This document shows positions 1 to 64,000 of a DNA stretch of 64,000 nt, piece after piece (within the stretch, counting starts at the first letter, position 1; each line of letters begins with the position of its first letter). The translations under genes were made by a program, and so were the position numbers. Location of the stretch: positions 1-64,000 of the forward strand of contig NZ_MSJQ01000291.1 of assembly GCF_014596515.1 (NCBI RefSeq), in the 5' to 3' direction. The notes under the pieces are model-generated. The model searched no databases. It worked only from the letters and a program-made list of their open reading frames with translations, and was not told where the DNA came from. The stretch comes from Streptomyces sp. CBMA156. Its GTDB lineage: Bacteria > Actinomycetota > Actinomycetes > Streptomycetales > Streptomycetaceae.

Positions 1-66
1 CTGCAGGAGCGGATCGCCACGCACCTCAAGGACGGTGCCCTGACCGTGGCCGCAGCCGGCCTGGAA
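1..66 (+). pseudogene. Fragment resembling the N-terminus of the next gene
   Basis: Frame 1 reads LQERIATHLKDGALTV. It aligns without gaps to LQQKIAACLANSTLTV near the start of the protein at 428-4126, with about half the residues identical and visible similarity in the DNA too. After about 22 codons the similarity stops, and frame 1 becomes proline/arginine-rich without a stop. The fragment may be a truncated duplicate of the large gene or the tail of a frameshifted neighbour. Most of it lies outside the window, so the call is tentative. Confidence 0.35.
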
Positions 67-427
67 TCCAGGCCGCCCCCGACCCGCGGCCGTCCGCTTC
101 CCCAACGGCGTGACTCTTCACGACGCCACGCCCACCATCTACCAGACACCCGCCGCGCTGCGGCGCGCCGGCCTACGGCCGACTGCCCCAGCCCCCGCGG
201 GGGCCCACAGCACCCCGGCGCCACCCCGGCCGCCACCCCCGCGCCGCGCACCCGGCGGACCGGGTCTCCACCCCAGCACCCGCCCCCGCCGGACACGGAC
301 CCTGCCGGTCGCGTACCGGCTGCCGGCTCGGCCCGGGCCGAGCCACCGCCGGCCGCACCCATCGGACCCGCGACAGCCCCACCTCCCGGCACACCCCTTC
401 CCCGGCCTCTCGACAGGAGCACCACCC

Positions 428-3400
428 ATGGACACGAAGGAGCTGCAGCAGAAGATCGCCGCGTGCCTGGCAAACAGCACGCTGACCGTACGCCCCGAGA
501 CCCTCGGCACCCAGGACGCCACGAAGCTGCTGCACGCCTGGCTCCCCGACGGCCTGGTCCTCGGCGGCGCGCACCTGGAGAACACCGACACCGGCGTCAA
601 GGCCACCGGGCAGATCAAGTGGCCCGGGGCGGCCCCGGCCGCGACCACCGCCGAATTCGGCATCGACAACGGGGCCGCCACCCTCTACGTGCCGATCCCG
701 CTGCCCCTGACCTGGGTGTTCACCGCCTCCTTCCCGAAGATCCCGAAGCCGAACGCTCTGGACCTCCTCACCTACGCTCTCGACCCTCCCCAGCTCCTGC
801 TGACCTCGCTCCCGCGCGCCGCCAACGACGAGTGCCCAGCCCTGCGGGCGGGCCTGAACTTCCACGCCCCCAAGGTCAGACTGCCCGCCGGAGCCGGAGC
901 CCTTGCGGTCCTCGCGCCCCTCGACGAGAAGGACGGCACGCTCCCCCTCACCGGCCTCATCCTGCCCCCCGCCGCGAACGGCCTGCCCGGCATCGACCTG
1001 CGCTCCGGCAAGACGGCCCCGGGCACCGACCTGCACATGTCCTACTGGGTGTGGGCGGGCTCACGGAACCTGGACACCACGACCCCCGACTACGACGTGC
1101 AACTGCGTGCCGACGTCCAGATCGCCAAGGACCTGACCGTCGAGGTGGGCGGGTCCCTCCAGCCAGGACCCATCGTCTTCCAGCTCACGGCGCCACCGGC
1201 GGACGCCGTCCCGACCTCCGGCCTGAATGACTGGGCTGGCCTGGGCGAGGCCTTCACGAAAGCGGAGAAGAAGGGCTTCCCCCTCGGCGACAAGGTCCAG
1301 CTGAGCAGCCTGTCGATCACCATCAACACCGACATCCTCAAAACCGACGGCGTGACCAAGGCGCTCCAGACGGTCCAGGTCGACCTCGACTCCACCCCCA
1401 AAACGACCTGGAGCTTCGCGGGCGGCGACATCGAACTGACCGGTGTCGGGGCATCCCTGATCATCGACAGCCCTCTGCAGCCCTCCCGCAACATCCGGCT
1501 CATCGTCCGCGGCCACTTCAAGGTGGGAGGCAGCATCGCCCTCCTCGTCGACGGCGAGATCCCACCCGGCATCCTGACCGTGAGCGAGAACGCCCTCACC
1601 AACGCCCCCCTCACTGAGGTCGTGCGCCACTTCCTGCCCCAAGCCGACCTTGGCGGCATGCCCGGCATCACCCTCACCGACTTCTGGGCACAGATCACGC
1701 CCTCTGATGGCACCTTCAGCGTGCAGGCCCTTGCCATCATCACCGACGCCACCCTGGACCTCGGCGCCGCAGCGGTCACCCTCACCCAGGCCGGCTTCAC
1801 ACTCCAGTATGAGAAGTCCGGCTCCGGCGCGACCACCACAGCAGACCTGAGCGCCACCGCCGTCGTGGCCCCCCGCGGAAAGCCCCTCACCGACGGCATC
1901 AGGATCACCGCGGACTGCGCCATCCCCGGCGCGTTCCGCCTCACCGGCTCCTTCGACAAGAAGATCTCGCTGACCGACCTGATCGACCGCCTCGCCGCCG
2001 GCGCCGGCTTCACCCTGCCCTCCGGCATGCCCGCCGTCACCCTCAGCAACACCAAAGCGAGCGTCCAAGGCGGACCCCTCTGGGAACTGGGCCTGTCCGG
2101 CGAGGTCACCTACGACAAATACACGCTGGCCGTCGTCGGCAAGGCCGCCAGGCCCGCCGGTGACCCGAACGCCACGACGACCGTCCTGGTCGTAGGACTG
2201 TGGCAGAAGGACTGGGTGTTCTCCCCCCGCGACATCGGCGCCTGGAAAGAAAGCCTGCCGATCCTGGACGACCTCACCTTCACCGACTCCGGCCTGGTCG
2301 TCAGCACCGCCGACAAGCAACCCATCGACGTCGCCAGCACACACCCCCAGGGCCTGCCCGCCACGGTCGGCAAGGGCCTCACCTTCTTCTCCACCCTCGG
2401 CTTCACCGGCAGCCTCGCCTTCCTCGCCAAACTGTTCCCCGGCGCCAAGGGCATCACCGTCACCGCCCTCCTGGCCGCCCAGATCAAGAACTCCGAGTTC
2501 ACCGCCGTCATCGCCCAGGGCGCCACCCTCAACGGCTTCGGGGCCCTCACCCTCACCGTGCGGCCCGCCACCGACGAGATCACCCTGAACACCTCCTTCG
2601 TCCTCGAGCTGCCCGCCATCGCCGGCAACGGAAAGCTCCAGCTCACCGGCCTAGGGGCCGTCAGCAAGCCCCCGAACGGCAACCTGACCTTCTCCCTGAA
2701 GCTCTTCCTCCATGCCATCAACACCTCCCGTGCCCCCGGAACGCTCCTGCCCGGGCAGCTCGCCCTCACCCTCGACGAGCCCGGCCACACCCTCATCACC
2801 GCCGACCCCGAACCCGAGGCCGCGTTCCTGCCCGTCATCGCCCCGCTCACCGGCGACCCGCACACCCTCGACAGCCTCCTGCGCGACCTCACATCGCTCG
2901 GCCACACCCCCCTGCCCGTCCTGCACACCGACGCCACCGACCCGACCGGCCCCTACAGCGCCGCGGCCGCGTACGCGCTGCTCATGCCCGCCCCGCCCGA
3001 CCCTCAGGCCGGTGCCCTCCCGTCCGGGCCCGCGTACTACTTCGACAGCCCGCCCGCGTGGAAGAACGCCTTCGGCATCAAGAACTTCGACATCGAGTCC
3101 TTCTTCCTCGAGATCGGCTACGCCTCGCCGGCCCTGCTCCTCGGCGGCGGCGGACAGCTCAAGATCGGCAGCGGCGCCGACGCCGTCACCCTGGCCCTCG
3201 CCGTCGAGGGCACCCCGGACCCGCCCGACATCGCCGTCTTCGCCTTCGCCCTCAAACCCGAGGACGAGAAGAAGGGCGTCAGCCTCCACGACATCGTCGC
3301 CCTGGTGCTCACCCCGCCCGAAGCACTCGACATCCTGAAGAAGATCGTCATCCACAAGCTCGCCATCCGCCTGGTCACCGTCGCCGGCGGCAAGGTCATC

Positions 3401-4126
3401 GACAACGTCCTGTGGCCCCAGGGCCTGTACGCCGCCGGAGACATCGACTTCTTCGACAACAACTGGCGCTTCGAGATCAACGTCACCCCCACCGGCGTCT
3501 ACGCCAAGAGCGACATCCAGAAGCCGCTGACCGTCAAGAAGCTCCTCACCCTCTCCGACACCGGCGGCACCAAAGGCCCCCAGTTCCTCCTCGACCTGAC
3601 GAGCATCACCAGCGGGACCATCCCCAGCAAAGTGCTCGCCCTGTCCGGAAAAGTCACAGTCCTGGACGCCGCCTCCGCCGCCCTGGACGCGAGCCTGGGC
3701 AAGGACGGCTTCACCTTCGATGTCGCCGTCAAGGTCGGAGGCCTCAGCGCCACCCTCACGTGCGCCCTCGACCTGACCGCCGGCAAACTCACCGCCACCG
3801 CCACCGCCACCCTCACGTTCACGATCGACGCGCCCACGGGCTGGAACGTGCCCGGCACCCTCCTCGACGTCGACGCCACCGGCACCCTCAAGCTCACCGT
3901 CACCAAGGACAGCGCCACCGTCGACCTGCCGCTCAAAGCCAAGATCGGACTCGCCGGCGACCAGCTGCCCGAGATCGACCTGAACATCACCGGCCTGGGC
4001 ATCACCAGCTTCAACGACGTGGCCAAGTACTTCACGGACACCCCCAGCCGTATCTGGGGCGAGCTCGGCAACATCGCCGAGGACATCGGCAACTGCGCGG
4101 TCAGCACCGCCGAGAATCTCCTGTAG
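428..4126 (+). CDS. Very large beta-rich repeat protein of unknown function (possibly DUF6603-like)
   Basis: The ATG at 428 is chosen because AGGAG lies about 10 bases upstream and the protein then starts MDTKELQQK. The open frame reaches further 5', but that part is proline/arginine-rich and unlike coding sequence. The product has 1232 residues, no signal peptide and no convincing membrane span. It is dominated by alternating short stretches such as LTLTVRP, LQLTGLG and LTATATATLTFTID, which suggests a long beta solenoid or stacked beta sandwiches. The overall look recalls the large DUF6603 proteins of bacteria; this is from memory and weak. It converges on a secreted nuclease-like gene. Long antisense frames across it are GC-rich shadows. 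No function is assigned. Confidence 0.85.
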   Translation: MDTKELQQKIAACLANSTLTVRPETLGTQDATKLLHAWLPDGLVLGGAHLENTDTGVKATGQIKWPGAAPAATTAEFGIDNGAATLYVPIPLPLTWVFTASFPKIPKPNALDLLTYALDPPQLLLTSLPRAANDECPALRAGLNFHAPKVRLPAGAGALAVLAPLDEKDGTLPLTGLILPPAANGLPGIDLRSGKTAPGTDLHMSYWVWAGSRNLDTTTPDYDVQLRADVQIAKDLTVEVGGSLQPGPIVFQLTAPPADAVPTSGLNDWAGLGEAFTKAEKKGFPLGDKVQLSSLSITINTDILKTDGVTKALQTVQVDLDSTPKTTWSFAGGDIELTGVGASLIIDSPLQPSRNIRLIVRGHFKVGGSIALLVDGEIPPGILTVSENALTNAPLTEVVRHFLPQADLGGMPGITLTDFWAQITPSDGTFSVQALAIITDATLDLGAAAVTLTQAGFTLQYEKSGSGATTTADLSATAVVAPRGKPLTDGIRITADCAIPGAFRLTGSFDKKISLTDLIDRLAAGAGFTLPSGMPAVTLSNTKASVQGGPLWELGLSGEVTYDKYTLAVVGKAARPAGDPNATTTVLVVGLWQKDWVFSPRDIGAWKESLPILDDLTFTDSGLVVSTADKQPIDVASTHPQGLPATVGKGLTFFSTLGFTGSLAFLAKLFPGAKGITVTALLAAQIKNSEFTAVIAQGATLNGFGALTLTVRPATDEITLNTSFVLELPAIAGNGKLQLTGLGAVSKPPNGNLTFSLKLFLHAINTSRAPGTLLPGQLALTLDEPGHTLITADPEPEAAFLPVIAPLTGDPHTLDSLLRDLTSLGHTPLPVLHTDATDPTGPYSAAAAYALLMPAPPDPQAGALPSGPAYYFDSPPAWKNAFGIKNFDIESFFLEIGYASPALLLGGGGQLKIGSGADAVTLALAVEGTPDPPDIAVFAFALKPEDEKKGVSLHDIVALVLTPPEALDILKKIVIHKLAIRLVTVAGGKVIDNVLWPQGLYAAGDIDFFDNNWRFEINVTPTGVYAKSDIQKPLTVKKLLTLSDTGGTKGPQFLLDLTSITSGTIPSKVLALSGKVTVLDAASAALDASLGKDGFTFDVAVKVGGLSATLTCALDLTAGKLTATATATLTFTIDAPTGWNVPGTLLDVDATGTLKLTVTKDSATVDLPLKAKIGLAGDQLPEIDLNITGLGITSFNDVAKYFTDTPSRIWGELGNIAEDIGNCAVSTAENLL

Positions 4127-4261
4127 AACACACCGCGGCCCCGCGCCCCGCCCATCCGCCCGGGGCCGCCGCACCAGGCGGACAGGCGGGGTGCCCGACA
4201 CAGGCCTCCACCACCCGGTGCCGCCTGACGGGCGCTCGCACCGGGCCGCACCGGCCCACTC

Positions 4262-5122
4262 TCAGCATTCAGAATCTCTCCGTACATTCTGGAGATCCGC
4301 CGTCAGGGTCGCCGGGACCGTGGGGCGTTCCGGGTAGTCCCACGGAATCCTTCCCGCGGCTCCGTAGGGTCCCATGGCGCCGGTGACGTCCACCTCGACA
4401 TCGAACGACTCCGGGAAGACCGACGGCGTCCCCCCCTGGGGCGTGGGGAAGTAGTTGACGTGGACCGAGAACTTATTGACCTGGCCCGGCTTGGCGGGGT
4501 TCTTCATGTCAGGCCTCAGGCACCAAGCGGCCACATTCTCGAACGTGCTGAACACACCTCTGTTCACCTTGCTCGTCTGCGGCACCAGGTTGTAGCGCCC
4601 GTCGGCGCCGAACAGCACGTAGGCGATCAGATGCCCGCCGTCCCACGTTGCCCCCATCGGAGGCTGTGCGACGTTAGCGTCCCGCGGGAGACCGCCGACG
4701 AACCGCTGGCAGGGTGCGTAGGTCGGGCGCCTTGCGCTCTGGTAGTTGACGGAGGGAGTACCGGGGAGGTCGCGGGTCCTGGGCTGCCCCACGAAGCTGG
4801 CGCTCGTCGGGCGGCCCTCAGCGTCGATCTCCCAGCGGAGCCGATGAGTCTGGTCCTCGAAGTAGCCGTCGGGCGGGAGGGGGTGCGGCAGGGGTCCGTA
4901 GAAGTCGGGGCAGCTGTACAACGTGGGCACGGGCGTGCGCCCCGCGGCGGAGGCCTGCGGCGCGGCGGGAACCACCGCCACCGCCGCCGCCAGCACCGCC
5001 ACCGACACCGCACACACCACCCGGCGCGCAAGCGGTGTGCGGGGACGGGCCGGATCCGCGGAAGCGGTACGCGCGGGGCCGCGACCGGAATCCCGGCGGG
5101 CCACGACAGAGGGAAGACGCAT
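4262..5122 (-). CDS. Secreted DNA/RNA non-specific endonuclease-like protein
   Basis: The 286-residue product has an arginine-rich N-terminus, a hydrophobic stretch at about residues 35-58 and an Ala-rich cleavage region, so it is probably exported. The motif WDGGHLIAYVLFG, followed by NLVPQTSKVN and a downstream FEN, matches the D-x-GHLIA...NLVPQ...N...E pattern of the DNA/RNA non-specific endonuclease family (Endonuclease_NS_2 type), with the His of GHLIA as the likely catalytic base. A GAGG site lies about 7 bases before the ATG. No immunity gene is evident beside it. It could be a nutritional nuclease, a toxin domain or an inactive relative. Confidence 0.7.
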   Translation of the reverse strand: MRLPSVVARRDSGRGPARTASADPARPRTPLARRVVCAVSVAVLAAAVAVVPAAPQASAAGRTPVPTLYSCPDFYGPLPHPLPPDGYFEDQTHRLRWEIDAEGRPTSASFVGQPRTRDLPGTPSVNYQSARRPTYAPCQRFVGGLPRDANVAQPPMGATWDGGHLIAYVLFGADGRYNLVPQTSKVNRGVFSTFENVAAWCLRPDMKNPAKPGQVNKFSVHVNYFPTPQGGTPSVFPESFDVEVDVTGAMGPYGAAGRIPWDYPERPTVPATLTADLQNVRRDSEC

Positions 5123-5539
5123 GGGACACCTCGCTGACGAACTTCGATGGGTCCCCGAACCATTGGCCGTGGCGCGTCCCCGCCCAACGGGCCCGGCGTG
5201 CTTTCACCCGATGGCGACGCGAAAACCCCTGTAGCGGGCCAACCGTCGACGGTCGGTCTCCGCCCTCGGCGTAACTGGCAGGGCGCCGTACGCACGGCCA
5301 CGTGCTCCCTAGCCCGGGGCCGGGGCAAGGAGGCCGTCGCGTCCACGCCAGCGACTTCGCGCTGCCCGGTGTGCACCCAGGCGCGTCGCGGGCGAGGACG
5401 GGGTCCGGCGTGAGTGCTGGACCCCGCCGCCGGGCCCCTGTCCACGGGAGCCCGGACGCGGACGGCATCCGCGGTCGCAGCCGTTGGGCCTGCGCGTGCC
5501 CCGGCGGCCGCGGCCACCCGCCGTCAGAGCGCGGCCGGC

Positions 5540-6000
5540 GGTGGCGCGGGAAGGCGGAACAGGACATGGCGGGCCTGCGCACCAGATCTTCCAGGAGGCC
5601 CTGGGCCGCGAGTTCACCCAAGGCGTGGCGCACCTCGCGGCAGGGGAGGGCGCCCATGACGGTGCGGACGTCCTCGGCGGACCTCAGGCACTTAGGGGAG
5701 TGGCTCCTGAGACCGAGGACCAGGCCCGTGGCCAGGGCCGTGGGCTCGTCCGCGGATGCTGGCGGCGGCTTCGGGGCGCGAGGACGAGGCCTGGAGGGTC
5801 GGCAACTGTTTCGCCCGACAGGGCGGCCAGGCGCGGCAGACCGGCGGCCGCGCCGCGCAGCCGCTCGTCCATCGGCGCCCAGGCGGCGGTTTCGCGGGCG
5901 CGGCGGTCGAACCCGGCCGCCAGGGCCTGGGCCGGGGCGGGGTCTTCGCCTCGCTCCAGGCCGGGGCGTCTCCACCCGGGGTCGTCGGGTAGCGGCGCTG
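5540..6000 (-). pseudogene. Decayed helix-turn-helix-like gene with a frameshift
   Basis: Two neighbouring reverse frames each carry protein-like sequence. One, near 5760-5990, includes PMDERLRGAAAGLPRLAAL. The other, near 5560-5760, includes REVRHALGELAAQGLLEDL, which looks like a winged-helix segment. No single frame joins them, so the gene appears broken by a frameshift near 5760. The rest of 5123-6350 is extremely GC-rich, with many overlapping frames and no coherent gene. Confidence 0.35.
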
Positions 6001-6353
6001 CGGGGCGGGCACCGCGGACCGGTGGTGGTGAGAGCGCACACGGTGCCGCGGCCAGTCGGGGTGCGGGTGCCGCCGGGCGATCGCCCTTCGAGCAAGCCGG
6101 CCACGGACACGGCAGGATCGCTCGGCTGCTGCCTCCCGCGGGCGGGCCGGGCGGCGACGGCGCCCGGGAAGCGTGACCTGTCGAGGTGATGGCCGACACG
6201 CGCGCGGGTGTCCTCCACCGCCAGCTCCACCGCCCGCCGCCGGCCCACCAACCGCCGCGCCCCCAACAACCCCGCCGACTGGACCCCCAAGCGGCAAAAC
6301 ACCAACCACTGACCGCCACCCCACCCCACGCACCTCACCCGACCAGCAAAAAC

Positions 6354-6391
6354 GCGGATCGCCCCTCACGAACCCGTGAGGGGCGATCCGC
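6354..6391. terminator. Perfect 17-bp hairpin, likely bidirectional terminator
   Basis: Arms 6354-6370 and 6375-6391 are perfect complements (GCGGATCGCCCCTCACG on the left) around an AACC loop. An A-rich stretch follows on one side. It stands between the decayed region and the IS21 relic. Confidence 0.7.
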
Positions 6392-6410
6392 ATCTTCAGA
6401 CAACAAAACA

Positions 6411-6445
6411 GCCGGTCAACCCGACAAACTGTCGGATTGACCGGC
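6411..6445. terminator. Second hairpin, 16 bp with one mismatch
   Basis: Arms 6411-6426 and 6430-6445 (GCCGGTCAACCCGACA on the left) pair with one mismatch around an AAC loop. It lies 19 bases after the hairpin at 6354-6391, so the two form a tandem structured element. Confidence 0.55.
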
Positions 6446-6486
6446 TGCATTCGGTCGGATGACCTCTGAGGGTTCGTGGTCACGCA

Positions 6487-7376
6487 ATGGGACAGGGGCG
6501 TGGTCACGAGTTGGCGGTGTCGTTGTCGACGTTCCGCCGGTGGGTGACCGAGAACCTCCCGGACGAGTCGGCCCGGTCGAAGGTGACGGTGCTGCGGGAC
6601 GACGTCGAGCCGGGCTCGGAGGCCCAGATCGGCTACGGATTCCTGGGTCAGTGGATCAACCCGTCGTCCGGCAAGGGACGCACAGCTGATCCAGGCCACG
6701 GCGGTGAGCTCGGCCACCTGGACTTCTTGCAGGTCCTCTGCCAGGACGAGATCACCCGCCGCGAGACCGTCGCCTTCCAGCAGCGTCTACAGAAGACGAA
6801 GTTCGAGCAGCAGGTCACCTGGAGGAGTTCGACTTCACCGCTTCCCCGAAGCTGCCCGCGGCCCAGATCCGCGACCTGGCCGCCCTGCGCTGACTCCATG
6901 CCGGAAAGTCGGTGATCTTGTTCGGACCAGTGGGCGTCGGCAAGACACACGTCGCGCAGGCCCTCGGCCACCTCGCCGTCCGCCACGGCGCGAACGTCCG
7001 CTTCACGAAGACCAGCCGGGTCCTGGCCGAGCTCGCCGGCGGCCACGCGGACCGCACCTGGGACAAGCGCATCCGCGAGCTGATCCGACCCGATGTCCTC
7101 ATCCTGGACGACTTCGCCATGCGGCAGCTGAGTGCGGCCCAGGCCGACGATCTCTACGAGCTGGTCTCCGAGCGGCAAGGGCGCTAGCTGATCATCACCA
7201 GCAACCGGGCACCCAGCGACTGGTATCCCCTCTTCCCCCACCCCGTCGTCGCCGAGTCGCTCCTGGACCGGCTGATCAACACCAGCCACCAGGTCATCAT
7301 GAACGGCCCCAGCTACCGGCCCAACAAACGCCCACGCACCCCGACCGCCCCGACTGAGCCAAGCCAATTGGCCTGA
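6487..7376 (+). mobile_element. IS21-family relic: internally deleted istA/istB
   Basis: The left part (about 6510-6680) gives STFRRWVTENLP and EAQIGYGFLGQW, matching the interior of IS21 IstA transposases. It runs in frame straight into HLDFLQVLCQDEITRRE, the N-terminal region of IstB. The end of istA and start of istB have therefore been deleted. The downstream IstB part is broken by a frameshift and two stops. I could not identify terminal inverted repeats. The relic cannot be active. Confidence 0.8.
6700..7376 (+). pseudogene. istB: istB-like ATP-binding helper, broken
   Basis: The reading frame shifts near 6820 (FEQQV, then LEEFDFTASPKLPAAQIRDL). It meets TGA at 6891-6893, where a Trp codon is expected, and TAG at 7185-7187 before LIITSNRAPSDWYPLFP. 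Walker A is intact as GPVGVGKTH, Walker B is VLILDDFAM, and the C-terminus NGPSYRPNKRP is typical of IS21 IstB. This is decay of a once normal gene. Confidence 0.8.
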
Positions 7377-7431
7377 CTTCAGTACAGCCTGACTCTTGAC
7401 CGGACTGAATTCAGGCCATACCGTCGTGGGT

Positions 7432-7941
7432 ATGAACACCGCAGACATCACCGCCGACCTGCGGTCGGCCCGCGACAACCTCCTGGGCGAGAGGCACATC
7501 CTCATCCACGCGATGGCCCACGCCTCGCGACACGGCTTGTCGGCCAAGGAGATCGCCAGGCTGGTGACCCCCGCCTTCGGCCGGGACCAGGTCCTGCAGT
7601 ATCTCGCCGTCGTCGCCCTGCACGACGCCGCTGACAAGGCCCTAGTCGAGGCTGGCCTCGACGACTTCGTCGACGTGTCGGTCACGGGCATCGACGCGCC
7701 GCGCGAGGCCCGCCTGAACCTCGTCGCCGACCCGGCCGAGACGCCGGACTTCGCAACCCTGCCGGGGCGGATTCGTGATGCACTCCGCGACTTCCTGATC
7801 ACCCTGGACGTCTCTCAGGGCTACCCCCTGGGCGAGGACTACCCCAAGGGAGGAGACGAGCGGGTCCTCGCCGGCTTCGTCGACGAGGTCCTGCTCGATG
7901 GCGAGCCCGTGCGCCTCGCTCGAATCGAGCCCCGCGCCTGA
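7432..7941 (+). CDS. Hypothetical protein with a helix-turn-helix-like segment
   Basis: The ATG at 7432 is preferred over an earlier in-frame start because the protein then begins MNTADITADLRSARD. It has 169 residues. Residues about 34-60 (SAKEIARLVTPAFGRDQVLQ) look like a helix-turn-helix of the kind that scans for a specific operator. The C-terminal half is acidic and unfamiliar. It starts about 55 bases after the dead IS21 relic, so it may lack its original promoter. It converges on the phosphoesterase gene with a hairpin between them. The function is unknown. Confidence 0.7.
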   Translation: MNTADITADLRSARDNLLGERHILIHAMAHASRHGLSAKEIARLVTPAFGRDQVLQYLAVVALHDAADKALVEAGLDDFVDVSVTGIDAPREARLNLVADPAETPDFATLPGRIRDALRDFLITLDVSQGYPLGEDYPKGGDERVLAGFVDEVLLDGEPVRLARIEPRA

Positions 7942-7951
7942 CGTCGACATG

Positions 7952-7989
7952 CCCCGGGGGTGGGGAATTACGTGAACTTACCCCCGGGG
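7952..7989. terminator. Bidirectional hairpin between convergent genes, with a direct repeat
   Basis: CCCCGGGGGT (7952-7961) pairs perfectly with ACCCCCGGGG (7980-7989) around an 18-base loop. The region also holds a 14-base direct repeat, GGGGAATTACGTGA (7962-7975) and GGGGAATTCCGTGA (7986-7999). The stop codon of the phosphoesterase gene lies inside the hairpin. Confidence 0.55.
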
Positions 7990-8706
7990 AATTCCGTGAG
8001 CGTCCACAGACAGGGCAATACGCTGAAGCGTCCGCCACCAGTACCGCCGGGTGTGGCGCCGCAGTTCGACCAGGTCGAGAGTCTCGACGGCCAGCGGCAC
8101 CGGCGCGAGAGCGCGCAGCGGCTCGACGGCGTCGATGAGGGGGCGTGCCGGCCGGTCGGCGGGGTTGTATCCGATGCCGAGGTGTGGACGCCACCGCCCG
8201 GTGCTCGTGCCTCCGGGGACACCGAGGTCGCGTCCGGCCGCGGTGAGCTGCTGATGCAGGTGCACCAGGCCGGTCCACGGCGCGATGGAGAAGCGGACCG
8301 CTCCGCGTGATCCGCTGAGGGGATGTGCCGACAGGGCCAAACGGGGAAGCCCGACCTGGCGGACGCGGTCGGCGAGGGCGTCCACGGTCCGGGCCGGCAC
8401 GTCGTTGGTGTCGCCGATGCGCAGGACCGTGAGGTGCAGGCCCTCGGACGGTGTCAGGTCGAGCCCCATGTGCTGGAGGGCGCGCTGGCACTGCGCCGCC
8501 CGGTCGGCGAGCTGCTGGTGCCCGTCGAAGGTCAGCATCCAGTACAGGCGCCGGGTGCTGCTGTCCCAGCCGGGGCGCTCCCAGTGGTTCACCAGGCGGT
8601 CGAGCCTCGCGTAGGCGTCCCAGTCGGCGCGCACGATGGTGGCCGCGTCGTCCAGGTCGGACGGCGGTTTGGTCGGAAATGCCTTGTCAGCGGGTACCAG
8701 GGCCAC
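7978..8706 (-). CDS. 2H phosphoesterase (2'-5' RNA ligase-like) protein
   Basis: The GTG start at 8706 follows GGAGGAGGCGAC. The 242-residue protein has two spaced histidine motifs, H91-L-T (in HLTVLRIGD) and H175-L-G (in HLGIGY). This is the two-His layout of the 2H phosphoesterase superfamily, whose members hydrolyse or ligate 2',3'- or 2'-5'-linked RNA ends. The second motif has Gly where Ser or Thr is usual, so activity is not certain. It lies 18 bases downstream of the TPR regulator gene at 8725-10077 on the same strand, so the two are probably co-transcribed. A substrate cannot be named. Confidence 0.75.
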   Translation of the reverse strand: MALVPADKAFPTKPPSDLDDAATIVRADWDAYARLDRLVNHWERPGWDSSTRRLYWMLTFDGHQQLADRAAQCQRALQHMGLDLTPSEGLHLTVLRIGDTNDVPARTVDALADRVRQVGLPRLALSAHPLSGSRGAVRFSIAPWTGLVHLHQQLTAAGRDLGVPGGTSTGRWRPHLGIGYNPADRPARPLIDAVEPLRALAPVPLAVETLDLVELRRHTRRYWWRTLQRIALSVDAHGIPRG

Positions 8707-8724
8707 GTCGCCTCCTCCGCCGGC

Positions 8725-10077
8725 TCAGGCAGCGCCGGGGATCCGGGTGCTCCCAGCGACGGTACCGGCGGTGGGGTGTGCGCGGAAGGCACGCAGTTGC
8801 TCGGCGAAGCCGCCGACCGCCGGTTCGCTCTTCCAGCGGGCGGCGCGCGCGTAGAGCTCGACGCCGCGCAGCCACACGGATCGGATCGGGGTCGTGGTGC
8901 CCGACCCCAGCGCCCGCCGCCCGAGATCCATGGCCATCTCCACGTCCGGCTGCGCCTGTTCGAGCAGGGCGGTGGCGACGTCGAGGCCCACCAGGGAGCG
9001 GCTCCACACGGAGTCGGAGCCGGCGAGCAGCGGTTCGAGCTCCCGGGCCCGGTCGAGGACCTGGTCGGTGTCCCCGACGGACAGGTGGGCGGTGACGACG
9101 TTGGCCAGTGTGCGGGCCGCGGAGTACGGCGCGAACGCGATGCACGACGTCAGCCCGGGAGGAACGTCGTGCCGGTCCGAGAGCTGCAGGGCCTGGTCGA
9201 TGGCGTCCAGGGCCTCTCGGCGTTGGCCGGCGCGGGCCAGGGCCCTGGCCCGGCCGTTGGCCAGCAGGCGGATCGCCTGAGGATGCTCGGGAGCGAGGGC
9301 GACGCCGGCGGCCGCCGCCTCGTCGGCCAGGTCGTAGCGGCCCTGGTAGTAGTAGCCGAGCGATCGCGTGCCCAGTGCCCACATCTGCAGGCCGCGGTCA
9401 CCGACCTCTGCGGCGAGTTCCAGCGCCTCGGTGCTGTAGGCCTGGGCGGCGGCCGGCCGGTTGGCGTTGGTGGCCATGTAGCCGAGGAGCCCGGAGACCT
9501 GGCCGGAGAGACGGTACAGCTCGGTGCGGGTCCGGTGCGGCTGATGGCCGGCCAGCAGGGTGTGGAGCATGCCGCGCAGCAGTTTGGCCTCGCCGACCAG
9601 CTGGTGGGGCCCCAGCCGCTCGTAGCGGTCCACGATGCCAGTGATGGCGGTGCGGGCCATGGCGAGGACGGCGGCGTCGGTATTTGAGGCGGTGAGCAGC
9701 CGGGTCTGATCCCGCACCTGCTCGGGGTCGTCGAACTCCAGGGCGGGGGGCTCGGGCGGAACCAGGTCGTCATCAAGGCCGGCCTCCAGCGGGAGGCCGA
9801 AGGTGTCCGGGTCTACCAGTTCGAAGAGCGTCGCGACGGGCATGGCGAACAGGTACTTGAGGACCTGACCGACCTCGATGGTAGGGGCGGTGCGTACCCC
9901 TTCGGACATCCAGCGGCTGAAGGTGCGTCGGCTGACGGTGACGGTCCGCAGCGACGGCCGGTCTTCCTTGTCGGCCGCGGTTAGCGCGGCCCTGGTGAAG
10001 CGGAGGTCGAACACCTCGAATTTCTGCCACCCCTTTTCCAGGACGAGAAGCCGAAACCTGGGGACCAGCTCGCCCAT
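8725..10077 (-). CDS. TPR-repeat transcriptional regulator-like protein with N-terminal HTH
   Basis: The ATG at 10077 is chosen over the adjacent GTG at 10080 because AGGAG is then six bases away. The 450-residue protein opens with a helix-turn-helix-like segment (VSRRTFSRWMSEGV, about residues 48-61). A long run of helical pairs follows, with TPR-like patterns such as ALELAAEVGDRGLQMWALG and LGYYYQGRYDLADEAAAAG. This design is common in streptomycete regulators of development and secondary metabolism. It probably controls its own operon with the 2H phosphoesterase. The effector is unknown. Confidence 0.75.
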   Translation of the reverse strand: MGELVPRFRLLVLEKGWQKFEVFDLRFTRAALTAADKEDRPSLRTVTVSRRTFSRWMSEGVRTAPTIEVGQVLKYLFAMPVATLFELVDPDTFGLPLEAGLDDDLVPPEPPALEFDDPEQVRDQTRLLTASNTDAAVLAMARTAITGIVDRYERLGPHQLVGEAKLLRGMLHTLLAGHQPHRTRTELYRLSGQVSGLLGYMATNANRPAAAQAYSTEALELAAEVGDRGLQMWALGTRSLGYYYQGRYDLADEAAAAGVALAPEHPQAIRLLANGRARALARAGQRREALDAIDQALQLSDRHDVPPGLTSCIAFAPYSAARTLANVVTAHLSVGDTDQVLDRARELEPLLAGSDSVWSRSLVGLDVATALLEQAQPDVEMAMDLGRRALGSGTTTPIRSVWLRGVELYARAARWKSEPAVGGFAEQLRAFRAHPTAGTVAGSTRIPGAA

Positions 10078-10089
10078 CACGTGCTCCTG

Positions 10090-10596
10090 TCAGTCATCGG
10101 GCTCTCCAACGGGTCGTGTCGCGCCCTCGCCTGTCAGCACCCGCAAGGTCCCAGAGAGGGACGGCCGACAGCTTCGCTGGCGGTGGAGGCCTGGAGCCCC
10201 AGGACGAGCAGGTGGGTCGTTCGGCCACGTGATCGACCGTCGCGAAGTCGGCTCCGACAAGGTCCGGCCACAGGTGCAGGAGCAGGAGGTCTCGATCTCA
10301 CCGGCGTGCATGTCTTCGCGGGCGGTGCTCTCCAGGCCTGCGGCCGTGTGAGCCGCTGCCCAGTCCTCGCAGCGCGGGAACAAGGCCATGCGCGGGCACG
10401 CAGTGCAGGCCGATCGCCCCCGGGTCGCCTGCAGCGCCGATCCGCTCGGCCTGCTCCCCCGCGTGCGCCTCGGCCTGGCGAATCGCGCACAGCGCCGGTC
10501 GCCGGTGCTGTCCCCGGCCGACTGCCATGCCCGGCCGGCCAGTGACACGGCCGCAGCCGCGTTCCCGCGCTCGACGGCTCCCTGCGCCTGTCGCAT
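10090..10596 (-). pseudogene. Cys-rich small protein gene, apparently frameshifted
   Basis: Reverse frames in this stretch alternate in protein-like quality. One frame gives MRQAQGAVERGNAAAAVSLA. The neighbouring frame then gives AIRQAEAHAGEQAERIGAAG, and the first frame resumes with CTACPRMALFPRCEDWAAAH and AGLESTAREDMHAGEI. Joining them restores a plausible protein of about 150 residues with Cys pairs (CTAC, CTC) that could bind zinc. This needs two compensating frameshifts, so it is either a pseudogene or contains sequence errors. The rest of 10597-10905 holds nothing I can support. Confidence 0.4.
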
Positions 10597-10905
10597 ACGA
10601 GCTCACCACCCTTCCACGGTGCCTGGAGAGCTGCCGGGATACGGAGCACCGGGTCGGCACCGCCGGCCACGCCTGGGAGCTTGGGTTGCCTTCGCATCGC
10701 CGAGCTGGCGCGAACCATCGAGGCCACCCCCTGAGAGCCGACCTCGGAGCACGCCGAGCAACCCAGGGCGACCGCACCGGTACGCTTCGTCGAGAACCAG
10801 AATGTCCGTCAGATCGCGCTGGGGCAATGCGATTCACCAAATTGATGGCGCAAATTGCTTCAGTGCCCCTTGTCCGTGTAGGGCTGATCCGGGGAGACTG
10901 CCGCC

Positions 10906-11760
10906 ATGCCCACCAGACAGGCCACGACCTCAGCCGCCCGCAAGGAGCTCGGCGACCTGCTGCGCCGCTTGCGCGGCCGGCAGGGGCTGACCGGACCGCA
11001 GGTCGCCGAGGCCACGGGCATCGACCCGGGCACCCTCAGCCGCTACGAGACGGGCCGGCGCAGGATCGAACCCCCGACCGTCCGGGCACTGCTCGACCTC
11101 TACGATGCCGCACCCTCCGCACGCGAGACCGCGGCCTCGCTATGGGAGGCGGACTCGGCCGTCAAAGCGCGCCCCGCGTGGTGGATGCGCCGCGGCTTCA
11201 CCCTGCCGGAGGACTTCGGCCAGTACCTCGCGGACGAGCAGGAAGCCCGCCGGATCCGCTCCGTGGAGCTCCACCTTCCGCCCGGCCGTCTGCAGACCGA
11301 GGAAGTTGCCACCGCGGTGATCGCAGGCATGCGCCCCGACCTGACCCGCCGCGAGGTCACCGAACTGGTGGACCTGCGCATGCGCCGCCAGGTCGAGACG
11401 CTCAGCGCGGAACAGGACATCCTGCTCGGACCGTCCGTCCTGGCTCTCCCGGGCCTCGCTCCCCGTGCCGCGCGCCGGCAGATCGAACGGCTCCTCGAAG
11501 CCGCTCAGCAGCCCGGATTCACTCTGCGTGTGCTCCCCTCCGATCTCCCCTACCACCCCGGCCTTGCCGCGCCGTTCGTGCTGATGGACCCACCGGTCGG
11601 TGGCCCCACCGTATGGGTGGAGCTCATGGATCGGAGCATCCGGCTCCCCGACGCTTCCGTAGAACGCTATTCGGCCGCCTTCACCGCGATCGCGGCGTAT
11701 GCCCTCACGGTCCCCGCCACCCTTGACCACCTCACCCGACTGATCACGGAGCACGCATGA
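10906..11760 (+). CDS. XRE-family regulator with DUF5753 domain
   Basis: The 284-residue protein has an N-terminal XRE helix-turn-helix (residues about 14-68, with LTGPQVAEATGIDPGTLSRY). A DUF5753-type effector domain follows, including WWMRRGFTLPEDFGQYL, GRLQTEEVATAVIAG and LRVLPSDLPYHPG. Such proteins are very common in Streptomyces and usually sit beside a DUF397 partner, as here. The stop overlaps the DUF397 start as ATGA, so translation is coupled. The pair is thought to act as a regulator/antagonist module. The target is unknown. Confidence 0.9.
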   Translation: MPTRQATTSAARKELGDLLRRLRGRQGLTGPQVAEATGIDPGTLSRYETGRRRIEPPTVRALLDLYDAAPSARETAASLWEADSAVKARPAWWMRRGFTLPEDFGQYLADEQEARRIRSVELHLPPGRLQTEEVATAVIAGMRPDLTRREVTELVDLRMRRQVETLSAEQDILLGPSVLALPGLAPRAARRQIERLLEAAQQPGFTLRVLPSDLPYHPGLAAPFVLMDPPVGGPTVWVELMDRSIRLPDASVERYSAAFTAIAAYALTVPATLDHLTRLITEHA

Positions 11761-11996
11761 TCCACGAACCGCTGGCACCGAGTCCTGCCGTCCCGAGGCC
11801 GGCTGCCGGGCTGAACTGGGTGAAGTCCAGCCACAGCGGCGGCGGCGGGAACTGTGTCGAGGTTGCCGCAGGCGGCCACCTGTACTACATCCGGGACTCG
11901 AAGGATCCGTACGGTCCATCTCTGGCCGTCACGCCTCAGGCGTACGCCGGGTTTCTCCTCGCCGTCGCAACTGGTGAATTCGACAGTCCCGAGTAG
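11757..11996 (+). CDS. DUF397 protein
   Basis: The 79-residue protein has the DUF397 signature: LNWVKSSHSGGGGNCVEVA, then YYIRDSKDPYGPSLAV and a C-terminal FLLAVATGEFD. It overlaps the upstream XRE-DUF5753 gene by four bases. Family members are thought to bind and modulate their cognate XRE regulator, possibly in a toxin-antitoxin-like way. No further gene continues the operon. The gap 11997-12181 shows nothing recognisable. Confidence 0.92.
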   Translation: MIHEPLAPSPAVPRPAAGLNWVKSSHSGGGGNCVEVAAGGHLYYIRDSKDPYGPSLAVTPQAYAGFLLAVATGEFDSPE

Positions 11997-12181
11997 GCCG
12001 GCAACGGGTATGCCGTTCGCACGCCGAGCAGGAGTTCGAAGCCACGCACGCCCTCAGCCGACGGTTCGACTCACCGACCAGCCGGTGGCGCATCGACCAG
12101 CAGACCCGCCCTCATCATGATCACTGCCGTTGTCCGTCCGCTTCTCACCCCTCCTCGTGCTTCGGGCGGCCCTGACCGGCG

Positions 12182-12955
12182 TCAGGAGGTGTTGCCGACC
12201 GGTGCGCCTCCGTTGCCGCAACGCCGGACTGCCGAGGGCACGCGGCAACAGCTGGCCGGCCAGTGCGACTCGCAGCCGTCCGACGTCCCGGCAGCGCCGG
12301 TTGGGTGTGTCGGCACCGCGTGTGCCGGGGCGGTGGCGAGGAGCGCTTGGGCGCGTTGCTGGAAGGCCTCGTCGTGGCCGATGATTCGGTCTTCGATGCC
12401 GGAGCGGACGGTGCGGGCGTCGCCGTGAGCAAGGTCGGCGAGTCGGGCGAGCTGGTCGTCGTGCAGGGCGGCTATTCCGAGCGCGTCCAGGGCGTCACAG
12501 GCACCGTGGGGATCGGCGTCCGTTTCGGCGGCCGCGAGCGCGGCCGCGACCTCGGCGCACGGGCCGGGGGCCAGTGCGGATACGAGGCCGGCATCGCTGT
12601 GCCCGGCGACGGCGACCAACAGGCAGCCCTCGCGCACTGTGAGCGCGAGATGGATGTCCGGATCGTCCTGGACGAGGGGGTGCGAAGCAGCGGCAACGCG
12701 TGTCCACGCGCCCGGCTCGAGGACGCGCAGCAGCCCGTCCGCGCCGCGGGTCATGGAACGGGAGCCGCGCAGGACCTGGTTGACGGACGCCTCGACCGAC
12801 TCGGCCGGGGACTGGCACCCCGGGCAGTAGACCGCTCTGAGGACTCCCCGATCAAGGACGGCGTTCCACTCGGCCTGGTCGCCGGCTTCGGCATAGCTGC
12901 GCCTGCAACGCGAGCAACGGATGGAATCGGTGGTCTGCGCGCTCATGGGTGGCAT
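12182..12955 (-). CDS. Hypothetical protein with N-terminal zinc ribbon
   Basis: The product has 257 residues from the ATG at 12955, or 254 from the ATG at 12946. It begins with CSRCRRSYAEAGD and, about 25 residues later, VYCPGCQSP, so two CxxC pairs form a likely zinc ribbon. The remainder is acidic and helical, without a family I recognise. It stands alone between the DUF397 gene and the BRCT gene. A role in nucleic-acid or protein binding is possible but unproven. Confidence 0.7.
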   Translation of the reverse strand: MPPMSAQTTDSIRCSRCRRSYAEAGDQAEWNAVLDRGVLRAVYCPGCQSPAESVEASVNQVLRGSRSMTRGADGLLRVLEPGAWTRVAAASHPLVQDDPDIHLALTVREGCLLVAVAGHSDAGLVSALAPGPCAEVAAALAAAETDADPHGACDALDALGIAALHDDQLARLADLAHGDARTVRSGIEDRIIGHDEAFQQRAQALLATAPAHAVPTHPTGAAGTSDGCESHWPASCCRVPSAVRRCGNGGAPVGNTS

Positions 12956-13075
12956 CGTGCCCGATCACGTAGTCCTCTCGGGACCAATCCACCGAAGGAG
13001 GTCAAGATCGGGTCTTCGGCTTGACACCGCCTGCTGTTCTCGGCTGCGCCGTGTCGGCGGATCTGGGCGCGGACG

Positions 13076-13113
13076 CCGGTGGCGGGGCCTGGGATTTCAC
13101 GCCCCGCCACCGG
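13076..13113 (-). terminator. 13-bp hairpin downstream of the BRCT gene
   Basis: CCGGTGGCGGGGC (13076-13088) and GCCCCGCCACCGG (13101-13113) pair perfectly around a 12-base loop, nine bases past the BRCT stop codon. This is a likely intrinsic terminator for that gene. Confidence 0.75.
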
Positions 13114-13121
13114 CCGGGGAG

Positions 13122-13460
13122 TCACATGGCGAGGTAGTCGGCGACGAGGACGGCGAAATCCGCGGGGGTGACGATGGGGAGGCCGAGTTCCTTCGCCTTG
13201 TCGCGCTTGGACCCGGCCTTGTCCCCGGCGACGACGAGGCTGGTCTTCGCGCAGACACTGCAGGTGGCCCTGCCACCTGCGGCTTCGATCAACTCGTTCA
13301 TCTGGTTGCGCGACAGGGCGGCCAGCGGGCCGTCCATGGCGCCGGCCACCGCGACCTTCTTCCCCGTGAGGGGGCCGGGCTTGTCCGCGTCCCCGACACC
13401 GGCCAGTCGCTGGAAGGAACAAACGTGCGTCTTGCCAAACCGGGCTGGCTCCTGAGGCAC
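13122..13460 (-). CDS. Orphan BRCT-domain protein, probably 5'-truncated
   Basis: The region GKKVAVAGAMDGPLAAL through GLPIVTPADFAVLVADYL is a full BRCT domain, with the K-x-V-x-V-x-G start and the conserved final hydrophobic helix. It resembles the C-terminal domain of DnaQ-type exonucleases or NAD-dependent ligases. The only upstream start is a GTG at 13460, which lies inside a terminator hairpin and has no good ribosome site. The gene has therefore probably lost its catalytic N-terminal part. If translated, it would be a 112-residue protein-protein or DNA-end binding module. Confidence 0.65.
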   Translation of the reverse strand: MPQEPARFGKTHVCSFQRLAGVGDADKPGPLTGKKVAVAGAMDGPLAALSRNQMNELIEAAGGRATCSVCAKTSLVVAGDKAGSKRDKAKELGLPIVTPADFAVLVADYLAM

Positions 13461-13492
13461 GAAAACGCCCCGGTGAGTCGGGCGTTTTCGTG
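13458..13492. terminator. 13-bp hairpin with T-runs on both sides
   Basis: CACGAAAACGCCC (13458-13470) pairs with GGGCGTTTTCGTG (13480-13492) around nine bases. It follows the small reverse gene ending at 13505. It also covers the only possible start of the BRCT gene. Confidence 0.75.
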
Positions 13493-13504
13493 TGTACGCT
13501 CAGG

Positions 13505-13666
13505 TCAGCGCAGGCCGTCTGTGTCGTCGAATTCTTCGCCGACCGGGAGTAGCCGATGACTGCCCCCTTGGTCCTCGCCGTAGATGACCGCGGAGACCGC
13601 GCTGTCGTAGGCGCCGTTGAGGCCGTTGCCGCTTGTGCCTAACATGTTCTCCCAGTCGATTCCCAT
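13505..13666 (-). CDS. Small hypothetical protein, 53 residues
   Basis: An ATG at 13666 opens MGIDWENMLGTSGNGLNGAY and ends GEEFDDTDGLR. It is acidic, has no cysteine and no membrane span. A strong hairpin follows immediately, which supports a real transcript. I recognise no family. Confidence 0.5.
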   Translation of the reverse strand: MGIDWENMLGTSGNGLNGAYDSAVSAVIYGEDQGGSHRLLPVGEEFDDTDGLR

Positions 13667-14474
13667 GCCTACGAGCCTAGCTGTACTGCTCGAGGAGCAC
13701 GGAACTGCCGCTCGGGATCGGCGTACACCGTCATCGGGTTCGAGCCCCTGCACTCTCCCACTCCGAACAACAACGGTTTTCATAGCTTCTGCACCTGCTG
13801 GCACAGGTTGACTGTCACTGTGTCTTTCTCCCGCAGCAGCTAATCCTCCCTCGCGAGCCGGCCCAGCTCGCGGGGCTTGGGCGAGCTCCAGGGCCAGTGG
13901 GGCCGGCGGGCATTTCGGGCTGCCGCGCACAGGTGTGCGGTCATCTGCCCGGGGGCTACGTAGGGGCTGATAACGCTTCGTTTTGGAGCCTCATCAGGGC
14001 CGGGCGAAGTCGACCCTGTTCAGCAGGTTCCACTGCCAAGGGTCGGAAGGCGCGGCAGTGATCGGCCTGTCAGGCACGCCGACAGGGGCGGCTTCGACGC
14101 TGCCGGCGACTCTTCGGTTACCACCAAGCAGAGCCCAAACGGTTCACGGGGCGATCTCGGCGGGCGAGGCGGGCAACCTGCCGTACGGATGGAATGCCCC
14201 CTGGCTCGCACGAGGAGGAGCGGTGTGGAACCCATCGTTCTGCCGTGCTGCGGTACCACTCGCCGTGCCCAGACCCATTGCACCCCCGGTGGCGGCCGTT
14301 CAGGAGTTCTCGGCCGCCGAGTTCAATCCGTCCGGGGACTACGTCGACGGCCACCGGGGTCGCGGACCGATGCCGGGCCTTCGGGAGAGAGTGTGACCAG
14401 AGCCGACCGGTGGTGGAAGCCCGAGACGGTGATTGTCTACGCCCGGGAGTTCGGCCAGGCCGTCCGGAACAGCG
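13667..14474. other. Stretch without a supportable gene
   Basis: Short frames on both strands overlap here, but none has a convincing protein pattern, ribosome site or matching neighbour. It may be decayed sequence. Confidence 0.4.
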
Positions 14475-14984
14475 TCATGACCCTGGGCCTGGGACCTCTC
14501 CGGCCGGCTTGTTGCGGACATCACGCATCCGGGCGTCGAGAGCGGCCTGGGTCTCAGGGTCGAGTTCGTAGCCGCCGACGGTTTCAGGGTTGACGTCCAG
14601 CGCGTGAGAGCGGAAGCCCTCCCGCTCGGCGGAGAGCTGCTGGACGGTCCGGGTGATCCGGTGAATCTTCTGGCGCAGCCTCTCCCATTCCTGCTCGGCG
14701 AGGGCGAGTTCGGCGAGCTGGTTTTGGATCTCAGCCTCGTTCTCCCGGGCGTAGCTATCGCTGATCAGTGTGATCAAAGGAATCCCGAGCGCCTTGGCGG
14801 CGGTGACCGCCTCATCTAGTCTCACCGCGCGGGTCTGCTGCTCGATGCGCGTGATGGCGGTGGCGTCAAGGTTCGTGCCGAGCAGTACGGACATACGGCG
14901 CGCCAGCTCCGCCTGGCTGATGCCGAGGCGTTCGCGTTCTTGACGGAGTCGGCGGGCGAAAAGGTCCCCGGGCAGTGGGTTCAT
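14475..14984 (-). CDS. XRE-type helix-turn-helix protein with a coiled coil
   Basis: The ATG at 14984 gives MNPLPGDLFARRLRQERERL and a 169-residue protein. Residues about 10-70 form an XRE helix-turn-helix (LGISQAELARRMSVLLGTNL, then ATAITRIEQQTRAVRLDEAV). Residues about 85-130 are charged and heptad-like (QLAELALAEQEWERLRQKI). It is transcribed away from the conjugation block that starts at 15404, so it could regulate that block, its own gene, or both. No operator could be confirmed. Confidence 0.8.
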   Translation of the reverse strand: MNPLPGDLFARRLRQERERLGISQAELARRMSVLLGTNLDATAITRIEQQTRAVRLDEAVTAAKALGIPLITLISDSYARENEAEIQNQLAELALAEQEWERLRQKIHRITRTVQQLSAEREGFRSHALDVNPETVGGYELDPETQAALDARMRDVRNKPAGEVPGPGS

Positions 14985-15403
14985 GGCGTATCGCACTTCC
15001 TGGTCAAGATCGCGGTTGACGGGGCGTGTGGGGGTGGCCGCCTCGAAACTGAGCAGGCCAGCGTCGCAGCAGTGCTGGGGCAGCACACTACACATCTGAC
15101 ACTGCGGATTCCACAGGAGTCCACCACGACCTGCGGTCGACCGTTGCGGCGTCGATTCGCCTCGCTTCTGAGCACCTCTCGACTACTTGTCGATAGCCTT
15201 TCGCGACCCTCTGATGCATGCAGTTCGAATGGGGTACATTGGCCACTACAGACGCACACATACATGAGCCGACAGGCGGGTCGGCGACATAAAGCTGACC
15301 ACTCAAGCTCTATCTGCTCCCACCCGTGTGGGCGACCTGCGCTTGTCGCCTTGTGACTCGCTGCCATGTCACCGAATGATCCTAAAGGCGAGAGGAAAGA
15401 ACT
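14985..15403. promoter_or_regulatory. Divergent intergenic region with a CGAATGATCC motif
   Basis: This 419-bp gap separates the reverse XRE gene from the first forward gene of the conjugation-like block. It is richer in A and T than its surroundings. CCGAATGATCC lies at 15372-15382, 21 bases before the start at 15404. The same 11-mer recurs at 21377-21387, with variants at 26459 and 36231. No gene was found in it. Confidence 0.45.
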
Positions 15404-15796
15404 ATGACGAAGATCTACGAGGCAGCGGCCCTCACACAGGCCTCCCTGCCGAGCGCAGGCTGGGACCTGACGAGCTTCCTGCAGAACACCAAGTCCCAGA
15501 TCGAGCTCTGGGGCGGTCTTCTGCTCATGCTGCTCGGCGCTGCCGGCTTGGTATGGGGCGGTGTGCTTCTGATCAAGAAGCTGATGGCCAACCCGCAGTC
15601 TGGAGGCAACCAGCAGGGCTGGACCACGATCGCGCTCCTCATCCTCGTCGGCGGAGCCCTGGGTACCGGTGGGTGGTCGCTGATCTCGACGATCGGCTCT
15701 GGCGGCCAGAAGACCATCACGGACCTCGGCGGAGGCACGGTGATCGTCCAGACCGCCGATCAGGTCGACGGGTTCCTGAGCAGCCCTTCCAAGTAG
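15404..15796 (+). CDS. Small two-span membrane protein, VirB2-like candidate
   Basis: The ATG follows GAGAGGAAAGAACT. The 130-residue product has two clear membrane spans, about residues 36-58 (GGLLLMLLGAAGLVWGGVLL) and 73-96 (TIALLILVGGALGTGGWSLI), with a short basic loop between. Size, topology and position at the head of a conjugation-like operon resemble VirB2/TrbC pilin-type or accessory membrane subunits. Sequence alone does not prove this. It is the first gene of the forward block and has its own AT-rich leader. Confidence 0.7.
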   Translation: MTKIYEAAALTQASLPSAGWDLTSFLQNTKSQIELWGGLLLMLLGAAGLVWGGVLLIKKLMANPQSGGNQQGWTTIALLILVGGALGTGGWSLISTIGSGGQKTITDLGGGTVIVQTADQVDGFLSSPSK

Positions 15797-15934
15797 GAGG
15801 CCGTCACAGACCGTGCACACGACCGGGAACAGGGGCGTCGAACGAACCGGGTCGGTTGAGGTGCAAGGCCTCCTCCGATCCGGTTCGGCATTTCCGGGAC
15901 CGCAGCACAGCGCAGGCACGAAGGAGAGCAGAAC

Positions 15935-17239
15935 ATGGGGATCAAGGACAAGGCACTGGCCTTCAACAGGAAGTTCAAGCTCGACTCGCACCACGCGATC
16001 GAGCGCTTTGGGGTGTTCTTCGGCATCTTCGCGGTCACGGGTGCGATCGCGATCAGCACATCGGGGGCGTTGGCGTACCAAGCGGAGCGTGACTTGCTAT
16101 CGCAGACGGCGCTGTACACCAGCGACTTCAAGACGTCGAAGACGAACCTCGACGGCACCGTCGACGGGGTCTACACCAACAAGAGCGGCAACAAGACGCT
16201 CGTGATGATGCATTTCAGTCCGACTGCTCAGATCTCGTACAACGCCGCGGACTACAAGGCGTTCCTGCTCGGGTCGGACACCTCACTGAACAGCAAGCCG
16301 GTCAGCACCAGCGGGATCAAGGGCTCCTTCTACGCCTTCGGCTCCACCGGCTACGTCGGGGTCCTCCTGAATGCCGACCGGCCCTTCGACCGCCAAGTGC
16401 TGAACCTGACGGTCCGCGCGAACGCCGAACTCACCACTCCCGGAGCGAAGCAGACGCAGAGCAGCGGCAAGCTGGCCGGCGACGAGACCTTCTCCAAATA
16501 CGACCAGTGGCGGGTCTTCTTCAACCCCGGCGCGTCCGGCGTCCAGAAGATCGCGGCGCTCGACGCCCTGGCCTTCGACCCTTCGCAGGCCTACTACGAG
16601 GTCGCGCTCAAGGCGAAGGAGACCGAAGCCAGGGATGCCCTGGACCAGAAGCTCGTCGAGATGCGCACGAATCTGACACAGATTCAGTCCTACACGTCCG
16701 ACCTGCAGACGACGAAGCTCGACGGTCTGTTCCTGCGCCCGCCGACCGTCCCGGCCTCGATCGCCACCGACAAGATCACGGGCGTCTCCGCAGCTGAAGC
16801 GAAGGACGGCGTCTCGACGCTGGCGCTGCAGACCGCGCACGTCGTCCCGGGCGGCTTCGACCTCAACTGGCGTCCAGGCAACGTCTACGACGGCTACCTC
16901 CACGCCCTGGTGCCGACTGGACAGAGCTACGCCCAGTTCTTCACCAAGAAGCGTGACGGAGGCTCGGATCCGACCAGCCGTCAAACCTCGGACATGCAGT
17001 GGATTCTCTCGGACGGCACCAGCCTCACCAGGGACTACCAGTCCTCTGACGTGACGATGCGCCCGCTCATGAACATCATGAACAACCTTTCACAGGCGTA
17101 TCAGAACTACTCCAGGAACAAGTCCCAGTACGAATCGGACCTCTCCCTCGACCTGCTCCGACTGGACGTGAGCTTGAGGGATGTGCAATCCAACAGCACC
17201 ATTTGCAACGACAAGGACTTCCTCACCACGCTCTATTGA
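15935..17239 (+). CDS. Membrane-anchored extracytoplasmic protein of the conjugation block
   Basis: A good GAAGGAGAGC site precedes the ATG. The 434-residue protein has one N-terminal membrane span (about residues 26-47, GVFFGIFAVTGAIAISTSGA) and then a long, mostly polar outer region. It ends with a single Cys near the C-terminus. There is a coiled-coil-like stretch around residues 215-260 (AKETEARDALDQKLVEMRTN). It belongs to the forward block by spacing and strand. I recognise no family; a structural role in an envelope-spanning channel is an inference. Confidence 0.75.
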   Translation: MGIKDKALAFNRKFKLDSHHAIERFGVFFGIFAVTGAIAISTSGALAYQAERDLLSQTALYTSDFKTSKTNLDGTVDGVYTNKSGNKTLVMMHFSPTAQISYNAADYKAFLLGSDTSLNSKPVSTSGIKGSFYAFGSTGYVGVLLNADRPFDRQVLNLTVRANAELTTPGAKQTQSSGKLAGDETFSKYDQWRVFFNPGASGVQKIAALDALAFDPSQAYYEVALKAKETEARDALDQKLVEMRTNLTQIQSYTSDLQTTKLDGLFLRPPTVPASIATDKITGVSAAEAKDGVSTLALQTAHVVPGGFDLNWRPGNVYDGYLHALVPTGQSYAQFFTKKRDGGSDPTSRQTSDMQWILSDGTSLTRDYQSSDVTMRPLMNIMNNLSQAYQNYSRNKSQYESDLSLDLLRLDVSLRDVQSNSTICNDKDFLTTLY

Positions 17240-17297
17240 GCGCGGCAAGTAGGTGACGCAACCCACCACCTGGCATTGAGCAGGAAAGGAAGACGAC

Positions 17298-19505
17298 ATG
17301 GTCGCCGACAAGCCGAATCAAAGCCCCAAGAAGGAAACGGCGAAGGCCCAGCCGAACACGTCGGTGAGCCAGGGGATGCCCCGGCAGGGTCGTGGGACCA
17401 AGGGTCTCGGCCTTAAGGAGGGCACCGAGGGCCTACCCGAAGGCGAGGCCTGCGTGCCAAAGCAGTCCACGGGGCCGGGAGCTGATTTTTCCGGCCCTTC
17501 TGGCGCGGCGAACACTCCGCCGAAGATGCCGGACGCGGCAAGCACCGCAGAGACCACAGATGGTGCAGCGACCGCAGGCAAGGCGACTGGCGCCGCGAAT
17601 ACCCGGTCGAAGATCAAGCAGGGCATGAACGGCGTCGCCGGGATCATGGCCGGAGGCGCGACCCAGAAGGTGATCGAGGGAGACGGCAACAGCGCGACCC
17701 GCCGTAACGCCGGGCGCTACGCGGGGGCTGCCGTCTCCGGTGCCGTGGCAGGCGCACAGGCCGGCGGGCTTCCGGGAGCTGCCATTGGTGCAGCGAAGAA
17801 CGTCGGAGTCGAGGGGGCCCAGGGCGCGGTCAAGGGCGTGTCCAAGGTCACCGGCGGCGGCCCAGCAGCCAAGCCTGCCGACCAGCGTGAACTGGGTGCC
17901 GGCGGCACGGGCTACGAGCGCGGCGCGCCGAAGGGCGACGAGGGTCTGGGCTCGAAGGCGGCTAAGGGCGTCGCCGTCGGCGGTGGCGCGGCCGCTGCCC
18001 CGCCGGCCATGGGGGTAGTCATGGCCATGGCCTTCCTGAACTGGCTGAAGGCCATGTTCTTCGCGGCCATGGCGACGGCTGTCAACGCCGGGAAGCTGCT
18101 GTGGACACTCTTCGTCAACACCCTCAAGGCGGTCGGCCACGCGATCGCTGCACCGTTCATGGCGATCGGCAGCTTCATAGCCAACACGGCCGGCGCGGTC
18201 TTGGGTGTCACGGTGACGGCCACGGTGGCCCCCGTCACTGCCGCGGTGACGGGCATAGCCGCGGTGACGGCCACCGTGGCCCTGCTGGGCACGGTCCTCA
18301 CGGGCGTCCTCAACTCGACAGCGCAGACCGAGGGCAGCATCAACGCGAACGGAGCAGCGTGCGCCGTCAACGCAGGCAGCGTCGGCAACGGCTCCGGGGC
18401 TGCCGTACCAGCGGACGTGGAGAAGAACGCCAAGGAGATCTACTCGGTACTCAGCAGCTGGGGGATGCCGAAGGAGAACATCGCGGGCATCCTCGGCAAC
18501 TGGTCACAGGAGTCCGGGGTCGACCCGACGAGCGTACAAAACTTCCCCACGGGGACCTACACCATGACCGCCGCGAAGGCCAGCGCCGCACAGAACACGG
18601 ACAACGGCATCGGTCTCGGACAGTGGACGGGCGGCCGTAACACATTGCTCCGCCAATACGCGAAGAGCAAGGGCGTCGACTGGTTCACGATCAAGGCTCA
18701 GGCAGCGTTCATGGTCGATGGTGACAACCCGGGCGATGCCACGGTCCTCAAGGACATGCTCAAGAGGTCGCAGGGCTCGCCGCGCACGGCAGCGCTGCAC
18801 TTTCACGAGAACTGGGAGCGCTCCGCCGACGGCGCGGCCGGGCTCACCGCGCGAGGCGACAAGGCCGAGATGTGGTTCGGCAAGATGAGCGGCTGGTCGG
18901 TCGACAGCTCGATCGTGGGCGGCGTCGAGAACATCGTCGGCGGGATCATCGAGAACATCGTGGACGGAATCAACACGATCCTGGGCAACTGCACCTCCCA
19001 GGGCGGCAGTCCCGTCTCACTGAAGAACGGCGGGATGACGCAGGAGGACGCCCAGGGCCTCGTCGACCTCTTCAACAAGGAGGGCAACAAGTTCCTCGAC
19101 GATCGGTACGGTCCGGGCGGAGGCCCTGGCTCCTGCGGCGACAACCACGCGATGAACTGTGTGAGCTTCTCCACCTACTTCGTGAACAAGTACACGACGT
19201 TCCAGACCTACCCGGTCGGCGACGGCAAGGAGACGGCGTACACGATTGCGAGGGAGGCCGGCAAGCAGATGTCCTCGACTCCGACGGCGTACTCGGTGGG
19301 CTCCGGCCCGAGCTCGGCCCCTGCCGGTCACACTCTCGTGGTGCTGGGCGTCCAGGGCGACAAGGTCATCCTCGGCGAGGCTGGCTACTGCGCCTTCATG
19401 GGTCGGGTTCGCATCGACAGTGCGGCGCGGATGATGGCCGAGGGCTGGAAGTTCGTCGACATGTCGGATTCCATGCTCCCCTCCGACAAGATCAAGAGGG
19501 CCTGA
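17298..19505 (+). CDS. Membrane-spanning cell-wall hydrolase, lysozyme plus peptidase-like domain (VirB1-type)
   Basis: The 735-residue product has four parts: a low-complexity Gly/Ala N-terminus; several membrane spans at about residues 236-345; a phage-tail-lysozyme-like domain at about 373-520 (AKEIYSVLSSWGMPKENIAG, GNWSQESGVDP with the likely catalytic Glu, and GIGLGQWTGGR); and a C-terminal domain with Cys about 621 in NHAMNCVSFS and His about 676 in AGHTLVVLGV, like CHAP/NlpC-type Cys-His peptidases. Gram-positive conjugation systems use such two-domain enzymes to open peptidoglycan. The start follows GGAAAGGA. The multiple spans are unusual for the family and might also serve a VirB6-like role. 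Confidence 0.85.
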   Translation: MVADKPNQSPKKETAKAQPNTSVSQGMPRQGRGTKGLGLKEGTEGLPEGEACVPKQSTGPGADFSGPSGAANTPPKMPDAASTAETTDGAATAGKATGAANTRSKIKQGMNGVAGIMAGGATQKVIEGDGNSATRRNAGRYAGAAVSGAVAGAQAGGLPGAAIGAAKNVGVEGAQGAVKGVSKVTGGGPAAKPADQRELGAGGTGYERGAPKGDEGLGSKAAKGVAVGGGAAAAPPAMGVVMAMAFLNWLKAMFFAAMATAVNAGKLLWTLFVNTLKAVGHAIAAPFMAIGSFIANTAGAVLGVTVTATVAPVTAAVTGIAAVTATVALLGTVLTGVLNSTAQTEGSINANGAACAVNAGSVGNGSGAAVPADVEKNAKEIYSVLSSWGMPKENIAGILGNWSQESGVDPTSVQNFPTGTYTMTAAKASAAQNTDNGIGLGQWTGGRNTLLRQYAKSKGVDWFTIKAQAAFMVDGDNPGDATVLKDMLKRSQGSPRTAALHFHENWERSADGAAGLTARGDKAEMWFGKMSGWSVDSSIVGGVENIVGGIIENIVDGINTILGNCTSQGGSPVSLKNGGMTQEDAQGLVDLFNKEGNKFLDDRYGPGGGPGSCGDNHAMNCVSFSTYFVNKYTTFQTYPVGDGKETAYTIAREAGKQMSSTPTAYSVGSGPSSAPAGHTLVVLGVQGDKVILGEAGYCAFMGRVRIDSAARMMAEGWKFVDMSDSMLPSDKIKRA

Positions 19506-19528
19506 TGCGCTGCATCTGACCTGGGAGC

Positions 19529-19566
19529 GAGAGGCCGGTGCCGTACGACCTGGGCGCCGGCCTCTC
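19529..19566 (+). terminator. 10-bp hairpin after the wall hydrolase gene
   Basis: GAGAGGCCGG (19529-19538) pairs with CCGGCCTCTC (19557-19566) around an 18-base loop, 24 bases after the stop codon. Confidence 0.6.
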
Positions 19567-19654
19567 CATGTCAGGCGCAGGCTCTGCGTGCCGAATCCAC
19601 TTTTCGACACCCCCATTGAATGGATTCACACTCGGTCATGAATGCCTGTCTGTA

Positions 19655-19694
19655 TAGACTTGAGTCGCCTATGAGGGCAACATGGAGTGAGGAG
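19655..19694 (+). promoter_or_regulatory. Promoter-like TAGACT box and ribosome site
   Basis: TAGACT at 19655-19660 lies 42 bases before the GTG at 19703 and resembles the actinomycete -10 consensus TAGRRT. The surrounding 60 bases are AT-rich for this replicon. TGAGGAG (19688-19694) sits eight bases before the GTG. Confidence 0.5.
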
Positions 19695-19702
19695 TGCGTT
19701 CG

Positions 19703-20686
19703 GTGACGACAGTCCACGACGAGCCCGATAGCCCGGGACCCGACCGGGAGACCGGATCGATACCCGAGGAGGAGCCCGCGGCACCGAAGACACGCAAGAA
19801 GGTCACCGGAGTCGAGCTCGAAGAGCACTTTGCGGGCTGGGTGAAGCGCCAACGAGAACGGGGCCAGGCACCCAGCCGGGAGGACAACGCGCGTCTGATC
19901 CGACGCAGTGTGACCACAGCGATGGGGGTCGGGATCCTTGCCCTGATCGTCGCCACAGGCGTGACCGGCGAGAGCTTCAAGGCGAGCGCAGCGGACAACG
20001 AGGTCCACCTCATCCAGCTCAAGGGACTTCTGGACGATGCCCAGTCCACGCGCGTGACAGCGGACGCCGGCACTCGGCTGTCCAAGCTCACCGAGGCGGC
20101 AGCCGCCGACGCGAAAAAGGTCGCGGCCGGGGAGCAGGCCTTCGCCACGCTGTACCACCAGGCCGGCGCCCAGCCCAGCCCGAACAACGGGGCTCCGAAC
20201 CAGGCCACGCTGGAGATCATCAAGCATCGCAGGAACATGGCCCCACTGTTCAGCAAGAACTCCTTCCTGGTCAGCGACGAGGAGGCATACGGCACCTCAT
20301 CGCTGACACCATTCGACGCGACCACCAAGATCGACCCGCGCTACGCCTGGTACATCCGCCACGACGGCCAGAACGCAGCTGCCCCGAGCACGTATGTCTG
20401 GAAGGTCGAGACGGTGATGCCCGACCTGAGCGCGAAGGGCGGATCGGTGGCGACAAACACGGCAAAGGTCGTCTGGCTGTGCCGGGACACGACGAGCGGT
20501 GAGGTGCTCGCCTGGGCGAGCGCGCGCTACGTGGCCAACGGGACGACGGGGGCCTTCGACCACCTGGCGCTCGTGGTGACCGCCACTGGGGCTCAGTACG
20601 AGCACCAGGTGATCAAGGTGGCGGCCGGGTCCGGAATCCCTGAACTGGGCGACACGGGCCCACAGGAAGAGAAGGGGAAGCGATGA
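19703..20686 (+). CDS. Single-span membrane protein, VirB8-like candidate
   Basis: The GTG at 19703 is preferred because TGAGGAG sits eight bases upstream; the in-frame GTG at 19694 overlaps that site. The 327-residue protein has a charged cytoplasmic N-terminus, one membrane span near residues 74-90 (TAMGVGILALIVATGV) and an outer domain with alternating strands. This topology is shared with the next two genes and matches VirB8/TcpC-type channel proteins, though no diagnostic motif is present. Its stop overlaps the next start. Confidence 0.75.
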   Translation: MTTVHDEPDSPGPDRETGSIPEEEPAAPKTRKKVTGVELEEHFAGWVKRQRERGQAPSREDNARLIRRSVTTAMGVGILALIVATGVTGESFKASAADNEVHLIQLKGLLDDAQSTRVTADAGTRLSKLTEAAAADAKKVAAGEQAFATLYHQAGAQPSPNNGAPNQATLEIIKHRRNMAPLFSKNSFLVSDEEAYGTSSLTPFDATTKIDPRYAWYIRHDGQNAAAPSTYVWKVETVMPDLSAKGGSVATNTAKVVWLCRDTTSGEVLAWASARYVANGTTGAFDHLALVVTATGAQYEHQVIKVAAGSGIPELGDTGPQEEKGKR

Positions 20687-21384
20687 CTGAACAGTCGGCT
20701 GCGCCCACGCGGCGGGGATCCCTCCGGCGCAACCTCGCGGCCCTGGCCACGACGGTGACCCTCGCGGTCGTCGCGACGGTTGCCGGCGTGACCTGGAGCA
20801 GCCAGCGCGCGGCCCTGGTCGAACAGGAAGTCCAGATCAAGGATGTCGAGGGGCATCTGGCAGGCATTCAGAAGAAGAACGCCGAGCAAGTGAACGCGGA
20901 CGTCATGGAGGCCCTGGGTGTCAGCCGGAACCGGCTGAGCACCGACGGTGAGCGCATCATGTCGCTGCTCTCGATGACCTTCACCTGGGACTCGGGACAG
21001 GGCTACGAAGCGGCGCGCGAGAGCCTGAAGAGCCGGTTCGGTCTCACCGAGAACGAGATGTTCCTGACGTCGTTCATGCCTCCGTCGAGGTTCAACGAGG
21101 ACGCCCAGGGACGGCGTTACTACTACATCGACACGGTCGGCCTGAACTCGGCCCTCGGCGCGGATCCGGGCATCGAGATCGTCGACGTCAAGGCAGGCGT
21201 CTACACCTACGCCGTCCTGGCCGACGTCGAGGTCACCTCCGACGCGGCGTCCCAAAACAAGTCGAGCAAAGCCAACGTCACGGCGCACCGACGTGCGCTG
21301 CTCTTCGTCACGATCGACGCCCAGGGCAAGGTCTCGAATCTCTCCGGCACCCCAGCAAGTGGCGAGACCCGCCATTCCGAATGA
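20683..21384 (+). CDS. Single-span membrane protein, second of a VirB8-like trio
   Basis: It overlaps the previous gene by four bases (ATGA), so translation is coupled. The 233-residue protein has a basic N-terminus, one span at about residues 17-38 (LAALATTVTLAVVATVAGVT) and a predicted extracytoplasmic part with RYYYIDTVGLNSALG and YTYAVLADVEV strands. This strand-rich outer domain could have the NTF2-like fold of VirB8 proteins; that is inference. The last codons contain a CGAATGATCC motif that may belong to the next promoter. Confidence 0.75.
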   Translation: MTEQSAAPTRRGSLRRNLAALATTVTLAVVATVAGVTWSSQRAALVEQEVQIKDVEGHLAGIQKKNAEQVNADVMEALGVSRNRLSTDGERIMSLLSMTFTWDSGQGYEAARESLKSRFGLTENEMFLTSFMPPSRFNEDAQGRRYYYIDTVGLNSALGADPGIEIVDVKAGVYTYAVLADVEVTSDAASQNKSSKANVTAHRRALLFVTIDAQGKVSNLSGTPASGETRHSE

Positions 21385-21430
21385 TCCAGACTCCCTTTCA
21401 ACTCGCCTTGTTGATAGAGTCAGACTGATA
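21378..21430 (+). promoter_or_regulatory. Shared motif and promoter-like box
   Basis: CGAATGATCC begins at 21378, overlapping the previous stop codon. An AT-rich segment follows, with TTGTTGATAG (near 21409) and CAGACTGATA (21421-21430). The same CGAATGA plus YAGACT arrangement occurs before 26583 and 44134. Confidence 0.45.
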
Positions 21431-21458
21431 TCTGAGTGGAGCGGCGAGTTGGGGATCA

Positions 21459-21732
21459 ATGGCATCGACACAGACCGGTGAGTCTGACGTGGCGGCTGGT
21501 GTCGGGATCCCGACGAGCTTCAACTCCAGCTTTGAGTGGATCGCCTAGGTGCCCCACCTGGTCAAGCCGACGGCACCGTCACGGTGGCCTGGCTGGCGAT
21601 GGAGAGCAGGACGGGTACAGGCTGCTGGCCTGGGCCCGCGCCGATTGCGGCCTGGCCCACAAGGCATTCGTGAGTATCCAGACCGGCACGAGGGCCACGG
21701 GCGAGACCCTGAAGCAGGGGGGTGAAGGCACC
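21459..21732 (+). pseudogene. Frameshifted small gene upstream of 21733
   Basis: An ATG at 21459 with GGGGAT upstream opens MASTQTGESDVAAGVGIPTS but stops at TAG 21546-21548. Protein-like sequence continues in a second frame (GQADGTVTVAWLAME) and then a third (DGYRLLAWARADCGLAHKAF), which runs in frame into the next gene. Either a gene of about 90 codons has decayed or the sequence has small indel errors. Confidence 0.4.
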
Positions 21733-22433
21733 GTGAACGAGGAGATCAAGGACAGGCTGCGCCAGCACTCCGGGAAGATCCGGCTCGGCAGCAGCGGGGC
21801 GCTACTCGCACTCTCGGTGTTCACGCTCGTCTCCGGCCTGCTCAGCGACGGCCCGGCCGCGAGGGACACCCAGAGCGACGCACTAGTCCAGAGGCTCGAA
21901 GGCAACCTCGGCGACGCCAAGACCACGCTGGCGACGCAACACGCGGCGCTGCTGGCCCAGCTGCCGGGCATGGACATCGAGAAGGTGAACCGTGACTGGG
22001 CAACTGGGCGGTCTCTTCCGCTCAGTCTCACCGGCAGCTCGGCGTCGACCCGGACCGTCAAGGAGCAGCAGGTTCTGCTCGACGCGCGCTACGGCTTCCT
22101 CGACCACGAATCCCGGGCACTCACCGAGTTCGTGCCGGAGTGGATGACGGCGACCGGAGCCGCAAAGGGCGCCGGAACCACATACACGCTTGCTGCTCTG
22201 GACATCGGTGTGAATCGGGTACAGGGCCTGAACTACTCCTACACGAGGTGGCCCGGCTCGATCCGGTCCGCGTTGGAGCGGATCAGCACAACACCACCAA
22301 GGGCGAGTTCGCGGTCTTCACCTACTCCACTTCCCACGATGGCACGGTGACTTCGCTGGACGCCTATCGGGCCCCCAGCAAGACCCGCGATGCCGCCAGC
22401 GAAGAACGGCCCTCATCCAAGTCCACCGGGTGA
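21733..22433 (+). pseudogene. Third VirB8-like membrane protein, broken by a single frameshift
   Basis: The GTG at 21733 opens VNEEIKDRLRQHSGKI and a membrane span near residues 21-38 (GALLALSVFTLVSGLL). A coherent outer domain follows up to LNYSY at about 22242. Beyond that the frame turns poor, while the -1 frame continues well as EVARLDPVRVGADQHNTTKG to the stop at 22433. Restoring one base, for example a C in TACCACGAG, would give a continuous protein of about 233 residues like its two neighbours. No slippery heptamer is present, so programmed frameshifting is unlikely. Confidence 0.6.
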
Positions 22434-22496
22434 GTGGACCGCCCGCTGCTTCAGCACACACCCCACAAGACACCGACGAGACGTAAGGACACGAAT

Positions 22497-23021
22497 ATGT
22501 CGACCCAGACCCTGGAGAAGACCGAGACGACCGCCCCGACGAGCACGGCCGCGACGACGAAGAAGACCACGGCGAAGGCCGTGAAGGAGCAGAAGGACTC
22601 GAAGCTGGGCACCGGATGGCTGCGTCTGACCCCGAAGAAAGAGGCCGGCGGGTTTTCCATCGTGGTGTGGGCGGGGTTCTTCCGGGCCATCGTCCTTCTC
22701 GCCAATTACCTGCTGGCGTTCGTCACGGCCGTGGTCGTCATCCCGATGCTGGGCGCCTGGCTGCACCAGCAGTCGGGAGCATCCCGGGGTGCGCTCAGTG
22801 CTGACGGAACCATCGCCATGTGGCTGATGCCGCTCCTTTTCATGGTCGCACTGCTCGCCGCGGGCGAGATCGTCGTGATGCGCGGCATGTGGCGCTGGGC
22901 AACGCGGATGATCGCGAAGATCCGGGACGCCCGGGGCGAGGCGACCGGGGCCGACGTCACACCGAAGTCCACGACGAGGACCACCAAGCAGAGCAAGACC
23001 AACGGCAAGAGGAGCAAGTGA
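22497..23021 (+). CDS. Two-span membrane protein with Thr/Lys-rich tails
   Basis: The ATG at 22497 follows AAGGA. The 174-residue product has a Thr/Ala/Lys-rich N-terminus and two membrane spans, about residues 65-88 (AIVLLANYLLAFVTAVVVIP) and 113-131 (MWLMPLLFMVALLAAGEIVV). Its C-terminus is basic and ends TNGKRSK. Its stop overlaps the next start (TGATG). It is probably a membrane part of the conjugation-like machine; I recognise no family. Confidence 0.75.
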   Translation: MSTQTLEKTETTAPTSTAATTKKTTAKAVKEQKDSKLGTGWLRLTPKKEAGGFSIVVWAGFFRAIVLLANYLLAFVTAVVVIPMLGAWLHQQSGASRGALSADGTIAMWLMPLLFMVALLAAGEIVVMRGMWRWATRMIAKIRDARGEATGADVTPKSTTRTTKQSKTNGKRSK

Positions 23022-24064
23022 TGCGCACCGCAGGACTGACGATGAACGACGTATGGGCCCACCGTGTCCTGCGTGAACGAGGAGTGGAGACGTACCAACT
23101 GGAGGGGGTGATCGCCGAGCTCGGCGTCATGGTCGAATCGCTCGAACTCGTGCACCGGGGCAAGGAGGAGAACTACCGCCCGTATCTGCACATGACAGGC
23201 GAGCTCCGCTCGGTTACGCCGGCCAAGGCACTGCCGTTCGGCATCTCCCAGGTGACCTACTCCCCTGGCCAGGGCGAGAAGGTGGACGCCTTCTACGAGT
23301 TCGATAACCAGCAGCTGTCCGCGCTCGTCAGCAAGGGCTACTTCGCGAGCGGCTTCGCGGTACCCGAGCAGGTCACTGGGATCGAGTGGGAGTTGCCGGC
23401 CACAGCGGACATGCTCGTGCTCGCTCCGTCGGGGACGCAGACCGAAGGCGATGCTCCCGTGGTCTTCACCCAGGTCCGCGGTATCGGGGGCTTGGAGATC
23501 GATCTCGAGTCCAGCGGCTACGACCTCGCCGACTACTTCGCCGACCACTCCAAGAACGGCGTCCCGCTGATCGAGACTGTGGTCGATGCACGCGGACTGA
23601 AGGCGCGCTCGGACGCAATCAACTCGCTGTTCACTGTAGATGAGCTGGGCCTGGACACCGACGTCGAGCAGATCGTCCGAGCGCCCGCGCCCAAGACAGC
23701 CCCGGTCGTCGGCGGCATGAGTGCTCGCCTGCAGCAGGTCGAGGCGGAGATCGCCGCCGAACGGGAACAGCACCAGACCGAGCGGGCAAGCACCGAGGGC
23801 ACCACGGAGAACCTCTACCGGGAGCGCGTGGCTGCACCACTGCGCAGAGCCGAAGAGCAGAAGGTGCCGTTCGCTCCCCCGCTCCCGGTCCGGGAGGCGC
23901 AGCGCGACCTGGACCCAGATCTCGGCCTGGAGCCGGCGGAGCGGGAGGCCCGTCGACGTGAAGCCGGGCCCGTCCCGAGCCTGGACGAGCGAAAGCGCCA
24001 AGTGGCCCAGCGTGCGGCCGACCTGGACTTCGGCGAGGACGGCGAGCAGATCCTGGGTTCCTGA
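23021..24064 (+). CDS. Hypothetical cytoplasmic protein with a charged coiled-coil C-terminus
   Basis: The ATG overlaps the previous stop. The 347-residue protein has a compact mixed N-terminal part of about 230 residues and then a Glu/Arg-rich helical tail (RLQQVEAEIAAEREQHQTER). There is no membrane span and no catalytic motif I recognise. It sits directly before the relaxase gene, separated by a hairpin, so a role in relaxosome or coupling assembly is possible. Confidence 0.7.
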   Translation: MRTAGLTMNDVWAHRVLRERGVETYQLEGVIAELGVMVESLELVHRGKEENYRPYLHMTGELRSVTPAKALPFGISQVTYSPGQGEKVDAFYEFDNQQLSALVSKGYFASGFAVPEQVTGIEWELPATADMLVLAPSGTQTEGDAPVVFTQVRGIGGLEIDLESSGYDLADYFADHSKNGVPLIETVVDARGLKARSDAINSLFTVDELGLDTDVEQIVRAPAPKTAPVVGGMSARLQQVEAEIAAEREQHQTERASTEGTTENLYRERVAAPLRRAEEQKVPFAPPLPVREAQRDLDPDLGLEPAEREARRREAGPVPSLDERKRQVAQRAADLDFGEDGEQILGS

Positions 24065-24088
24065 GGACGGATCAGGAACGACGAGCAA

Positions 24089-24121
24089 GGCCCCGGTTGC
24101 TGGCACACGGCAGCCGGGGCC
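24089..24121 (+). terminator. Hairpin before the relaxase gene
   Basis: GGCCCCGG (24089-24096) pairs with CCGGGGCC (24114-24121); an inner GCTG/CAGC pairing extends the stem. It lies 25 bases after the stop at 24064 and may end or attenuate the upstream operon. Confidence 0.6.
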
Positions 24122-24158
24122 GTAGTACATCGGTAGCGAGACAGGACGGAGAGCGACG

Positions 24159-26447
24159 ATGAGCCTCAAGCAGGGCATCGTGATCGTCAATGAGTTCAGC
24201 GTGCCGCTGCCCGGCGGCACAGGATCGCGCGGCGCGACGCCGGGCGACTACGTCACCCGGTATATGGCCCGCGAGCAGGCGACGGAGTCACTGGCTCCGA
24301 TCCAGCGCCTGCGCACCGACGATTTCATCCTGCGCTACCTGGCGCGGGAGTCAGCCGTCGAGCGCGCCGGTATCTCGCGGGGCGCGGCGAAGCGTGAGAT
24401 GCGCCAGGCCCAGGGCAAAGGCGGCGTGGCTTTCGGCTGCGGCTCGATCTCGCTCTCCGACGAGCAGCTCAAAGCGGCCAGCAAGGACATCCAGCACTAC
24501 TTCGACGCCGGGCACACCGTGCTGAAGACCGTGCTGTCCTTCGACGAGGAGTACCTGCGGAAGCACAAGATCGTCGACGAGGACTTCCACTGCGAAGCCC
24601 GCGGTGACTACCGCGGGCACATCGATCAGATGAAGCTGCGCATGGCGATCATGCACGGCCTGGAGCGGATGAGTTCGGGCACCAGCGGCTTCGACGACCT
24701 GCACTACATCGGGGTCATCCAGATCGACACCGAGCACGTGCACTGCCACCTGGCCATGGTCGACGGCGGCCGGGGCCAGGTGACGAAGAACGGCACACAG
24801 CGCGGAAAGCTGCTGGACCGGCACAAGTCCCGGCTTCGCCGCGGGGTCGATGCCTGGCTCGACGAGAAGCAGGCGGTGGCTCACCTCTCCAGTGCCGTCG
24901 GCTACGAGCGGCGCAACGTCACCACTTTCATCAAGCGGTGGGCGCACGAGCGGATCCGTGCCGAGTCTCTGCCGCAGTTCGTGCTCGCATGCCTGCCAGC
25001 GAACCGAGCGCTGTGGCGCGCCGACTCGAACGACGCTCGTATGCGCAAGGCGAACGAGCTGGTGACCGAGCTCGTGAAGGAGCAGCTCGAACGTGCCGGG
25101 TCCCCGATGCCGGAGGCCATGGAGCGAGTCGTGGACTACGCCAACGATCGCCGGGCGAAGGAGTCGCTGGGCACGGAGGAATGGCAGAAGCTGGTCGAGC
25201 GGGGACGCGTACAGATCATGGAGCGCGCCGTCAACGGCGTCTACCAGACACTGAGGGCCATGCCGGAGTCGGAGCTGCGCGCACGCACGCCGATGCTCGA
25301 CGTCATGGGGATGGACTATCAACAGATGGCGGCACTGGCGGCAGATCGGCAGACGGACGACGAGGACGCGGAAGCAGATCTGGTCTCCTTCGGCTTCCGG
25401 CTGCGCAGCTACGCCTCACGTCTGCGGCACCACCGGGAGAAGGTCGAGGTCTACCGCGACCTCGCGCAGCAGTGGGAACGGGCCGAGAAGGGGGGTGTGG
25501 CCGCTGAGGACTCGCGCCCGCTCTACGACTTCTACCGCTTCGAGGAGGGCTACCACCGGCGGTTGGCGAGCAAGTACAGGCGCTTCCTGCCCATCCTCGG
25601 CGACGCCGGCCAGTGGTACGAACAGCAGCAGGAGGTGGCGGCCTACCGCCAGCGGCTGCTTTCGCTCACGGCGCTGCGCGCGGACACCTCCCTGCAGCGG
25701 ATGAGGGACCCGGAGGAAGCCGAGAGCCTGGGCCGGACGATCTATGATCAACCCGGCGGCCGGCTCCTGACCGAGGGCGCGCACGGCCGGGCGGTGCTGG
25801 ACGCACGCATCAGGACGATGAAGCAGTCCTATGACCGGAAGCTGGACGACCTGCGGGCCGATCTCGCTTCCTCAGGCCTGGTGCTGCGCGTGGAGTCGAG
25901 CGCCGGGGACGCGGTGAGCACGGAGACCGAAGCGGTCTGCACGGACTTCGAGATTGTTGCCGGTGCCGCAGATGACTTCGACGAAGTCAAGGCCCTGGAC
26001 CTGCACCACCTGGGCTACGACTTCGCCACCGACATCGAGATCGGGCCGCGCGCACGCCGGAACTTCGCCGGGACGACCCGGGACCGCCGGCGGCTGCTGC
26101 TGGCGGCGATGGACTACCTGGACCAGTCCGGTCAGGCCGAGGCGATTTCCGATCTGCCGGTGGACGATGTCGCGGCGATGACACGGGTCTCCCGGGAGCT
26201 GACGCCTCAGCGGACGGACAAGGGATCTGGCCCGCTCGTGTTGCGTTCCCGGATCGCGGAGCTGCGCGCCGACCGCGAACAGGGCGAGCGAACGCAGCGG
26301 TCCGAGGCTCCCTCGCTGGACGCCGGTCTGATCGGGCGGGTCCAGGCCCAGGTCGATCAGGCGGTGACCTCAATGAACGTAAGAATGGGATTGGACTCGC
26401 ATTCACCTCCCATCTTGACTCACCCGGAGAGCGACCAGAAGGACTAG
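24159..26447 (+). CDS. MobL-like conjugative relaxase
   Basis: The 762-residue protein carries the three-His metal motif in IDTEHVHCHLAMVDGG (H193, H195, H197). This follows KTVLSFDEEYLRKHKIVDED, a pattern typical of MOB-L relaxases. These enzymes nick DNA at the transfer origin and stay bound through a tyrosine; several N-terminal tyrosines, including GDYVTRYM and FILRYLA, are candidates. The C-terminal 550 residues are helical and probably bind the coupling protein or DNA. No nick site could be identified. The gene is a key argument for a conjugative element. Confidence 0.82.
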   Translation: MSLKQGIVIVNEFSVPLPGGTGSRGATPGDYVTRYMAREQATESLAPIQRLRTDDFILRYLARESAVERAGISRGAAKREMRQAQGKGGVAFGCGSISLSDEQLKAASKDIQHYFDAGHTVLKTVLSFDEEYLRKHKIVDEDFHCEARGDYRGHIDQMKLRMAIMHGLERMSSGTSGFDDLHYIGVIQIDTEHVHCHLAMVDGGRGQVTKNGTQRGKLLDRHKSRLRRGVDAWLDEKQAVAHLSSAVGYERRNVTTFIKRWAHERIRAESLPQFVLACLPANRALWRADSNDARMRKANELVTELVKEQLERAGSPMPEAMERVVDYANDRRAKESLGTEEWQKLVERGRVQIMERAVNGVYQTLRAMPESELRARTPMLDVMGMDYQQMAALAADRQTDDEDAEADLVSFGFRLRSYASRLRHHREKVEVYRDLAQQWERAEKGGVAAEDSRPLYDFYRFEEGYHRRLASKYRRFLPILGDAGQWYEQQQEVAAYRQRLLSLTALRADTSLQRMRDPEEAESLGRTIYDQPGGRLLTEGAHGRAVLDARIRTMKQSYDRKLDDLRADLASSGLVLRVESSAGDAVSTETEAVCTDFEIVAGAADDFDEVKALDLHHLGYDFATDIEIGPRARRNFAGTTRDRRRLLLAAMDYLDQSGQAEAISDLPVDDVAAMTRVSRELTPQRTDKGSGPLVLRSRIAELRADREQGERTQRSEAPSLDAGLIGRVQAQVDQAVTSMNVRMGLDSHSPPILTHPESDQKD

Positions 26448-26459
26448 TCAAAGCCTTGC

Positions 26460-26546
26460 CGAATGACCCATGCCGGCATTAGCGTAAGGAGCGCGAGACG
26501 GGGAATCGACTCCCTGTCTGGATGATGTGACTGATCACGTCAGACT
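26460..26546 (+). promoter_or_regulatory. Motif, hairpin and promoter-like box upstream of 26583
   Basis: CGAATGACCC starts at 26460, 13 bases after the relaxase stop. An imperfect hairpin follows: AGACGGGGA (26496-26504) and TCCCTGTCT (26511-26519), with one G-T pair. CAGACT at 26541-26546 lies 36 bases before the next ATG. Confidence 0.45.
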
Positions 26547-26582
26547 TGCCAGAGGACAGTCGGAGCAAATGAGGATGAGATC

Positions 26583-27119
26583 ATGGCACTTCTCAAGGGC
26601 AAGGGCGCGATGACCGGAGTCAACCTCATCGCGAAGGTCTACAAGAACGGCGTTACGAGGGACAGCAAGTCCCAGTACGCCGACGTCCAGCTCGACGCTC
26701 GAGATCCGCGCGGCCCGACGCAGACGAACCTGCACCTGAAGTCCGATCGGATTCCGGGTGAGAACGGCAAGGTCCACCACAACAACGGCGCTCCGTACTC
26801 CACCCACCAGATGGAGGAGATCGCCAAGGCTGCGGGACCGAACACCGAGCCGATCCTGGACAAGGGCGGCAACGAGGTCGGCACCATCTACGGCTTCAAG
26901 GGCAACGTGATGCCCGCGACACGTGGCACCGGCCTGGTGGTCAACACCAAGTCCGTCGAGGCCTCCGAGTTCAAGGTCGACAACAAGACGCTGGACAACC
27001 AGTTCGCGTCCATGCGCGCCGCCCGCGAGGCACAGGCCGCGGCCAAGGAGTCGCAGGCTCAGGCCGCGGCTGTCGAGCCCGAGCAGGCGGTCGAGGTCGA
27101 CGAGCCGACGGTCGACTGA
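26583..27119 (+). CDS. Small abundant-type hypothetical protein
   Basis: The 178-residue protein starts MALLKGKGAMTGVNLIAKVY and has a strand-rich body of about 130 residues. Its tail is Ala/Gln/Glu-rich and acidic. It has its own promoter-like leader and a strong terminator, so it is a single-gene transcript and may be made in quantity. The layout (compact domain plus acidic tail) recalls single-stranded DNA-binding proteins, but no family motif was seen. Treat the function as unknown. Confidence 0.75.
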   Translation: MALLKGKGAMTGVNLIAKVYKNGVTRDSKSQYADVQLDARDPRGPTQTNLHLKSDRIPGENGKVHHNNGAPYSTHQMEEIAKAAGPNTEPILDKGGNEVGTIYGFKGNVMPATRGTGLVVNTKSVEASEFKVDNKTLDNQFASMRAAREAQAAAKESQAQAAAVEPEQAVEVDEPTVD

Positions 27120-27148
27120 GGCTGAGTCAAGCCCCTTCTGAAAATACC

Positions 27149-27182
27149 GGTGGCCGTCCCTGTTCGTACAGGAACGGCCACC
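27149..27182 (+). terminator. 14-bp hairpin with one mismatch
   Basis: GGTGGCCGTCCCTG (27149-27162) and CAGGAACGGCCACC (27169-27182) pair around a TTCGTA loop, 29 bases after the stop at 27119. Confidence 0.75.
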
Positions 27183-27370
27183 ACTGACTCGCCCGAGTCG
27201 CTACACCACCGGCGCTGGAACCCGAAACAACCACTGGAGTGCCCTGGCAGGCGCGTGTTACCGCGCCGTGCTCAGAACAGTCATATCCGGGATCAGTTGG
27301 AGTCCAGCTCCAGGGTTCGGCTGGCTGTCCGTCAGCGCTGGGGCCTCCACTTCACCCAGGAGATCCCTCC

Positions 27371-27638
27371 ATGAATCCTGCGTTCCAACCGGTTCTGCCC
27401 CGTCAAGGCGCTCGCCGTCTGGGCGCTGCCCTGCTGACCGCTGTCGCGGTGACCGGCCCGCGCGGTGCTCCGGGCATCTCCGGCCAGCGCGGCCTCCTAC
27501 AAGTGCACGATGTCCACGAAGTCGATCGACACCGCGAACTACAACGGCCCCTGGGCCGACCAGTGGAAGGCCGGCAGTGCCACGGGGCTCGCGGACGGCG
27601 TTCTACAGCCCGACTGGCGCAAGTGCTGTGGCAGGTAG
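27371..27638 (+). pseudogene. Small secreted Cys-containing peptide gene with a frameshift in the signal peptide
   Basis: The ATG at 27371 opens a basic and hydrophobic signal-like segment (RQGARRLGAALLTAVAVTG). In the next frame this continues as a classic cleavage region, LRASPASA, followed by a mature part that starts ASYKCTMSTKSIDTANYNGP and ends PDWRKCCGR with TAG at 27636-27638. The mature peptide would have about 48 residues and three cysteines. One indel in the GC-rich GGCCCGCGCGG stretch separates the two frames. It may be a recent pseudogene or a sequence error. The gap 27639-28009 contains nothing further. Confidence 0.5.
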
Positions 27639-28009
27639 CACAGTCACAACTTCACGGCCTCACCGGTCGTCTAGCGAGCCCAGCTGACCAGCACTTCAAT
27701 GGCCGCCTTGCCGTCAGGCCGGTTCCGCCCGCCCGAGCACACCGCATGGTGCGGCTGCGCAGAGGGTCACCGATTCAGAGGGCGCCGTCAATCCCCCGAC
27801 GGCGCCCTCTCCCCCTAAGCGAAGCACCGGGACTTGTGGCCTGCTAGACCGCGCAGTGCGGGGCCCGACAAAGGCCTCGGTCCGCGAGCCCGAGTACGGG
27901 GGGTGAGCGACAGCAACCAGAGCACGTCATGAGAGGCGCCGGAGTCCATGGTGCGACCTCTCGCATTTCCCCGCCATATCTGCACTCCAGTGAAGAGGTC
28001 TTGTGCGGC

Positions 28010-29776
28010 ATGTTTCAAGAGGTGCAGCTCAACGAGCGCTACCGGCTTCTTTCCAAGCTCTCGGAGCCGCTGAAGAAGGCCGAGCGCGACATCGTCGGCC
28101 GCGAGCACGAAATGACACAGCTGCTGGCCTCGATGAGTCGTCCCGAGCTGTGCAACGCGCTCTTGCTGGCCGAAGCCGGCACAGGCAAGACGGCCCTGGT
28201 CCAGGCCACGATGCTGGTCGACAAGTACCGCCTCTACCTCGAAGTGGATCCGGCGCGCATGGTCTCCGCGGCCGGCAGTGCCGAGAACATGGCCGCGATG
28301 CTCAAGGGCTTCTTCGACGAGGCCGAGGACTTCGTCAGGGACGAGATGCACGAACTGGTTCTCTTCATCGACGAGTTCCACCAGATCGTTCAGCTCTCCG
28401 GCGCCGCCGTCGAGGCGATCAAGCCGGTCCTGGCTGCCTCGGGAACCCGCGGCATCAGGATCATCGCGGCGACGACCTACGAGGAGTTCCACAAGCACAT
28501 CTCGCCGAACCAGCCGCTCGTCGAGCGACTGCAGCGCATCAACCTCGGCCCGCCGGACCAGGTGACGACCATCAAGATCCTTCAAGGCATGGCCGAACGG
28601 TACGGGGTGGCGGGCGAGTTCTACGACGACCACATCTTCCGGCAGATCTACGAGTACACCCAGCGCTATATGCCGGCCAGCGCCCAGCCGCGCAAGTCGA
28701 TTCTCGTGCTCGACTCCATGGTCGGCTGGCATCGCCTGACGCACCGACCGTTGGACCGGGACCTGCTCTCGGACGTACTCATGGAGGCCCTGAACGTCAA
28801 CGTGGCCTTCAAGGTCGACGGCGCGAAGATCAAGAAACAGCTGGACGAGAAGGTGTTCAGTCAGGACTGGGCGACCGGCGCGGTGGCACGTCGTCTGCAA
28901 CTGTCGGTGGCGGACCTCAACGACAAGGGAAAGCCGATGGCGAGCCTGCTGTTCACGGGCTCCACCGGTGTCGGCAAGACCGAACTCACCAAGCAGCTGG
29001 CGAAGCTGCTGTTCGGCGACGACCAGCGTCACCTGATCCGGTTCGACATGACGGAGTACGCCGAGGACACTTCGTTCGCGGCCTTCCGCTCCGAGCTCAC
29101 CAAGCGTGTGTGGGACCTCTCCCACGCTGTGCTGCTTTTCGACGAGGTCGAGAAGGCCTCGTCGATGGTCACGCGCGTGCTGCTGCAGGTGCTCGACGAC
29201 GGCAGGCTCAACGACGACAACAACCGTGAGGTGAGCTTCCTCAACACGTACATCGTGCTGACGACGAACGCCGGCTCGGAGATCTACAAAAGCATCTCGC
29301 AGTACGCCGCCGACGATACCGGCTCGGGCAAGCAGCTGATGGAGTACGAGAAACTCATCCGCCGCTCGATCTCCTCGACGACGGGCGACAACCGGTTCCC
29401 GCCCGAGCTGCTGGGCCGTATCGACGCGATCGTCCCTTTCCAGCCGCTGTCACTGCCGACGCAGCGGAAGATCGTGCGGAAGAAGCTGCGCCAGATGGTG
29501 CAGGAGGTGTTCGTCAAGCACAACGTGCGGGTCGACGTCGATTCGAGGGTCCTGCAGTATCTCATCGAGGACAAGGGCGACACCGACTCCGATGCCGGTG
29601 GCGCACGTGCGGCCGTGTCGAAGCTGACCGATGAGGTCATCACCGCGGTGGCGACGTTCCTCAACGAGCACCCCCCGGAGCGACGGATCCGCATCGACAT
29701 CGTCGGCGACCTGGTCAGCGATGACAAGAACCTGCTGAGTTCCGATGCCTACGTCGAGGTCAGCGCGGTGCGATGA
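28010..29776 (+). CDS. Clp/HSP100-like double AAA+ ATPase
   Basis: The ATG at 28010 gives a 588-residue protein. AAA-1 has Walker A AEAGTGKTAL (K60) and Walker B LVLFIDEFHQ (D121, E122). AAA-2 has Walker A GSTGVGKTEL near residue 323 and Walker B VLLFDEVEKA near 377. The second module has the ClpA/B-type C-terminal region (FPPELLGRIDAIVPFQPL). It lacks the Clp N-domain and the long ClpB middle domain, and no IGF/L loop for ClpP is evident, so it is more likely a protein remodeller than a protease partner. It sits between the relaxase and coupling-protein genes. A second, distinct relative lies at 56507-58414. Confidence 0.88.
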   Translation: MFQEVQLNERYRLLSKLSEPLKKAERDIVGREHEMTQLLASMSRPELCNALLLAEAGTGKTALVQATMLVDKYRLYLEVDPARMVSAAGSAENMAAMLKGFFDEAEDFVRDEMHELVLFIDEFHQIVQLSGAAVEAIKPVLAASGTRGIRIIAATTYEEFHKHISPNQPLVERLQRINLGPPDQVTTIKILQGMAERYGVAGEFYDDHIFRQIYEYTQRYMPASAQPRKSILVLDSMVGWHRLTHRPLDRDLLSDVLMEALNVNVAFKVDGAKIKKQLDEKVFSQDWATGAVARRLQLSVADLNDKGKPMASLLFTGSTGVGKTELTKQLAKLLFGDDQRHLIRFDMTEYAEDTSFAAFRSELTKRVWDLSHAVLLFDEVEKASSMVTRVLLQVLDDGRLNDDNNREVSFLNTYIVLTTNAGSEIYKSISQYAADDTGSGKQLMEYEKLIRRSISSTTGDNRFPPELLGRIDAIVPFQPLSLPTQRKIVRKKLRQMVQEVFVKHNVRVDVDSRVLQYLIEDKGDTDSDAGGARAAVSKLTDEVITAVATFLNEHPPERRIRIDIVGDLVSDDKNLLSSDAYVEVSAVR

Positions 29777-29915
29777 GTCAGTCAAGGACGACGACAACCA
29801 GCGACTAACGAGTCGATAGTCCATCCACTCCCTTTGGCTGCCTACTCAGACAGGGTGGCTATAGGATCTAATAAATCAGGCGAACTGTGCTCCTTTAGCG
29901 AAGGGATTGGCATCG
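29777..29915 (+). promoter_or_regulatory. AT-rich leader of the coiled-coil gene
   Basis: The gap is notably AT-rich. It contains CTCCCTTTGG (near 29829) and, downstream, TATAGGATCTAATAAATC (near 29862-29879). The leader of the RNA polymerase gene has a similar order, CTTCCTTTGG then TATCTATGGATAC. AAGGG (29901-29905) serves as ribosome site. Confidence 0.4.
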
Positions 29916-31970
29916 ATGGGCATTCTGGGAACGGCATCGGTCCGCCAGAGGAAGGAACGGAAGAAGAAGACCGACGAGCTTCTGGCCTCCGTGGTGAGAG
30001 AGACGGCGATCCCGGCCGCAGTCGCGCTGCTGCGGTCGAACACTCCGTTCGTCCTTCCCAGCGGGACGGCCTGGGTGATGCTCGTGCTTGCAGCCGACGA
30101 CATCGGCGGCTTGAGCAAGCGGCACGGCCGGGACGAGGCCAAGGGCTCGATCATCGAGCTCATCAGCTCCGACCAGATCCGCACCGTGGCCACGGCGGAG
30201 ATGATCGAAGAGGAGGTCTTCGGCATCATCCCCACCGGCGAGACGCTTGCGCGCGTGGAGGAGTACTCACTGCTCACCGGCGCCACCTACACCTGGGCCG
30301 TCGTGTGGCAGAAGCCAGGCGGCGATCTCCTCGTCGATCTGGTGAACGATGCGACCTTCGCTCAGGCGCGTTCTGTCCTCGCAGGCACCACGAGTCTCGA
30401 AGAGGCTCTGGGCGAGAAGGCGTGGGCGGAGCACAGCGGCATGGTCGCCGAAGTCGGGGCCATTGCCACTGTCCCCGAGGTCCTCGGGGAGGACAAGGGG
30501 GATCCGATCTTCGACGCGATCCCCGAGGACGACGTCGCTGACGAGGGCCCGGACGACGAACCGCTCTTCAGTGACGTCGTCGACGACGAGGAGGCGGACA
30601 CACCCATGTTCGACGAGGACGACGCGGGCACCGCTCCAGTCGAATCGGGGCCGGACCACGACAGCGACAAGGTGGCCGGCTACGAGGGTTTCGACGAGAC
30701 CGACGCCGACTACGGTGTCGAGGGTGACCACCAAGAGGCCGGCGACACTGTGCTGCCGGCCAATCAAACCCAGGTGCGCGACGTCATCGCCCGCCGGTTC
30801 CTCTCCGAGGAGCTGAACCTGGATGTCCGGCTCGATGAGTTCAACGCGACCTTCGCCATCGGCGCACCGGTCGTGCAGATCGCTGTGCCCGAGGGCGCGA
30901 CGGAGTGGCTCGGGGACCAGGTCGCCCAGCTCAACAGGCAAGCCAACGCCGATCTGACGCAGCTCCGTTCCGCGCACGAGGATGAGCTGCGCGCGCTCTA
31001 CGTCAACCTCATGTCGGCACACACCGAGCAGGTCATCCGCGATGTGGCCACCGACCGCGCGGGCTCCCGGTACAAGCTGCTGAAGGACGCCGCCGAGTCC
31101 GAGCACCAGCAGCGGCAGACGGAGAAGGACGAGAAGATCCGGGCCCGCCGGGCAGAGATCGCCAAGGACTACGAGTCGCAGGCCACCAAGGTGGCCCAGC
31201 AGGCGGCACTCTCGGCGGAACTGCAGTACAAGGAGCGCAACCGCTCGAAGATGGAGCGCGAGCAGATCGACTCCGTTGCCGTGATCGAACGGGACATCGA
31301 GGATACCCACGCGCACAACCAGCAGGAGATCCTACGGGTCCGGCGTTCGGACGCGACGCTGAAGATGCAGACCGGGCAGACCCGGATCTTCGAGGTTCTG
31401 GCCGAGCGGCAGTCGGAGTACCTGACAGCCGAGGAGAAGCGCCTGAACCGGTGGAAGTCCGAGATCCAGCGGATCGTCGACGACAACCGCAAGGCCGACA
31501 TCGCCCAGTCCGAGACGCTGGCCGAGCACCTACGAACCAAGGACGAGATCGGCGTCCTACGCAGGGAGCAGCAGGGCCTCCTGGAGTCGGTGCGCGCTGA
31601 GCACGCCGACCGGATCCGCCAGATGGGGGAAGAGCTCGAACGCAACCGCAAGGACGCCATCACGCAGATGACGGCTCGGGACGCCGAGTGGCAGCACAAC
31701 CTCGACCTGGAAAAGGAGAAGACCAGCTCTCAGGTAGCGCGGGCCACCGACCTGCTCCAGCGGCTGTCGACGGTCGAGGATTCCGTGGCCAGGCGGTATG
31801 AGGTGCGCCTGGCGGAGATGCAGGCCGACAAGGAATCCTACGCCAACGAGCTGGCGCGGGCCTCCGAGATGCAGAGCCGCTCGAACAAGATCCTCGTCGT
31901 CATGATCGTCACGCTCTCGCTCCTGATGGCCGTGGCCGGCTTCATCGTCGGCGTGGTCTTGGCCCGTTGA
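29916..31970 (+). CDS. Long coiled-coil protein with C-terminal membrane anchor
   Basis: The ATG at 29916 is chosen over a TTG at 29907. The 684-residue protein has an N-terminal folded domain of about 150 residues (TAWVMLVLAADDIGGLSKRH), then a very acidic linker (about 190-270). A second domain follows, then about 300 residues of charged coiled coil (ERQSEYLTAEEKRLNRWKSE). One membrane span closes the protein (IVTLSLLMAVAGFIVGVVLA). It is thus tail-anchored with its bulk in the cytoplasm. It lies next to the coupling-protein gene and could be a membrane scaffold. No family recognised. Confidence 0.78.
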   Translation: MGILGTASVRQRKERKKKTDELLASVVRETAIPAAVALLRSNTPFVLPSGTAWVMLVLAADDIGGLSKRHGRDEAKGSIIELISSDQIRTVATAEMIEEEVFGIIPTGETLARVEEYSLLTGATYTWAVVWQKPGGDLLVDLVNDATFAQARSVLAGTTSLEEALGEKAWAEHSGMVAEVGAIATVPEVLGEDKGDPIFDAIPEDDVADEGPDDEPLFSDVVDDEEADTPMFDEDDAGTAPVESGPDHDSDKVAGYEGFDETDADYGVEGDHQEAGDTVLPANQTQVRDVIARRFLSEELNLDVRLDEFNATFAIGAPVVQIAVPEGATEWLGDQVAQLNRQANADLTQLRSAHEDELRALYVNLMSAHTEQVIRDVATDRAGSRYKLLKDAAESEHQQRQTEKDEKIRARRAEIAKDYESQATKVAQQAALSAELQYKERNRSKMEREQIDSVAVIERDIEDTHAHNQQEILRVRRSDATLKMQTGQTRIFEVLAERQSEYLTAEEKRLNRWKSEIQRIVDDNRKADIAQSETLAEHLRTKDEIGVLRREQQGLLESVRAEHADRIRQMGEELERNRKDAITQMTARDAEWQHNLDLEKEKTSSQVARATDLLQRLSTVEDSVARRYEVRLAEMQADKESYANELARASEMQSRSNKILVVMIVTLSLLMAVAGFIVGVVLAR

Positions 31971-32096
31971 ACGATCCGGTCAGTCCGACGGGTGATCTTA
32001 CGGCGCATGGGGCGCGTTCCCCATGCGCCGTCGGCGTCTGCGCAGGCAGGCGCGCTGGACAGCAGAACGGGCGAGACCCGAGAGCAAGGGATCACG

Positions 32097-35000
32097 ATGG
32101 CCACGAACAGGCGGAAGGCGTCACGGCCTGAGGCGAGCAGCTGGGACAAGATCTCAGCGCGGTCGCCCGGCGAGACGTTGACGAACCGAGACGTCTACGA
32201 CAACCAGCAGCTCGATCGCAGCGAGTTCTCGACCCTGAGGTCGACCAGACCGGGCATCGTCGTCGCGGTGATTGCCGGCACGCTGGTGACGGTCGTCGTC
32301 TGGGTCCTCTACTCGCTCATCGCCACGGCGGTGCTCTCGGCGGGCACGTCCGCGGGTTCGGGCAGGCCTGGCAGCAGTACCGGCATGCCGAGCGTGTACT
32401 ACGTCCAGGACACCACGACAGGTGCGGGCGGCTCGGTCGTGAAGTGCTACCGGCCTCTGGCCGAGAACGGCAACCCGGATGTGAAGGCCAGGTGTTATCC
32501 CAGCGCCGAGGCTGTCCCGGTCCCCCGCTGGTACACCGCGGCGAAGGACGGCAGGCCCGGCGCCGAGAGGTCGGCTGAGTCCAAGAAGAACTCGACGACC
32601 GTCGGCGAACAGCTGGCCGACGTCTCGGGGTTCAAACTCTTCATCACGCTCGGCTCGGGTCTGATGGTCGGCCTCATCATCGGCACGTGGTTCTCGCGGA
32701 AGGTCGCCGCGGCGAACCTGATGAACGACACGAGCGACATCAACCAGTACCACAACGACCAGCACATCGCCCTGCCGGAAGAGATCCAGCAGAACTACGA
32801 CTGGTTCCCCGACGCCGGTGCTCACTCGAACGTGCAGGTCAGCTCGATGCTCAGCCACATGATGCTCAGGAAGAAAGGCCTGGGCACCGTCGAGGTCGCC
32901 CAACGCGCCACGAAGGACGTCATCGGCGAGAAGGGGCACCCTGTCTACTACGCGGGCGAGGTCATGGACGACGACGAGGGCAATCCGCTGACGCAGACCC
33001 TGCCGATCATCGACGAGGACTTCGGCGACGAACTGTTCGAGGCATCAGGGCTCCCCGAGGACAAGGGGCTGCGTCAGAAGTACGACACCAGGCTGATTCC
33101 GTACAACCCTGACGGCCGGAACCGGGACAAGCTCGGCTTCGGGTCGGACAAGTACCAGACCGTCGCTGACCTGATCAAGGAGGACTGGGCGTTCCCGGCG
33201 TACGAGGTCCAACGCCCGGCCGGGGCGTACGTGGTCGACACCGCGCCGGTGAACACCATGGTGCTGGCCATCACCCGGGCCGGTAAGGGCCAGACATACA
33301 TCGAGCCGGTCATCGACATGTGGTCACGTGAGAAGAAACCCTCGAACATGGTCATCAACGACCCCAAGGGCGAGCTGCTGGTGAAGAACTACGTCGCCCT
33401 GGTCACTCGCGGGTTCGAGCCGGTGCAGTTCAATCTGATCAACTCCATGAAGACCGACATCTACAACATCCTGGGGCTGGCGGCCGACGCGGCACGTGAG
33501 GGCAACTTCACCAAGTGCGCACTGTACGTGGAGAACATCGCCGGGATCTTCTTTCCGCTCGACGGCGGCGAGGACCCGGTCTGGCCCAATGCCGCCAACA
33601 ACGCCTTCAAGCGCGCGGCCTACGGACTCATCGACTTCTACCTGGAGGAGGAGCGGGAGCTGCGCAGCGCCGCGGCCGTGGTGAACATGGATCTGGCCCT
33701 GGTGGAGCAGAAGCTCGACGACCTCTGGGGCAAGGTCACCCTCTACAACTGCTACCAGCTCTTCGTACAGATGAGCTCGAAGAAGATCAAGAACCCTGAG
33801 GCCGAGCTGGAGAAGCGGGTCAAGGCCGGCGAGTTCGAGAACAACGAGGACGCCTTGGCCGAGGAGCAGGAGAAGGCGGCTGCCCAGGCCTTCATGTGGG
33901 AGGGCAAGGCTGATCAGGACATGCTCAGCCTGTACTTCAACGCGAGCGAGGAGCTGCCCCGCAACAACATGCGCACGCTGGTGGGCAACGCCCACAACGC
34001 GCTGCGCTCGATGGCCGGGGCGGAGAAGATGCTGGCCTCGGTGTACGGCATCGCGATCACCGCCATGTCGTTCTTCACCGACCCCACGATCTCGACGCTG
34101 ACCTCGGGCAAGCCCTCGCAGAACACCGACCTGGCCGGCCTGAGCTTCCCGCGTCGCCTCGGCGTGCGTTTCGCGCCGAACTACGTCAAGCGCGACCACC
34201 TCGTCGGTCAGCAGGCCGTGTGGTCGGCCTACGCGGACCCGATGTTCACCGAGAACCTGGGCGAGGACTTCACACACGAGGAGATCGTCGGCCGCGAGGG
34301 ATGGGCGCGGTACAACTTCAAGGGCAAGTTCCCCGACGACGAGGCCTGGCTCAAACTGGAGCTGGTCAACCCGCAGACGAAGATGCTGGTGCGGACCTTC
34401 TACTTCAGCTTCACGAAGAACTACCGGCTCTCACTCAACGGCCGGCACTACGTGGTCGAGCCGGTGACGGGCAGGAAGATCGTGAAGAACGGTGTGATGC
34501 GTGAGCTCAAGCCGGTACGCGAGGGCGGCACCCGGGACGGGCGGATCCTCTCCTTCCAGCCCGGGGACACGCTCTACCCGGACACACGGCTGGACTTCTC
34601 CGGCGGCGGCAATCCGGAGAAGGTCTCGTACCAGGCACGGGCGATCACTCAGACACTGGCGCGCTACTCGGAGTCCCCGAAGGCGCTGTTCCTGGTGACT
34701 CCGCCGCACCTGATGAAGTACGCAAAGCTGATCCTGATCCTGGTCAAGCAGCTGTTCGACGTGAGCGCCGACCAGGCGTACATGACGAAGTCGAACCAGA
34801 AGCCGCTCTACCGCACGCGGTTCATGCTCGACGAGCTCGGAAACCTGCAGTCGGAGGGCAAGGGCATCGACGGCTTCGAGACGATGCTCAGCATCGGTCT
34901 CGGCCAGGAGCAGCAGTTCACGCTCATCCTGCAGACCCTGCAACAGCTGCGCGATGTCTACGGCGAGTCGGTCGACAAGATCGTGCAGGGCAACACCTCG

Positions 35001-36143
35001 AACATCGTGTTCCTGAAGTCCACGGACGACTCGATGATCGAGACGCTGGAGAAGATGAGCGGCAAGACGCACCGGTCGTACAGGGACAGCAAACAGATCA
35101 GCCAGGATCTCGACAAGCTCATCGGCGGCAAGACCGAGGGCCGGGTCTCCTACACGATGACCACCAAGGAGGAGCCGCTGATCAGCTACAACGACATGGC
35201 ATTCCTCGCACCGCGAAACTCGATCGTCTTCCGCGCCGGCGACGCGCCGATCTGGAACCGCAACCAGACGATCCTGCCGATGTCGTTCCGGCTGCTGGGG
35301 AACACGATCAAACACCCTGGACACACGTACTCACTGCAGACGATCCCGACCTTGTCCAGTGCCGTGGACTTCGACGTACGGATGAATCAGCCGGACTTCG
35401 TGAAGATGCTGGAGAAGCGTATGCGGCAGGCGGTCAGGGCCGCGGACGCGAAGGCGCAGTACAAGGAGATCTACGGCTACCAGGAGGTCGACATCGAACG
35501 CCTGGACCCGGATGTCTACGCCGACGAGGTCATGGAGGTCATCACCACGATGACCACGGTCGACCAGGGTCAGGACCCCAGCGCCCCGGTGGTCGTCGAC
35601 CCCGATGAGTACACCGGGATGAGCATGTTCGACGAGGACCAGTTCATCGAGAACGTCGAGGTCGGGGTTGCGGTCGCCGAGAGTCGGGCGGTCAGCGTCG
35701 AGCGGCAGCGACTGCTCTACGCCGAGGGGACGATCAGCAAGGAGATGCTGGTCAACCCCGACGGGTCGGCGAAAGTCAAGAGCCTGGACATCGAGATCGG
35801 TGAGGCCTACAAGTCGGCGCAGACCGAGCTGGAACAGGATCGCGAGCACTTCTCGGTCGGCGGCGACGGCGAGCTGCGCAGCACCGATGGATCCCAGACG
35901 TATATCAGCCGGATCCGCTCGGACGCGTACGCCCGTGCGGCCCGCCGGATCAACGGTCACGTGAACGACGGGGACTCGCGGGTGTTCGCCGAGGAAGACG
36001 TCACCGAGCAGGATCTGAAGTCGCTGGTGACGGTGATGGTCCACTCGGCCTTCTACCAGTACCTGGCCTCGCTGCCGAGCTGGGAGGTGCTGGCCGACGG
36101 CCGGTTCGACCGGGCCATGGCCATCGAGATGAACTCGAAGTAG
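32097..36143 (+). CDS. VirD4/TraG-like conjugative coupling ATPase, very large
   Basis: The ATG at 32097 follows AAGGG; an earlier in-frame ATG lacks a site. The 1348-residue protein has two N-terminal membrane spans (about residues 57-82 and 181-202), Walker A in TRAGKGQTYIEP (about residue 395) and Walker B in RFMLDELGNLQSEG (about 911). It also has the QTLQQLRDVYG and NTSNIVFLKS segments of VirD4-type coupling proteins. These ATPases bring the relaxase-DNA complex to the secretion channel. The gap between Walker A and B is more than twice the usual length, so about 300 extra residues are inserted. The C-terminal 250 residues are an unrecognised extension. Confidence 0.88.
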   Translation: MATNRRKASRPEASSWDKISARSPGETLTNRDVYDNQQLDRSEFSTLRSTRPGIVVAVIAGTLVTVVVWVLYSLIATAVLSAGTSAGSGRPGSSTGMPSVYYVQDTTTGAGGSVVKCYRPLAENGNPDVKARCYPSAEAVPVPRWYTAAKDGRPGAERSAESKKNSTTVGEQLADVSGFKLFITLGSGLMVGLIIGTWFSRKVAAANLMNDTSDINQYHNDQHIALPEEIQQNYDWFPDAGAHSNVQVSSMLSHMMLRKKGLGTVEVAQRATKDVIGEKGHPVYYAGEVMDDDEGNPLTQTLPIIDEDFGDELFEASGLPEDKGLRQKYDTRLIPYNPDGRNRDKLGFGSDKYQTVADLIKEDWAFPAYEVQRPAGAYVVDTAPVNTMVLAITRAGKGQTYIEPVIDMWSREKKPSNMVINDPKGELLVKNYVALVTRGFEPVQFNLINSMKTDIYNILGLAADAAREGNFTKCALYVENIAGIFFPLDGGEDPVWPNAANNAFKRAAYGLIDFYLEEERELRSAAAVVNMDLALVEQKLDDLWGKVTLYNCYQLFVQMSSKKIKNPEAELEKRVKAGEFENNEDALAEEQEKAAAQAFMWEGKADQDMLSLYFNASEELPRNNMRTLVGNAHNALRSMAGAEKMLASVYGIAITAMSFFTDPTISTLTSGKPSQNTDLAGLSFPRRLGVRFAPNYVKRDHLVGQQAVWSAYADPMFTENLGEDFTHEEIVGREGWARYNFKGKFPDDEAWLKLELVNPQTKMLVRTFYFSFTKNYRLSLNGRHYVVEPVTGRKIVKNGVMRELKPVREGGTRDGRILSFQPGDTLYPDTRLDFSGGGNPEKVSYQARAITQTLARYSESPKALFLVTPPHLMKYAKLILILVKQLFDVSADQAYMTKSNQKPLYRTRFMLDELGNLQSEGKGIDGFETMLSIGLGQEQQFTLILQTLQQLRDVYGESVDKIVQGNTSNIVFLKSTDDSMIETLEKMSGKTHRSYRDSKQISQDLDKLIGGKTEGRVSYTMTTKEEPLISYNDMAFLAPRNSIVFRAGDAPIWNRNQTILPMSFRLLGNTIKHPGHTYSLQTIPTLSSAVDFDVRMNQPDFVKMLEKRMRQAVRAADAKAQYKEIYGYQEVDIERLDPDVYADEVMEVITTMTTVDQGQDPSAPVVVDPDEYTGMSMFDEDQFIENVEVGVAVAESRAVSVERQRLLYAEGTISKEMLVNPDGSAKVKSLDIEIGEAYKSAQTELEQDREHFSVGGDGELRSTDGSQTYISRIRSDAYARAARRINGHVNDGDSRVFAEEDVTEQDLKSLVTVMVHSAFYQYLASLPSWEVLADGRFDRAMAIEMNSK

Positions 36144-36174
36144 CCGACGGCCACTTGGGGGCCTGGCGAGGATG

Positions 36175-36230
36175 AAGGCCAGTGCCGGGGTTGCCTCTCG
36201 ACCAAGAGGGACAACCCCAGTACTGGCCTT
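36175..36230 (+). terminator. Long multi-part hairpin between coupling-protein and polymerase genes
   Basis: AAGGCCAGT (36175-36183) pairs with ACTGGCCTT (36222-36230). Inside lie GGGGTTG/CAACCCC and CCTCT/AGAGG pairings. The composite stem is followed directly by TCGAATGACC and the polymerase leader, so it probably insulates the polymerase gene from upstream transcription. Confidence 0.75.
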
Positions 36231-36308
36231 TCGAATGACCTATCGCTTCCTTTGGATGGACAGGTTAGTATCTATGGATACTTATGCAACTCCGAGTGTC
36301 CATAGGAG
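36231..36308 (+). promoter_or_regulatory. AT-rich polymerase-gene leader with motif and palindromes
   Basis: TCGAATGACC starts at 36231. Downstream is CTTCCTTTGG, then the perfect hyphenated palindrome AGTATC-TATG-GATACT (36267-36282), nested between ATGGACA (36256-36262) and TGTCCAT (36297-36303). The palindrome could be an operator. AGGAG (36304-36308) is the ribosome site, 11 bases before the GTG. The stretch is among the most AT-rich of the window. Confidence 0.5.
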
Positions 36309-36319
36309 CTTGATTAGTA

Positions 36320-39300
36320 GTGAAGAAGGCACACGGACTGCGCAGATACTTCTACGAGTACGTCTACTACAAGGCAGTCGAGCAAGCCCGGGAACAGACC
36401 GGACAGGTCATTCCGATCTCCCAGGCCAAAGCGATCCGCGCCCGGGTCGACGAGCTCCTCGGCCGGCAGGGCACCGCGCTGGCCGACCCGCAGCTGGGCG
36501 TCACCGACTGCCTCACCGCCATCGACCAGGCACTCGGCGAGCGGGTGGCCGGCTACGAGCCGCAGTTCGGTGACCACTCCCCGCGGAACGAGCGCTACCA
36601 GCAGTCGCAGCGGGAGTTCACCCGCGCCACCGGCGTCGGTACCCAGGTGGACCCGAAGTCGGCCCGGCTGCCGATCAGCCCCTACGACCCCCGCTGGTCC
36701 GAACGCGCGACGGTGAAGCGCGCCGGGACTGCGCTGGTACACCTGCCGGACGAGACGATCGGACGCGTGGCCGACGGTGAGGTGGAGACCCTGGCCGACC
36801 CTCGGCGCGGAAACATGGCGCTCTGGCGCATCGACGACGAGGGCAGGCCGTTCGAGGCAGGCCGCGCGATGACGAGCGACGACGCCGCCGGACTCACCAC
36901 ACTGATGGACAAGATGAGCCAGCGGGAATACGACCAGGTCCGCGAGTGGGTCATCGACGGCGGCCGGACCCCGCAGACCAACCACGTCGACCGCAACCGC
37001 TTCATGTCCCGGCGCGCCGTGGCGCGCTCGGCGGCACTGCTCGAAGAGCTGAAAGCTCAGGGCGTGTCCTACGAGGTGATGCGCGACCGCGAGCCGGGCC
37101 AGATCAAGGCGAGGATCGCCGGGACCGGCATGGAGATCCGCCTCATCGACACGCGCCAGGAGGAGTACGCCGGGGCCCGGATCTACGACAACGGCACCGT
37201 ACTGCGCTACTCGACGAACTACCGGGTCCCCGGCAGCATGGCGGTCTACTCCCCCTCGCCGACGGAAGCTGTCCAGCTGCTGCGCTTCGCCCAGGGCCAT
37301 CGCGTCGAGCGCACGGATCTGCCGGGGCACGCCGCCGGTGGGACCGGCACAACGCACCAGGAACGCGGCCGCGCCCGCACGGTGGTGAATGTACCCGACA
37401 GCTACCACGTCGACCGCGAGTCGATGTTCGTGGTCGGCGACTACACGGTCCCCGGCGAGTCCGGCCCCCGGCCCGGGGCGAAGGTGATGCTGCGCCGGGA
37501 CGCGAAGAACCGCTCGCTGCCGGCCTTCTTCATCGACGCCGAGCCAGCCGAGGCCTATGCGAAGGCCGCCGTCGAGAGTGCTCGGGCGAACCTGCAGGCA
37601 GCCCTTGGCGTCGAGCACCTCATTGCTCGTGCCGAGGACGAGCTGGAGAGAACCGGCGGACAACTGGATGCGATCGAGCCGCCGGAGTACTCGGCTGACG
37701 CCGAGGTCGCTGCGATTCAGCGCTCATACTGGGACGTGCTCACCGGCGCGAACAGCGACCTGCTGCGCCCGGGCGCGACCGAAGAGATGTACCAGGAGCG
37801 CCTGGAGGAGATCGGCGAGCTACAGCCTGGGGAGGTGCCCGAGATGGGCAACCTCGCCTACGGCGGCACCGCCGTCGAGAAGGTCCGACAGCACGCCGAA
37901 GACATCCCCTTCGAACTCATCGGGACCTGGGAGGCCCAGCCCCACCACATCAACGGCGAGTGGGTCGACCAGCGCTTCAACCCGGACCGGGTGGCACGGT
38001 ACATGACCAGCCCCACTGGGCAGTGGTCGAACCTCGACAACCTCGCCTCGGCGCTTCGTCGCTGCGGGGTCTCCCCCGACGAGGTGATGGGCTCTACCTT
38101 CCAGACGACCCGGTTCAAGGACCGGCTCGTCCGCTTCAACGCCGAGCGCTCCGTACCGATCGCCGATCACGAGTCTGCGTTCATACGGCGCGTCGGGGTC
38201 ACCGTGCGTGACAGCATCGAGCGCAACGCGGCGACGGTCTCCGAGATCCTGATCGACGAGCAGGGCGTCATCCGCTGGAGCGGCGAGAAGCTGCGCCGTG
38301 ACGGCAAGGGGAGCCCGATCTCGGGCGAGATCGGTCAGGTCTTCGATGTCGGCGAGTACGGCGAAGTCACCACCGCCTTCGCCAGCGGGAGCAACGCCCT
38401 GGTCGTGCCGGGCTACGAGGCCACGATCACGGCCCAGGCTCCGGGCGAGGCTCCGACATCGGTCGAGGAACGCACCCGCCTGCGCGGCTACGAGCAGCTC
38501 ATGCACGAGCGCATCCAGTACCAGATCGCCGGCGACCTCATCTCCGGACGCAGCGTGACCGGCGAGCCCTCCTCCCTCAACGCGGTCTACTCACAGCTGT
38601 ACGGCACCAAGCACCCGGTCGACTTCATCGAGCGCGCCACCACGTACCGGCTCGACGAGTCCACCGGCGAGCTCACGGGGCACCTGGACGAGTGGACGGC
38701 CGCGACCCTGCAGACCGAGGCGCGTCGTGTGCGCTACTCCAACGAGATCAAGGCAGGCTCGACGATCTACGCCGAGTACCGGGCCCAGCGCGACCGAACC
38801 GACCCGGCTGACGACAACCGCTTCGACGCCTGGCGGCTCACCGGCGGGCGGAACATGACGGTGCTCACCGGCAAGGACCGGAACAACGTCGTCGCGCCCA
38901 GCGGCTACTTCGACCCGGTGATGACCGGTGGCGCGACCAACCAGGGCATCGTGCGGTACCTGACCACTCAAGCCCGGGTCGACGCCGACGGCCGGATCGC
39001 ACCAGGGGACGACAGCGTGGGCGGACAGCGTGCACCGCTCATGGCTCTCCCCGAGCTCGAGACGCTGCGGTACGACCCGTTCGACCGCCAGCAGATGACG
39101 GCCTCGACGATCATGCAGTCGTCTGAGGTCACCGCGCCGGCGAAGACGGCGCTGATGACCTTCGGTGGTTGGACGGCCGACGATCCGATCGTGGTGTCGA
39201 AGGAGTTCGCCGAGCGCCACCGCATCCGCGGGGCCGGCGGCCGGGAACGCGATCTCGTCGTAGGCGACAAGATCTCGGACCTGCACGGCAACAAGGGCGT

Positions 39301-41866
39301 GATCTCACTGATCGTCGACCGGGACATGCTGCTGCAGGACGCGCAGGAGCAGGATGTCGTCGAGGAGGTCAACTGGTTCCGGGCCAACCCGGGCCTGGAC
39401 GTGGTGATGAGCCCGTTCAGCCTGATCTCCCGGCGCAACGCGGGCTCGGCCCGCGAACTGATGAACGGGAACGTCTCCGACCTGCGCTCGCCCGACGGAG
39501 AACTGCGGCCGAATGCCCTGGGCGAAATGCGCTTCGTGGTCACCCACATGGCCGTCGACGAGAAGACGAAGATCTACGACGACCAGCAGGTGCGTGCCGG
39601 AAAGGGCCGTAAGGCCTCCTCCCAGCTGGCCTGGGCCCTCCAGTCTCAGGACTGCCCGGCGATCATGCACGAGTTCTACGGCCACAACAGCGGGGCCGAA
39701 TCGAACCTGCGCGAGTATCTGCTGGTGACCGGCATGGACATGGCGGCTGACGGCACACTGCGGGTGATCGGCCAGACCGAAAGCCTCGACGAGCGCCCCG
39801 AGCGCCGGTTCATCCCGATGCCCGGGCTGCTGCGCACCCAGCCCCGCAAGGTGGGCCAGCTCCCGGGACTCAACGCCACGGCGATGCGCAAATCCTTCGG
39901 CGCCCTCATCGGCGACCGCGGCGGCGACATGGAGATTCCGTTCCCGCTCACCTATCCGACCGGTGAGCGAACCGAGACGGTGAGCGCGAACTCGTGGAAG
40001 CTGCCGGTGATGTCCTCGCATCTGCGCAGCGGCCAGGAGTTCGAGGACGGGTCCTCCGTCACGCACGACTACACCCGCGGCTACCAGGACGTCTTCGTCG
40101 AGGCCTGCCGCTACCGCTACATGGCCGAGCAGCTCGCCGGCCAGGGCCTGTCCGCGGAGAAGCGCGTCGAGGTGCGCCACGGTATGAGTGAGTCGGTCTC
40201 GCGCGCTCAGCGCGCCTTCGAGGCGATCACGACCGACGTGCGGAACCGGGTACTGACAGGCAAGAACAACATCTTCAAGACCGGGCTGATGGCCTCGCGG
40301 CTCACCGACTCGGCGACGATGGTGTGGACCTCAGACCCGCGACTGGACGTCGACCAAGTCGCGCTCAGCTCGGTCAAGGCCGAGCAACTGGGGCTGGCCG
40401 AGGGCGACCACGCGCTCGTGTGGCGTGACCCGGTGCTTCGTGACGCCGGCGTGCGCTACATGCGGGTCGCGATCGATGACCGGCTCACCGGCGCCGCGAT
40501 CAACCCGGTGATGGACGCCTGCTTCGACGGCGACTTCGACGGCGACGCCGTCGCGGTGGTGAAGCTGCACAGCGAGGCCGCCAAGGCTGAGGCCCTGGCG
40601 AAGCTCTCGGTGCCTGCCAACCTGCTGGACACCGGCGTGGTCAAGGGCGATGGCTCGCACCCGCTGGCCATGCAGGTTTCTCTGGACACCCAGGTCGCAC
40701 TCTCCAAGGACGTTGCACTGGCTGAGGAGTTTCAGAGTTCGCGGAGCGAGGCGAACCGGCTCCGGCTGCAGGCGCTCACGGGCGCAGAGCAGCCGGAGGA
40801 CATCACGCTCGCCCAGCAGGTCGTGACGGAGGAGCTGAGCGTGCTGTACCGCCAGGCGCAGCGCGGCGAGTTCGGTGCGGCGCTGACGTTCTCGGATCCC
40901 GAGGCGCACCTGCAGAGTGTGCGCGAGGTCTGTGTCGAGACCGGTGCCAAGGGGAGTGAGAAGAAGCTCACCGACTACGCCCGGAACCTTGGCGATGCGC
41001 AGGGCACACCTGGCATCACGCAGGCCGACCAGGAAGCCTCGATGTTCGCCACGGCGATCAAGGCCCACGGCACCGGTCTGGGCGGCTCATTCAGCCAGCG
41101 CGCCGTTCGCGCGCTGCGCGGCGAGGACCTCAAGGCCGTCCTGGAGGTTACCTACCCGGTGACCCAGTCGATTCTGCAAGCCAAGCACGACGCTGCCGAG
41201 GCCCGGCACAAGTACGCGATGCTCCAGGGCCCCGGCCGCGATCTCTGGAGGGGCCGCAGCATCGCGCACGTCGGCCCGGGCCAGTGGCGCACGGCGCTCC
41301 TCGACGGTGAGCCCGTCCAGGCCACGGCTGAGGAGTGGGAGAAACAGTTCATTGAGTTCTACGAGTCCAAGGAGGGCTTCGGAGTCACGGTCAACCCGGA
41401 CTATGTGGCCCGCGTGGCCGGTGCGCTGGAGGACCCGAAGACCGGCCTCATCCGCAACTTGGAGGAAGACGCGTCGCTGCGGGGCACCGTGATGGACCGG
41501 ATGGCCTATGGCGGCGCCTTCGCCGATCTGGTCGAGGCCGCCAGGAACCGCGAGAGCGTCTACGAAGGCGAGAAGAACGAGCAGTTCGCATCCTCGGGGA
41601 CACGGAAGGCTCGGACACAGTTGTCCCGGCAGCTCGACCGGCTTGGCGCCGCCGAGACACACAGCCTGGACAACGCCGTGATCGCTGTCGACGACTCGGT
41701 GGTCAAGCGCGACGTGATCTCTCAGAACGCGGATGCCTCCCGCACTCGCGGCGCGCATCGCCGCTCTGCGCATGCCGTGCGCGTGGGCGCGGCGCGTCGG
41801 GTGTACACGCCGAGCATCGAGATCGACCAGCCGCAGGGCGACGGCGACTACGGGATGGGGTATTGA
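36320..41866 (+). CDS. Single-chain two-barrel DNA-dependent RNA polymerase (fused beta/beta'-like)
   Basis: The 1848-residue protein carries both double-psi beta-barrel signatures of multisubunit-type RNA polymerases. The beta-type barrel has GDKISDLHGNKGVIS with both conserved lysines (K984, K992). It is preceded by FDRQQMTASTIMQSS and FGGWTADDPIVVSKEFA and followed by MSPFSLISRRNAGSA, all in beta-subunit order. The beta'-type barrel follows GKNNIFKTGLMASRLTDSA (about 1314) and has DACFDGDFDGDAVAVV with the metal-binding aspartates D1405, D1407 and D1409. The catalytic centre thus looks intact. The roughly 900 residues before it are unfamiliar. The chain is far shorter than beta plus beta', and no alpha, omega or sigma gene is nearby. 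Related single-chain enzymes are known from phages and prophages (YonO, crAss-like). The start is a GTG with AGGAG 11 bases upstream. A gene for a 574-residue protein starts one base after its stop. Confidence 0.9.
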   Translation: MKKAHGLRRYFYEYVYYKAVEQAREQTGQVIPISQAKAIRARVDELLGRQGTALADPQLGVTDCLTAIDQALGERVAGYEPQFGDHSPRNERYQQSQREFTRATGVGTQVDPKSARLPISPYDPRWSERATVKRAGTALVHLPDETIGRVADGEVETLADPRRGNMALWRIDDEGRPFEAGRAMTSDDAAGLTTLMDKMSQREYDQVREWVIDGGRTPQTNHVDRNRFMSRRAVARSAALLEELKAQGVSYEVMRDREPGQIKARIAGTGMEIRLIDTRQEEYAGARIYDNGTVLRYSTNYRVPGSMAVYSPSPTEAVQLLRFAQGHRVERTDLPGHAAGGTGTTHQERGRARTVVNVPDSYHVDRESMFVVGDYTVPGESGPRPGAKVMLRRDAKNRSLPAFFIDAEPAEAYAKAAVESARANLQAALGVEHLIARAEDELERTGGQLDAIEPPEYSADAEVAAIQRSYWDVLTGANSDLLRPGATEEMYQERLEEIGELQPGEVPEMGNLAYGGTAVEKVRQHAEDIPFELIGTWEAQPHHINGEWVDQRFNPDRVARYMTSPTGQWSNLDNLASALRRCGVSPDEVMGSTFQTTRFKDRLVRFNAERSVPIADHESAFIRRVGVTVRDSIERNAATVSEILIDEQGVIRWSGEKLRRDGKGSPISGEIGQVFDVGEYGEVTTAFASGSNALVVPGYEATITAQAPGEAPTSVEERTRLRGYEQLMHERIQYQIAGDLISGRSVTGEPSSLNAVYSQLYGTKHPVDFIERATTYRLDESTGELTGHLDEWTAATLQTEARRVRYSNEIKAGSTIYAEYRAQRDRTDPADDNRFDAWRLTGGRNMTVLTGKDRNNVVAPSGYFDPVMTGGATNQGIVRYLTTQARVDADGRIAPGDDSVGGQRAPLMALPELETLRYDPFDRQQMTASTIMQSSEVTAPAKTALMTFGGWTADDPIVVSKEFAERHRIRGAGGRERDLVVGDKISDLHGNKGVISLIVDRDMLLQDAQEQDVVEEVNWFRANPGLDVVMSPFSLISRRNAGSARELMNGNVSDLRSPDGELRPNALGEMRFVVTHMAVDEKTKIYDDQQVRAGKGRKASSQLAWALQSQDCPAIMHEFYGHNSGAESNLREYLLVTGMDMAADGTLRVIGQTESLDERPERRFIPMPGLLRTQPRKVGQLPGLNATAMRKSFGALIGDRGGDMEIPFPLTYPTGERTETVSANSWKLPVMSSHLRSGQEFEDGSSVTHDYTRGYQDVFVEACRYRYMAEQLAGQGLSAEKRVEVRHGMSESVSRAQRAFEAITTDVRNRVLTGKNNIFKTGLMASRLTDSATMVWTSDPRLDVDQVALSSVKAEQLGLAEGDHALVWRDPVLRDAGVRYMRVAIDDRLTGAAINPVMDACFDGDFDGDAVAVVKLHSEAAKAEALAKLSVPANLLDTGVVKGDGSHPLAMQVSLDTQVALSKDVALAEEFQSSRSEANRLRLQALTGAEQPEDITLAQQVVTEELSVLYRQAQRGEFGAALTFSDPEAHLQSVREVCVETGAKGSEKKLTDYARNLGDAQGTPGITQADQEASMFATAIKAHGTGLGGSFSQRAVRALRGEDLKAVLEVTYPVTQSILQAKHDAAEARHKYAMLQGPGRDLWRGRSIAHVGPGQWRTALLDGEPVQATAEEWEKQFIEFYESKEGFGVTVNPDYVARVAGALEDPKTGLIRNLEEDASLRGTVMDRMAYGGAFADLVEAARNRESVYEGEKNEQFASSGTRKARTQLSRQLDRLGAAETHSLDNAVIAVDDSVVKRDVISQNADASRTRGAHRRSAHAVRVGAARRVYTPSIEIDQPQGDGDYGMGY

Positions 41867-41867
41867 G

Positions 41868-43592
41868 ATGGCACAGTACAAGGAGCTGGGAACGGGCCCC
41901 CCAGGTCGTCGGCGCGCGGCCAAGGTGCTTCCCGTGGGCGACGATCGGCATCAGGCCGATGAGCCCGGAGGCAGCGCGTATGCCAAGTCGGACTCGCGCT
42001 CGGACGAGCCGATCGACGCTGAAGTGATCGGCGAGCCGGGACCGGAGGACGCCGACGGTGCGCGCGTCTGGCGCGATCGTCTCCGGGGCCGTACCCGAGG
42101 GTTCTTCGGTAGGAAGACCCGGGAGCGGATGGTCGACCGTGAGCGCTTGCACCGGATCGACGTCGACCGGGCCGAGGACGAGAGCGAGATCCTGAATCAG
42201 CGCGAGCAGCTGCTCAAGCTCCGGGCGGAAACACGGCTGGCCGGTGAGAAGTACATGGCCTCGCTACGGGACTCGAAGCTGTTGGTGCCTGGCTTCAACG
42301 ACGAGGAGCGGACGCGGGATCTCGGCGTCATGCATCACGTCTACATGCAGATGATGATGCAGTCGTGTCTCAAGCCGCTCTCGCGCGGCGTGAATGCCAA
42401 CTCGATCATCCAGGCGGTCGGCATGGTGATGACGATGCGGATGCTCGCCCCGGACTTCAGGGAGGAGATGGACAGCTACCTCCAGCCTCTCAAGGACAAG
42501 ATCCAGGAGCGCATCGACACCAGGACCCGTGGCCTGGTCGCCTCTGCCGAGATCGGCATCGCACACCGGCAGAGGATCTTCCATGACGTGCCGAGCGACG
42601 CCCGGCGCGAGCGCCTCGTCGGCAGCACGGATCCGCGTGACCACCTGACGAAGAAGTGGCGCAAGCGCTTCGACGCCATGCAGCACCGTGAGCGCGGCAA
42701 CCGGGAGATGTTCACTCCGGACTCGGCAGCCATGACCGAGGTCGCACTCATGGAGAACGCCTTCTGGAAGATGCGTGAGCCGAGCGCGGACGCCGGCCTG
42801 ATCCGCGACAGCTACCGGGCAATGCGCAAGCGGCTGCACGAGCAGACGAGTGAGGACGGCCTGGAGCGCCAGGAGGTCGTCCAGCGCGCGCGACGGATCA
42901 TCGGTGAGCGGATGGAGTACGAGCCCGAGCTGCGCACGATGTTCAACGGCGTGGCCCACGGCCGGATCGTCAAGGCACCGACGCACGAGGAGCGGATCGC
43001 GGGCTCGGACCGTGTCCGTACGGTGTGGAGCGGGGAGTTCGACGACCAGCTGGGCCGGCGTCTGCCCGAGGACGCGATGTTCACGCTACGCCGACCCATG
43101 GACGCGGACGCCCACCAGATCCAGCTCGCCGAGACGATGAGGACCTCGCTGCTCGACGCGATGGGCCGCGGCGACCAAGAGGGCTACGGGGGCACCATGC
43201 TCGGCTACCTGGTCGGCTTCGCGGCACAGAAACAGGGGCTGGACACCAGCGGGCTGCCCGACATACTCCAGCACCGCCTGGACCAGTCCGAGGTGATGAT
43301 CGCGAGCATGGACATCGACGGCCTGCCGCCCGAGGACCGGCAGCGGGTCTACTCCAACGCGTACGTCGATGCGATGGAGGCAGTGAACGAGAAGTACCCG
43401 GATCTTGAGGCCGAGCTGCAGCGGAGCCTCGGAGAGAACTGGCAGCAGACGCTGCAGGCCGCGGTCGACGACCCGGGTGTCTTCTTCGAGGAGCAGCGGC
43501 GCACGCCGCAGTCGCGCCCTACTGGTCCGTCGGCCGAGCAGCAAGCCAGCCCGCAGGATGAGGCCGGTTCCGAGGACTACCAGCCCGCCTGA
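41868..43592 (+). CDS. Unknown protein encoded directly after the RNA polymerase
   Basis: The ATG at 41868 follows the polymerase stop by one base, and its ribosome site GGGATGGGG is inside the polymerase gene, so expression is coupled. The 574-residue protein has a disordered basic N-terminus, a helical charged region (ERLHRIDVDRAEDESEILNQ), a Met-rich segment (HHVYMQMMMQSC, then VGMVMTMRML) and a Pro/Gln/Glu-rich tail. It has no membrane span and no known catalytic motif. Tight linkage makes it the best candidate for a polymerase partner, such as a promoter-recognition or assembly factor. That role is inference. Confidence 0.8.
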   Translation: MAQYKELGTGPPGRRRAAKVLPVGDDRHQADEPGGSAYAKSDSRSDEPIDAEVIGEPGPEDADGARVWRDRLRGRTRGFFGRKTRERMVDRERLHRIDVDRAEDESEILNQREQLLKLRAETRLAGEKYMASLRDSKLLVPGFNDEERTRDLGVMHHVYMQMMMQSCLKPLSRGVNANSIIQAVGMVMTMRMLAPDFREEMDSYLQPLKDKIQERIDTRTRGLVASAEIGIAHRQRIFHDVPSDARRERLVGSTDPRDHLTKKWRKRFDAMQHRERGNREMFTPDSAAMTEVALMENAFWKMREPSADAGLIRDSYRAMRKRLHEQTSEDGLERQEVVQRARRIIGERMEYEPELRTMFNGVAHGRIVKAPTHEERIAGSDRVRTVWSGEFDDQLGRRLPEDAMFTLRRPMDADAHQIQLAETMRTSLLDAMGRGDQEGYGGTMLGYLVGFAAQKQGLDTSGLPDILQHRLDQSEVMIASMDIDGLPPEDRQRVYSNAYVDAMEAVNEKYPDLEAELQRSLGENWQQTLQAAVDDPGVFFEEQRRTPQSRPTGPSAEQQASPQDEAGSEDYQPA

Positions 43593-43634
43593 GGACGATC
43601 CGAGAAACGCGAACAAGGAGCAGGAGGAGGGGTC

Positions 43635-44000
43635 ATGCGCCAGGAACAGAGTGAGGAACAGCAGGTCAGGTTCGGATCTCGTTTCGCGCGGATGTTCGGC
43701 TACGTCACGCCGGAGGACCGGAGCCGATGGGAGCAGCAGCGGGCGCAGAACAAGCCGCACGCCAACGCGATCAAGCATGGCGCGAAGTCGTCACTGAGCT
43801 CGATGGTGGAGTTCGGGGAGCGCAACATCGGCGCGAAGCTCGACGCGGCCCACCGCGTGGCGGCGCAGCAGCGGTTCGAGGAGTCCCACAACAAGGTCGT
43901 GAACCAGCGCCACGATCCGTACACGCGGAACATCATCGAGTCGATCGACTATGAGCCCAAGGACGGCCGAGAGGAGATCGAGCCAGATCTGGAGCTCTAG
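43635..44000 (+). CDS. Small basic/acidic hypothetical protein, third gene of the polymerase operon
   Basis: A GGAGGAGG site lies close before the ATG. The 121-residue protein is hydrophilic, with RFGSRFARMFGYVTPEDRSR near the start and an acidic end (EIEPDLEL). It has no cysteine, no membrane span and no recognised fold. It lies 42 bases after the previous gene and before an independently regulated HU-like gene. It may be an accessory factor of the same operon. Confidence 0.7.
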   Translation: MRQEQSEEQQVRFGSRFARMFGYVTPEDRSRWEQQRAQNKPHANAIKHGAKSSLSSMVEFGERNIGAKLDAAHRVAAQQRFEESHNKVVNQRHDPYTRNIIESIDYEPKDGREEIEPDLEL

Positions 44001-44096
44001 TCGAATGAGTCGACATAAACGTTGTGAGTGCACTCGAAAAGCTCAACCACCCTTCTCGGCTCGTGCTTATCTTCGCTAGACTGATCTATAAGCGAA
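44001..44096 (+). promoter_or_regulatory. Leader of the HU-like gene with shared motif and inverted repeat
   Basis: TCGAATGAGTCGAC starts at 44001. TAGACT lies at 44077-44082 and is flanked by the inverted repeat TTCGCT (44072-44077) and AGCGAA (44091-44096), so the -10-like box sits inside a possible operator. The start codon is 51 bases further on. The segment is AT-rich. Confidence 0.5.
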
Positions 44097-44133
44097 ACGG
44101 CGGCGTGAACGGTGATAGGGGCAGGGTGTAGGC

Positions 44134-44514
44134 ATGGAGACGACGAATCCGCGTGTCAGCAAGCGCGAGTTCATCTCGCGGGTCGCGACTCGTAGCGAGC
44201 TGCCGATCCGGGTGGTGAACAAGGTGTACGAGTCGCTGCTCGGTGAACTCACGGGGGCGGTCAGCTGCGGGGAGGCGGTCATGCTCACGAGCTTCGGCCG
44301 CTTCTACCGACAGGACCACAAGGGCCACAAGGTGCGCTTCGGCAAGAGCAACGTCGACGACTACGTGGTTCTGAAGTTCTCCGCATCGAGCAGCTTCAAC
44401 CGCCGGCTGGGGGGCAACGAGGACGACATCTCACCGGATACCCACGGGGCGATCGAGGATGCCGACGAGTTCGAGAACATCACTGAGGATCGTGAGCTAC
44501 GGGCCGCACCGTAG
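44134..44514 (+). CDS. HU/IHF-family nucleoid-associated protein
   Basis: The 126-residue protein follows the HU layout: two N-terminal helices (KREFISRVATRSELPIRVVN and KVYESLLGELTGAVSCGEAV), then LTSFGRFYRQDHKGHKVRFG, the strand and DNA-contacting arm. The tail is acidic and extends about 30 residues beyond normal HU. Such proteins bend DNA and help relaxosome, replication or promoter architecture. It has its own promoter-like region and ends at a strong terminator, so it can be expressed independently of the polymerase operon. Confidence 0.85.
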   Translation: METTNPRVSKREFISRVATRSELPIRVVNKVYESLLGELTGAVSCGEAVMLTSFGRFYRQDHKGHKVRFGKSNVDDYVVLKFSASSSFNRRLGGNEDDISPDTHGAIEDADEFENITEDRELRAAP

Positions 44515-44535
44515 ACACGAAGAACCGGCAAAAGT

Positions 44536-44577
44536 GAGAACCCCCGTGATGCCCAAGCAGGCATCACGGGGGTTCTC
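44536..44577. terminator. Perfect 18-bp terminator between convergent blocks
   Basis: GAGAACCCCCGTGATGCC (44536-44553) and its exact complement at 44560-44577 enclose CAAGCA, followed by TTTCT. It ends the forward HU transcript and probably stops the reverse block as well. Confidence 0.9.
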
Positions 44578-44697
44578 TTTCTGGCGGGACGAGCCCAGTT
44601 GCAAGGCTCAACTGTCGACGATGGCGAAGACCGGCACGAGCACGATGACCAGGACGATGAACATGCCGGCCTCTGCGAGGTACAGGCGAGGTACAGG

Positions 44698-45210
44698 TCA
44701 CTCGAACTGGAAGTCAGGCTCGTTCGTGGATGACGTGTCGAGACTTCCGATCGAGCGCTGTCGGGGTCGCGAGGAACTTGCGATCGGCTCGCGCTGCGCA
44801 GCCAGCTCGGCAAGAGTGAAGCCCACAGGGCGACCCAGACGCTGGCCGGCCATGTAGTAGGCCTGCCCATCCGCACGTTCGCCAAGGGCGATGATCTCGC
44901 GGGTGACGGGCTCGCCCGGACGCTGGGGCGCGCGCTCCCGCCAGACGATCCGGTGCGAGGGCTTTGTACCCGGATCTGCGCCGACGTACGTGGTCTCGCA
45001 ATCGGAGAGGTCGGGATAACTGGACATGTACTCCAGCGGGTGCGTACTCGGCGCGCCCTGCTTGATCCGGCCCAGCTGATTGAGAGCCACCCTCAGGAGC
45101 CGGTCTTCCGACCCATGAGGGTGCATCACCGCAGCGTCATGGAGCGCCTGGAGGTCCTGCTTGAGACCGGCCGTCGGCAGGAGTCGGATGAGAAGCCGAC
45201 GCTCACTCAT
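44698..45210 (-). CDS. Putative toxin of a type II toxin-antitoxin pair
   Basis: The ATG at 45210 overlaps the antitoxin stop by eight bases. The 170-residue protein has a basic, hydrophobic N-terminus (MSERRLLIRLLPTAGLKQDL). A region of strands and basic residues follows (TKPSHRIVWRERAPQRPGEP, then TREIIALGERADGQAYYMAG), reminiscent of RelE/ParE-fold ribonuclease or gyrase toxins. The tail is Ser/Thr-rich. Its place directly after a Phd-like gene is the main support. The molecular target is unknown. Confidence 0.65.
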   Translation of the reverse strand: MSERRLLIRLLPTAGLKQDLQALHDAAVMHPHGSEDRLLRVALNQLGRIKQGAPSTHPLEYMSSYPDLSDCETTYVGADPGTKPSHRIVWRERAPQRPGEPVTREIIALGERADGQAYYMAGQRLGRPVGFTLAELAAQREPIASSSRPRQRSIGSLDTSSTNEPDFQFE

Positions 45211-45610
45211 CACGCTTTCCCTGAGGGTCAGCACGATGCTCTTCCGCCCAATGCCGACCGAGCGGGCCGAGGCTCTCGGCGAGCTCTTCGACGGTCATGC
45301 CCGCCTCGCCGCTGGCGTCGGACTCCTGGATACGACGGGAGATCTCGGCTTGGAAAGCACCCTCAGCGCGGACGTGGGCCGCGTGGTCGTACTTCATGAG
45401 GCGCACGAACGCAGCGAAGGGGATGATCGCGGCCTCGGGCTTGTTGTCGTCTCCGAAGATCAGCGGCGTGACCTGGCCGCGGCGATAGAGGTTCAGGATA
45501 GTGGCGAGATCCTCGCGCCCGAGCTGATCGGCCGGGACGACATTGACGGGGAACCTCGGAAGGTCGGCGTCGGGAGTTCCATTGTCGTGGGCATTGCTGT
45601 TGTGAGTCAT
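45203..45610 (-). CDS. Phd/YefM-like antitoxin
   Basis: The 135-residue protein contains NVVPADQLGREDLATILNLY, then TPLIFGDDNKPEAAIIPFAA, which has the strand-turn-strand pattern with the conserved A-x-I-x-P-F-x-x-F/Y stretch of Phd/YefM antitoxins. The C-terminal half is helical and acidic, as expected for toxin binding. It precedes and overlaps the toxin gene. Proteins of this family bind their own promoter; a TAGACT box lies just seven bases before the ATG. The pair would stabilise the element. Confidence 0.75.
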   Translation of the reverse strand: MTHNSNAHDNGTPDADLPRFPVNVVPADQLGREDLATILNLYRRGQVTPLIFGDDNKPEAAIIPFAAFVRLMKYDHAAHVRAEGAFQAEISRRIQESDASGEAGMTVEELAESLGPLGRHWAEEHRADPQGKRDE

Positions 45611-45616
45611 TCCTTC

Positions 45617-45622
45617 AGTCTA
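45617..45622 (-). promoter_or_regulatory. TAGACT box directly before the antitoxin start
   Basis: On the reverse strand TAGACT is followed by GAAGGA and the ATG at 45610. If it is a -10 box, the transcript would start at or next to the ATG, so it would be leaderless or nearly so. Confidence 0.45.
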
Positions 45623-45806
45623 CTCATCCTGAAATAGCTTGGTGTCGACTCGAATCCGACGTTTCTCGTCGAGTCACGATGGGTGGCAATTGATGGATCA
45701 CTCCGTCTCCGATAGGCGGACCAGGAAGGAGAAAGAGGAGACCGCGCTGCAACCTCGCGTCGTGCAAGACCGGAGCACGGGTCCTGTTGGATGGGCGGTC
45801 GGGACG

Positions 45807-46490
45807 TCAGAAGTTCCCCTCGCCGACGTGCAGGCAGACGATGCCGAGTGAGCGCCACAGGGCCACCACTCGGTCACGGTCGTCCAGGGCCAGGAGGACG
45901 TCGCAGGTGTCACGAATGTGAGTGTTGAACAGCTCGCGCTTGACCACGTGGTCAAGCCGCCTGTCCCCCTGGCCACGCATCAGCAGCAGGGAATCGTCAG
46001 CCCACTCCCCCAGGTGCCGGCCCAGCCAGCGCCGGGTCGCAGCACGGACGCTGTACCCCCGGTCGTCACGTTCGGGTCGGCCGGAGCAGAAGATGATCTG
46101 GTGACCAGCGTCACGCAGCGCGTTCACCGTCTCGATGATCGGCAGGTTGGGAAGATCCCGGACCACCAGGCTGTACTCGTGATGGCCCCTCAGCATCGTG
46201 CCGTCGGACAGCACATTCTTGGCGACCGTCCCGTCGATGTCGACGATGACAGCCCGGGGCCGGCGCGGCGTCCCCATGGCCGCGAGTGCGTTCATCACCG
46301 GCGTTCCGCTCTGTGTCGAGGCTGCTACTCCGATCGGCCTCCGGAGGGGAGCTGAGAAGGGCTCGGGGACGACGTCGCCGACCATGGGGGCACGAATGAG
46401 TCCACTGCCCCGGACGATCCAGACGGAGCGGCTGGCCAGGGTGTGATCGTCTGCATCGAACAGCTTGTCGGGCACGCCGTTTTCAGGCAT
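45807..46490 (-). CDS. HAD phosphatase of the polynucleotide-kinase type, kinase domain absent
   Basis: The ATG at 46490 has GGAGGTGAG upstream and overlaps the preceding stop by eight bases. The 227-residue protein has the HAD motif VIVDIDGT (D84, D86), then IIFCSGRPERDDRGY, a Lys in VVKRELF, and LALDDRDRVVALWRSLGIVC near the end. This order is that of the 3'-phosphatase half of T4 Pnk-like enzymes, which remove 3' phosphates from nucleic-acid ends. The P-loop kinase half is missing. It is the last gene of a tightly packed operon. Confidence 0.85.
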   Translation of the reverse strand: MPENGVPDKLFDADDHTLASRSVWIVRGSGLIRAPMVGDVVPEPFSAPLRRPIGVAASTQSGTPVMNALAAMGTPRRPRAVIVDIDGTVAKNVLSDGTMLRGHHEYSLVVRDLPNLPIIETVNALRDAGHQIIFCSGRPERDDRGYSVRAATRRWLGRHLGEWADDSLLLMRGQGDRRLDHVVKRELFNTHIRDTCDVLLALDDRDRVVALWRSLGIVCLHVGEGNF

Positions 46491-47193
46491 CGGCGGGCTC
46501 ACCTCCGCTGGCAATGGGCCCCGGCAGCGCCGGGGCATCGAATGGCGGGGCTTCGATGGAGGGCTCGGCGCCCGTCAGCCGGACGACCTCCAGGACATGG
46601 GCCTCGATGTCGGCGCGGGCCTGGGCGACGACCTGCTCGCCGGCTTCCACCAGCGAGTCGACGGCGAACTGGGCGTTGCTGCCCACATGGGCGACGGCGT
46701 TCTCAAGCGCGCCGAGCGCTTCCTTGGTGGCCCTCACGCCCTTCTTCGCGTGGATCGCCTCGCGCAGCGCCGCCGTGGCCTCCTTGACGCGGGCGTACAT
46801 CCGGTCGGTGACCTCCCGGACCTCCCGCAGGTTCTCGGCGGTACGGGGCTGATGTGGGATCTCGGGCACGAAGGCGTCCCGTTCAGTGCTCCGGATGGTG
46901 ACCGGCACGCCACTGCCGAGACCCATGGAGGACACCAGTGAGCCCCACTGTGCAAGGCTCATCTCGATCTCCACGAGCTCCCTGCCCGGATGGACCCAGT
47001 CGTGGTTGAGGTCCCGCTTGCGTACGGCCTCGCGGACGGAGAGCGAGACGGTCTCGTTGTGGCGCAGGTCAGACTGGAACAGCGAACGCCCTCCTCCGCT
47101 TCGTCGCGTGACAACCGCAACGCCGAAGGCGGGGTGGATCTCACCGCCGCGCTCCGCGTCGATCGCTGGTTCCTGGGCCGGACGGCGGCTCAT
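46483..47193 (-). CDS. Conserved phage/plasmid-type hypothetical protein
   Basis: The 236-residue protein overlaps its neighbours by four and eight bases. Its N-terminal half has IHPAFGVAVVTRRSGGGRSL, LFQSDLRHNETVSLSV and EIEMSLAQWGSLVSSMGLGS, a pattern I associate with uncharacterised actinophage and plasmid proteins. The C-terminal half is a helical, coiled-coil-like region (DRMYARVKEATAALREAIHA). There is no catalytic motif. It is probably an accessory factor shared among mobile elements. Confidence 0.8.
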   Translation of the reverse strand: MSRRPAQEPAIDAERGGEIHPAFGVAVVTRRSGGGRSLFQSDLRHNETVSLSVREAVRKRDLNHDWVHPGRELVEIEMSLAQWGSLVSSMGLGSGVPVTIRSTERDAFVPEIPHQPRTAENLREVREVTDRMYARVKEATAALREAIHAKKGVRATKEALGALENAVAHVGSNAQFAVDSLVEAGEQVVAQARADIEAHVLEVVRLTGAEPSIEAPPFDAPALPGPIASGGEPADA

Positions 47194-47609
47194 GCTGGCA
47201 CCACCTCAGACGCCTCGATGCGCTGGGTCTGGTGTCCCCGGTAGAGCCTCGGGCTCAGCGCGATGCGGTAGCGGGTGAAGATGCCGCCCATGCCGGCGCC
47301 CCAGTACGACGAGTCGCGCAGCGGTCGCAGGGGGGCGCGCGGTCGCGCGGGCTTGAGGTCGATTCGCTTAGTCATGCTCATTCCTCGGTGGTGTACTTCG
47401 ATGACGATGGCGTCGTCGCGGACGTGAAAGCGGAGGGCATCTCCGGGGATCGGCTGTGTACTGGTGAGCTCGTACGTCTCCCGGTATGCGTCGGTGGCCT
47501 CGACACACGCTTTGCTGATCTCTCCCCCGGCTGCGCCCCAAGGTCCGGAGGCGGAGATGATTCAGCGGTACACACTGTGGGTGACCGTCTTGAACGTGTA
47601 GTCAGCCAT
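47190..47609 (-). pseudogene. Small operon gene interrupted by an in-frame TGA
   Basis: An ATG at 47609 overlaps the upstream stop by eight bases, exactly like other junctions in this operon. The frame reads MADYTFKTVTHSVYR, hits TGA at 47562-47564, then continues as IISASGPWGAAGGEISKACV and AIVIEVHHRG, without another stop, to 47190. Without the TGA it would be a single protein of about 139 residues. The 3' part can still be translated from the ATG at 47375 (GAGGA upstream) as MTKRIDLKPARPRAPLRPL, a 61-residue product that overlaps the next gene by ATGA. Mutation or sequence error are both possible. Confidence 0.6.
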
Positions 47610-47904
47610 GGGACACTGCCGCCTCGGACAGGGCTTCCACGATCACGTCGATGTGGGTGAGGTGGATGCCGCCCGGGTAGCCTTCGACGGACACCACGGG
47701 GTCGCCGTGGCCGAGCGTCCAGGCCGGAGTACGCGTGACGGTCGTCAGGGCGCGGCACAGGTCCGCGTCGGCCTCGTCCAGGAATCGACCGTCCGCCTGC
47801 CGCTTCCGGACCGCGGCCGCGAGCGGGTGCTCTGGGCGGACACCGGGGTATGCGACCACCGGCGTGCCGATCGGGTGCGGGGCGTGCCACTGCTCGGCGT
47901 TCAC
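47602..47904 (-). CDS. Small hypothetical protein, 100 residues
   Basis: The GTG at 47904 has AAGGAGGA upstream and overlaps the previous stop as GTGA. It opens MNAEQWHAPHPIGTPVVAYP and has a central RTPAWTLGHGDPVVSVEGYP and GIHLTHIDVI near the end. It has no cysteine and no span. Its role in the operon is unknown. Confidence 0.7.
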   Translation of the reverse strand: MNAEQWHAPHPIGTPVVAYPGVRPEHPLAAAVRKRQADGRFLDEADADLCRALTTVTRTPAWTLGHGDPVVSVEGYPGGIHLTHIDVIVEALSEAAVSHG

Positions 47905-48188
47905 GGGCTGTCCTCCTTGTTGTCGGCTGGCGGCCGGTGCGGGATGTCGATGCCTTCGCCCAGGGCAGGCTTGTTGTAGGAGTCGAGGACTGCTTGCCAT
48001 TTGCGCCGGAAGCGGACGGCCCGGACGAGCGACCACGCGGTCGTCACGATCTGCGCGCACACCAGACCCGTCATCGGCGACGGCATCTCGCCCGCGACCA
48101 CGAGCCAGACGCCATTCACGACCAGCGCTCCCGTCACGCAGCTCAGGAAGGCTTGGGCGAGCAGCCGGAGGAGCGGGAAGCGCGTCAC
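47901..48188 (-). CDS. Small two-span membrane protein
   Basis: The GTG at 48188 follows GGGAGAGG. The 95-residue product has two hydrophobic segments, about residues 9-31 (LLAQAFLSCVTGALVVNGVW) and 34-57 (GEMPSPMTGLVCAQIVTTAW). The basic cytoplasmic tail ends PADNKEDSP. It is coupled to the next gene by a GTGA overlap. Function unknown. Confidence 0.65.
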   Translation of the reverse strand: MTRFPLLRLLAQAFLSCVTGALVVNGVWLVVAGEMPSPMTGLVCAQIVTTAWSLVRAVRFRRKWQAVLDSYNKPALGEGIDIPHRPPADNKEDSP

Positions 48189-48204
48189 GACAGTGCCTCT
48201 CCCG

Positions 48205-48948
48205 TCACCGGGACATCGCCGTGGCCGGCCGAGGGTGGGGATCCCCGTCGACCTCGGCGGTCGCTTCGCTGACGTACATGGCCAGGAAGCTGTCGTCGAG
48301 CGGATCGACGGCGTGCTTCTCGGTGAACTCGCCCTGGTATTCGCGGGGATCGCAGCCTCCGGGGTGGCTGCGCACCTTGCCGATGACGTCGGCGATCCAT
48401 TCGAGCGTGTCTGCACCGGACCAGTCCGGCGAGGTGCCGATGCCGAGCGCGATCGCGTCGACTACGTCGGTATCGGTGAGGGGCGTATGGTCTCCGCTGC
48501 CGTTCGCGCGCGAGAGCGGCAGCTCATGGTCGGGGGCGAAGCCCATGGCCAGCAGCACGCTCTCGGGCAGCTTGTAGGCGTTCCAGATGGCTTGGGCCGC
48601 ATTCGTCGGGCAGCCGCCGTTGGTGAGTCCGCCTGAGATGTAGATCCTGTAGTAGGCGGCAGTGAGGCAGGTCGTCTCTCGGGACTCGAGGGCCTTCTCG
48701 AGGTTGCCGATGATGGCGAGACCGGCGCGCCGGGCATACTCGATGAGTACCACACCATCCTCGCCGACGAGGTCGGCCTCGCTGTCAAGGCCCGTCAGCA
48801 GCAGCTCCAGCTCGATCTGGGAGTCGTCGAAGTTGAAGAGTGTGGGATCCTCGATCCGCTCCAGCAACTGGCGGCCGCGGTCGAAGTTCGGAGGCTCGGT
48901 ATGTTCGGCCGGAAAGGCGATGGCGGCGATGAGCATGCTCGTGCCCAT
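48205..48948 (-). CDS. Hypothetical protein, first gene of the small-gene operon
   Basis: The ATG at 48948 has AAGGAG nine bases upstream; the longer frame beyond it lacks protein-like sequence. The 247-residue protein begins MGTSMLIAAIAFPAEHTEPP and is acidic and mostly helical, with IELELLLTGLDSEADLVGED. It lies 16 bases before the next gene. I recognise no family. Confidence 0.7.
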   Translation of the reverse strand: MGTSMLIAAIAFPAEHTEPPNFDRGRQLLERIEDPTLFNFDDSQIELELLLTGLDSEADLVGEDGVVLIEYARRAGLAIIGNLEKALESRETTCLTAAYYRIYISGGLTNGGCPTNAAQAIWNAYKLPESVLLAMGFAPDHELPLSRANGSGDHTPLTDTDVVDAIALGIGTSPDWSGADTLEWIADVIGKVRSHPGGCDPREYQGEFTEKHAVDPLDDSFLAMYVSEATAEVDGDPHPRPATAMSR

Positions 48949-49145
48949 GGCGGTCTGCTCCTTCAGGATGGGGGAACTAGTGGGTCGTGGCGCCGACCAG
49001 CCCTGACGATCGCCCCTGCTCATCACGAGAAGAGCGACGTGATCGTCAGGATGGTGGGGCGGGCTGGGCCGGTGAGTGAAGGGGCTACAGGCGCCTGAGT
49101 GCTCGGCACCCAACCTGCAGTCAAACGGGATCGGCCGCTTACGGC

Positions 49146-49164
49146 CCCCGCGACAGACGCGGGG
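49146..49164 (-). terminator. Short hairpin in the 48949-49297 gap
   Basis: CCCCGCG (49146-49152) and CGCGGGG (49158-49164) enclose ACAGA. The gap otherwise holds the leader of the gene starting at 48948 and no gene. The hairpin may end the transcript of 49298-49945. Confidence 0.45.
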
Positions 49165-49297
49165 ACTCACGGCATGCTCCAGGGAGAGCAACCTGGGATT
49201 CGTGAATCCGACCTCCTAGGCTGGCCTTTACACACCTCAGCCCGCGGGTTCCGGCGGATCAGCGCTTCAGAAATCGCGAACTGCCGGGGGATGGCCA

Positions 49298-49945
49298 TTA
49301 GTCGCTCTCCTTTGCGGCGTTGCGCGGCTGGAGTGCGCCGTCGGGCTGATGCGGGCAGTTGGATGTGGAGTCTTCGAGTCCGAGAGCCTGGCGGGCGAGG
49401 GTGAGCAGGCTGTCAAGGTCCGGCCCCACTGCCGGGCGAATGGGCCGTTTGCGCAGCACGGGTACGTCCAGATCGACGCCCAGCAGTTGGCTGGCGTGCT
49501 CCGGGTCGGTTTTCACACGGTACGAGCTGGGTGTGATCCACCACGCATCGAATGCGTCGGCGGGACGCCCGGCACGTGGTTCGTTGCCCGCTTCGGCGAC
49601 CCCAGGCAGGCCCAACGTCGCGGGCGCGGCCCGGTAGCGGGTGGTCTCCCCTGACAACATCGGACAGGCACGTACGCTGTACGCGAGGCATTCGGGGTGC
49701 ATGCCGGGCTCAGCGGTGTACCCGACTCGTATATCGGCAGGCCGCACCGTGAGACAGATCCGCTCATCGAAGCGTTGCCCGCAGACTTGGCAACGCCGTT
49801 CGGCCAGTGCCCGGTCGCGTCGGTCTTTGTCGAGCGCCCCAAACAGGTACCGGTCACCAGCGTGAAGCGTGATCCACGGGACGACCAGGCCGCCCAGGGT
49901 TGGGCGGCCCGCGCACCGTGTCGGGACCGGCAGCTGTGTGGTCAT
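49298..49945 (-). CDS. Conserved streptomycete hypothetical protein with a Cys cluster
   Basis: The ATG follows AAGGAGA. The 215-residue product opens MTTQLPVPTRCAGRPTLGGL and has RRCQVCGQRFDERICLTVRP, with HPEC and YSVRACPM further on, so several cysteines and a histidine could bind zinc. I have the impression of seeing this N-terminal pattern often in Streptomyces genomes and plasmids, but I know no function for it. Confidence 0.75.
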   Translation of the reverse strand: MTTQLPVPTRCAGRPTLGGLVVPWITLHAGDRYLFGALDKDRRDRALAERRCQVCGQRFDERICLTVRPADIRVGYTAEPGMHPECLAYSVRACPMLSGETTRYRAAPATLGLPGVAEAGNEPRAGRPADAFDAWWITPSSYRVKTDPEHASQLLGVDLDVPVLRKRPIRPAVGPDLDSLLTLARQALGLEDSTSNCPHQPDGALQPRNAAKESD

Positions 49946-50126
49946 CGGTCGTCTCCTTATGTGTCACGTGGGTGGGGTGGGCCGCCGTCATTGCCTGGCC
50001 AGCCGTGGGGCTACGACACGGACACGCCACACCAGCAGCGGCAGGTCTCCTCGTCGAAACGCGGCGCCTCGCAGGTGGAGAGCTCGCGGTTGTCGCGGAA
50101 AGCGGACCCGCCGCCACTCGGGGTGG

Positions 50127-50498
50127 TCAGTACTTCTGGCACCGGCGCGCGAGACGCCTGCAGTAGAGAAGGCTCGGCACGCGGTCGGACTTCCGCCGGT
50201 TGTGCTGGCGGCAGAGCAGCTGGCCGTTCCACAGTTCAGTCGGCCCGCCGCGGCTCCAGGGGTGTACGTGGTCAGCTTCGGTCCCCTCTGCCGGGCATCG
50301 GAACCACAGGGGCGGCGTGTGCTCGCACCGGCCGTTGGTCTGGTGGATGAGCTGCTGCTTCTGGCCCCAGCCGAAGAACCTGGTGGGGTCCCGCCAGCGC
50401 CGCGTGCGGCCGACGCCCATGGCGAGGCACAGGATGCCGAGCGCAGCAACGGCCAGGCAGGAGAGCAGCACAGTCGGGTCAGGCTGCATGGCATTCAT
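50127..50498 (-). CDS. HNH endonuclease-like protein with N-terminal membrane anchor
   Basis: The 123-residue protein has a hydrophobic N-terminal segment (VLLSCLAVAALGILCLAMGV) and then an HNH fold: GRCEHTPPLWFRCP, EADHVHPWSRGGPTELWNGQ and LLCRQHNRRKSD, with the H-x-H and final H-N-R-x-K residues expected of HNH nucleases. The combination of a membrane span and HNH is unusual and would place the nuclease at the membrane. The ribosome site is weak, so the start is uncertain. The gaps either side contain no gene. Confidence 0.75.
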   Translation of the reverse strand: MNAMQPDPTVLLSCLAVAALGILCLAMGVGRTRRWRDPTRFFGWGQKQQLIHQTNGRCEHTPPLWFRCPAEGTEADHVHPWSRGGPTELWNGQLLCRQHNRRKSDRVPSLLYCRRLARRCQKY

Positions 50499-50710
50499 TG
50501 CGGGTCGTTGCCGAAGGCGATCAGCTCACGTCTGGTCGCACAGGACAGGTTCTCGGAGCCGACGACCGTGATGAGACGGGTTTTGCCGAGGCGAAAGCTG
50601 GCCGTCCGGAGCTCACGATGCTCTGCGCCGGGGTCGGGCTCGGAGGCGATGCGGTGCGTGGGCTTAGTCGAAGGCTGCTTTCTGTACAGGAAGAGCGCTT
50701 GAGCCGGACA

Positions 50711-50752
50711 CCGAACCGCCGAGGCGACCGCAGTCGCTCCTGGGCGGTTCGG
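50711..50752 (-). terminator. Nested hairpin after the AAA gene
   Basis: CCGAACCGCC (50711-50720) and GGCGGTTCGG (50743-50752) pair perfectly, with an inner GCGAC/GTCGC stem. It lies 12 bases past the AAA gene stop on the reverse strand. Confidence 0.75.
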
Positions 50753-50764
50753 TTGAGGACGTCC

Positions 50765-51847
50765 TCAGAAGTCGATGGAGTACTTCGGGCGACGGCGCAA
50801 GGTCACTGTGGCGGCACGCAGGTCCTTCTTGTCGTCGGGCGACCTGTCGTCCTCGTCACGGAGGTCGGTGAGCGTGAAGGCGCCGTCCGGGAGCAGGTAG
50901 CCGTCCTCAAACGGGACGGCGTCGCGCATGTGGAAGTGCAGCCCGATACTGGTGTCCCAGTCGTTGATGGTCTGCAGGCTGTCGCTGTTGAACAGATCGA
51001 TACGACCGTCGAAGACGTCGGTGCCGCCGTTCTTCCAGGTGATGTGCGCCTCGATCCGCGAGCCGGCGCTCTCGCTGCGCTTGATGTTCAGGTCACCGAT
51101 CACCTCAGCGAACAGCTCGCCTAGGCGCAGCTCGAAGGCTATCGCGCGCAGGTGGTCGAAGTTGATGTCGTACTTCCGGGAGAAGTCGACGATCTCGGCC
51201 ACCTGCTTCTCGGTCACTCCGGGCACCTGGTCGCGCAGGTAGGTGGCGACTGTGTCGGGCTCGGGGTAGGAGAAGCGCATGTGGTAGTGGAAGCGTCCGG
51301 GGCGGTTGAGCATGTAGTCGTTGACACGATCCAGCTCGTTGACCGACAGGATGTAGAGGCGCTTCGTCGTGCTCAGCCCGTCGAACAGGCTCAGGAACTG
51401 GTTCTGCGACTCGTCATCCTCGTTCGAGAAGATCTTTTCGAACTCGTCGAAGACGACGACGACTTCGCCCAGCTCGTCGAGGAAGGAGGCCAGCCCCGGC
51501 GTGTTGTGCTGCACGAGCACGGTGGGCAGGTGGTGCTTCTCGCGTATCCGCTCAGCCAGGAGGCGGAGCATGAGGCTCTTGCCCATGCCCTTGTCGCCGG
51601 AGAGGATGACGCCGAGCGAGCGGTCCATGGCGGCGTAGCCGGTGACGATCCGCTGTACGCGGGAGACGTGACTGCCGTAGACGGTCTCTTCGGCGGATGC
51701 CAGCGGATCCGTCTGGCGCAGGCTGTAGCCGTCCATCGGGGAGAAGGAGATCGTGTAGGTGGCCACGGGCAGATCGGCGAAGGTCTGCACGGAGTCCCCA
51801 TAGAGGCGGAACTCTCCGCCTGAGGAGACGATCGTGGATGCGGGCAT
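50765..51847 (-). CDS. AAA-family ATPase
   Basis: The ATG follows GAGGAATTCTCC. The 360-residue protein has Walker A SGDKGMGKSL (K90), Walker B VVVFDEFEKIF (D134, E135), a sensor-1-like ILSVNELDRV and an arginine in LNRPGRFHYHMRFS, the classic AAA second region. The N-terminal 70 and C-terminal 120 residues are unfamiliar, the latter strand-rich. Such single-domain ATPases act as hexameric remodellers. It stands between the SsgA-like gene and the HNH gene, with a terminator after it. Confidence 0.85.
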   Translation of the reverse strand: MPASTIVSSGGEFRLYGDSVQTFADLPVATYTISFSPMDGYSLRQTDPLASAEETVYGSHVSRVQRIVTGYAAMDRSLGVILSGDKGMGKSLMLRLLAERIREKHHLPTVLVQHNTPGLASFLDELGEVVVVFDEFEKIFSNEDDESQNQFLSLFDGLSTTKRLYILSVNELDRVNDYMLNRPGRFHYHMRFSYPEPDTVATYLRDQVPGVTEKQVAEIVDFSRKYDINFDHLRAIAFELRLGELFAEVIGDLNIKRSESAGSRIEAHITWKNGGTDVFDGRIDLFNSDSLQTINDWDTSIGLHFHMRDAVPFEDGYLLPDGAFTLTDLRDEDDRSPDDKKDLRAATVTLRRRPKYSIDF

Positions 51848-51937
51848 GGAGAATTCCTCGCTTTCGCGGGAGCAAGTGGGTGGAGAGGACAGCGTGTGGT
51901 GCCGGGCCCGTTGTGGGCTCGCGGGTCTGTGCTCGGC

Positions 51938-52345
51938 TCAATGGGACAGAACCTCGGCGAGGAAGCTGTCGATGTCGATGCGCTCCGTCTCTCGACCCGC
52001 AGGGACGACCTCGAAAGTCTTGGCGAGCCATGCCCTGACAGAAGCGGCCGGTCCTTCGAGGCGGGCGTATCCGGCGGGGGATTCCAGTTCAATGCTGAAG
52101 CGGCGGCTCTGGTCGATCGGGGTGATCTTCACGTCTCCGGTACCGGTGGGTTCGGTGAGGCCCTGGTCGAGCAGGTCCCGAGCGAACATCCACTGGACCA
52201 CATGGTCGGGCGTGACGTAGAAAGAGCAATGCACCGCGTAGGGGTCCGTGCTCTGGTAGTACAGCCGCACGGGGACCCATAAAGGCAAGTCCAGGTCGGC
52301 CATGAGCGACATGTGAGTCTTCAGTTCCAGTCCGGGAATGTCCAT
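51938..52345 (-). CDS. SsgA-family sporulation/cell-division protein
   Basis: The ATG at 52345 with AGGAATCC upstream gives a 135-residue protein, the usual SsgA-like length. LPLWVPVRLYYQSTDPYAVH, then VVQWMFARDLLDQGLTEPTG, is the hallmark of the SsgA-like proteins, which are restricted to sporulating actinomycetes. They guide septum position and FtsZ recruitment during spore formation. It lies 90 bases upstream of the AAA gene in the same direction. A copy on a mobile element suggests interference with, or timing to, host differentiation. Confidence 0.88.
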   Translation of the reverse strand: MDIPGLELKTHMSLMADLDLPLWVPVRLYYQSTDPYAVHCSFYVTPDHVVQWMFARDLLDQGLTEPTGTGDVKITPIDQSRRFSIELESPAGYARLEGPAASVRAWLAKTFEVVPAGRETERIDIDSFLAEVLSH

Positions 52346-52438
52346 GGGTGGATTCCTGTTCTTCGGCGGCAACGCCCGGCGATACGCAAACGCGCTGTCC
52401 CACTGAGTTCGCGAGGGGGTGATGGCGGGCTCGGCTTG

Positions 52439-52545
52439 CTACGCCTGGCGTTCTGCTGGGACGTTGACGGCGAAGTAGCCTTCGCGGTGGAGGGCGATCT
52501 GGTCGAGGTAGCGCCAGGGTTCAGCGAGGTTCGCGATGAGTGATC
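52439..52545 (-). pseudogene. 3' remnant of an unknown gene
   Basis: A reverse frame without a start codon reads IANLAEPWRYLDQIALHREG, then YFAVNVPAERQA and TAG at 52439-52441. A stop lies just upstream, so only about 35 codons remain. It looks like the end of a real protein that has been cut off. Confidence 0.35.
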
Positions 52546-52608
52546 CGCCGCACTACTTCGGGCCGGGCCGATCGGAGACGCTCTGTGAGCCAAGCCGGTT
52601 CATCATGA

Positions 52609-52664
52609 GATCCTCGGTCCTCCACACGTCACTCAGGGGTGTGCCGTGTGGAGGACCGAGGATC
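52609..52664 (-). terminator. Perfect 20-bp hairpin after the helicase gene
   Basis: GATCCTCGGTCCTCCACACG (52609-52628) pairs exactly with 52645-52664 around a 16-base loop. It lies about 50 bases after the helicase stop on the reverse strand. Confidence 0.8.
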
Positions 52665-52715
52665 GCAGGTGCCTCTCGTCGAGAACCCGTCCCTTCGAAT
52701 GGGGGCGGCGGTTGG

Positions 52716-55517
52716 TCAAACGGCCGCGGTGACCGCGGAGCGGTCGTCGGCGCTGCCGGGAGCAGCACTGTCGTCTCCGTCCAGGAGATCCGGATCGATG
52801 CCGAGGGCGCGAGCGGCGTTCCTCTTGTCGCGCTCGGTCAGAGCCGTCACGATCTGCTCGTAGCTGCTCTGGATCGGAGGGTTCTTCACGGCGCCGTAGC
52901 CGAGGACGTACTGGCTGTTCATCGCACGGGTGAAGGCGACGTAGAACATCCGCTTGGCGTCTTGGGTCATCTTCGGGTCCTCCTTGTAGAGGACGACGGC
53001 GTTGTCGAATTCGAGGCCCTTGGCGCCGTGGATCGTCGAAACGATCAGGTCGGCCTTGGACTCGAGGTTCTTGCGCTTGCGCTCCTGGTTCTTCTGCTTG
53101 TTGATGTTCAGCTTCTGCTGGTTCCGCTGGATCTCGAAGGAGAGGAGGTTGTCGCGCAGCCGGTCGAAGAACGCCTTGTGCGTGAGCGTGCCCTGGTGGC
53201 AGAGCGTGACCCAGCCGTTGATGGCCGTGCTGTTCTCGATCCACCACTCGGAGATCGTACGCAGGATCGCCTTCTCAACGTTGGCGTTGGCGGCGTTCTT
53301 CGTCAGCTTGTCCATGTTGTCCTTGATCCCCTGGGAGACCACGAACGCGGCGTTGTTCGGTGGCGCCTGCAGGACGTCGTTCCAGAAGAACCTGATGTAC
53401 TTGGAGAAGATGTCCGTGGCGTAGGCGCGGTCGCTGACCAGAGAGGCGACCCGGCGGCCCGGGTAGCGCTTTTCGAGCACATCCTGGATCAGGGACACTT
53501 CGCGGCGCGAGAAGGCGAGGAACGCCACCTGCTCGCCCCGGTCCAGGCACTTGTCCACGTAGTCGGGGATGACCGTGTTGCGCACGATCGCCGGCAGGTC
53601 CTGGGTGACGAACCCGGTCAGCCTGGCCACCTCGCGGTACTCCAGAATGACCTTCTCCTTGAACGAGTCCGCCGTAGGCATGGCCAGTGAGTTCGCCTGC
53701 AGCTGGATGTTGGCGATCTGGTTGGTCTCCAGCCCGCCGAGCACGACGTTCGCGAAGTCCAGGATCTCCTGGTTGCTCCGGTAGTTCGTCGTGAGCTTGA
53801 AGGTCGCGAAGACTCCTGAACCCTCCAGCGTGTTGAGCGCGCGCGGGTTCGCTGAGCGGAACTCGTACAGCGTCTGCGAGGCATCGCCGACGATGAACAG
53901 GGACTGAGCGTGCTTGGTGATGTACTTCAGTACGTAGATGAACTCGAACACGCTGTTGTCCTGTACCTCGTCGATGATGAGGTACTTCGACTGCACGTGG
54001 GCCGGCTCGGCCATGTCGTCGATCTTCTGGTAGCAGATGATGATCTGCAGCTCCAGCGACGTCTGTTCGATGCGGTCGAGCAGGGATATCACCTCGTCGA
54101 AGTGGCTCTCGACAAAGGTGTTCAGGGCTGTGAAGGCACCGGTCCTGTTCTGGTCGAGCTCCAGCAGGCGGTGGCGGAACGTGGCCGCGAACTGACTGTT
54201 CGGGTAGAAGATGTCGATCGAGTTGATGATGGTGTCGATGGCCGAGACCTTGTGCCGCGGGTGGTTCATCGAGTAGATGTCGATGATCATCCTGGCGATC
54301 GTCATCGAGCCGACGTCGGGGTTCTTCTCCGTGATGTTGTCGGCCGCGGCGTTGGTGAACGACAGCACCGTAATGTCGGAGGCGGGGACTCCGCAGGCTT
54401 CGAGGTACCTGATGCGCTCGAGGATCACGGTCGACTTGCCGGTCCCGGCTCCCGCTTGCGTCATCACCAGCGGCTCGTGCGTGGTGAGCGCGTCGACCTG
54501 CTGCTTGGACAGGTAGGCCGGCAGTGCCGGAGGCGTGGCCGGCTGCGCGGGTACGACCAACTGGGCCTTCATCTGCCCCAGGTGGTCGAGCGTGTGGTTC
54601 ATCAGCAGGCTGAGGTTCTGCTTCGAGAGCTGCGTGGCGATCCGGTCGGAGAAGGTTGCGTCGATCTGCTTGTGTATCTGGCGGTATGCCTCCAGCGGGA
54701 CGTTGTAGTTCTCCAGGTAGCGCAGCTGGAGGGCGAGCATGTTCAGCTGCTCTTCCGTCGGGCGCGCGGGCATGTCCTGGATGTAGCGGCAGACCTCGTC
54801 GGCGATCGTCTCGGAGTCCCAGATCTGGGCCAGTCGCGCGATGCGCTCGTAGATCGGGTACTGCCGTATCCACTCGTCGAACTCATCGTCGAGGTTGGAG
54901 GCGGTCAGCCCGGCGGATGCGAGCACGTCCTGGACATAGTCACGGGCGTTGTCCAGCGGGCTGGTGTCCCACTGGACGAAGACAGAGGCATTGTGATTGC
55001 CGTAGCCGGCCGCGCGTGCCACTGCGGTGGCCCGTTCGGGCTCGGGAAGCCCCTTTTTGAAGAAGTACAGCTCCATCCGGTACTGGATGACGAGGTCGCG
55101 CGTGGACGTGCCGCCGGACTTGTCCTCGTAGAACACGAGCGCCTGCGGGGTCATGTCGAAGGCGACGTTCCAGTCGTCGAATCGGTTGGACGAGGTGTCG
55201 ACAGCGAAGCGGTCGTCGGCGTGTGGGCTCGGCAGAGTGACGGACCCGCCTGCGTTCAGAGCACGGCGCGTGATCGGTGCCAGCGGGATCGATGTCGTGG
55301 TGATGTCGTGCTGCGTCGAGCTCTGCTTGACCTCGATGTCGGTGGCCTTGGCATAGGCGGTGTTGGTGGCAGTGTTGATCGGCAGCAGGGACTCGTTGAG
55401 CAGGCCTAGCTTCTTGCCGTTGCCGGTGAGCTTCGAGGAGAAGAACTTCGGGTCGACGGTCTTCTGCTGAGCAACGGCATTGGCCGAGAGATCGAGGTCA
55501 TCAAGCAGGACAGGCAT
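52716..55517 (-). CDS. UvrD/Rep-type superfamily 1 helicase
   Basis: The 933-residue protein has the SF1A motifs in order: QAGAGTGKST (Walker A, about residue 356), YLIIDEVQDNSVF (Walker B), VGDASQTLYEFRSANP (motif III), LTTNYRSNQEIL (motif IV), VSTIHGAKGLEFDNAVVL (motif V) and MFYVAFTRAMNSQYV (motif VI). The roughly 340 residues before the motor are unfamiliar and replace a nuclease domain. Such enzymes unwind DNA 3'-5' in replication, repair or transfer. It is preceded by a gap with two hairpins and followed by a terminator, so it is transcribed alone. Confidence 0.92.
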   Translation of the reverse strand: MPVLLDDLDLSANAVAQQKTVDPKFFSSKLTGNGKKLGLLNESLLPINTATNTAYAKATDIEVKQSSTQHDITTTSIPLAPITRRALNAGGSVTLPSPHADDRFAVDTSSNRFDDWNVAFDMTPQALVFYEDKSGGTSTRDLVIQYRMELYFFKKGLPEPERATAVARAAGYGNHNASVFVQWDTSPLDNARDYVQDVLASAGLTASNLDDEFDEWIRQYPIYERIARLAQIWDSETIADEVCRYIQDMPARPTEEQLNMLALQLRYLENYNVPLEAYRQIHKQIDATFSDRIATQLSKQNLSLLMNHTLDHLGQMKAQLVVPAQPATPPALPAYLSKQQVDALTTHEPLVMTQAGAGTGKSTVILERIRYLEACGVPASDITVLSFTNAAADNITEKNPDVGSMTIARMIIDIYSMNHPRHKVSAIDTIINSIDIFYPNSQFAATFRHRLLELDQNRTGAFTALNTFVESHFDEVISLLDRIEQTSLELQIIICYQKIDDMAEPAHVQSKYLIIDEVQDNSVFEFIYVLKYITKHAQSLFIVGDASQTLYEFRSANPRALNTLEGSGVFATFKLTTNYRSNQEILDFANVVLGGLETNQIANIQLQANSLAMPTADSFKEKVILEYREVARLTGFVTQDLPAIVRNTVIPDYVDKCLDRGEQVAFLAFSRREVSLIQDVLEKRYPGRRVASLVSDRAYATDIFSKYIRFFWNDVLQAPPNNAAFVVSQGIKDNMDKLTKNAANANVEKAILRTISEWWIENSTAINGWVTLCHQGTLTHKAFFDRLRDNLLSFEIQRNQQKLNINKQKNQERKRKNLESKADLIVSTIHGAKGLEFDNAVVLYKEDPKMTQDAKRMFYVAFTRAMNSQYVLGYGAVKNPPIQSSYEQIVTALTERDKRNAARALGIDPDLLDGDDSAAPGSADDRSAVTAAV

Positions 55518-55778
55518 GTCGTTGCCTTTCTTCGGTGGTTCGAGAGGTCGATTGAGAGAGGACGAATCGCTTCACGCGGCAATTTCAACAAGAGGTAGAC
55601 AGCCAGTCGAGTACTCGAAGACGGACGGGTGCATCGCGATAGGGCTGGATCCCGGGGGCAGGTACGAACATGGGCGGGGCTCTCCTCAGCCGGCGAGCCC
55701 CGCCCGCCCGCCCCTCAACCCACCCGTCAGGGGCCGTCAGGCCTCTGAATCCGGGGGTACGCGGCAAAGCCACGCCCC

Positions 55779-55813
55779 GAACGACCGCGCGTCACCCAGG
55801 CGCGCGGTCGTTC
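55779..55813. terminator. 13-bp hairpin in the 55518-55950 gap
   Basis: GAACGACCGCGCG (55779-55791) and CGCGCGGTCGTTC (55801-55813) pair perfectly around nine bases. The gap contains no gene; this hairpin and the next probably end the transcript entering from higher coordinates. Confidence 0.65.
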
Positions 55814-55911
55814 ATCAGCAGCTCATCTCACTTCGATGGCGAATCACCGCGCCGGCCGGGACCCTCGACGGCGGCATCGCCGGCATCGAGATCCAAGGAA
55901 CTGACAAGGAA

Positions 55912-55935
55912 GGCGCACCCGGTAAAGGGTGCGCC
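55912..55935 (-). terminator. 9-bp hairpin directly after 55951-56136
   Basis: GGCGCACCC (55912-55920) and GGGTGCGCC (55927-55935) enclose GGTAAA, 15 bases beyond the stop codon of the small reverse gene. Confidence 0.65.
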
Positions 55936-55950
55936 CGATGATCCGGAGGA

Positions 55951-56136
55951 TCAGTCGGCTACGCGTTCAAGGTGCGACCAATGAACGACCCACAGTTCCT
56001 TGATGCCGTCAGAGTCCGGCTCGATCTGCTCGACCCACGCACCGCAGTCGGTGGCAGTGACGATGCCGTCGTCCGTGACTCCGCGACGACCTACGACCTT
56101 GAGCACCTCTGCGGTACGGGTGTCCCTCACCGTCAT
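55951..56136 (-). CDS. Small hypothetical protein, 61 residues
   Basis: The ATG at 56136 opens MTVRDTRTAEVLKVVGRRGV, and the protein ends ELWVVHWSHLERVAD. It is compact, acidic and strand-rich, without cysteine pairs. A terminator follows. It is probably a small conserved plasmid protein of unknown role. Confidence 0.6.
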   Translation of the reverse strand: MTVRDTRTAEVLKVVGRRGVTDDGIVTATDCGAWVEQIEPDSDGIKELWVVHWSHLERVAD

Positions 56137-56164
56137 GCGCTATGGCACTCGTTCCGCTTCGTGA

Positions 56165-56395
56165 TCACGCCTCCTCGTACGCGTCGGTGCTGACAGGGGT
56201 GTATCCCTCGCGCACGATGCGCGCGTACTCCGCATACGTCTTGCCGTCACATGACCAGCCGTTGACCACGGTGTGACCGGACACCCGCACCTGCGCTGGA
56301 GACTCAGCCAGGGAGTATCCCCCTCCCGGGTTCTGCCAGTACTCCACTTGCTGCCCTTTCGGGGACGTCGTGTTGAAAGTCCTTGTCCAGGCCAT
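56165..56395 (-). CDS. Small hypothetical protein, 76 residues
   Basis: The ATG at 56395 (MAWTRTFNTTSPKGQQVEYW) is preferred because the longer frame has a Pro/Arg-rich start without a ribosome site. The middle SPAQVRVSGHTVVNGWSCDG is strand-like and the C-terminus is acidic. It lies 28 bases before the next small gene. No family recognised. Confidence 0.6.
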   Translation of the reverse strand: MAWTRTFNTTSPKGQQVEYWQNPGGGYSLAESPAQVRVSGHTVVNGWSCDGKTYAEYARIVREGYTPVSTDAYEEA

Positions 56396-56506
56396 AACCG
56401 ACAGAGACCTGCCTTTCTGAGCAGTGGAGGTGTGGGGATGAGGACGCCGAGGGCTCCCGCCCTTGAGCATCCGGACCGGGAGCACTCGTGTAATCAGGAC
56501 AGCCGT

Positions 56507-58414
56507 TCAGTCGTCGGACAGGGATGTCGAGGCTGTGCCACCGGTCTGGGCAGCGAGCAGGTAGTCCTCGATCCAGGTGCGAACAGCCTTGCGCGCCGGC
56601 CGCGCGCCCTGGGAGTCCACGTAGGTGGCCTCTTCGATGGCGCGCAGCTCGTCGTCAGGTATCGCCACGGGCAGCGCCTGGGCCAGCCGCGGCTTGGCCT
56701 CGGCGATCCGCTCACGCTGCCGCGCGTAGTCGGCGGCCGTGATCAGCCGGTAGGTCTGCCGGTCGATGGGGTTGAATCCCACGATCAGTGAGAACCGGCC
56801 CAGCAGCTCGGCGTCGAAGACCTGCGCCAGCGCCTTGTTGAGGCTCTGGTTCGAGACGGTCTTCGTGATGTTGCTGAAGCCGACCATCTTGCCGTCGAGC
56901 GAATCACGGGCGGCGTTGGTCGTGCAGATGACCAGGGCCTTGGAGAAGTCCAGTATCTTGCCGTGGGCGTTGCGGATGTAGCCTTCGTCGAACGCCGAGA
57001 GGAACAGGCGCTGCACGGCCTTGTCGGCCTTCTCGAACTCGTCGAGCAGGATCACCCGGTGGGGGTTGGACTCCAGCGTGTCGAACGGGAGCTCCTGGTT
57101 GGAGTCCGATCCGACATAGCCGGGAGGTGCGCCGATGATCTTCGAGGTCGACCACGCGCTGTGGAATTCGGTCATGTTGAGGATGATCGGCTCGCTGCTG
57201 GTCGTCTCCTCCGCGATGATCTTGACCGCCTCGGTCTTACCCACACCCGAGGCCCCGGCGAACAGCCACGTCGTGGGTGTCCTCTTCGGGAACAGGGCGA
57301 GCTCTTCGCGGGCCAGACGGTCCGTGAGCTTGGCGAGTACGTCGTCTTGGCCCTGCAGGCGGCTGGTGAGCGTGGCGCTCAGCACGGCAACGTCGAGATC
57401 CTTGCGCTGGGCGTTTCCGGTCATCAGGCGCTTGGCCACATCGAGCACCCGGGTGTTCGTCAGCGGCACCTGCGGCATGGACCGCAAGGTCTGCACAAGT
57501 GCCGTGTCGCCGGCGACCTCGGCCTGGACGATGAGCTTCTTCTGCTCCAGGACCCGATCGGCCATCGCCCGGTCGAGCAGCGTGATGGCGTTGTCCGGCC
57601 GGTGCTGGCCAGCCCGGGAGTTGGCTTCGGCGATCTGCACCACCGAGGCCAGGACGTCGTCGGAGACCCCGATCTGGTGATGGTAGTGCGCCATCAGGCC
57701 GGGACGGACCGTGGTCATCACAGCCAGCGTCTGCTCCACGCTCAGTTCGTCGACGATGAGCCGGGTGAAGCGACGGGCGAAGGCCGGATCCTCGTCGAAG
57801 GCCCGGGACTCGGTGCTGGTGGTCGCACCGATGACGGACATGTCGCCGCGCGCCAGGGCCGGCTTGAGGATCTGCGAGATCTTGCGGCCGACGGCGTCGC
57901 CATGGCTGCCGGACCCTCCGGTGATCTGGTGGATCTCGTCCATGAACAGGATGGCCTTGTTCTTGGGGTCCGAGGCGAACTCGACGATCGCCTTGACCTT
58001 CTCCTCCAGCGAGCCGACGATGCCGGTCCCGGCGATGATGTTGGTGATAGGCAGCTCGTAGATCGTGTAGTCCTTGAGCTGGTCGGGAATGAGGGTGTCG
58101 CCGAGCGCGATGCGCCGGGCGATGTCCTCGACGATCTTCGTTTTGCCGACGCCGGCGGAACCGACCAGCAGCGTGTTGGGCTTGGTCTTGCTGATGATGA
58201 CCGAGAGGACCTGCCCGATGAGCGTGTCACGGAACATGGTCGGATCGGCGTTCTTGAACTTCTCGTTGTAGTCGACGAGGAGCTCCTTGACGTCATCGGC
58301 GCTGCCACCGCTGGACGGCAGTCCCCCGAACGGGAACTGCGGAGGGAAGCTGCCGCCACCGCCGTTGCCCTTGTCGTCGTCGGAGCCGCCGGGCGTGAAG
58401 TTGCTGAGACCCAC
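56507..58414 (-). CDS. Second Clp/HSP100-like double AAA+ ATPase
   Basis: The GTG at 58414 follows GGAGGA. The 635-residue protein starts with a Gly/Pro-rich linker instead of a Clp N-domain. AAA-1 has GSAGVGKTKI (K91) and ILFMDEIHQI (D159, E160). AAA-2 has AGASGVGKTEAVKI near residue 391 and VILLDEFEKAD near 456. ClpB-type features include GAPPGYVGSDSN and LLGRFSLIVGFNPID. The GAPPGYVG pore-loop/second-region signature makes it closer to true Clp proteins than the one at 28010. No ClpP-binding loop was noticed. It could dismantle or load replication or transfer complexes. Confidence 0.9.
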   Translation of the reverse strand: MGLSNFTPGGSDDDKGNGGGGSFPPQFPFGGLPSSGGSADDVKELLVDYNEKFKNADPTMFRDTLIGQVLSVIISKTKPNTLLVGSAGVGKTKIVEDIARRIALGDTLIPDQLKDYTIYELPITNIIAGTGIVGSLEEKVKAIVEFASDPKNKAILFMDEIHQITGGSGSHGDAVGRKISQILKPALARGDMSVIGATTSTESRAFDEDPAFARRFTRLIVDELSVEQTLAVMTTVRPGLMAHYHHQIGVSDDVLASVVQIAEANSRAGQHRPDNAITLLDRAMADRVLEQKKLIVQAEVAGDTALVQTLRSMPQVPLTNTRVLDVAKRLMTGNAQRKDLDVAVLSATLTSRLQGQDDVLAKLTDRLAREELALFPKRTPTTWLFAGASGVGKTEAVKIIAEETTSSEPIILNMTEFHSAWSTSKIIGAPPGYVGSDSNQELPFDTLESNPHRVILLDEFEKADKAVQRLFLSAFDEGYIRNAHGKILDFSKALVICTTNAARDSLDGKMVGFSNITKTVSNQSLNKALAQVFDAELLGRFSLIVGFNPIDRQTYRLITAADYARQRERIAEAKPRLAQALPVAIPDDELRAIEEATYVDSQGARPARKAVRTWIEDYLLAAQTGGTASTSLSDD

Positions 58415-58564
58415 CGGGTCCTCCTTCGGTGCGGGTCGCTCGGCGTGGTGGCGCGCTCGGTGGAGGCGCCACGGTGTCCCGAGCAGGGATATGGATGAGT
58501 GAGAGGGGAGGCAGGGGTCGTCAGAAGCAGTGCTGCCGTTGACAGATTTCGAGGAGTGGCGTGG

Positions 58565-58730
58565 TCAGCTGACCTCGATATCGCCTGGCACGGTGGTGGG
58601 CCCAGGTTTGGTGAGCATGTCGGCAACCTTTTCGAAAGCCGCGATCGCCTTGCGAAGATCAGCGACGATCTCCGCGGCGATGTCGGCCGGGTTTCCGAGT
58701 TCTTCCGCATCCCGAGCGTGGATGTCACGC
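58565..58730 (-). pseudogene. Small gene fragment lacking a start codon
   Basis: A reverse frame between stops reads RDAEELGNPADIAAEIVADL, then AIAAFEKVADML, and ends at TGA 58565-58567. It is clearly protein-like and helical but has no ATG, GTG or TTG at its head, while the neighbouring frame supplies AEIERYSGRRVTSTLG just upstream. A frameshift near 58710 would join them. Confidence 0.45.
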
Positions 58731-58763
58731 GCCGGCCAGAGTAGCGTTCGATTTCAGCACGGG

Positions 58764-59024
58764 TTATGCAGCGTTGAAGCTCCCGATGACCATGCCGGAC
58801 GGCCCCTCGGAATTAAGCTCCTCGACCTTGGCGTTGGACCGATCGAGGCGGAACCCCCGCAACGGCTTGTCATTGAAGCATTGAATCGATGCCAGTGCGG
58901 GGTCTCTGCTGGGGCCACCGCAGACGGTACGCAGCGCCTCGTCTTCGTTCTCGGCACGGACGACGACGGCGTCATACTCGTCACGCCCCCAGCCGTCCGT
59001 GCGGGTGACCTGCCACAGCTTCAT
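58764..59024 (-). CDS. Small hypothetical protein, 86 residues
   Basis: The ATG at 59024 gives MKLWQVTRTDGWGRDEYDAV, then VVVRAENEDEALRTVCGG and a basic, hydrophilic C-terminal half. The W-x-V-T-R...D-E-Y-D-A-V-V-V-R-A pattern suggests a small strand-rich domain. The ribosome site is weak. I cannot name the family. Confidence 0.65.
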   Translation of the reverse strand: MKLWQVTRTDGWGRDEYDAVVVRAENEDEALRTVCGGPSRDPALASIQCFNDKPLRGFRLDRSNAKVEELNSEGPSGMVIGSFNAA

Positions 59025-59089
59025 AGTCTTCAGTCTTCTTCCGGGTTTGCGGTCAGCTTGACTACTCCCTGAGTGACGAACCACTCGAC

Positions 59090-59320
59090 TCACCTGTGGC
59101 AGGCCCGGGGACGGGCGCCTCGGCAGCGCCAATGGGAAAAATTCGACACCGTCAGTCTTCGTCCACCGGCCACCGATCGTTCGAGGACCTCGTTGACCCG
59201 TTGGTCCAGGGTGGGCACCATGCGGGAGCCGACCCGTATCAGGCGATGTCCGTCAGCCTTGGCGCGGTCTGATAGAGCTGCGGGTAGGGATTTGGGCGGA
59301 TGAGAGAGCATCAGGGCCAT
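59090..59320 (-). CDS. Possible small protein after the VWA gene
   Basis: A reverse frame with an ATG at 59320 reads MALMLSHPPKSLPAALSDRA, then HRLIRVGSRMVPTLDQRVNE. The composition is protein-like, but there is no ribosome site and no recognised family. It lies 66 bases after the VWA gene stop. Low confidence. Confidence 0.35.
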   Translation of the reverse strand: MALMLSHPPKSLPAALSDRAKADGHRLIRVGSRMVPTLDQRVNEVLERSVAGGRRLTVSNFSHWRCRGARPRACHR

Positions 59321-59386
59321 CACGAGCAGTGCCAATAAGAAGAGTTGGCCAGCACCGCTCGTGACGGATTTCGAGGACCCGCGGGG

Positions 59387-61072
59387 TCAGACGACCATGC
59401 CGAGGAGCCTCTGCCGAATGCTCGGGTCGATGTGCTTCATCGAGTCGGCGTAGCGCTTGGCCAGGTTCACCATCGTCGACCAGTCCATGGCGGAGCACGG
59501 CGCGTAGTACAGGTTCTTCGGGTGGTCCTGACGCTTGGACGGCGGCGACCACTCGAAGTCGGTGATCATGAGCGAGAGCCTGCGCTGGCGCACCCGGCTG
59601 GCGTTGATGTACTGCCAGATCTGCATGTACTCGGTTCCGCCGGACACCTTCGGGATCCTGCGGAACTCCTTCCAGATCTGAGCCGTCGACTTGTTCTCCG
59701 TGCGCAGCATCACCTCCTGGGACAGGAAGTGGCTGAACGAGTTGAAATACAGGTTGATGTTGAGCTTCTTGGCGATCCGGATGAGCATCATGACCGCCTC
59801 CTGGTAGTTCTCCTCGGAGATCGAGCCGGAGGTGTCGATGTAGATGTGGAGGTCGGGCATGTACTGCACCGAGGCGAGCCTGCCGGGCTTGTTGAAGTCG
59901 TCCGGGTTTCGACGGTTGGCCTTGAGGAAGGTCGCCTTCGTCGTGCGGAAGATGTTCTGCGACTTGTTGACCTTGCCCATCCGGCGCAGTACACGGGTGA
60001 TGTCCTTGAACAGGTCCAGCTTGCTCGGCGGCTGCTTGCGGAACGCCACCTGGGCGCTGCGGCCGCCGGGCTGTCCCGGATGCTGCCTGGCTACCAGAGC
60101 GGCGGCCCTGGCGGCGGCCCGTGGCAGCGACGTGAGCTTAGACAGCGACGTGTTCGAGACGACCTTCACCGGCGAAGCCAGCGACTGGTTGATGAGGTTC
60201 CACTCTCCCGTGATCTTCGCCGCGGTGGCCCGGGCATGGGCCTCGACGTTGACGAGGACAAGGGAGCGCGGGCAGAACAGCTCCCCGACCGTGAACGGCA
60301 GGACGCCGGTGTTCAGGGTGGTGTTCTGCTGGCTGGCCTGCGCCCGCTGCTGCTCGACGTAGTTCATGAGCATGTGTACGAGTACGCGGGCGAAGGAGTG
60401 CTCGTCGTTGGCGTCGGAGTCGTCCTTGCGCACCAGCAGCGACTCGGTGAGCCCCTTCAGGGACAGGGCCGTGAAGTCGGTGAGCAGCTTGGTGGTGGCC
60501 GGCGGCAGCGCACTGGCCATCGTCTGAGTCTGCTGGGACAGCCAGGTCTTGAAGCCGTCGAACGCCGCGGAGGACTGGAACCAGAACCCTAGGGTGTCGG
60601 GATGGAAGGTGTAGGCGACGGAGGCGAAGAAGGCGCTCTCCTCGCCGGTCCCCGCCAGCAGGGCCTTCGCGGCCGGCAAGACATCGGCCTGCGCGGTGTA
60701 GAGCACCCGTGGGGAGGGTGCGGGCATCTTGTTCTGCTGCCCGGCCTGGACGGCGAAGAGCTCGGCAACCGGCAACGGCGTGCCCTGGTCGAAGTTGATC
60801 AGGGTCTGCCCGAGCACCTCCTTGACCGTCTGCTCGCTGGTCACGTCCAGCGTGTCGCCGAGGCAGCTCAGGACCAGATCCGGGATGTCCCCCGTCAGAT
60901 CAGCACCCTGGGCGTCGGTGATGCTCGCCGGGGCGTTGGGGTTCAACGGCTCGAGCAGCGGGTCGACGAGAGTCTGCCGGAGAACCGGCATCGGGTCGTA
61001 ATCACCGGTGCACGAGATCGTGTGCAGTGCGTCGAGTACAGCCGGCTTCTGGTTGGTGACGGTGATCGTCAT
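59387..61072 (-). CDS. VWA-domain protein, partner of the MoxR-like ATPase
   Basis: The ATG at 61072 (MTITVTNQKPAVLDALHTIS) with GAGAGG upstream gives 561 residues. The C-terminal third is a von Willebrand A domain: HIYIDTSGSISEENYQEAV (metal-binding DTSGS near residue 415), FNSFSHFLSQEV, GGTEYMQIW and LMITDFEW. The N-terminal part is helical and unfamiliar. Adjacent MoxR AAA+ and VWA genes are a recurrent chaperone-like pair (for example RavA/ViaA, CbbQ/CbbO). The ATPase gene lies 110 bases upstream on the same strand. Confidence 0.88.
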   Translation of the reverse strand: MTITVTNQKPAVLDALHTISCTGDYDPMPVLRQTLVDPLLEPLNPNAPASITDAQGADLTGDIPDLVLSCLGDTLDVTSEQTVKEVLGQTLINFDQGTPLPVAELFAVQAGQQNKMPAPSPRVLYTAQADVLPAAKALLAGTGEESAFFASVAYTFHPDTLGFWFQSSAAFDGFKTWLSQQTQTMASALPPATTKLLTDFTALSLKGLTESLLVRKDDSDANDEHSFARVLVHMLMNYVEQQRAQASQQNTTLNTGVLPFTVGELFCPRSLVLVNVEAHARATAAKITGEWNLINQSLASPVKVVSNTSLSKLTSLPRAAARAAALVARQHPGQPGGRSAQVAFRKQPPSKLDLFKDITRVLRRMGKVNKSQNIFRTTKATFLKANRRNPDDFNKPGRLASVQYMPDLHIYIDTSGSISEENYQEAVMMLIRIAKKLNINLYFNSFSHFLSQEVMLRTENKSTAQIWKEFRRIPKVSGGTEYMQIWQYINASRVRQRRLSLMITDFEWSPPSKRQDHPKNLYYAPCSAMDWSTMVNLAKRYADSMKHIDPSIRQRLLGMVV

Positions 61073-61182
61073 GGGTCGTGGCCTCTCTCTGAGGACAAGG
61101 CGGCGCCCAAGCGCCGCCGGTGGTGGGGAGGTGCAACAAGGGCGGCAGGCCGCAGCGGCCCCCACCACCGGTGATCGATCGA

Positions 61183-62421
61183 TCAGAGGAAAGCCGAGAG
61201 GACCGGCTTGGCCTGGTTGACGATCGGAGCATCGATCCCCATGAACGCCTCCAGGTTCTGGCGGTCGATCTGCTGGCTGGTCACCATCTCGATGAGCGTG
61301 CGGGTGTGCTCCGGCTCGATCTGGGTGATGGCCTGGGCCAGCTGCTCGATGAGGCGCGCGTTGTCCTTGCTCTCCTTGAGTGCGTACAGCAACGACCCGG
61401 ACTTCTCGTTGTCGGTCAGCGTCGCGACGAGCACGGACTGAGCGGTCACGGTCGCTGCGGCCTTGAGGCTCTGATAGCAGTTCGGCTTCGGGACGTTCAC
61501 CCGGTGCTGCTGCACACCTCCGGCATTGCTCGCCAGGTCCTGAGCGATAGTGGCCACGAGCTGCGTGGTGAACACGGTGTCCCCTACGTAGGCCTCGATG
61601 GCCTCGTTCAACAGCGAGGTCTCGCGGTCCCCGATCTGGATCGGGGTCGCCAGGTAATGTGCCAGTTGCTGCGGGTCGGCCACGTTGAGCCACTCCGACA
61701 GGTTGTCGATGGTACGCGGCGTGGTGAGCTGATTCATCTCCTCACCGCCGTCGAACAGCTCGGCCATCGTGACGTTGCCGTCGTCGTCGTCCTGGCCGTC
61801 GGCGACGATGGCCGTGGGCGTCGACTTCTGGAAGATGAGCCCGGGGTACTGCGTGAGCACCGTCTTCACCCAGGGATTGATGTTGTCGCCGAGGACGGAC
61901 ATGAGGGTGGCGGCATCGGGCTCGACGTGGAAGATCGCGAAGCGGGACAGGCTTGCCTCGTCGAGCGAGGTGACGTTGCCCTTGTCGTTGCCGGCCACGA
62001 CGATGCGGACGTTCTTGGGCAGCTCGACGTCACCCATCTTGCGCAGGGTCACGAGCGTCAATGCACCGGAGGTGACGTCGGAGGTGGTGCGGTTGATCTC
62101 GTCGAGGAAAAGGAGCGGCCACTCGCGCGGATTCTTCTCGGCGTAGTCGATGCACTCCTGGATCACCTGGTGCGGGTAGAAGACCTGCTTGTAGCTCTGT
62201 GTGCCGTCGCCCTTGGTGTACGGCACCAGACGCGCACCGGTGAGGTCGGCCTTGTCGGCGAGCTGGTTGCACGGCAGCGTGAATGCCTGCGTGCCCATGG
62301 AGTAGGCCAGGGCCTGCACGAAGCTGGACTTGCCGATGCCGGGCTCGCCCATGAGGGCGGGCGTCGCGCCGACCTCAAGGGCCTGCTTGATGAGGGTCGT
62401 CAGGGTGTCGTTGAACTTCAT
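61183..62421 (-). CDS. MoxR-like AAA+ ATPase
   Basis: The 412-residue protein has Walker A GEPGIGKSSF (K31), Walker B LLFLDEINRT (D107, E108) and the sensor-like RIVVAGNDKGNV, followed by SLDEASLSRFAIFHVEP, the arginine-finger region. NQLADKADLTGARLV is the pre-Walker B segment typical of the MoxR/CbbQ group. MoxR proteins act with VWA partners to activate or assemble protein complexes, which fits the next gene. The gap 62422-62743 contains no gene. Confidence 0.9.
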   Translation of the reverse strand: MKFNDTLTTLIKQALEVGATPALMGEPGIGKSSFVQALAYSMGTQAFTLPCNQLADKADLTGARLVPYTKGDGTQSYKQVFYPHQVIQECIDYAEKNPREWPLLFLDEINRTTSDVTSGALTLVTLRKMGDVELPKNVRIVVAGNDKGNVTSLDEASLSRFAIFHVEPDAATLMSVLGDNINPWVKTVLTQYPGLIFQKSTPTAIVADGQDDDDGNVTMAELFDGGEEMNQLTTPRTIDNLSEWLNVADPQQLAHYLATPIQIGDRETSLLNEAIEAYVGDTVFTTQLVATIAQDLASNAGGVQQHRVNVPKPNCYQSLKAAATVTAQSVLVATLTDNEKSGSLLYALKESKDNARLIEQLAQAITQIEPEHTRTLIEMVTSQQIDRQNLEAFMGIDAPIVNQAKPVLSAFL

Positions 62422-62743
62422 GTCGTTGTCTTTTCTGTATGTGGGAGAGAACGAAATGACGGAGGCCGGCGCTGCTGCCCTCGGCGATGCCGAAGCCGCA
62501 TAGGCCGTGAACGGTCCTGTGGCACGAGCCGAGCCGTCGGAACCCTGCTGAGACTGGCACTCCAGCCATGGGTCGCGATGGAACCCCGCTGCACATCGCC
62601 ACCCGATCGCGCTCCGCGCGATCCAGCACTGGTCTCACCTGTCATCGGCCCCGCCACAGCAACCGTCACCCACCCCACCCGCTGCCAGAAGCAGCGGACA
62701 GGCCAGGAACAGAAGCAGCAAGAAGAGGAGGAGGTACCAAGCG

Positions 62744-63793
62744 TCAGTTGGCTGACGAGGAGCGGGCCTCTCGGTCGGCCACGAGTGCAGCCGCCCGATC
62801 GAGGAGGAAGGGCCGGCCGTTGCGCCGCTCGCTGTGCTTGGGGCGCGCGGGGATGACGTCGAGCGCCGCCTTGTAGAGCAACCACGCGGTTTCGCCCGCC
62901 GAGTACTCGACTCCGAGGGCGCTGTAGGCGCGCAGTTGCGTCCGCATCCAGCCGTGGAGCGACGCGAGAACCGAGAACTCCCAGCGGGACATGTCGTGGT
63001 TGAAGTCGCCAGGGTCCCGGAGCTGGTGGCGTGCTCTGGCCAGGGCCTGCTCAACGATGGCCTGCGAGTACGGGATGTCGGGCATGTCCTCGGCGGTGTC
63101 TACAACTGATGCGGAAGCACCGGAGCTCTCGCTGGCGTTCACGGCCAGCTGAGCATAGAGGTCCTCGATGGAGGCGAAGGTCGGCGCGGTAGTTGCTGCG
63201 TTGCCACGGGCGACGATGTGAGCGGGCACCGGCTGGCGGGTGAAGGTCGACCAGTGGTCCAGGAGCAGTTCGTACCATCCGTGTTCCTCGCGCAGGACGC
63301 GCTTGTCGGCAGCTACAGGGAAGTCGTGGAAATTCTTCGGCAGCGGCATGACGAGATGGAAACCCCGGCCGGACATCGACAGCTCCGAGTAGAGGCTGGC
63401 CGGCAGCCGTAACAGGTCCGTGGCCACAGCTGGTGGGCAGTCGGCCTCGATATCGAGGACGAGCACCCCGTCTGTCTGGGCCTGGAGGTAGAAAGCGGTG
63501 TTCGCGGCATTCGGAATCGCCGTGGTGAGTTCGTCAAGGGTCAGCAGGCAGGTCTCGTCCAGGGCGAAGGCTCCGCGTAGTGGGCCGGCGTGCTGGCAGC
63601 TGGACGAGCAGCCGTCCAGCAGATGGCGTACGTCGATCGGTACCTTGCGCTTCGGCGGCCTGACGGGATCGCCGGGGGTCTCCTCCCCGATCTGTCCGGA
63701 GATGGTCCACCGACAGGCACCGGCGAGCGTGCGGATCGCGGGGTTGCCGTAGAACTGCGGAAACCAGGCATGAGGGTCGACTGGAGTCATCAT
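62744..63793 (-). CDS. Archaeo-eukaryotic primase-like protein
   Basis: The 349-residue protein has LVLDIEADCPPAV (a D-x-E metal motif) followed 20 residues later by SMSGRGFHLVMPLP, the s-x-H type motif of the archaeo-eukaryotic primase (prim-pol) fold, and then LLLDHWSTFTRQPVPAHIVA. A Cys pair, DGCSSSCQHAG, lies near residues 60-70. Primases of this fold are common plasmid replication proteins. The C-terminal half is helical and has no helicase motor. An ATG three bases downstream is an alternative start. It could prime replication of this element. Confidence 0.65.
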   Translation of the reverse strand: MMTPVDPHAWFPQFYGNPAIRTLAGACRWTISGQIGEETPGDPVRPPKRKVPIDVRHLLDGCSSSCQHAGPLRGAFALDETCLLTLDELTTAIPNAANTAFYLQAQTDGVLVLDIEADCPPAVATDLLRLPASLYSELSMSGRGFHLVMPLPKNFHDFPVAADKRVLREEHGWYELLLDHWSTFTRQPVPAHIVARGNAATTAPTFASIEDLYAQLAVNASESSGASASVVDTAEDMPDIPYSQAIVEQALARARHQLRDPGDFNHDMSRWEFSVLASLHGWMRTQLRAYSALGVEYSAGETAWLLYKAALDVIPARPKHSERRNGRPFLLDRAAALVADREARSSSAN

Positions 63794-63844
63794 GGGACGC
63801 GCACTCTCGATCGGAGGAGTCAGGAGGAGAGGGGAAAGACAGGA

Positions 63845-63875
63845 CCCCCGTACGGCACGGATGCGAGTACGGGGG
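63845..63875 (-). terminator. 9-bp hairpin after the partial gene
   Basis: CCCCCGTAC (63845-63853) and GTACGGGGG (63867-63875) enclose 13 bases, just beyond the stop at 63898 on the reverse strand. Confidence 0.65.
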
Positions 63876-63897
63876 CCTCATCGGTAGTCGACGTGGA

Positions 63898-64000
63898 TCA
63901 GCCCTGGTAGGTGATCCCCGCCTGCTGTGCCGGACCGGAGCCGTCCCAGGGGCCGGTGGCCACAGGCGAGCCCACGGCCGAACCGGCGTCCTTGAGGGCG
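63898..64000 (-). CDS. C-terminal end of a gene running off the window
   Basis: The reverse frame reads ALKDAGSAVGSPVATGPWDG and ends AGITYQG with TGA at 63898-63900. Only 33 codons are visible. The Gly/Ala/Pro-rich tail suggests a flexible C-terminus. No function can be given. Confidence 0.6.
   Translation of the reverse strand, partial: ALKDAGSAVGSPVATGPWDGSGPAQQAGITYQG

Follow-up and report, generated by a model that had tools for sequence, protein, structure and literature searches.

Setting of the repeats

A short sequence recurs between genes of a conjugation module of Streptomyces sp. CBMA156, and the question raised by this locus is whether the repeat marks promoters, and if so for which polymerase, or whether it is the binding site of a regulator. 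A first-pass annotation had combined the decamer YCGAATGAYC with YAGACT boxes into one putative promoter or regulator code of the element, perhaps read by the element's own polymerase or by the host sigma factor. The window, that is, the whole stretch of 64,000 nucleotides that was analyzed, is part of a 132 kb contig from a genome of 9.17 Mb, and the nearest named relative is a Streptomyces plasmid. Its 15-44 kb block is a conserved conjugation module of ~30 kb, with genes for a phage-type lysozyme protein, a MobL relaxase, an AAA ATPase, a VirD4/TraG-type coupling protein and an HU-like protein. The genes most relevant here are the following:

14478-14984, minus strand: reg, XRE-family helix-turn-helix regulator of 169 residues, divergent from the transfer module (Pfam HTH_31/HTH_3)
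24159-26447, plus strand: MobL relaxase (Pfam MobL, 2.3e-110)
31992-36143, plus strand: VirD4/TraG-type conjugative coupling ATPase (homology puts the start at ~32097)
36320-41866, plus strand: predicted single-chain RNA polymerase of 1848 residues with beta-like (GDKxxDxHGNK) and beta'-like (DFDGD) catalytic barrels
44134-44514, plus strand: HU/IHF-like DNA-binding protein at the module end (the counterpart in element L013 is annotated as HU family)

Gene order is largely kept among relatives (reg-p130-p434-lysozyme-p330-p233-(p262-p236)-p174-p345-MobL-p182-AAA-g29907-T4CP-RNAP-g41869-g43635-HU), and MobL lies near the RNA polymerase gene in 20/20 genomes checked.

The CGAATGA copies named in the first-pass annotation are all present on the plus strand (cores at 15373, 21378, 26460, 36232 and 44002, and one in-gene copy at 46393), and none was found on the minus strand. 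Their placement between genes also held, as four of the five module copies (15.1-44.1 kb) fall into the 2.8 kb that lie between genes, while the copy at 21378 overlaps the stop codon of the upstream gene. Against 0.16 intergenic copies expected for the module we observed 4, and at least 4 occurred in 0 of 1000 dinucleotide shuffles. Of the extended form YCGAATGAYC the whole 9.17 Mb genome has 16 copies, of which the window contains 4; this count is suggestive but weak, and we rejected it as sole proof of specificity. The YAGACT boxes are weaker as a class (5 observed versus 1.29 expected; P = 0.01 in shuffles). Their positions had been given correctly, but the copies are heterogeneous: TAGACT at 19655, 44077 and 45622 (minus strand) is conserved as a -10 element, whereas CAGACT at 21421 and 26541 is not conserved in the sister element and was dismissed as a box, the -10s of the sister element in these two leaders being TAGAGT (corresponding to 21415) and TAGCGT (26480).

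Two signals in the leaders

Orthologous leaders were compared across genera, and 6- to 8-mers were counted in 150 leaders relative to shuffles and coding DNA. CTATCGA/TCGATAG (33 observed versus 3.7 expected) and CATTCGA/TCGAATG (32 versus 4.7) ranked at the top, with ATAGACT also among the leading k-mers. Relative to the gene strand, CGAATG was present in 31 forward and 21 reverse copies and CGATAG in 38 and 21, whereas TAGACT occurred 21 times in forward and once in reverse orientation, and ATAGACT 16 times forward and never in reverse. Since CGAATG runs both ways and TAGACT one way, the leaders combine an orientation-independent box with a directional core-promoter element, two signals that the first-pass annotation had merged. 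The observation of a repeated motif is thus confirmed and its interpretation partly supported: the signals are regulatory and kept across many genera, but they represent two codes, and a single CGAATGA-plus-YAGACT promoter was rejected because its two parts differ in orientation behavior and in spacing.

CGAATGAYC makes up one arm of a palindrome, a box with the core CATTCGAATG and the variants CTATCGAATG, CTTTCGATAG and CTTTCGACTC. Symmetric EM converged on ATGATCATTCGAATGATCAT, the density of which in leaders exceeds that in coding DNA 23-fold (score 7) to 46-fold (score 9), so that the extended motif is far from equally frequent inside genes. As the dyad of this strict PWM is partly imposed by symmetrizing and by a palindromic seed, we also ran an unseeded and unconstrained search. 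This search returned the overlapping motif TTCGACTGATCTATgA with an LLR of 296, compared with 95-100 for shuffled leaders; left unconstrained, the motif shows only a moderate palindrome (correlation 0.63). Perfect dyads do occur, such as CACCATTCGAATGGTG from the reg/p130 region of element L062. A looser palindrome pattern was tried as a search motif and proved unspecific. In a cross-clade test, sites were 23-208 times denser in leaders of other genera than in coding DNA when the model had been trained on Streptomyces, and 41-68 times denser when training and test sets were exchanged; the box is present in related elements of Streptomyces, Arthrobacter, Kribbella, Nocardiopsis and others.

Core promoters and boxes along the module

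The sites that we assign to the individual leaders are listed below:

15171-15201, no strand assigned: two overlapping putative operator boxes in the shared reg/p130 regulatory region (PWM scores 8.6 and 11.7)
15224-15240, plus strand: putative operator core TTCGAATG, followed at 3 bp by the -10-like TACATT, in the reg/p130 region
15372-15381, plus strand: copy 1 of the repeat noted earlier, CCGAATGATC, adjoining the p130 ribosome-binding site and present in most Streptomyces copies compared
19617-19660, plus strand: predicted p330 promoter region with a pair of TGAATG boxes at a spacing of 22 bp and 10 bp between the second box and the -10 TAGACT (19655-19660)
21369-21420, plus strand: predicted p262 promoter region with boxes 21369-21388 (copy 2) and 21390-21409 and the -10 TAGAGT (21415-21420)
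26451-26485, plus strand: predicted p182 promoter, in which box 26451-26470 (copy 3) overlaps the -35 TTGCCG (26456-26461), with the -10 TAGCGT (26480-26485)
29805-29867, plus strand: predicted g29907 promoter with box 29805-29824 and the -10 TAGGAT (29862-29867)
36223-36286, plus strand: predicted promoter region of the RNA polymerase gene with boxes 36223-36242 (copy 4), 36235-36254 and 36267-36286 and the -10 TAGTAT (36266-36271)
43993-44088, plus strand: predicted HU-gene promoter region with boxes 43993-44012 (copy 5) and 44069-44088 and the -10 TAGACT (44077-44082)
45611-45630, minus strand: operator-like site over the -10 TAGACT (45622 to 45617; PWM score 9.3)

TAGACT behaves as the directional -10 element of what appear to be sigma70-type promoters. 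The six module -10s (TAGACT 19655, TAGAGT 21415, TAGCGT 26480, TAGGAT 29862, TAGTAT 36266 and TAGACT 44077) are all found at the same place in the leaders of relatives, and T1, A2 and T6 are visible on the gene strand in unselected leader listings; the -10 information profile was selected on these three positions and is not independent evidence for them. In the reg/p130 region, the cluster at 15171-15201 is conserved at the same distance in other elements, and the site downstream of it is conserved from Streptomyces to Nocardiopsis, with TAGATT in place of TACATT in relatives, as after the perfect dyad of L062. The second box and the -10 of the p262 leader are conserved in Arthrobacter, and the best PWM score in the module (17.2) belongs to box 36223-36242 ahead of the polymerase gene. 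The nearly leaderless gene 45203-45610 (minus strand) has a TAGnCT/TATAMT sequence a few bases before its ATG that is conserved in Streptomyces and Arthrobacter, and this geometry fits the start site 6-9 bp downstream of the -10 that a sigma70-type promoter would have.

In p182 and in most of the g29907 leaders, the -10 is preceded at 18 bp by a TTGnnn -35; at p182 the 18 bp spacer comes with TTGnnn and TAnnnT conserved across genera, and g29907 relatives have TTGCnn at that distance from TAGGAT. As the -35 boxes of Streptomyces reportedly sit 2-3 bp upstream of the E. coli position (PMC4681348), a TTG at 18 bp would be in line with this upstream shift. No recognizable TTG-type -35 was found in the AAA, p330, p262 and HU leaders. 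The module promoters thus resemble vegetative sigma70-type promoters of Streptomyces (PMC4681348) in their TAGRnT -10 and, in part, in a TTG -35 placed further upstream, but differ from them in that most leaders lack a recognizable -35 and carry an additional box. Reading of the code by a host sigma factor finds support for the TAGACT part but not for CGAATGA. When the boxes were masked and the motif search was repeated, only weak motifs emerged, among them no single directional motif with a fixed position.

Distribution, phasing and spacing of the boxes

The box is present at about eight to nine promoters of the module, singly or in arrays. Across relatives, sites were found in the leaders of RNAP (13/14), p130 (13/14), p182 (12/12), g29907 (12/13), p262 (5/6), p330 (6/9), HU (8/12) and AAA (9/15), and at the strict cut-off in none of the within-operon gaps upstream of p434 (0/13), MobL (0/12) and T4CP (0/14); a laxer cut-off brought up a weak site in one p434 gap. 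This restriction bears on the idea that the boxes serve the DNA itself (partition, transfer origin or nucleoid organization, e.g., through the HU-like protein) or are sites of a host factor. Phased arrays scattered over 30 kb, together with the HU-like protein of the module, would suit such a role, yet the arrays are tied to promoter-bearing leaders and absent from the equally long MobL and T4CP gaps, and at the same cut-off (score 10) 100 kb of host DNA contain 0.03 sites/kb versus 2.4/kb in the leaders of the window. We consider a DNA-directed or host-factor role very unlikely.

Distances between boxes peak at 11-12, 21-24, 33-36 and 44-47 bp, corresponding to a phasing of ~11.5 bp, the 12 bp peak being partly due to self-similarity of the model because its flanks derive from neighboring boxes. 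This clustering places the boxes on one face of the helix. The distance from box to -10 is constant within orthologous leaders but differs between leaders: 3 bp in reg/p130, 6-7 bp in RNAP, 10 bp in AAA, p330 and p262, and 14 bp in p182 and HU (Streptomyces). A spacing that is fixed within and variable between leaders fits the operator of a regulator rather than a core promoter element. Some boxes moreover fall between -35 and -10, and others lie on the -10 or follow it downstream.

The 22 bp spacing of the two p330 boxes brought up direct-repeat sites of a SARP or OmpR type activator, i.e., heptamers at 11 or 22 bp of which the last lies ~8-10 bp before the -10. Such an arrangement would be matched by the strong preference for spacings of ~11-12 and 22-24 bp and by the 10 bp distance in the AAA, p330 and p262 leaders, and weak -35s would fit an activated promoter. 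The other distances to the -10, the boxes downstream of it and their occurrence in both orientations speak against it, and among the proteins that were scanned from the module and its flanks none was of the SARP or OmpR type, the regulator that is conserved belonging to the XRE family. SARP-like direct repeats were rejected on these grounds, and an activator of this kind appears unlikely to us.

A candidate regulator of the module

We consider it probable that the box is the operator of the XRE regulator encoded divergently at 14478-14984 (minus strand), which would repress transfer promoters of the sigma70 type served by the host polymerase. reg is the most likely binder of the boxes: it adjoins p130 in 18/20 compared genomes, with a variable tail and a helix-turn-helix (SQAELARR...TRIEQQ.RAVRLDEAV) that is near-invariant across genera, so that box and regulator gene are conserved together. 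A long coiled-coil helix (residues 78-131) is predicted in the C-terminal part in addition to the HTH. In keeping with an Rco-like function, an HTH_3/HTH_31 gene stands divergent from the transfer operon, and short operator-like motifs are repeated at the divergent region and at the transfer promoters. Since reg resembles host XRE proteins, its family assignment is generic; apart from weak matches, a comparison with 198 further genomes of the family brought up no close relatives. In the Gordonia and Rhodococcus relatives the 45 kb examined contain no regulator and few sites, and the Actinomadura element, the left end of which is rearranged, has no regulator and sites in only 2/7 leaders. One Granulicoccus element counts against a simple regulator-box relationship, as it has no detectable regulator and yet sites in 3/4 leaders.

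Mechanistically, reg would probably bind the boxes as dimers and cooperatively along one helix face. With TCGA and arms of 5 bp, the core of the box is shorter than would be expected for a standard HTH dimer, and two neighboring boxes may therefore make up the true binding unit. With the boxes over or next to the promoters occupied, all transfer units would be repressed together, including reg itself and the polymerase gene; once reg is released, the genes for the pilus/T4SS, the relaxase, the HU-like protein and the RNA polymerase of the element would be turned on. The promoters involved would be ordinary sigma70-type promoters of the host polymerase, in which the TAGRnT -10 is accompanied in some leaders by a TTGnnn -35 at an 18 bp spacer. 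We favor repression over activation because of where the boxes are placed, namely between -35 and -10, at the -10 itself and past it; as most leaders are devoid of a recognizable TTGACA -35, activation may also be considered.

The RNA polymerase of the element

The gene at 36320-41866 encodes, to judge by its motifs, a single-chain beta/beta'-like polymerase with intact catalytic motifs. Both Rpb2_6 and Rpb1_2 (Pfam) matched in 21/21 aligned members, the family profile retrieves solved beta'/RPB1 chains (E 1.8e-15), and both DPBB catalytic signatures, DFDGD and GDKxxxxHGNK, reside on one chain, the catalytic residues of DFDGD and GDKxxDxHGNK being invariant in the aligned relatives; together, these features led to the assignment. 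Structure prediction of the polymerase core gave a poor model (pLDDT 40.6). Relatives are encoded on a Streptomyces plasmid (91% identity), on Gordonia and Rhodococcus plasmids (38%) and on Staphylococcus and Lactococcus plasmids (about 25-28%), and 26 loci with relatives were collected from Streptomyces, Arthrobacter, Pseudarthrobacter, Promicromonospora, Kribbella, Granulicoccus, Nocardiopsis and Actinomadura; none was found in phages and viral contigs. Our literature search on actinobacterial conjugative elements with such a polymerase yielded nothing on point, though such work may exist. SPbeta YonO is likewise one polypeptide (~100 kDa) with both catalytic barrels on a mobile element (PMC5467207), but the polymerase predicted here has about 1850 residues and belongs to an actinobacterial conjugation module.

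The suggestion of an own polymerase was thus correct insofar as the element encodes one, and the boxes plus TAGACT could in principle be its promoter, giving orthogonal transcription as in yeast killer plasmids or with YonO. The intact motifs of the polymerase, its synteny with the module in every genome examined, the different leaders of the Gordonia and Rhodococcus elements with their ~38% identical polymerase, and the lack of a clear -35 in most leaders would agree with this. A promoter of this kind should be directional, at a fixed distance and common to all units, a combination that the CGAATGA box does not show: CGAATG occurs in both orientations and in phased arrays at variable distance from the -10, masking the boxes left no directional motif at a fixed position, and the directional part itself follows the sigma70 -10 pattern (T1 A2 ... 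T6), with the TTG -35 in p182 and g29907. The polymerase gene moreover carries the same box, so the enzyme would need itself to start. We regard the box as its promoter as rather unlikely, and it is quite unlikely as well that the polymerase reads the TAGRnT promoters while CATTCGAATG boxes and Reg gate access to them, an arrangement that would allow self-contained transcription of the transfer genes, perhaps in the recipient right after entry.

Relation to known systems and implications

Under the preferred reading of the box as the operator of reg, Rco and ArtA appear to be the functionally closest known cases. Rco of the Bacillus subtilis plasmid pLS20 is an XRE-family repressor of conjugation that, like reg, regulates a conjugative plasmid at divergent promoters through several short repeated motifs, which flank and overlap sigma-A promoters and are bound cooperatively (PMC4207663). 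The likeness is functional: pLS20 has two operators with an 8-bp motif in one switch region, whereas here a different, palindromic box is spread over ~8 promoters and 30 kb in actinobacteria. ArtA of the staphylococcal plasmid pSK41 represses transfer and other operons via several plasmid sites and is, as we propose for reg, a divergently encoded master regulator with several sites on its element (PMC6540685), but it is a ribbon-helix-helix protein, while reg combines a helix-turn-helix with a predicted coiled coil and the boxes are more numerous and helically phased. The proposed operator/regulator pair is new, the kind of system already known; the polymerase presumably under its control is the more surprising object.

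Actinobacterial conjugative elements that combine MobL and a T4SS-type coupling ATPase with a single-chain RNA polymerase of their own have been little described; for this family, the analysis supplies a predicted regulon together with a candidate for its master regulator. With the box as a guide, transfer promoters can be located across genera from the DNA sequence, and the putative regulator/operator pair would offer a direct handle for switching the element on and for asking what its polymerase transcribes.

The polymerase gene and its leader

The conjugation module contains the following gene:
36320-41866, single-chain beta/beta'-like RNA polymerase

This gene is kept together with those of the relaxase MobL and the coupling ATPase in many actinobacterial genera, and distant relatives of the polymerase are present on Staphylococcus and Lactococcus plasmids; the protein and all its relatives are annotated as hypothetical. 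In the Streptomyces toxytricini locus (L043, 10001-15570) the gene is apparently frameshifted, the starting frame reaching its first stop at codon 396, unlike in the other 15 loci checked in this comparison. The Gordonia and Rhodococcus elements share a conserved polymerase leader of a different type, TRTGTACTACTATAAGAATAGATCC (upstream of L014 20001 and L015 20094), which is perhaps a promoter or operator type of their own.

Intergenic regions and apparent losses

The gaps at MobL and at the module gene p434, which lack the operator boxes, contain GC-rich hairpins without a T-run (window 24060-24130 and 15830-15890), possibly terminators or processing sites. At 27860-28012, the window lacks the promoter and boxes that the AAA gene has in sister elements (CTATCGAATG...TGATAGGAT...), apparently owing to a small deletion. 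In the window the p262 gene appears broken (21436-22433), only its 3' part aligning, while the sister Streptomyces plasmid carries an intact copy; the window's element may be in decay.

Surroundings of the module

Beyond the conjugation module, the divergent region L011 14100-14250 (contig position ~94 kb) carries CATTCGGG...CCCGAATGA copies that face each other, with CAGACT nearby; these are perhaps further regulon members, or else an unrelated promoter pair. In the sister Streptomyces plasmid, a gene annotated as RNA polymerase alpha subunit lies some 3 kb to the left of the module (L018 11402-12427). In some chromosomal copies, the XRE-family regulator gene reg is adjoined by a tyrosine-recombinase-like gene (L071 279-1511; L064 277-1570), which suggests integrative elements.

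Follow-up and report, generated by a model that had tools for sequence, protein, structure and literature searches.

A candidate flap-less single-chain RNA polymerase co-inherited with a conjugation system in Actinomycetota and Bacillota

Single-chain RNA polymerases (RNAPs) with two barrels are known, and examples from mobile elements are named in passing in the parts of the literature that touch on them (PMC7824862, PMC10770324). YonO, encoded by the mobile element SPbeta, joins beta-type and beta'-type active-site parts in one chain and has been shown to be active (PMC5467207), but it comprises only ~840 aa, serves phage late genes and is not associated with a VirD4-type coupling protein (T4CP). 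The crAss-like phi14:2 and P23-45 virion RNAPs are large single-chain two-barrel enzymes that enter, or have been suggested to enter, a new cell together with DNA (PMC10770324), but these are phage proteins, whereas for the protein described here we infer delivery. The NCgl1702 family is described as mobile-element two-barrel RNAPs lacking the SBHM (flap) insert in the beta barrel, a description that fits the present protein; the passage in question gives no link to conjugation. Conjugative elements do encode nucleic-acid enzymes, such as TraC1/SogL and the polyvalent proteins, and transfer alongside DNA has been demonstrated for some of them (PMC5512222), but TraC1 and SogL are Toprim/AEP primases of an unrelated fold, and the polyvalent-protein survey placed RNAP modules (N4-type) in phages only (PMC5512222). 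In the open-licence literature, searches for plasmid or conjugative RNAPs led to studies of fungal linear plasmids and of phages only.

Here, we analysed a 64,000-nucleotide stretch of Streptomyces sp. CBMA156 (the window; Table 1), in which a first-pass annotation had noticed one 1848-residue chain carrying the GDK..GNK lysines of a beta subunit followed by the DFDGD of a beta' subunit. The ORF is present as a single copy in the 9.17-Mb draft genome, and its GTG start aligns with ATG in most relatives. Pfam, a family profile searched against PDB sequences, and hhalign all upheld the proposed architecture, with the beta-type segment, including GDKISDLHGNKGVIS (residues 982-996, with K984 and K992), lying N-terminal of the beta'-type segment and its DFDGD at 1405-1409. 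Pfam RNA_pol_Rpb2_6 matched residues 976-1054 over its gathering cut-off (E=6.8e-7) and Rpb1_2 matched residues 1358-1427 slightly below its own (E=2.8e-5), while the Staphylococcus epidermidis homologue exceeded both (2.2e-10 and 5.1e-11, respectively).

Table 1. Positions in the window of the RNAP-like gene, its segments and the neighbouring conserved genes
Feature	Position	Strand	Residues	Description
Phage-lysozyme2/CHAP wall hydrolase of transfer cluster	17298..19505	+		Domain match
MobL relaxase	24159..26447	+		PF18555, 2.3e-110
ClpA-like double AAA+ ATPase	28007..29776	+		Domain match; conserved in cluster
Coiled-coil tail-anchored protein	29916..31970	+		ORF opens 29907; conserved in cluster
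VirD4-type coupling protein (T4CP)	32097..36143	+		CD1115-like; ORF opens 31992, conserved start 32097
RNAP gene promoter region	36144..36319	+		CTWTCGATAG-type box and host-like -10
RNAP-like gene	36320..41866	+		1848 aa, GTG start, intact ORF; dN/dS 0.17-0.39
Family-specific N-terminal part	36320..38809	+	1-830	hhalign: no similarity to RpoB/RpoC
Beta barrel, first half	39134..39217	+	939-966	GGWTADDPIVVSK, aligned to RpoB 798-825
Beta barrel, catalytic half	39239..39460	+	974-1047	GDKISDLHGNKG with K984 and K992, then SPFSLISRRNAG
Beta' core	40001..40648	+	1228-1443	Aligned to RpoC 242-498
Helical hairpin at beta' clamp-helix place	40073..40255	+	1252-1312	pLDDT ~90
DFDGD metal-binding loop	40532..40546	+	1405-1409	Invariant in 17 sequences
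Candidate bridge helix/trigger-loop region	40943..41191	+	1542-1624	GAKGS...TQSxLQAKHD, by eye only
Acidic C-terminal tail	41840..41863	+	1841-1848	DGDYGMGY; conserved [GED][LM][GED], after poorly conserved linker
Conserved hypothetical gene	41868..43592	+		Directly 3' of RNAP gene
Conserved hypothetical gene	43635..44000	+		Tail EPDLEL
HU-family DNA-binding protein	44134..44514	+

Searched against PDB sequences, the family profile placed Rpb1/beta' at the top (best E 2.3e-15, over ~215 columns of beta'). In hhalign, the beta' part (residues 1195-1480) matched RpoC 242-498 at 98.1% probability (E 6.7e-14) and the beta part (830-1160) matched RpoB 1055-1115 at 96.4% (E 1.1e-9), against at most 1.5% for each of 20 shuffled RpoC sequences; scores were almost unchanged with single E. 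coli sequences. The flanking beta and beta' segments that had been suggested from the sequence also proved real, as the profile and hhalign alignments pair GGWTADDPIVVSK with RpoB NGYNFEDSILVSE and SPFSLISRRNAG with NPLGVPSRMNIG on the beta side, and GKNNIFKTGLMASRL with GKQGRFRQNLLGKRV and WRDPVLRDAG with NRAPTLHRLG on the beta' side. The first half of the beta barrel was recovered as a second hhalign match (prob 17%) that adjoins the catalytic half. Further pairs drawn by eye (PVMTGGATNQGIVRYL with PIETPEGPNIGLINSL, DPFDRQQM with DDANRALM, and GAKGS with SGARGS) are individually not significant.

Likeness to the cellular subunits (RpoB/RpoC, Rpb2/Rpb1) thus extends over RpoB 1055-1115 and RpoC 242-498 and includes GDK..HGNK, DFDGD, R-x-P-x-L and the position of a clamp-helix hairpin. 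In contrast to the cellular enzyme, both cores lie in one chain, the N-terminal 830 residues are specific to the family, no N-terminal beta part or beta' zinc-finger part is detectable in the protein, and the flap insert is missing. Neither the alignment nor hhalign gave RpoB 826-1054, the beta flap (SBHM insert), any counterpart: these ~229 residues are reduced to ~7, so that GGWTADDPIVVSKEF stands almost directly before the GDK segment. In cellular RNAP, the beta flap anchors sigma region 4. The first-pass annotation, which had named YonO and crAss-like enzymes as known fused RNAPs, stood in part: the protein is a single-chain homologue of two-barrel type, but its detectable relatives are cellular beta and beta' and not YonO or the phi14:2 virion RNAP, neither of which was matched by hhalign (prob <=0.4% for YonO). 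Cellular subunits likewise miss both proteins in the same test, so this null does not exclude deep homology; at the level of sequence, the detectable affinity is with cellular multisubunit RNAP.

Structure prediction added less, both AlphaFold models being weak because the alignment was limited to close relatives. Residues 591-1790, modelled with 20 sequences, reached a pLDDT of 49.8 and a pTM of 0.30, with no usable fold match and the barrels not resolved, and residues 1196-1455 (pLDDT 56.8) resolved a helical hairpin, a few strands and nothing more. The hairpin falls where the alignment places the clamp helices. Foldseek searched with the low-confidence beta' fragment ranked RNAP beta' chains first (E 7e-6, TM 0.25), a ranking consistent with RNAP beta' but no proof of barrels.

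In an alignment of 17 sequences, G982, D983, K984, D987, H989, G990, N991 and K992 of the beta-type segment are invariant, as are S1037, R1038, N1040, G1042, R1369, P1371 and all of D1405, F1406, D1407, G1408 and D1409. The candidate bridge helix/trigger-loop region likewise holds invariant positions (G1542, K1544, G1545, T1615, Q1616, K1622 and H1623), although its hhalign score is not significant. The catalytic residues are unchanged across Streptomyces, Staphylococcus and Lactococcus, that is, across two phyla and down to ~25% overall identity, and the gene has a dN/dS of 0.17-0.39. Judged from sequence, it is almost certain that the protein is homologous to RNAPs and that its active site is intact, and because the catalytic residues are invariant and selection is purifying, it is very likely an active polymerase.

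Relatives 64-94% identical to the protein occur at 19 genome loci in Streptomyces, Arthrobacter, Pseudarthrobacter, Promicromonospora, Granulicoccus and Actinomadura; 18 are full length and the other (L019) matched over most of its length. Homologues on Gordonia pGKT2 and Rhodococcus pGS01 share 38% identity, and those on Staphylococcus and Lactococcus plasmids share 25-27% over the core, the Staphylococcus and dairy Lactococcus copies being annotated merely as 'hypothetical protein'. The annotated start of the Gordonia gene (L022, 20001-25829) lies ~450 residues late, as the open frame and the homology continue upstream. The gene is accessory: a single one of 70 congeneric genomes carries it, and among 396 genomes sampled from the phylum the only convincing match was its own genome, the remainder being short (E >1e-4) and resembling cellular rpoB/rpoC. 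Its elements reside on plasmids; a chromosomal copy is found in Arthrobacter sp. NtRootA1. No close relatives were found in phages, and a search of 2.9 million viral contigs returned a single contig with a relative (L033/L034), which itself carries a T4CP. That contig (34% GC) is filed as viral and looks like a conjugative element; by eye, its T4CP gene (L034, 1893-9865) is split by ORFs resembling intron or homing-endonuclease insertions.

Domain searches substantiated the relaxase and coupling protein that had been noticed in the element, identifying a MobL relaxase and a VirD4-type T4CP. No VirB4-type ATPase was recognised in the cluster (15935-44514), where a T4CP occurs alongside a relaxase and a wall hydrolase; besides the T4CP, the conserved ATPase there is the ClpA-like AAA+ protein. 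PADLOC assigned neither the RNAP nor the T4CP to a defence family. No alpha gene was found within the window. An rpoA paralogue is present on a plasmid of Streptomyces sp. NBC_01454 (L032 10402-11427, NZ_CP109461 96401-97426), near the element; as a partner for the RNAP it was dropped, as the window has no counterpart.

The tie to conjugation proved stronger than the first-pass annotation had claimed. T4CP and RNAP were searched independently (T4CP threshold E <=1e-30) in 72,556 plasmid records, and all 12 records with this T4CP type were among the 13 with the RNAP, these 12-13 records spanning five genera and two phyla and including some near-duplicates. The 13 best ClpA matches fell in the same 13 RNAP records. 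Because the genome loci were chosen by the RNAP itself, evidence of independent co-occurrence comes from the plasmid searches alone. The single exception, Lactococcus pJM4A (NZ_CP122373.1), keeps RNAP and ClpA, has no T4CP by tblastn, and is a decaying or mobilised copy. On other Lactococcus plasmids the T4CP lies ~33-40 kb from the RNAP gene and on the opposite strand, and therefore adjacency alone does not explain the association. The four genes follow one another as ClpA, coiled coil, T4CP and RNAP at 19/19 genome loci, and the three actinobacterial plasmids, from Streptomyces, Gordonia and Rhodococcus, preserve this arrangement. Staphylococcus retains ClpA and T4CP upstream of the RNAP gene, and the viral-filed contig L034 retains the coiled coil and the T4CP, the latter adjoining the RNAP gene. 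The MobL relaxase accompanies the RNAP in the window, NBC_01454, Gordonia and Rhodococcus. Given this co-inheritance with the T4CP, it is highly probable that the RNAP is a functional part of the transfer system.

We propose that shortened beta and beta' cores, joined in that order after the ~830-residue N-terminal part, would form a single-chain DNA-dependent RNAP of cellular type that is a core part of the MobL/T4CP conjugation system and acts on the DNA of its own element at about the time of transfer. Lacking the flap to which sigma region 4 is anchored, such an enzyme would be expected to initiate RNA without the usual sigma arrangement. It would most likely cross the T4CP with, or just after, the relaxase-bound strand, aided by the ClpA-like unfoldase, and make the first RNAs in the recipient, namely early transcripts and possibly primers, a step that we infer. 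Precedents for co-delivery exist in the P23-45 and N4 virion RNAPs and in the conjugal primases TraC1/SogL (PMC10770324, PMC5512222). The C termini of the RNAPs end in [GED][LM][GED] plus 0-3 residues in 11 of 11 cases, compared to 7 of 159 control ORFs, a motif picked after viewing the data and a count that includes related sequences; the tail is possibly a translocation signal. Acidic or GP-[EDQS]-[LM] tails are also seen on several other element proteins (e.g., 43983-43997, L022, L034), and the Streptomyces relaxase has no [GED][LM][GED]-type tail. The whole chain, from a dedicated conjugation RNAP through flap-less initiation to delivery into the recipient, ranks as the likeliest use of the protein, with a rough probability of 0.45. 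More tentatively, certain conjugation systems of Actinomycetota and Bacillota may form a class that depends on its own single-chain, flap-less RNAP of cellular type, moved with the DNA via the T4CP to begin expressing genes in the recipient before the host RNAP does.

The same enzyme might instead stay in the donor as a dedicated RNAP that transcribes the transfer or maintenance genes of the element, much as YonO transcribes SPbeta late genes (PMC5467207). Upstream of the RNAP, ClpA and coiled-coil genes in L001, L007, L009 and L016 lies a palindromic box, CTATCGATAG (CTWTCGA), at about -35, and in relatives it precedes a -10 (TAGNNT/TATGAT; e.g., TAGACT, TAGGAT) by 8-16 nt; the HU gene has a similar upstream box. 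Across 13 loci, every match to the combined pattern lay a short way upstream of one of these genes, on its coding strand, whereas the window's own copies are degenerate. GACTGAT, considered as a shared promoter motif, was abandoned in favour of the CTWTCGA box. This common box and TAGNNT layout could be the promoter of a donor-side RNAP, but the shared -10 resembles the host sigma-70 type, the RNAP gene itself has such a -10, and no second promoter class was found. Since the -10 is host-like, including that of the RNAP gene, host RNAP with an element-encoded activator fits equally, and the layout may thus belong either to the host enzyme, acting with that activator, or to the RNAP-like enzyme. 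We rank transcription confined to the donor second and regard it as rather unlikely.

An improbable third use is as a primase that lays RNA primers on the transferred single strand for complementary-strand synthesis by the host polymerase. Some conjugal primases do move together with the DNA (PMC5512222), and coupling through the T4CP would put the enzyme at the strand, yet a 200-kDa enzyme of multisubunit-RNAP type is large for priming, and that task may already be covered by a candidate AEP-type ORF (62744-63793) and by the P4-type primase encoded on the Gordonia plasmid. That ORF, with AEP-primase-like motifs seen by eye, belongs to a second backbone module on the minus strand (52716-63793) with a UvrD helicase, a second ClpA-like AAA+ protein, a VWA protein and a MoxR-like AAA+ protein, and the gene set recurs on Gordonia pGKT2 (L049).

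It is very unlikely that the protein is a non-catalytic, RNAP-derived binder of DNA or of the transfer machine whose active site is a historical remnant; AlphaFold did not resolve the barrels and the extra N-terminal part is large, but DFDGD, GDK and HGNK would hardly be invariant, under the purifying selection reported above, in 17 sequences from two phyla down to ~25% overall identity. Chance motifs or an assembly artefact, conceivable in a window whose GC-rich DNA yields many spurious ORFs, are refuted by homologues at 19 genome loci and on 13 plasmids and by profile E-values of 2e-15 and 7e-14.

Rather than a donor-bound enzyme, a primase or a remnant, we therefore favour a dedicated RNAP of conjugation that would act in the recipient. 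In the open-licence literature we found no description of a cellular-type, flap-less RNAP linked, across two phyla, to a single conjugation system, which is weak evidence that it is new. Conjugative plasmids are generally assumed to depend entirely on the RNA polymerase of their host. A transfer system not found without an RNAP of its own would alter the view of how genes are expressed in a new host, and such an enzyme could explain transfer between hosts with differing sigma factors. Being related to the cellular enzyme but trimmed and made of one chain, it may also lend itself to the study of which parts of an RNA polymerase are essential.
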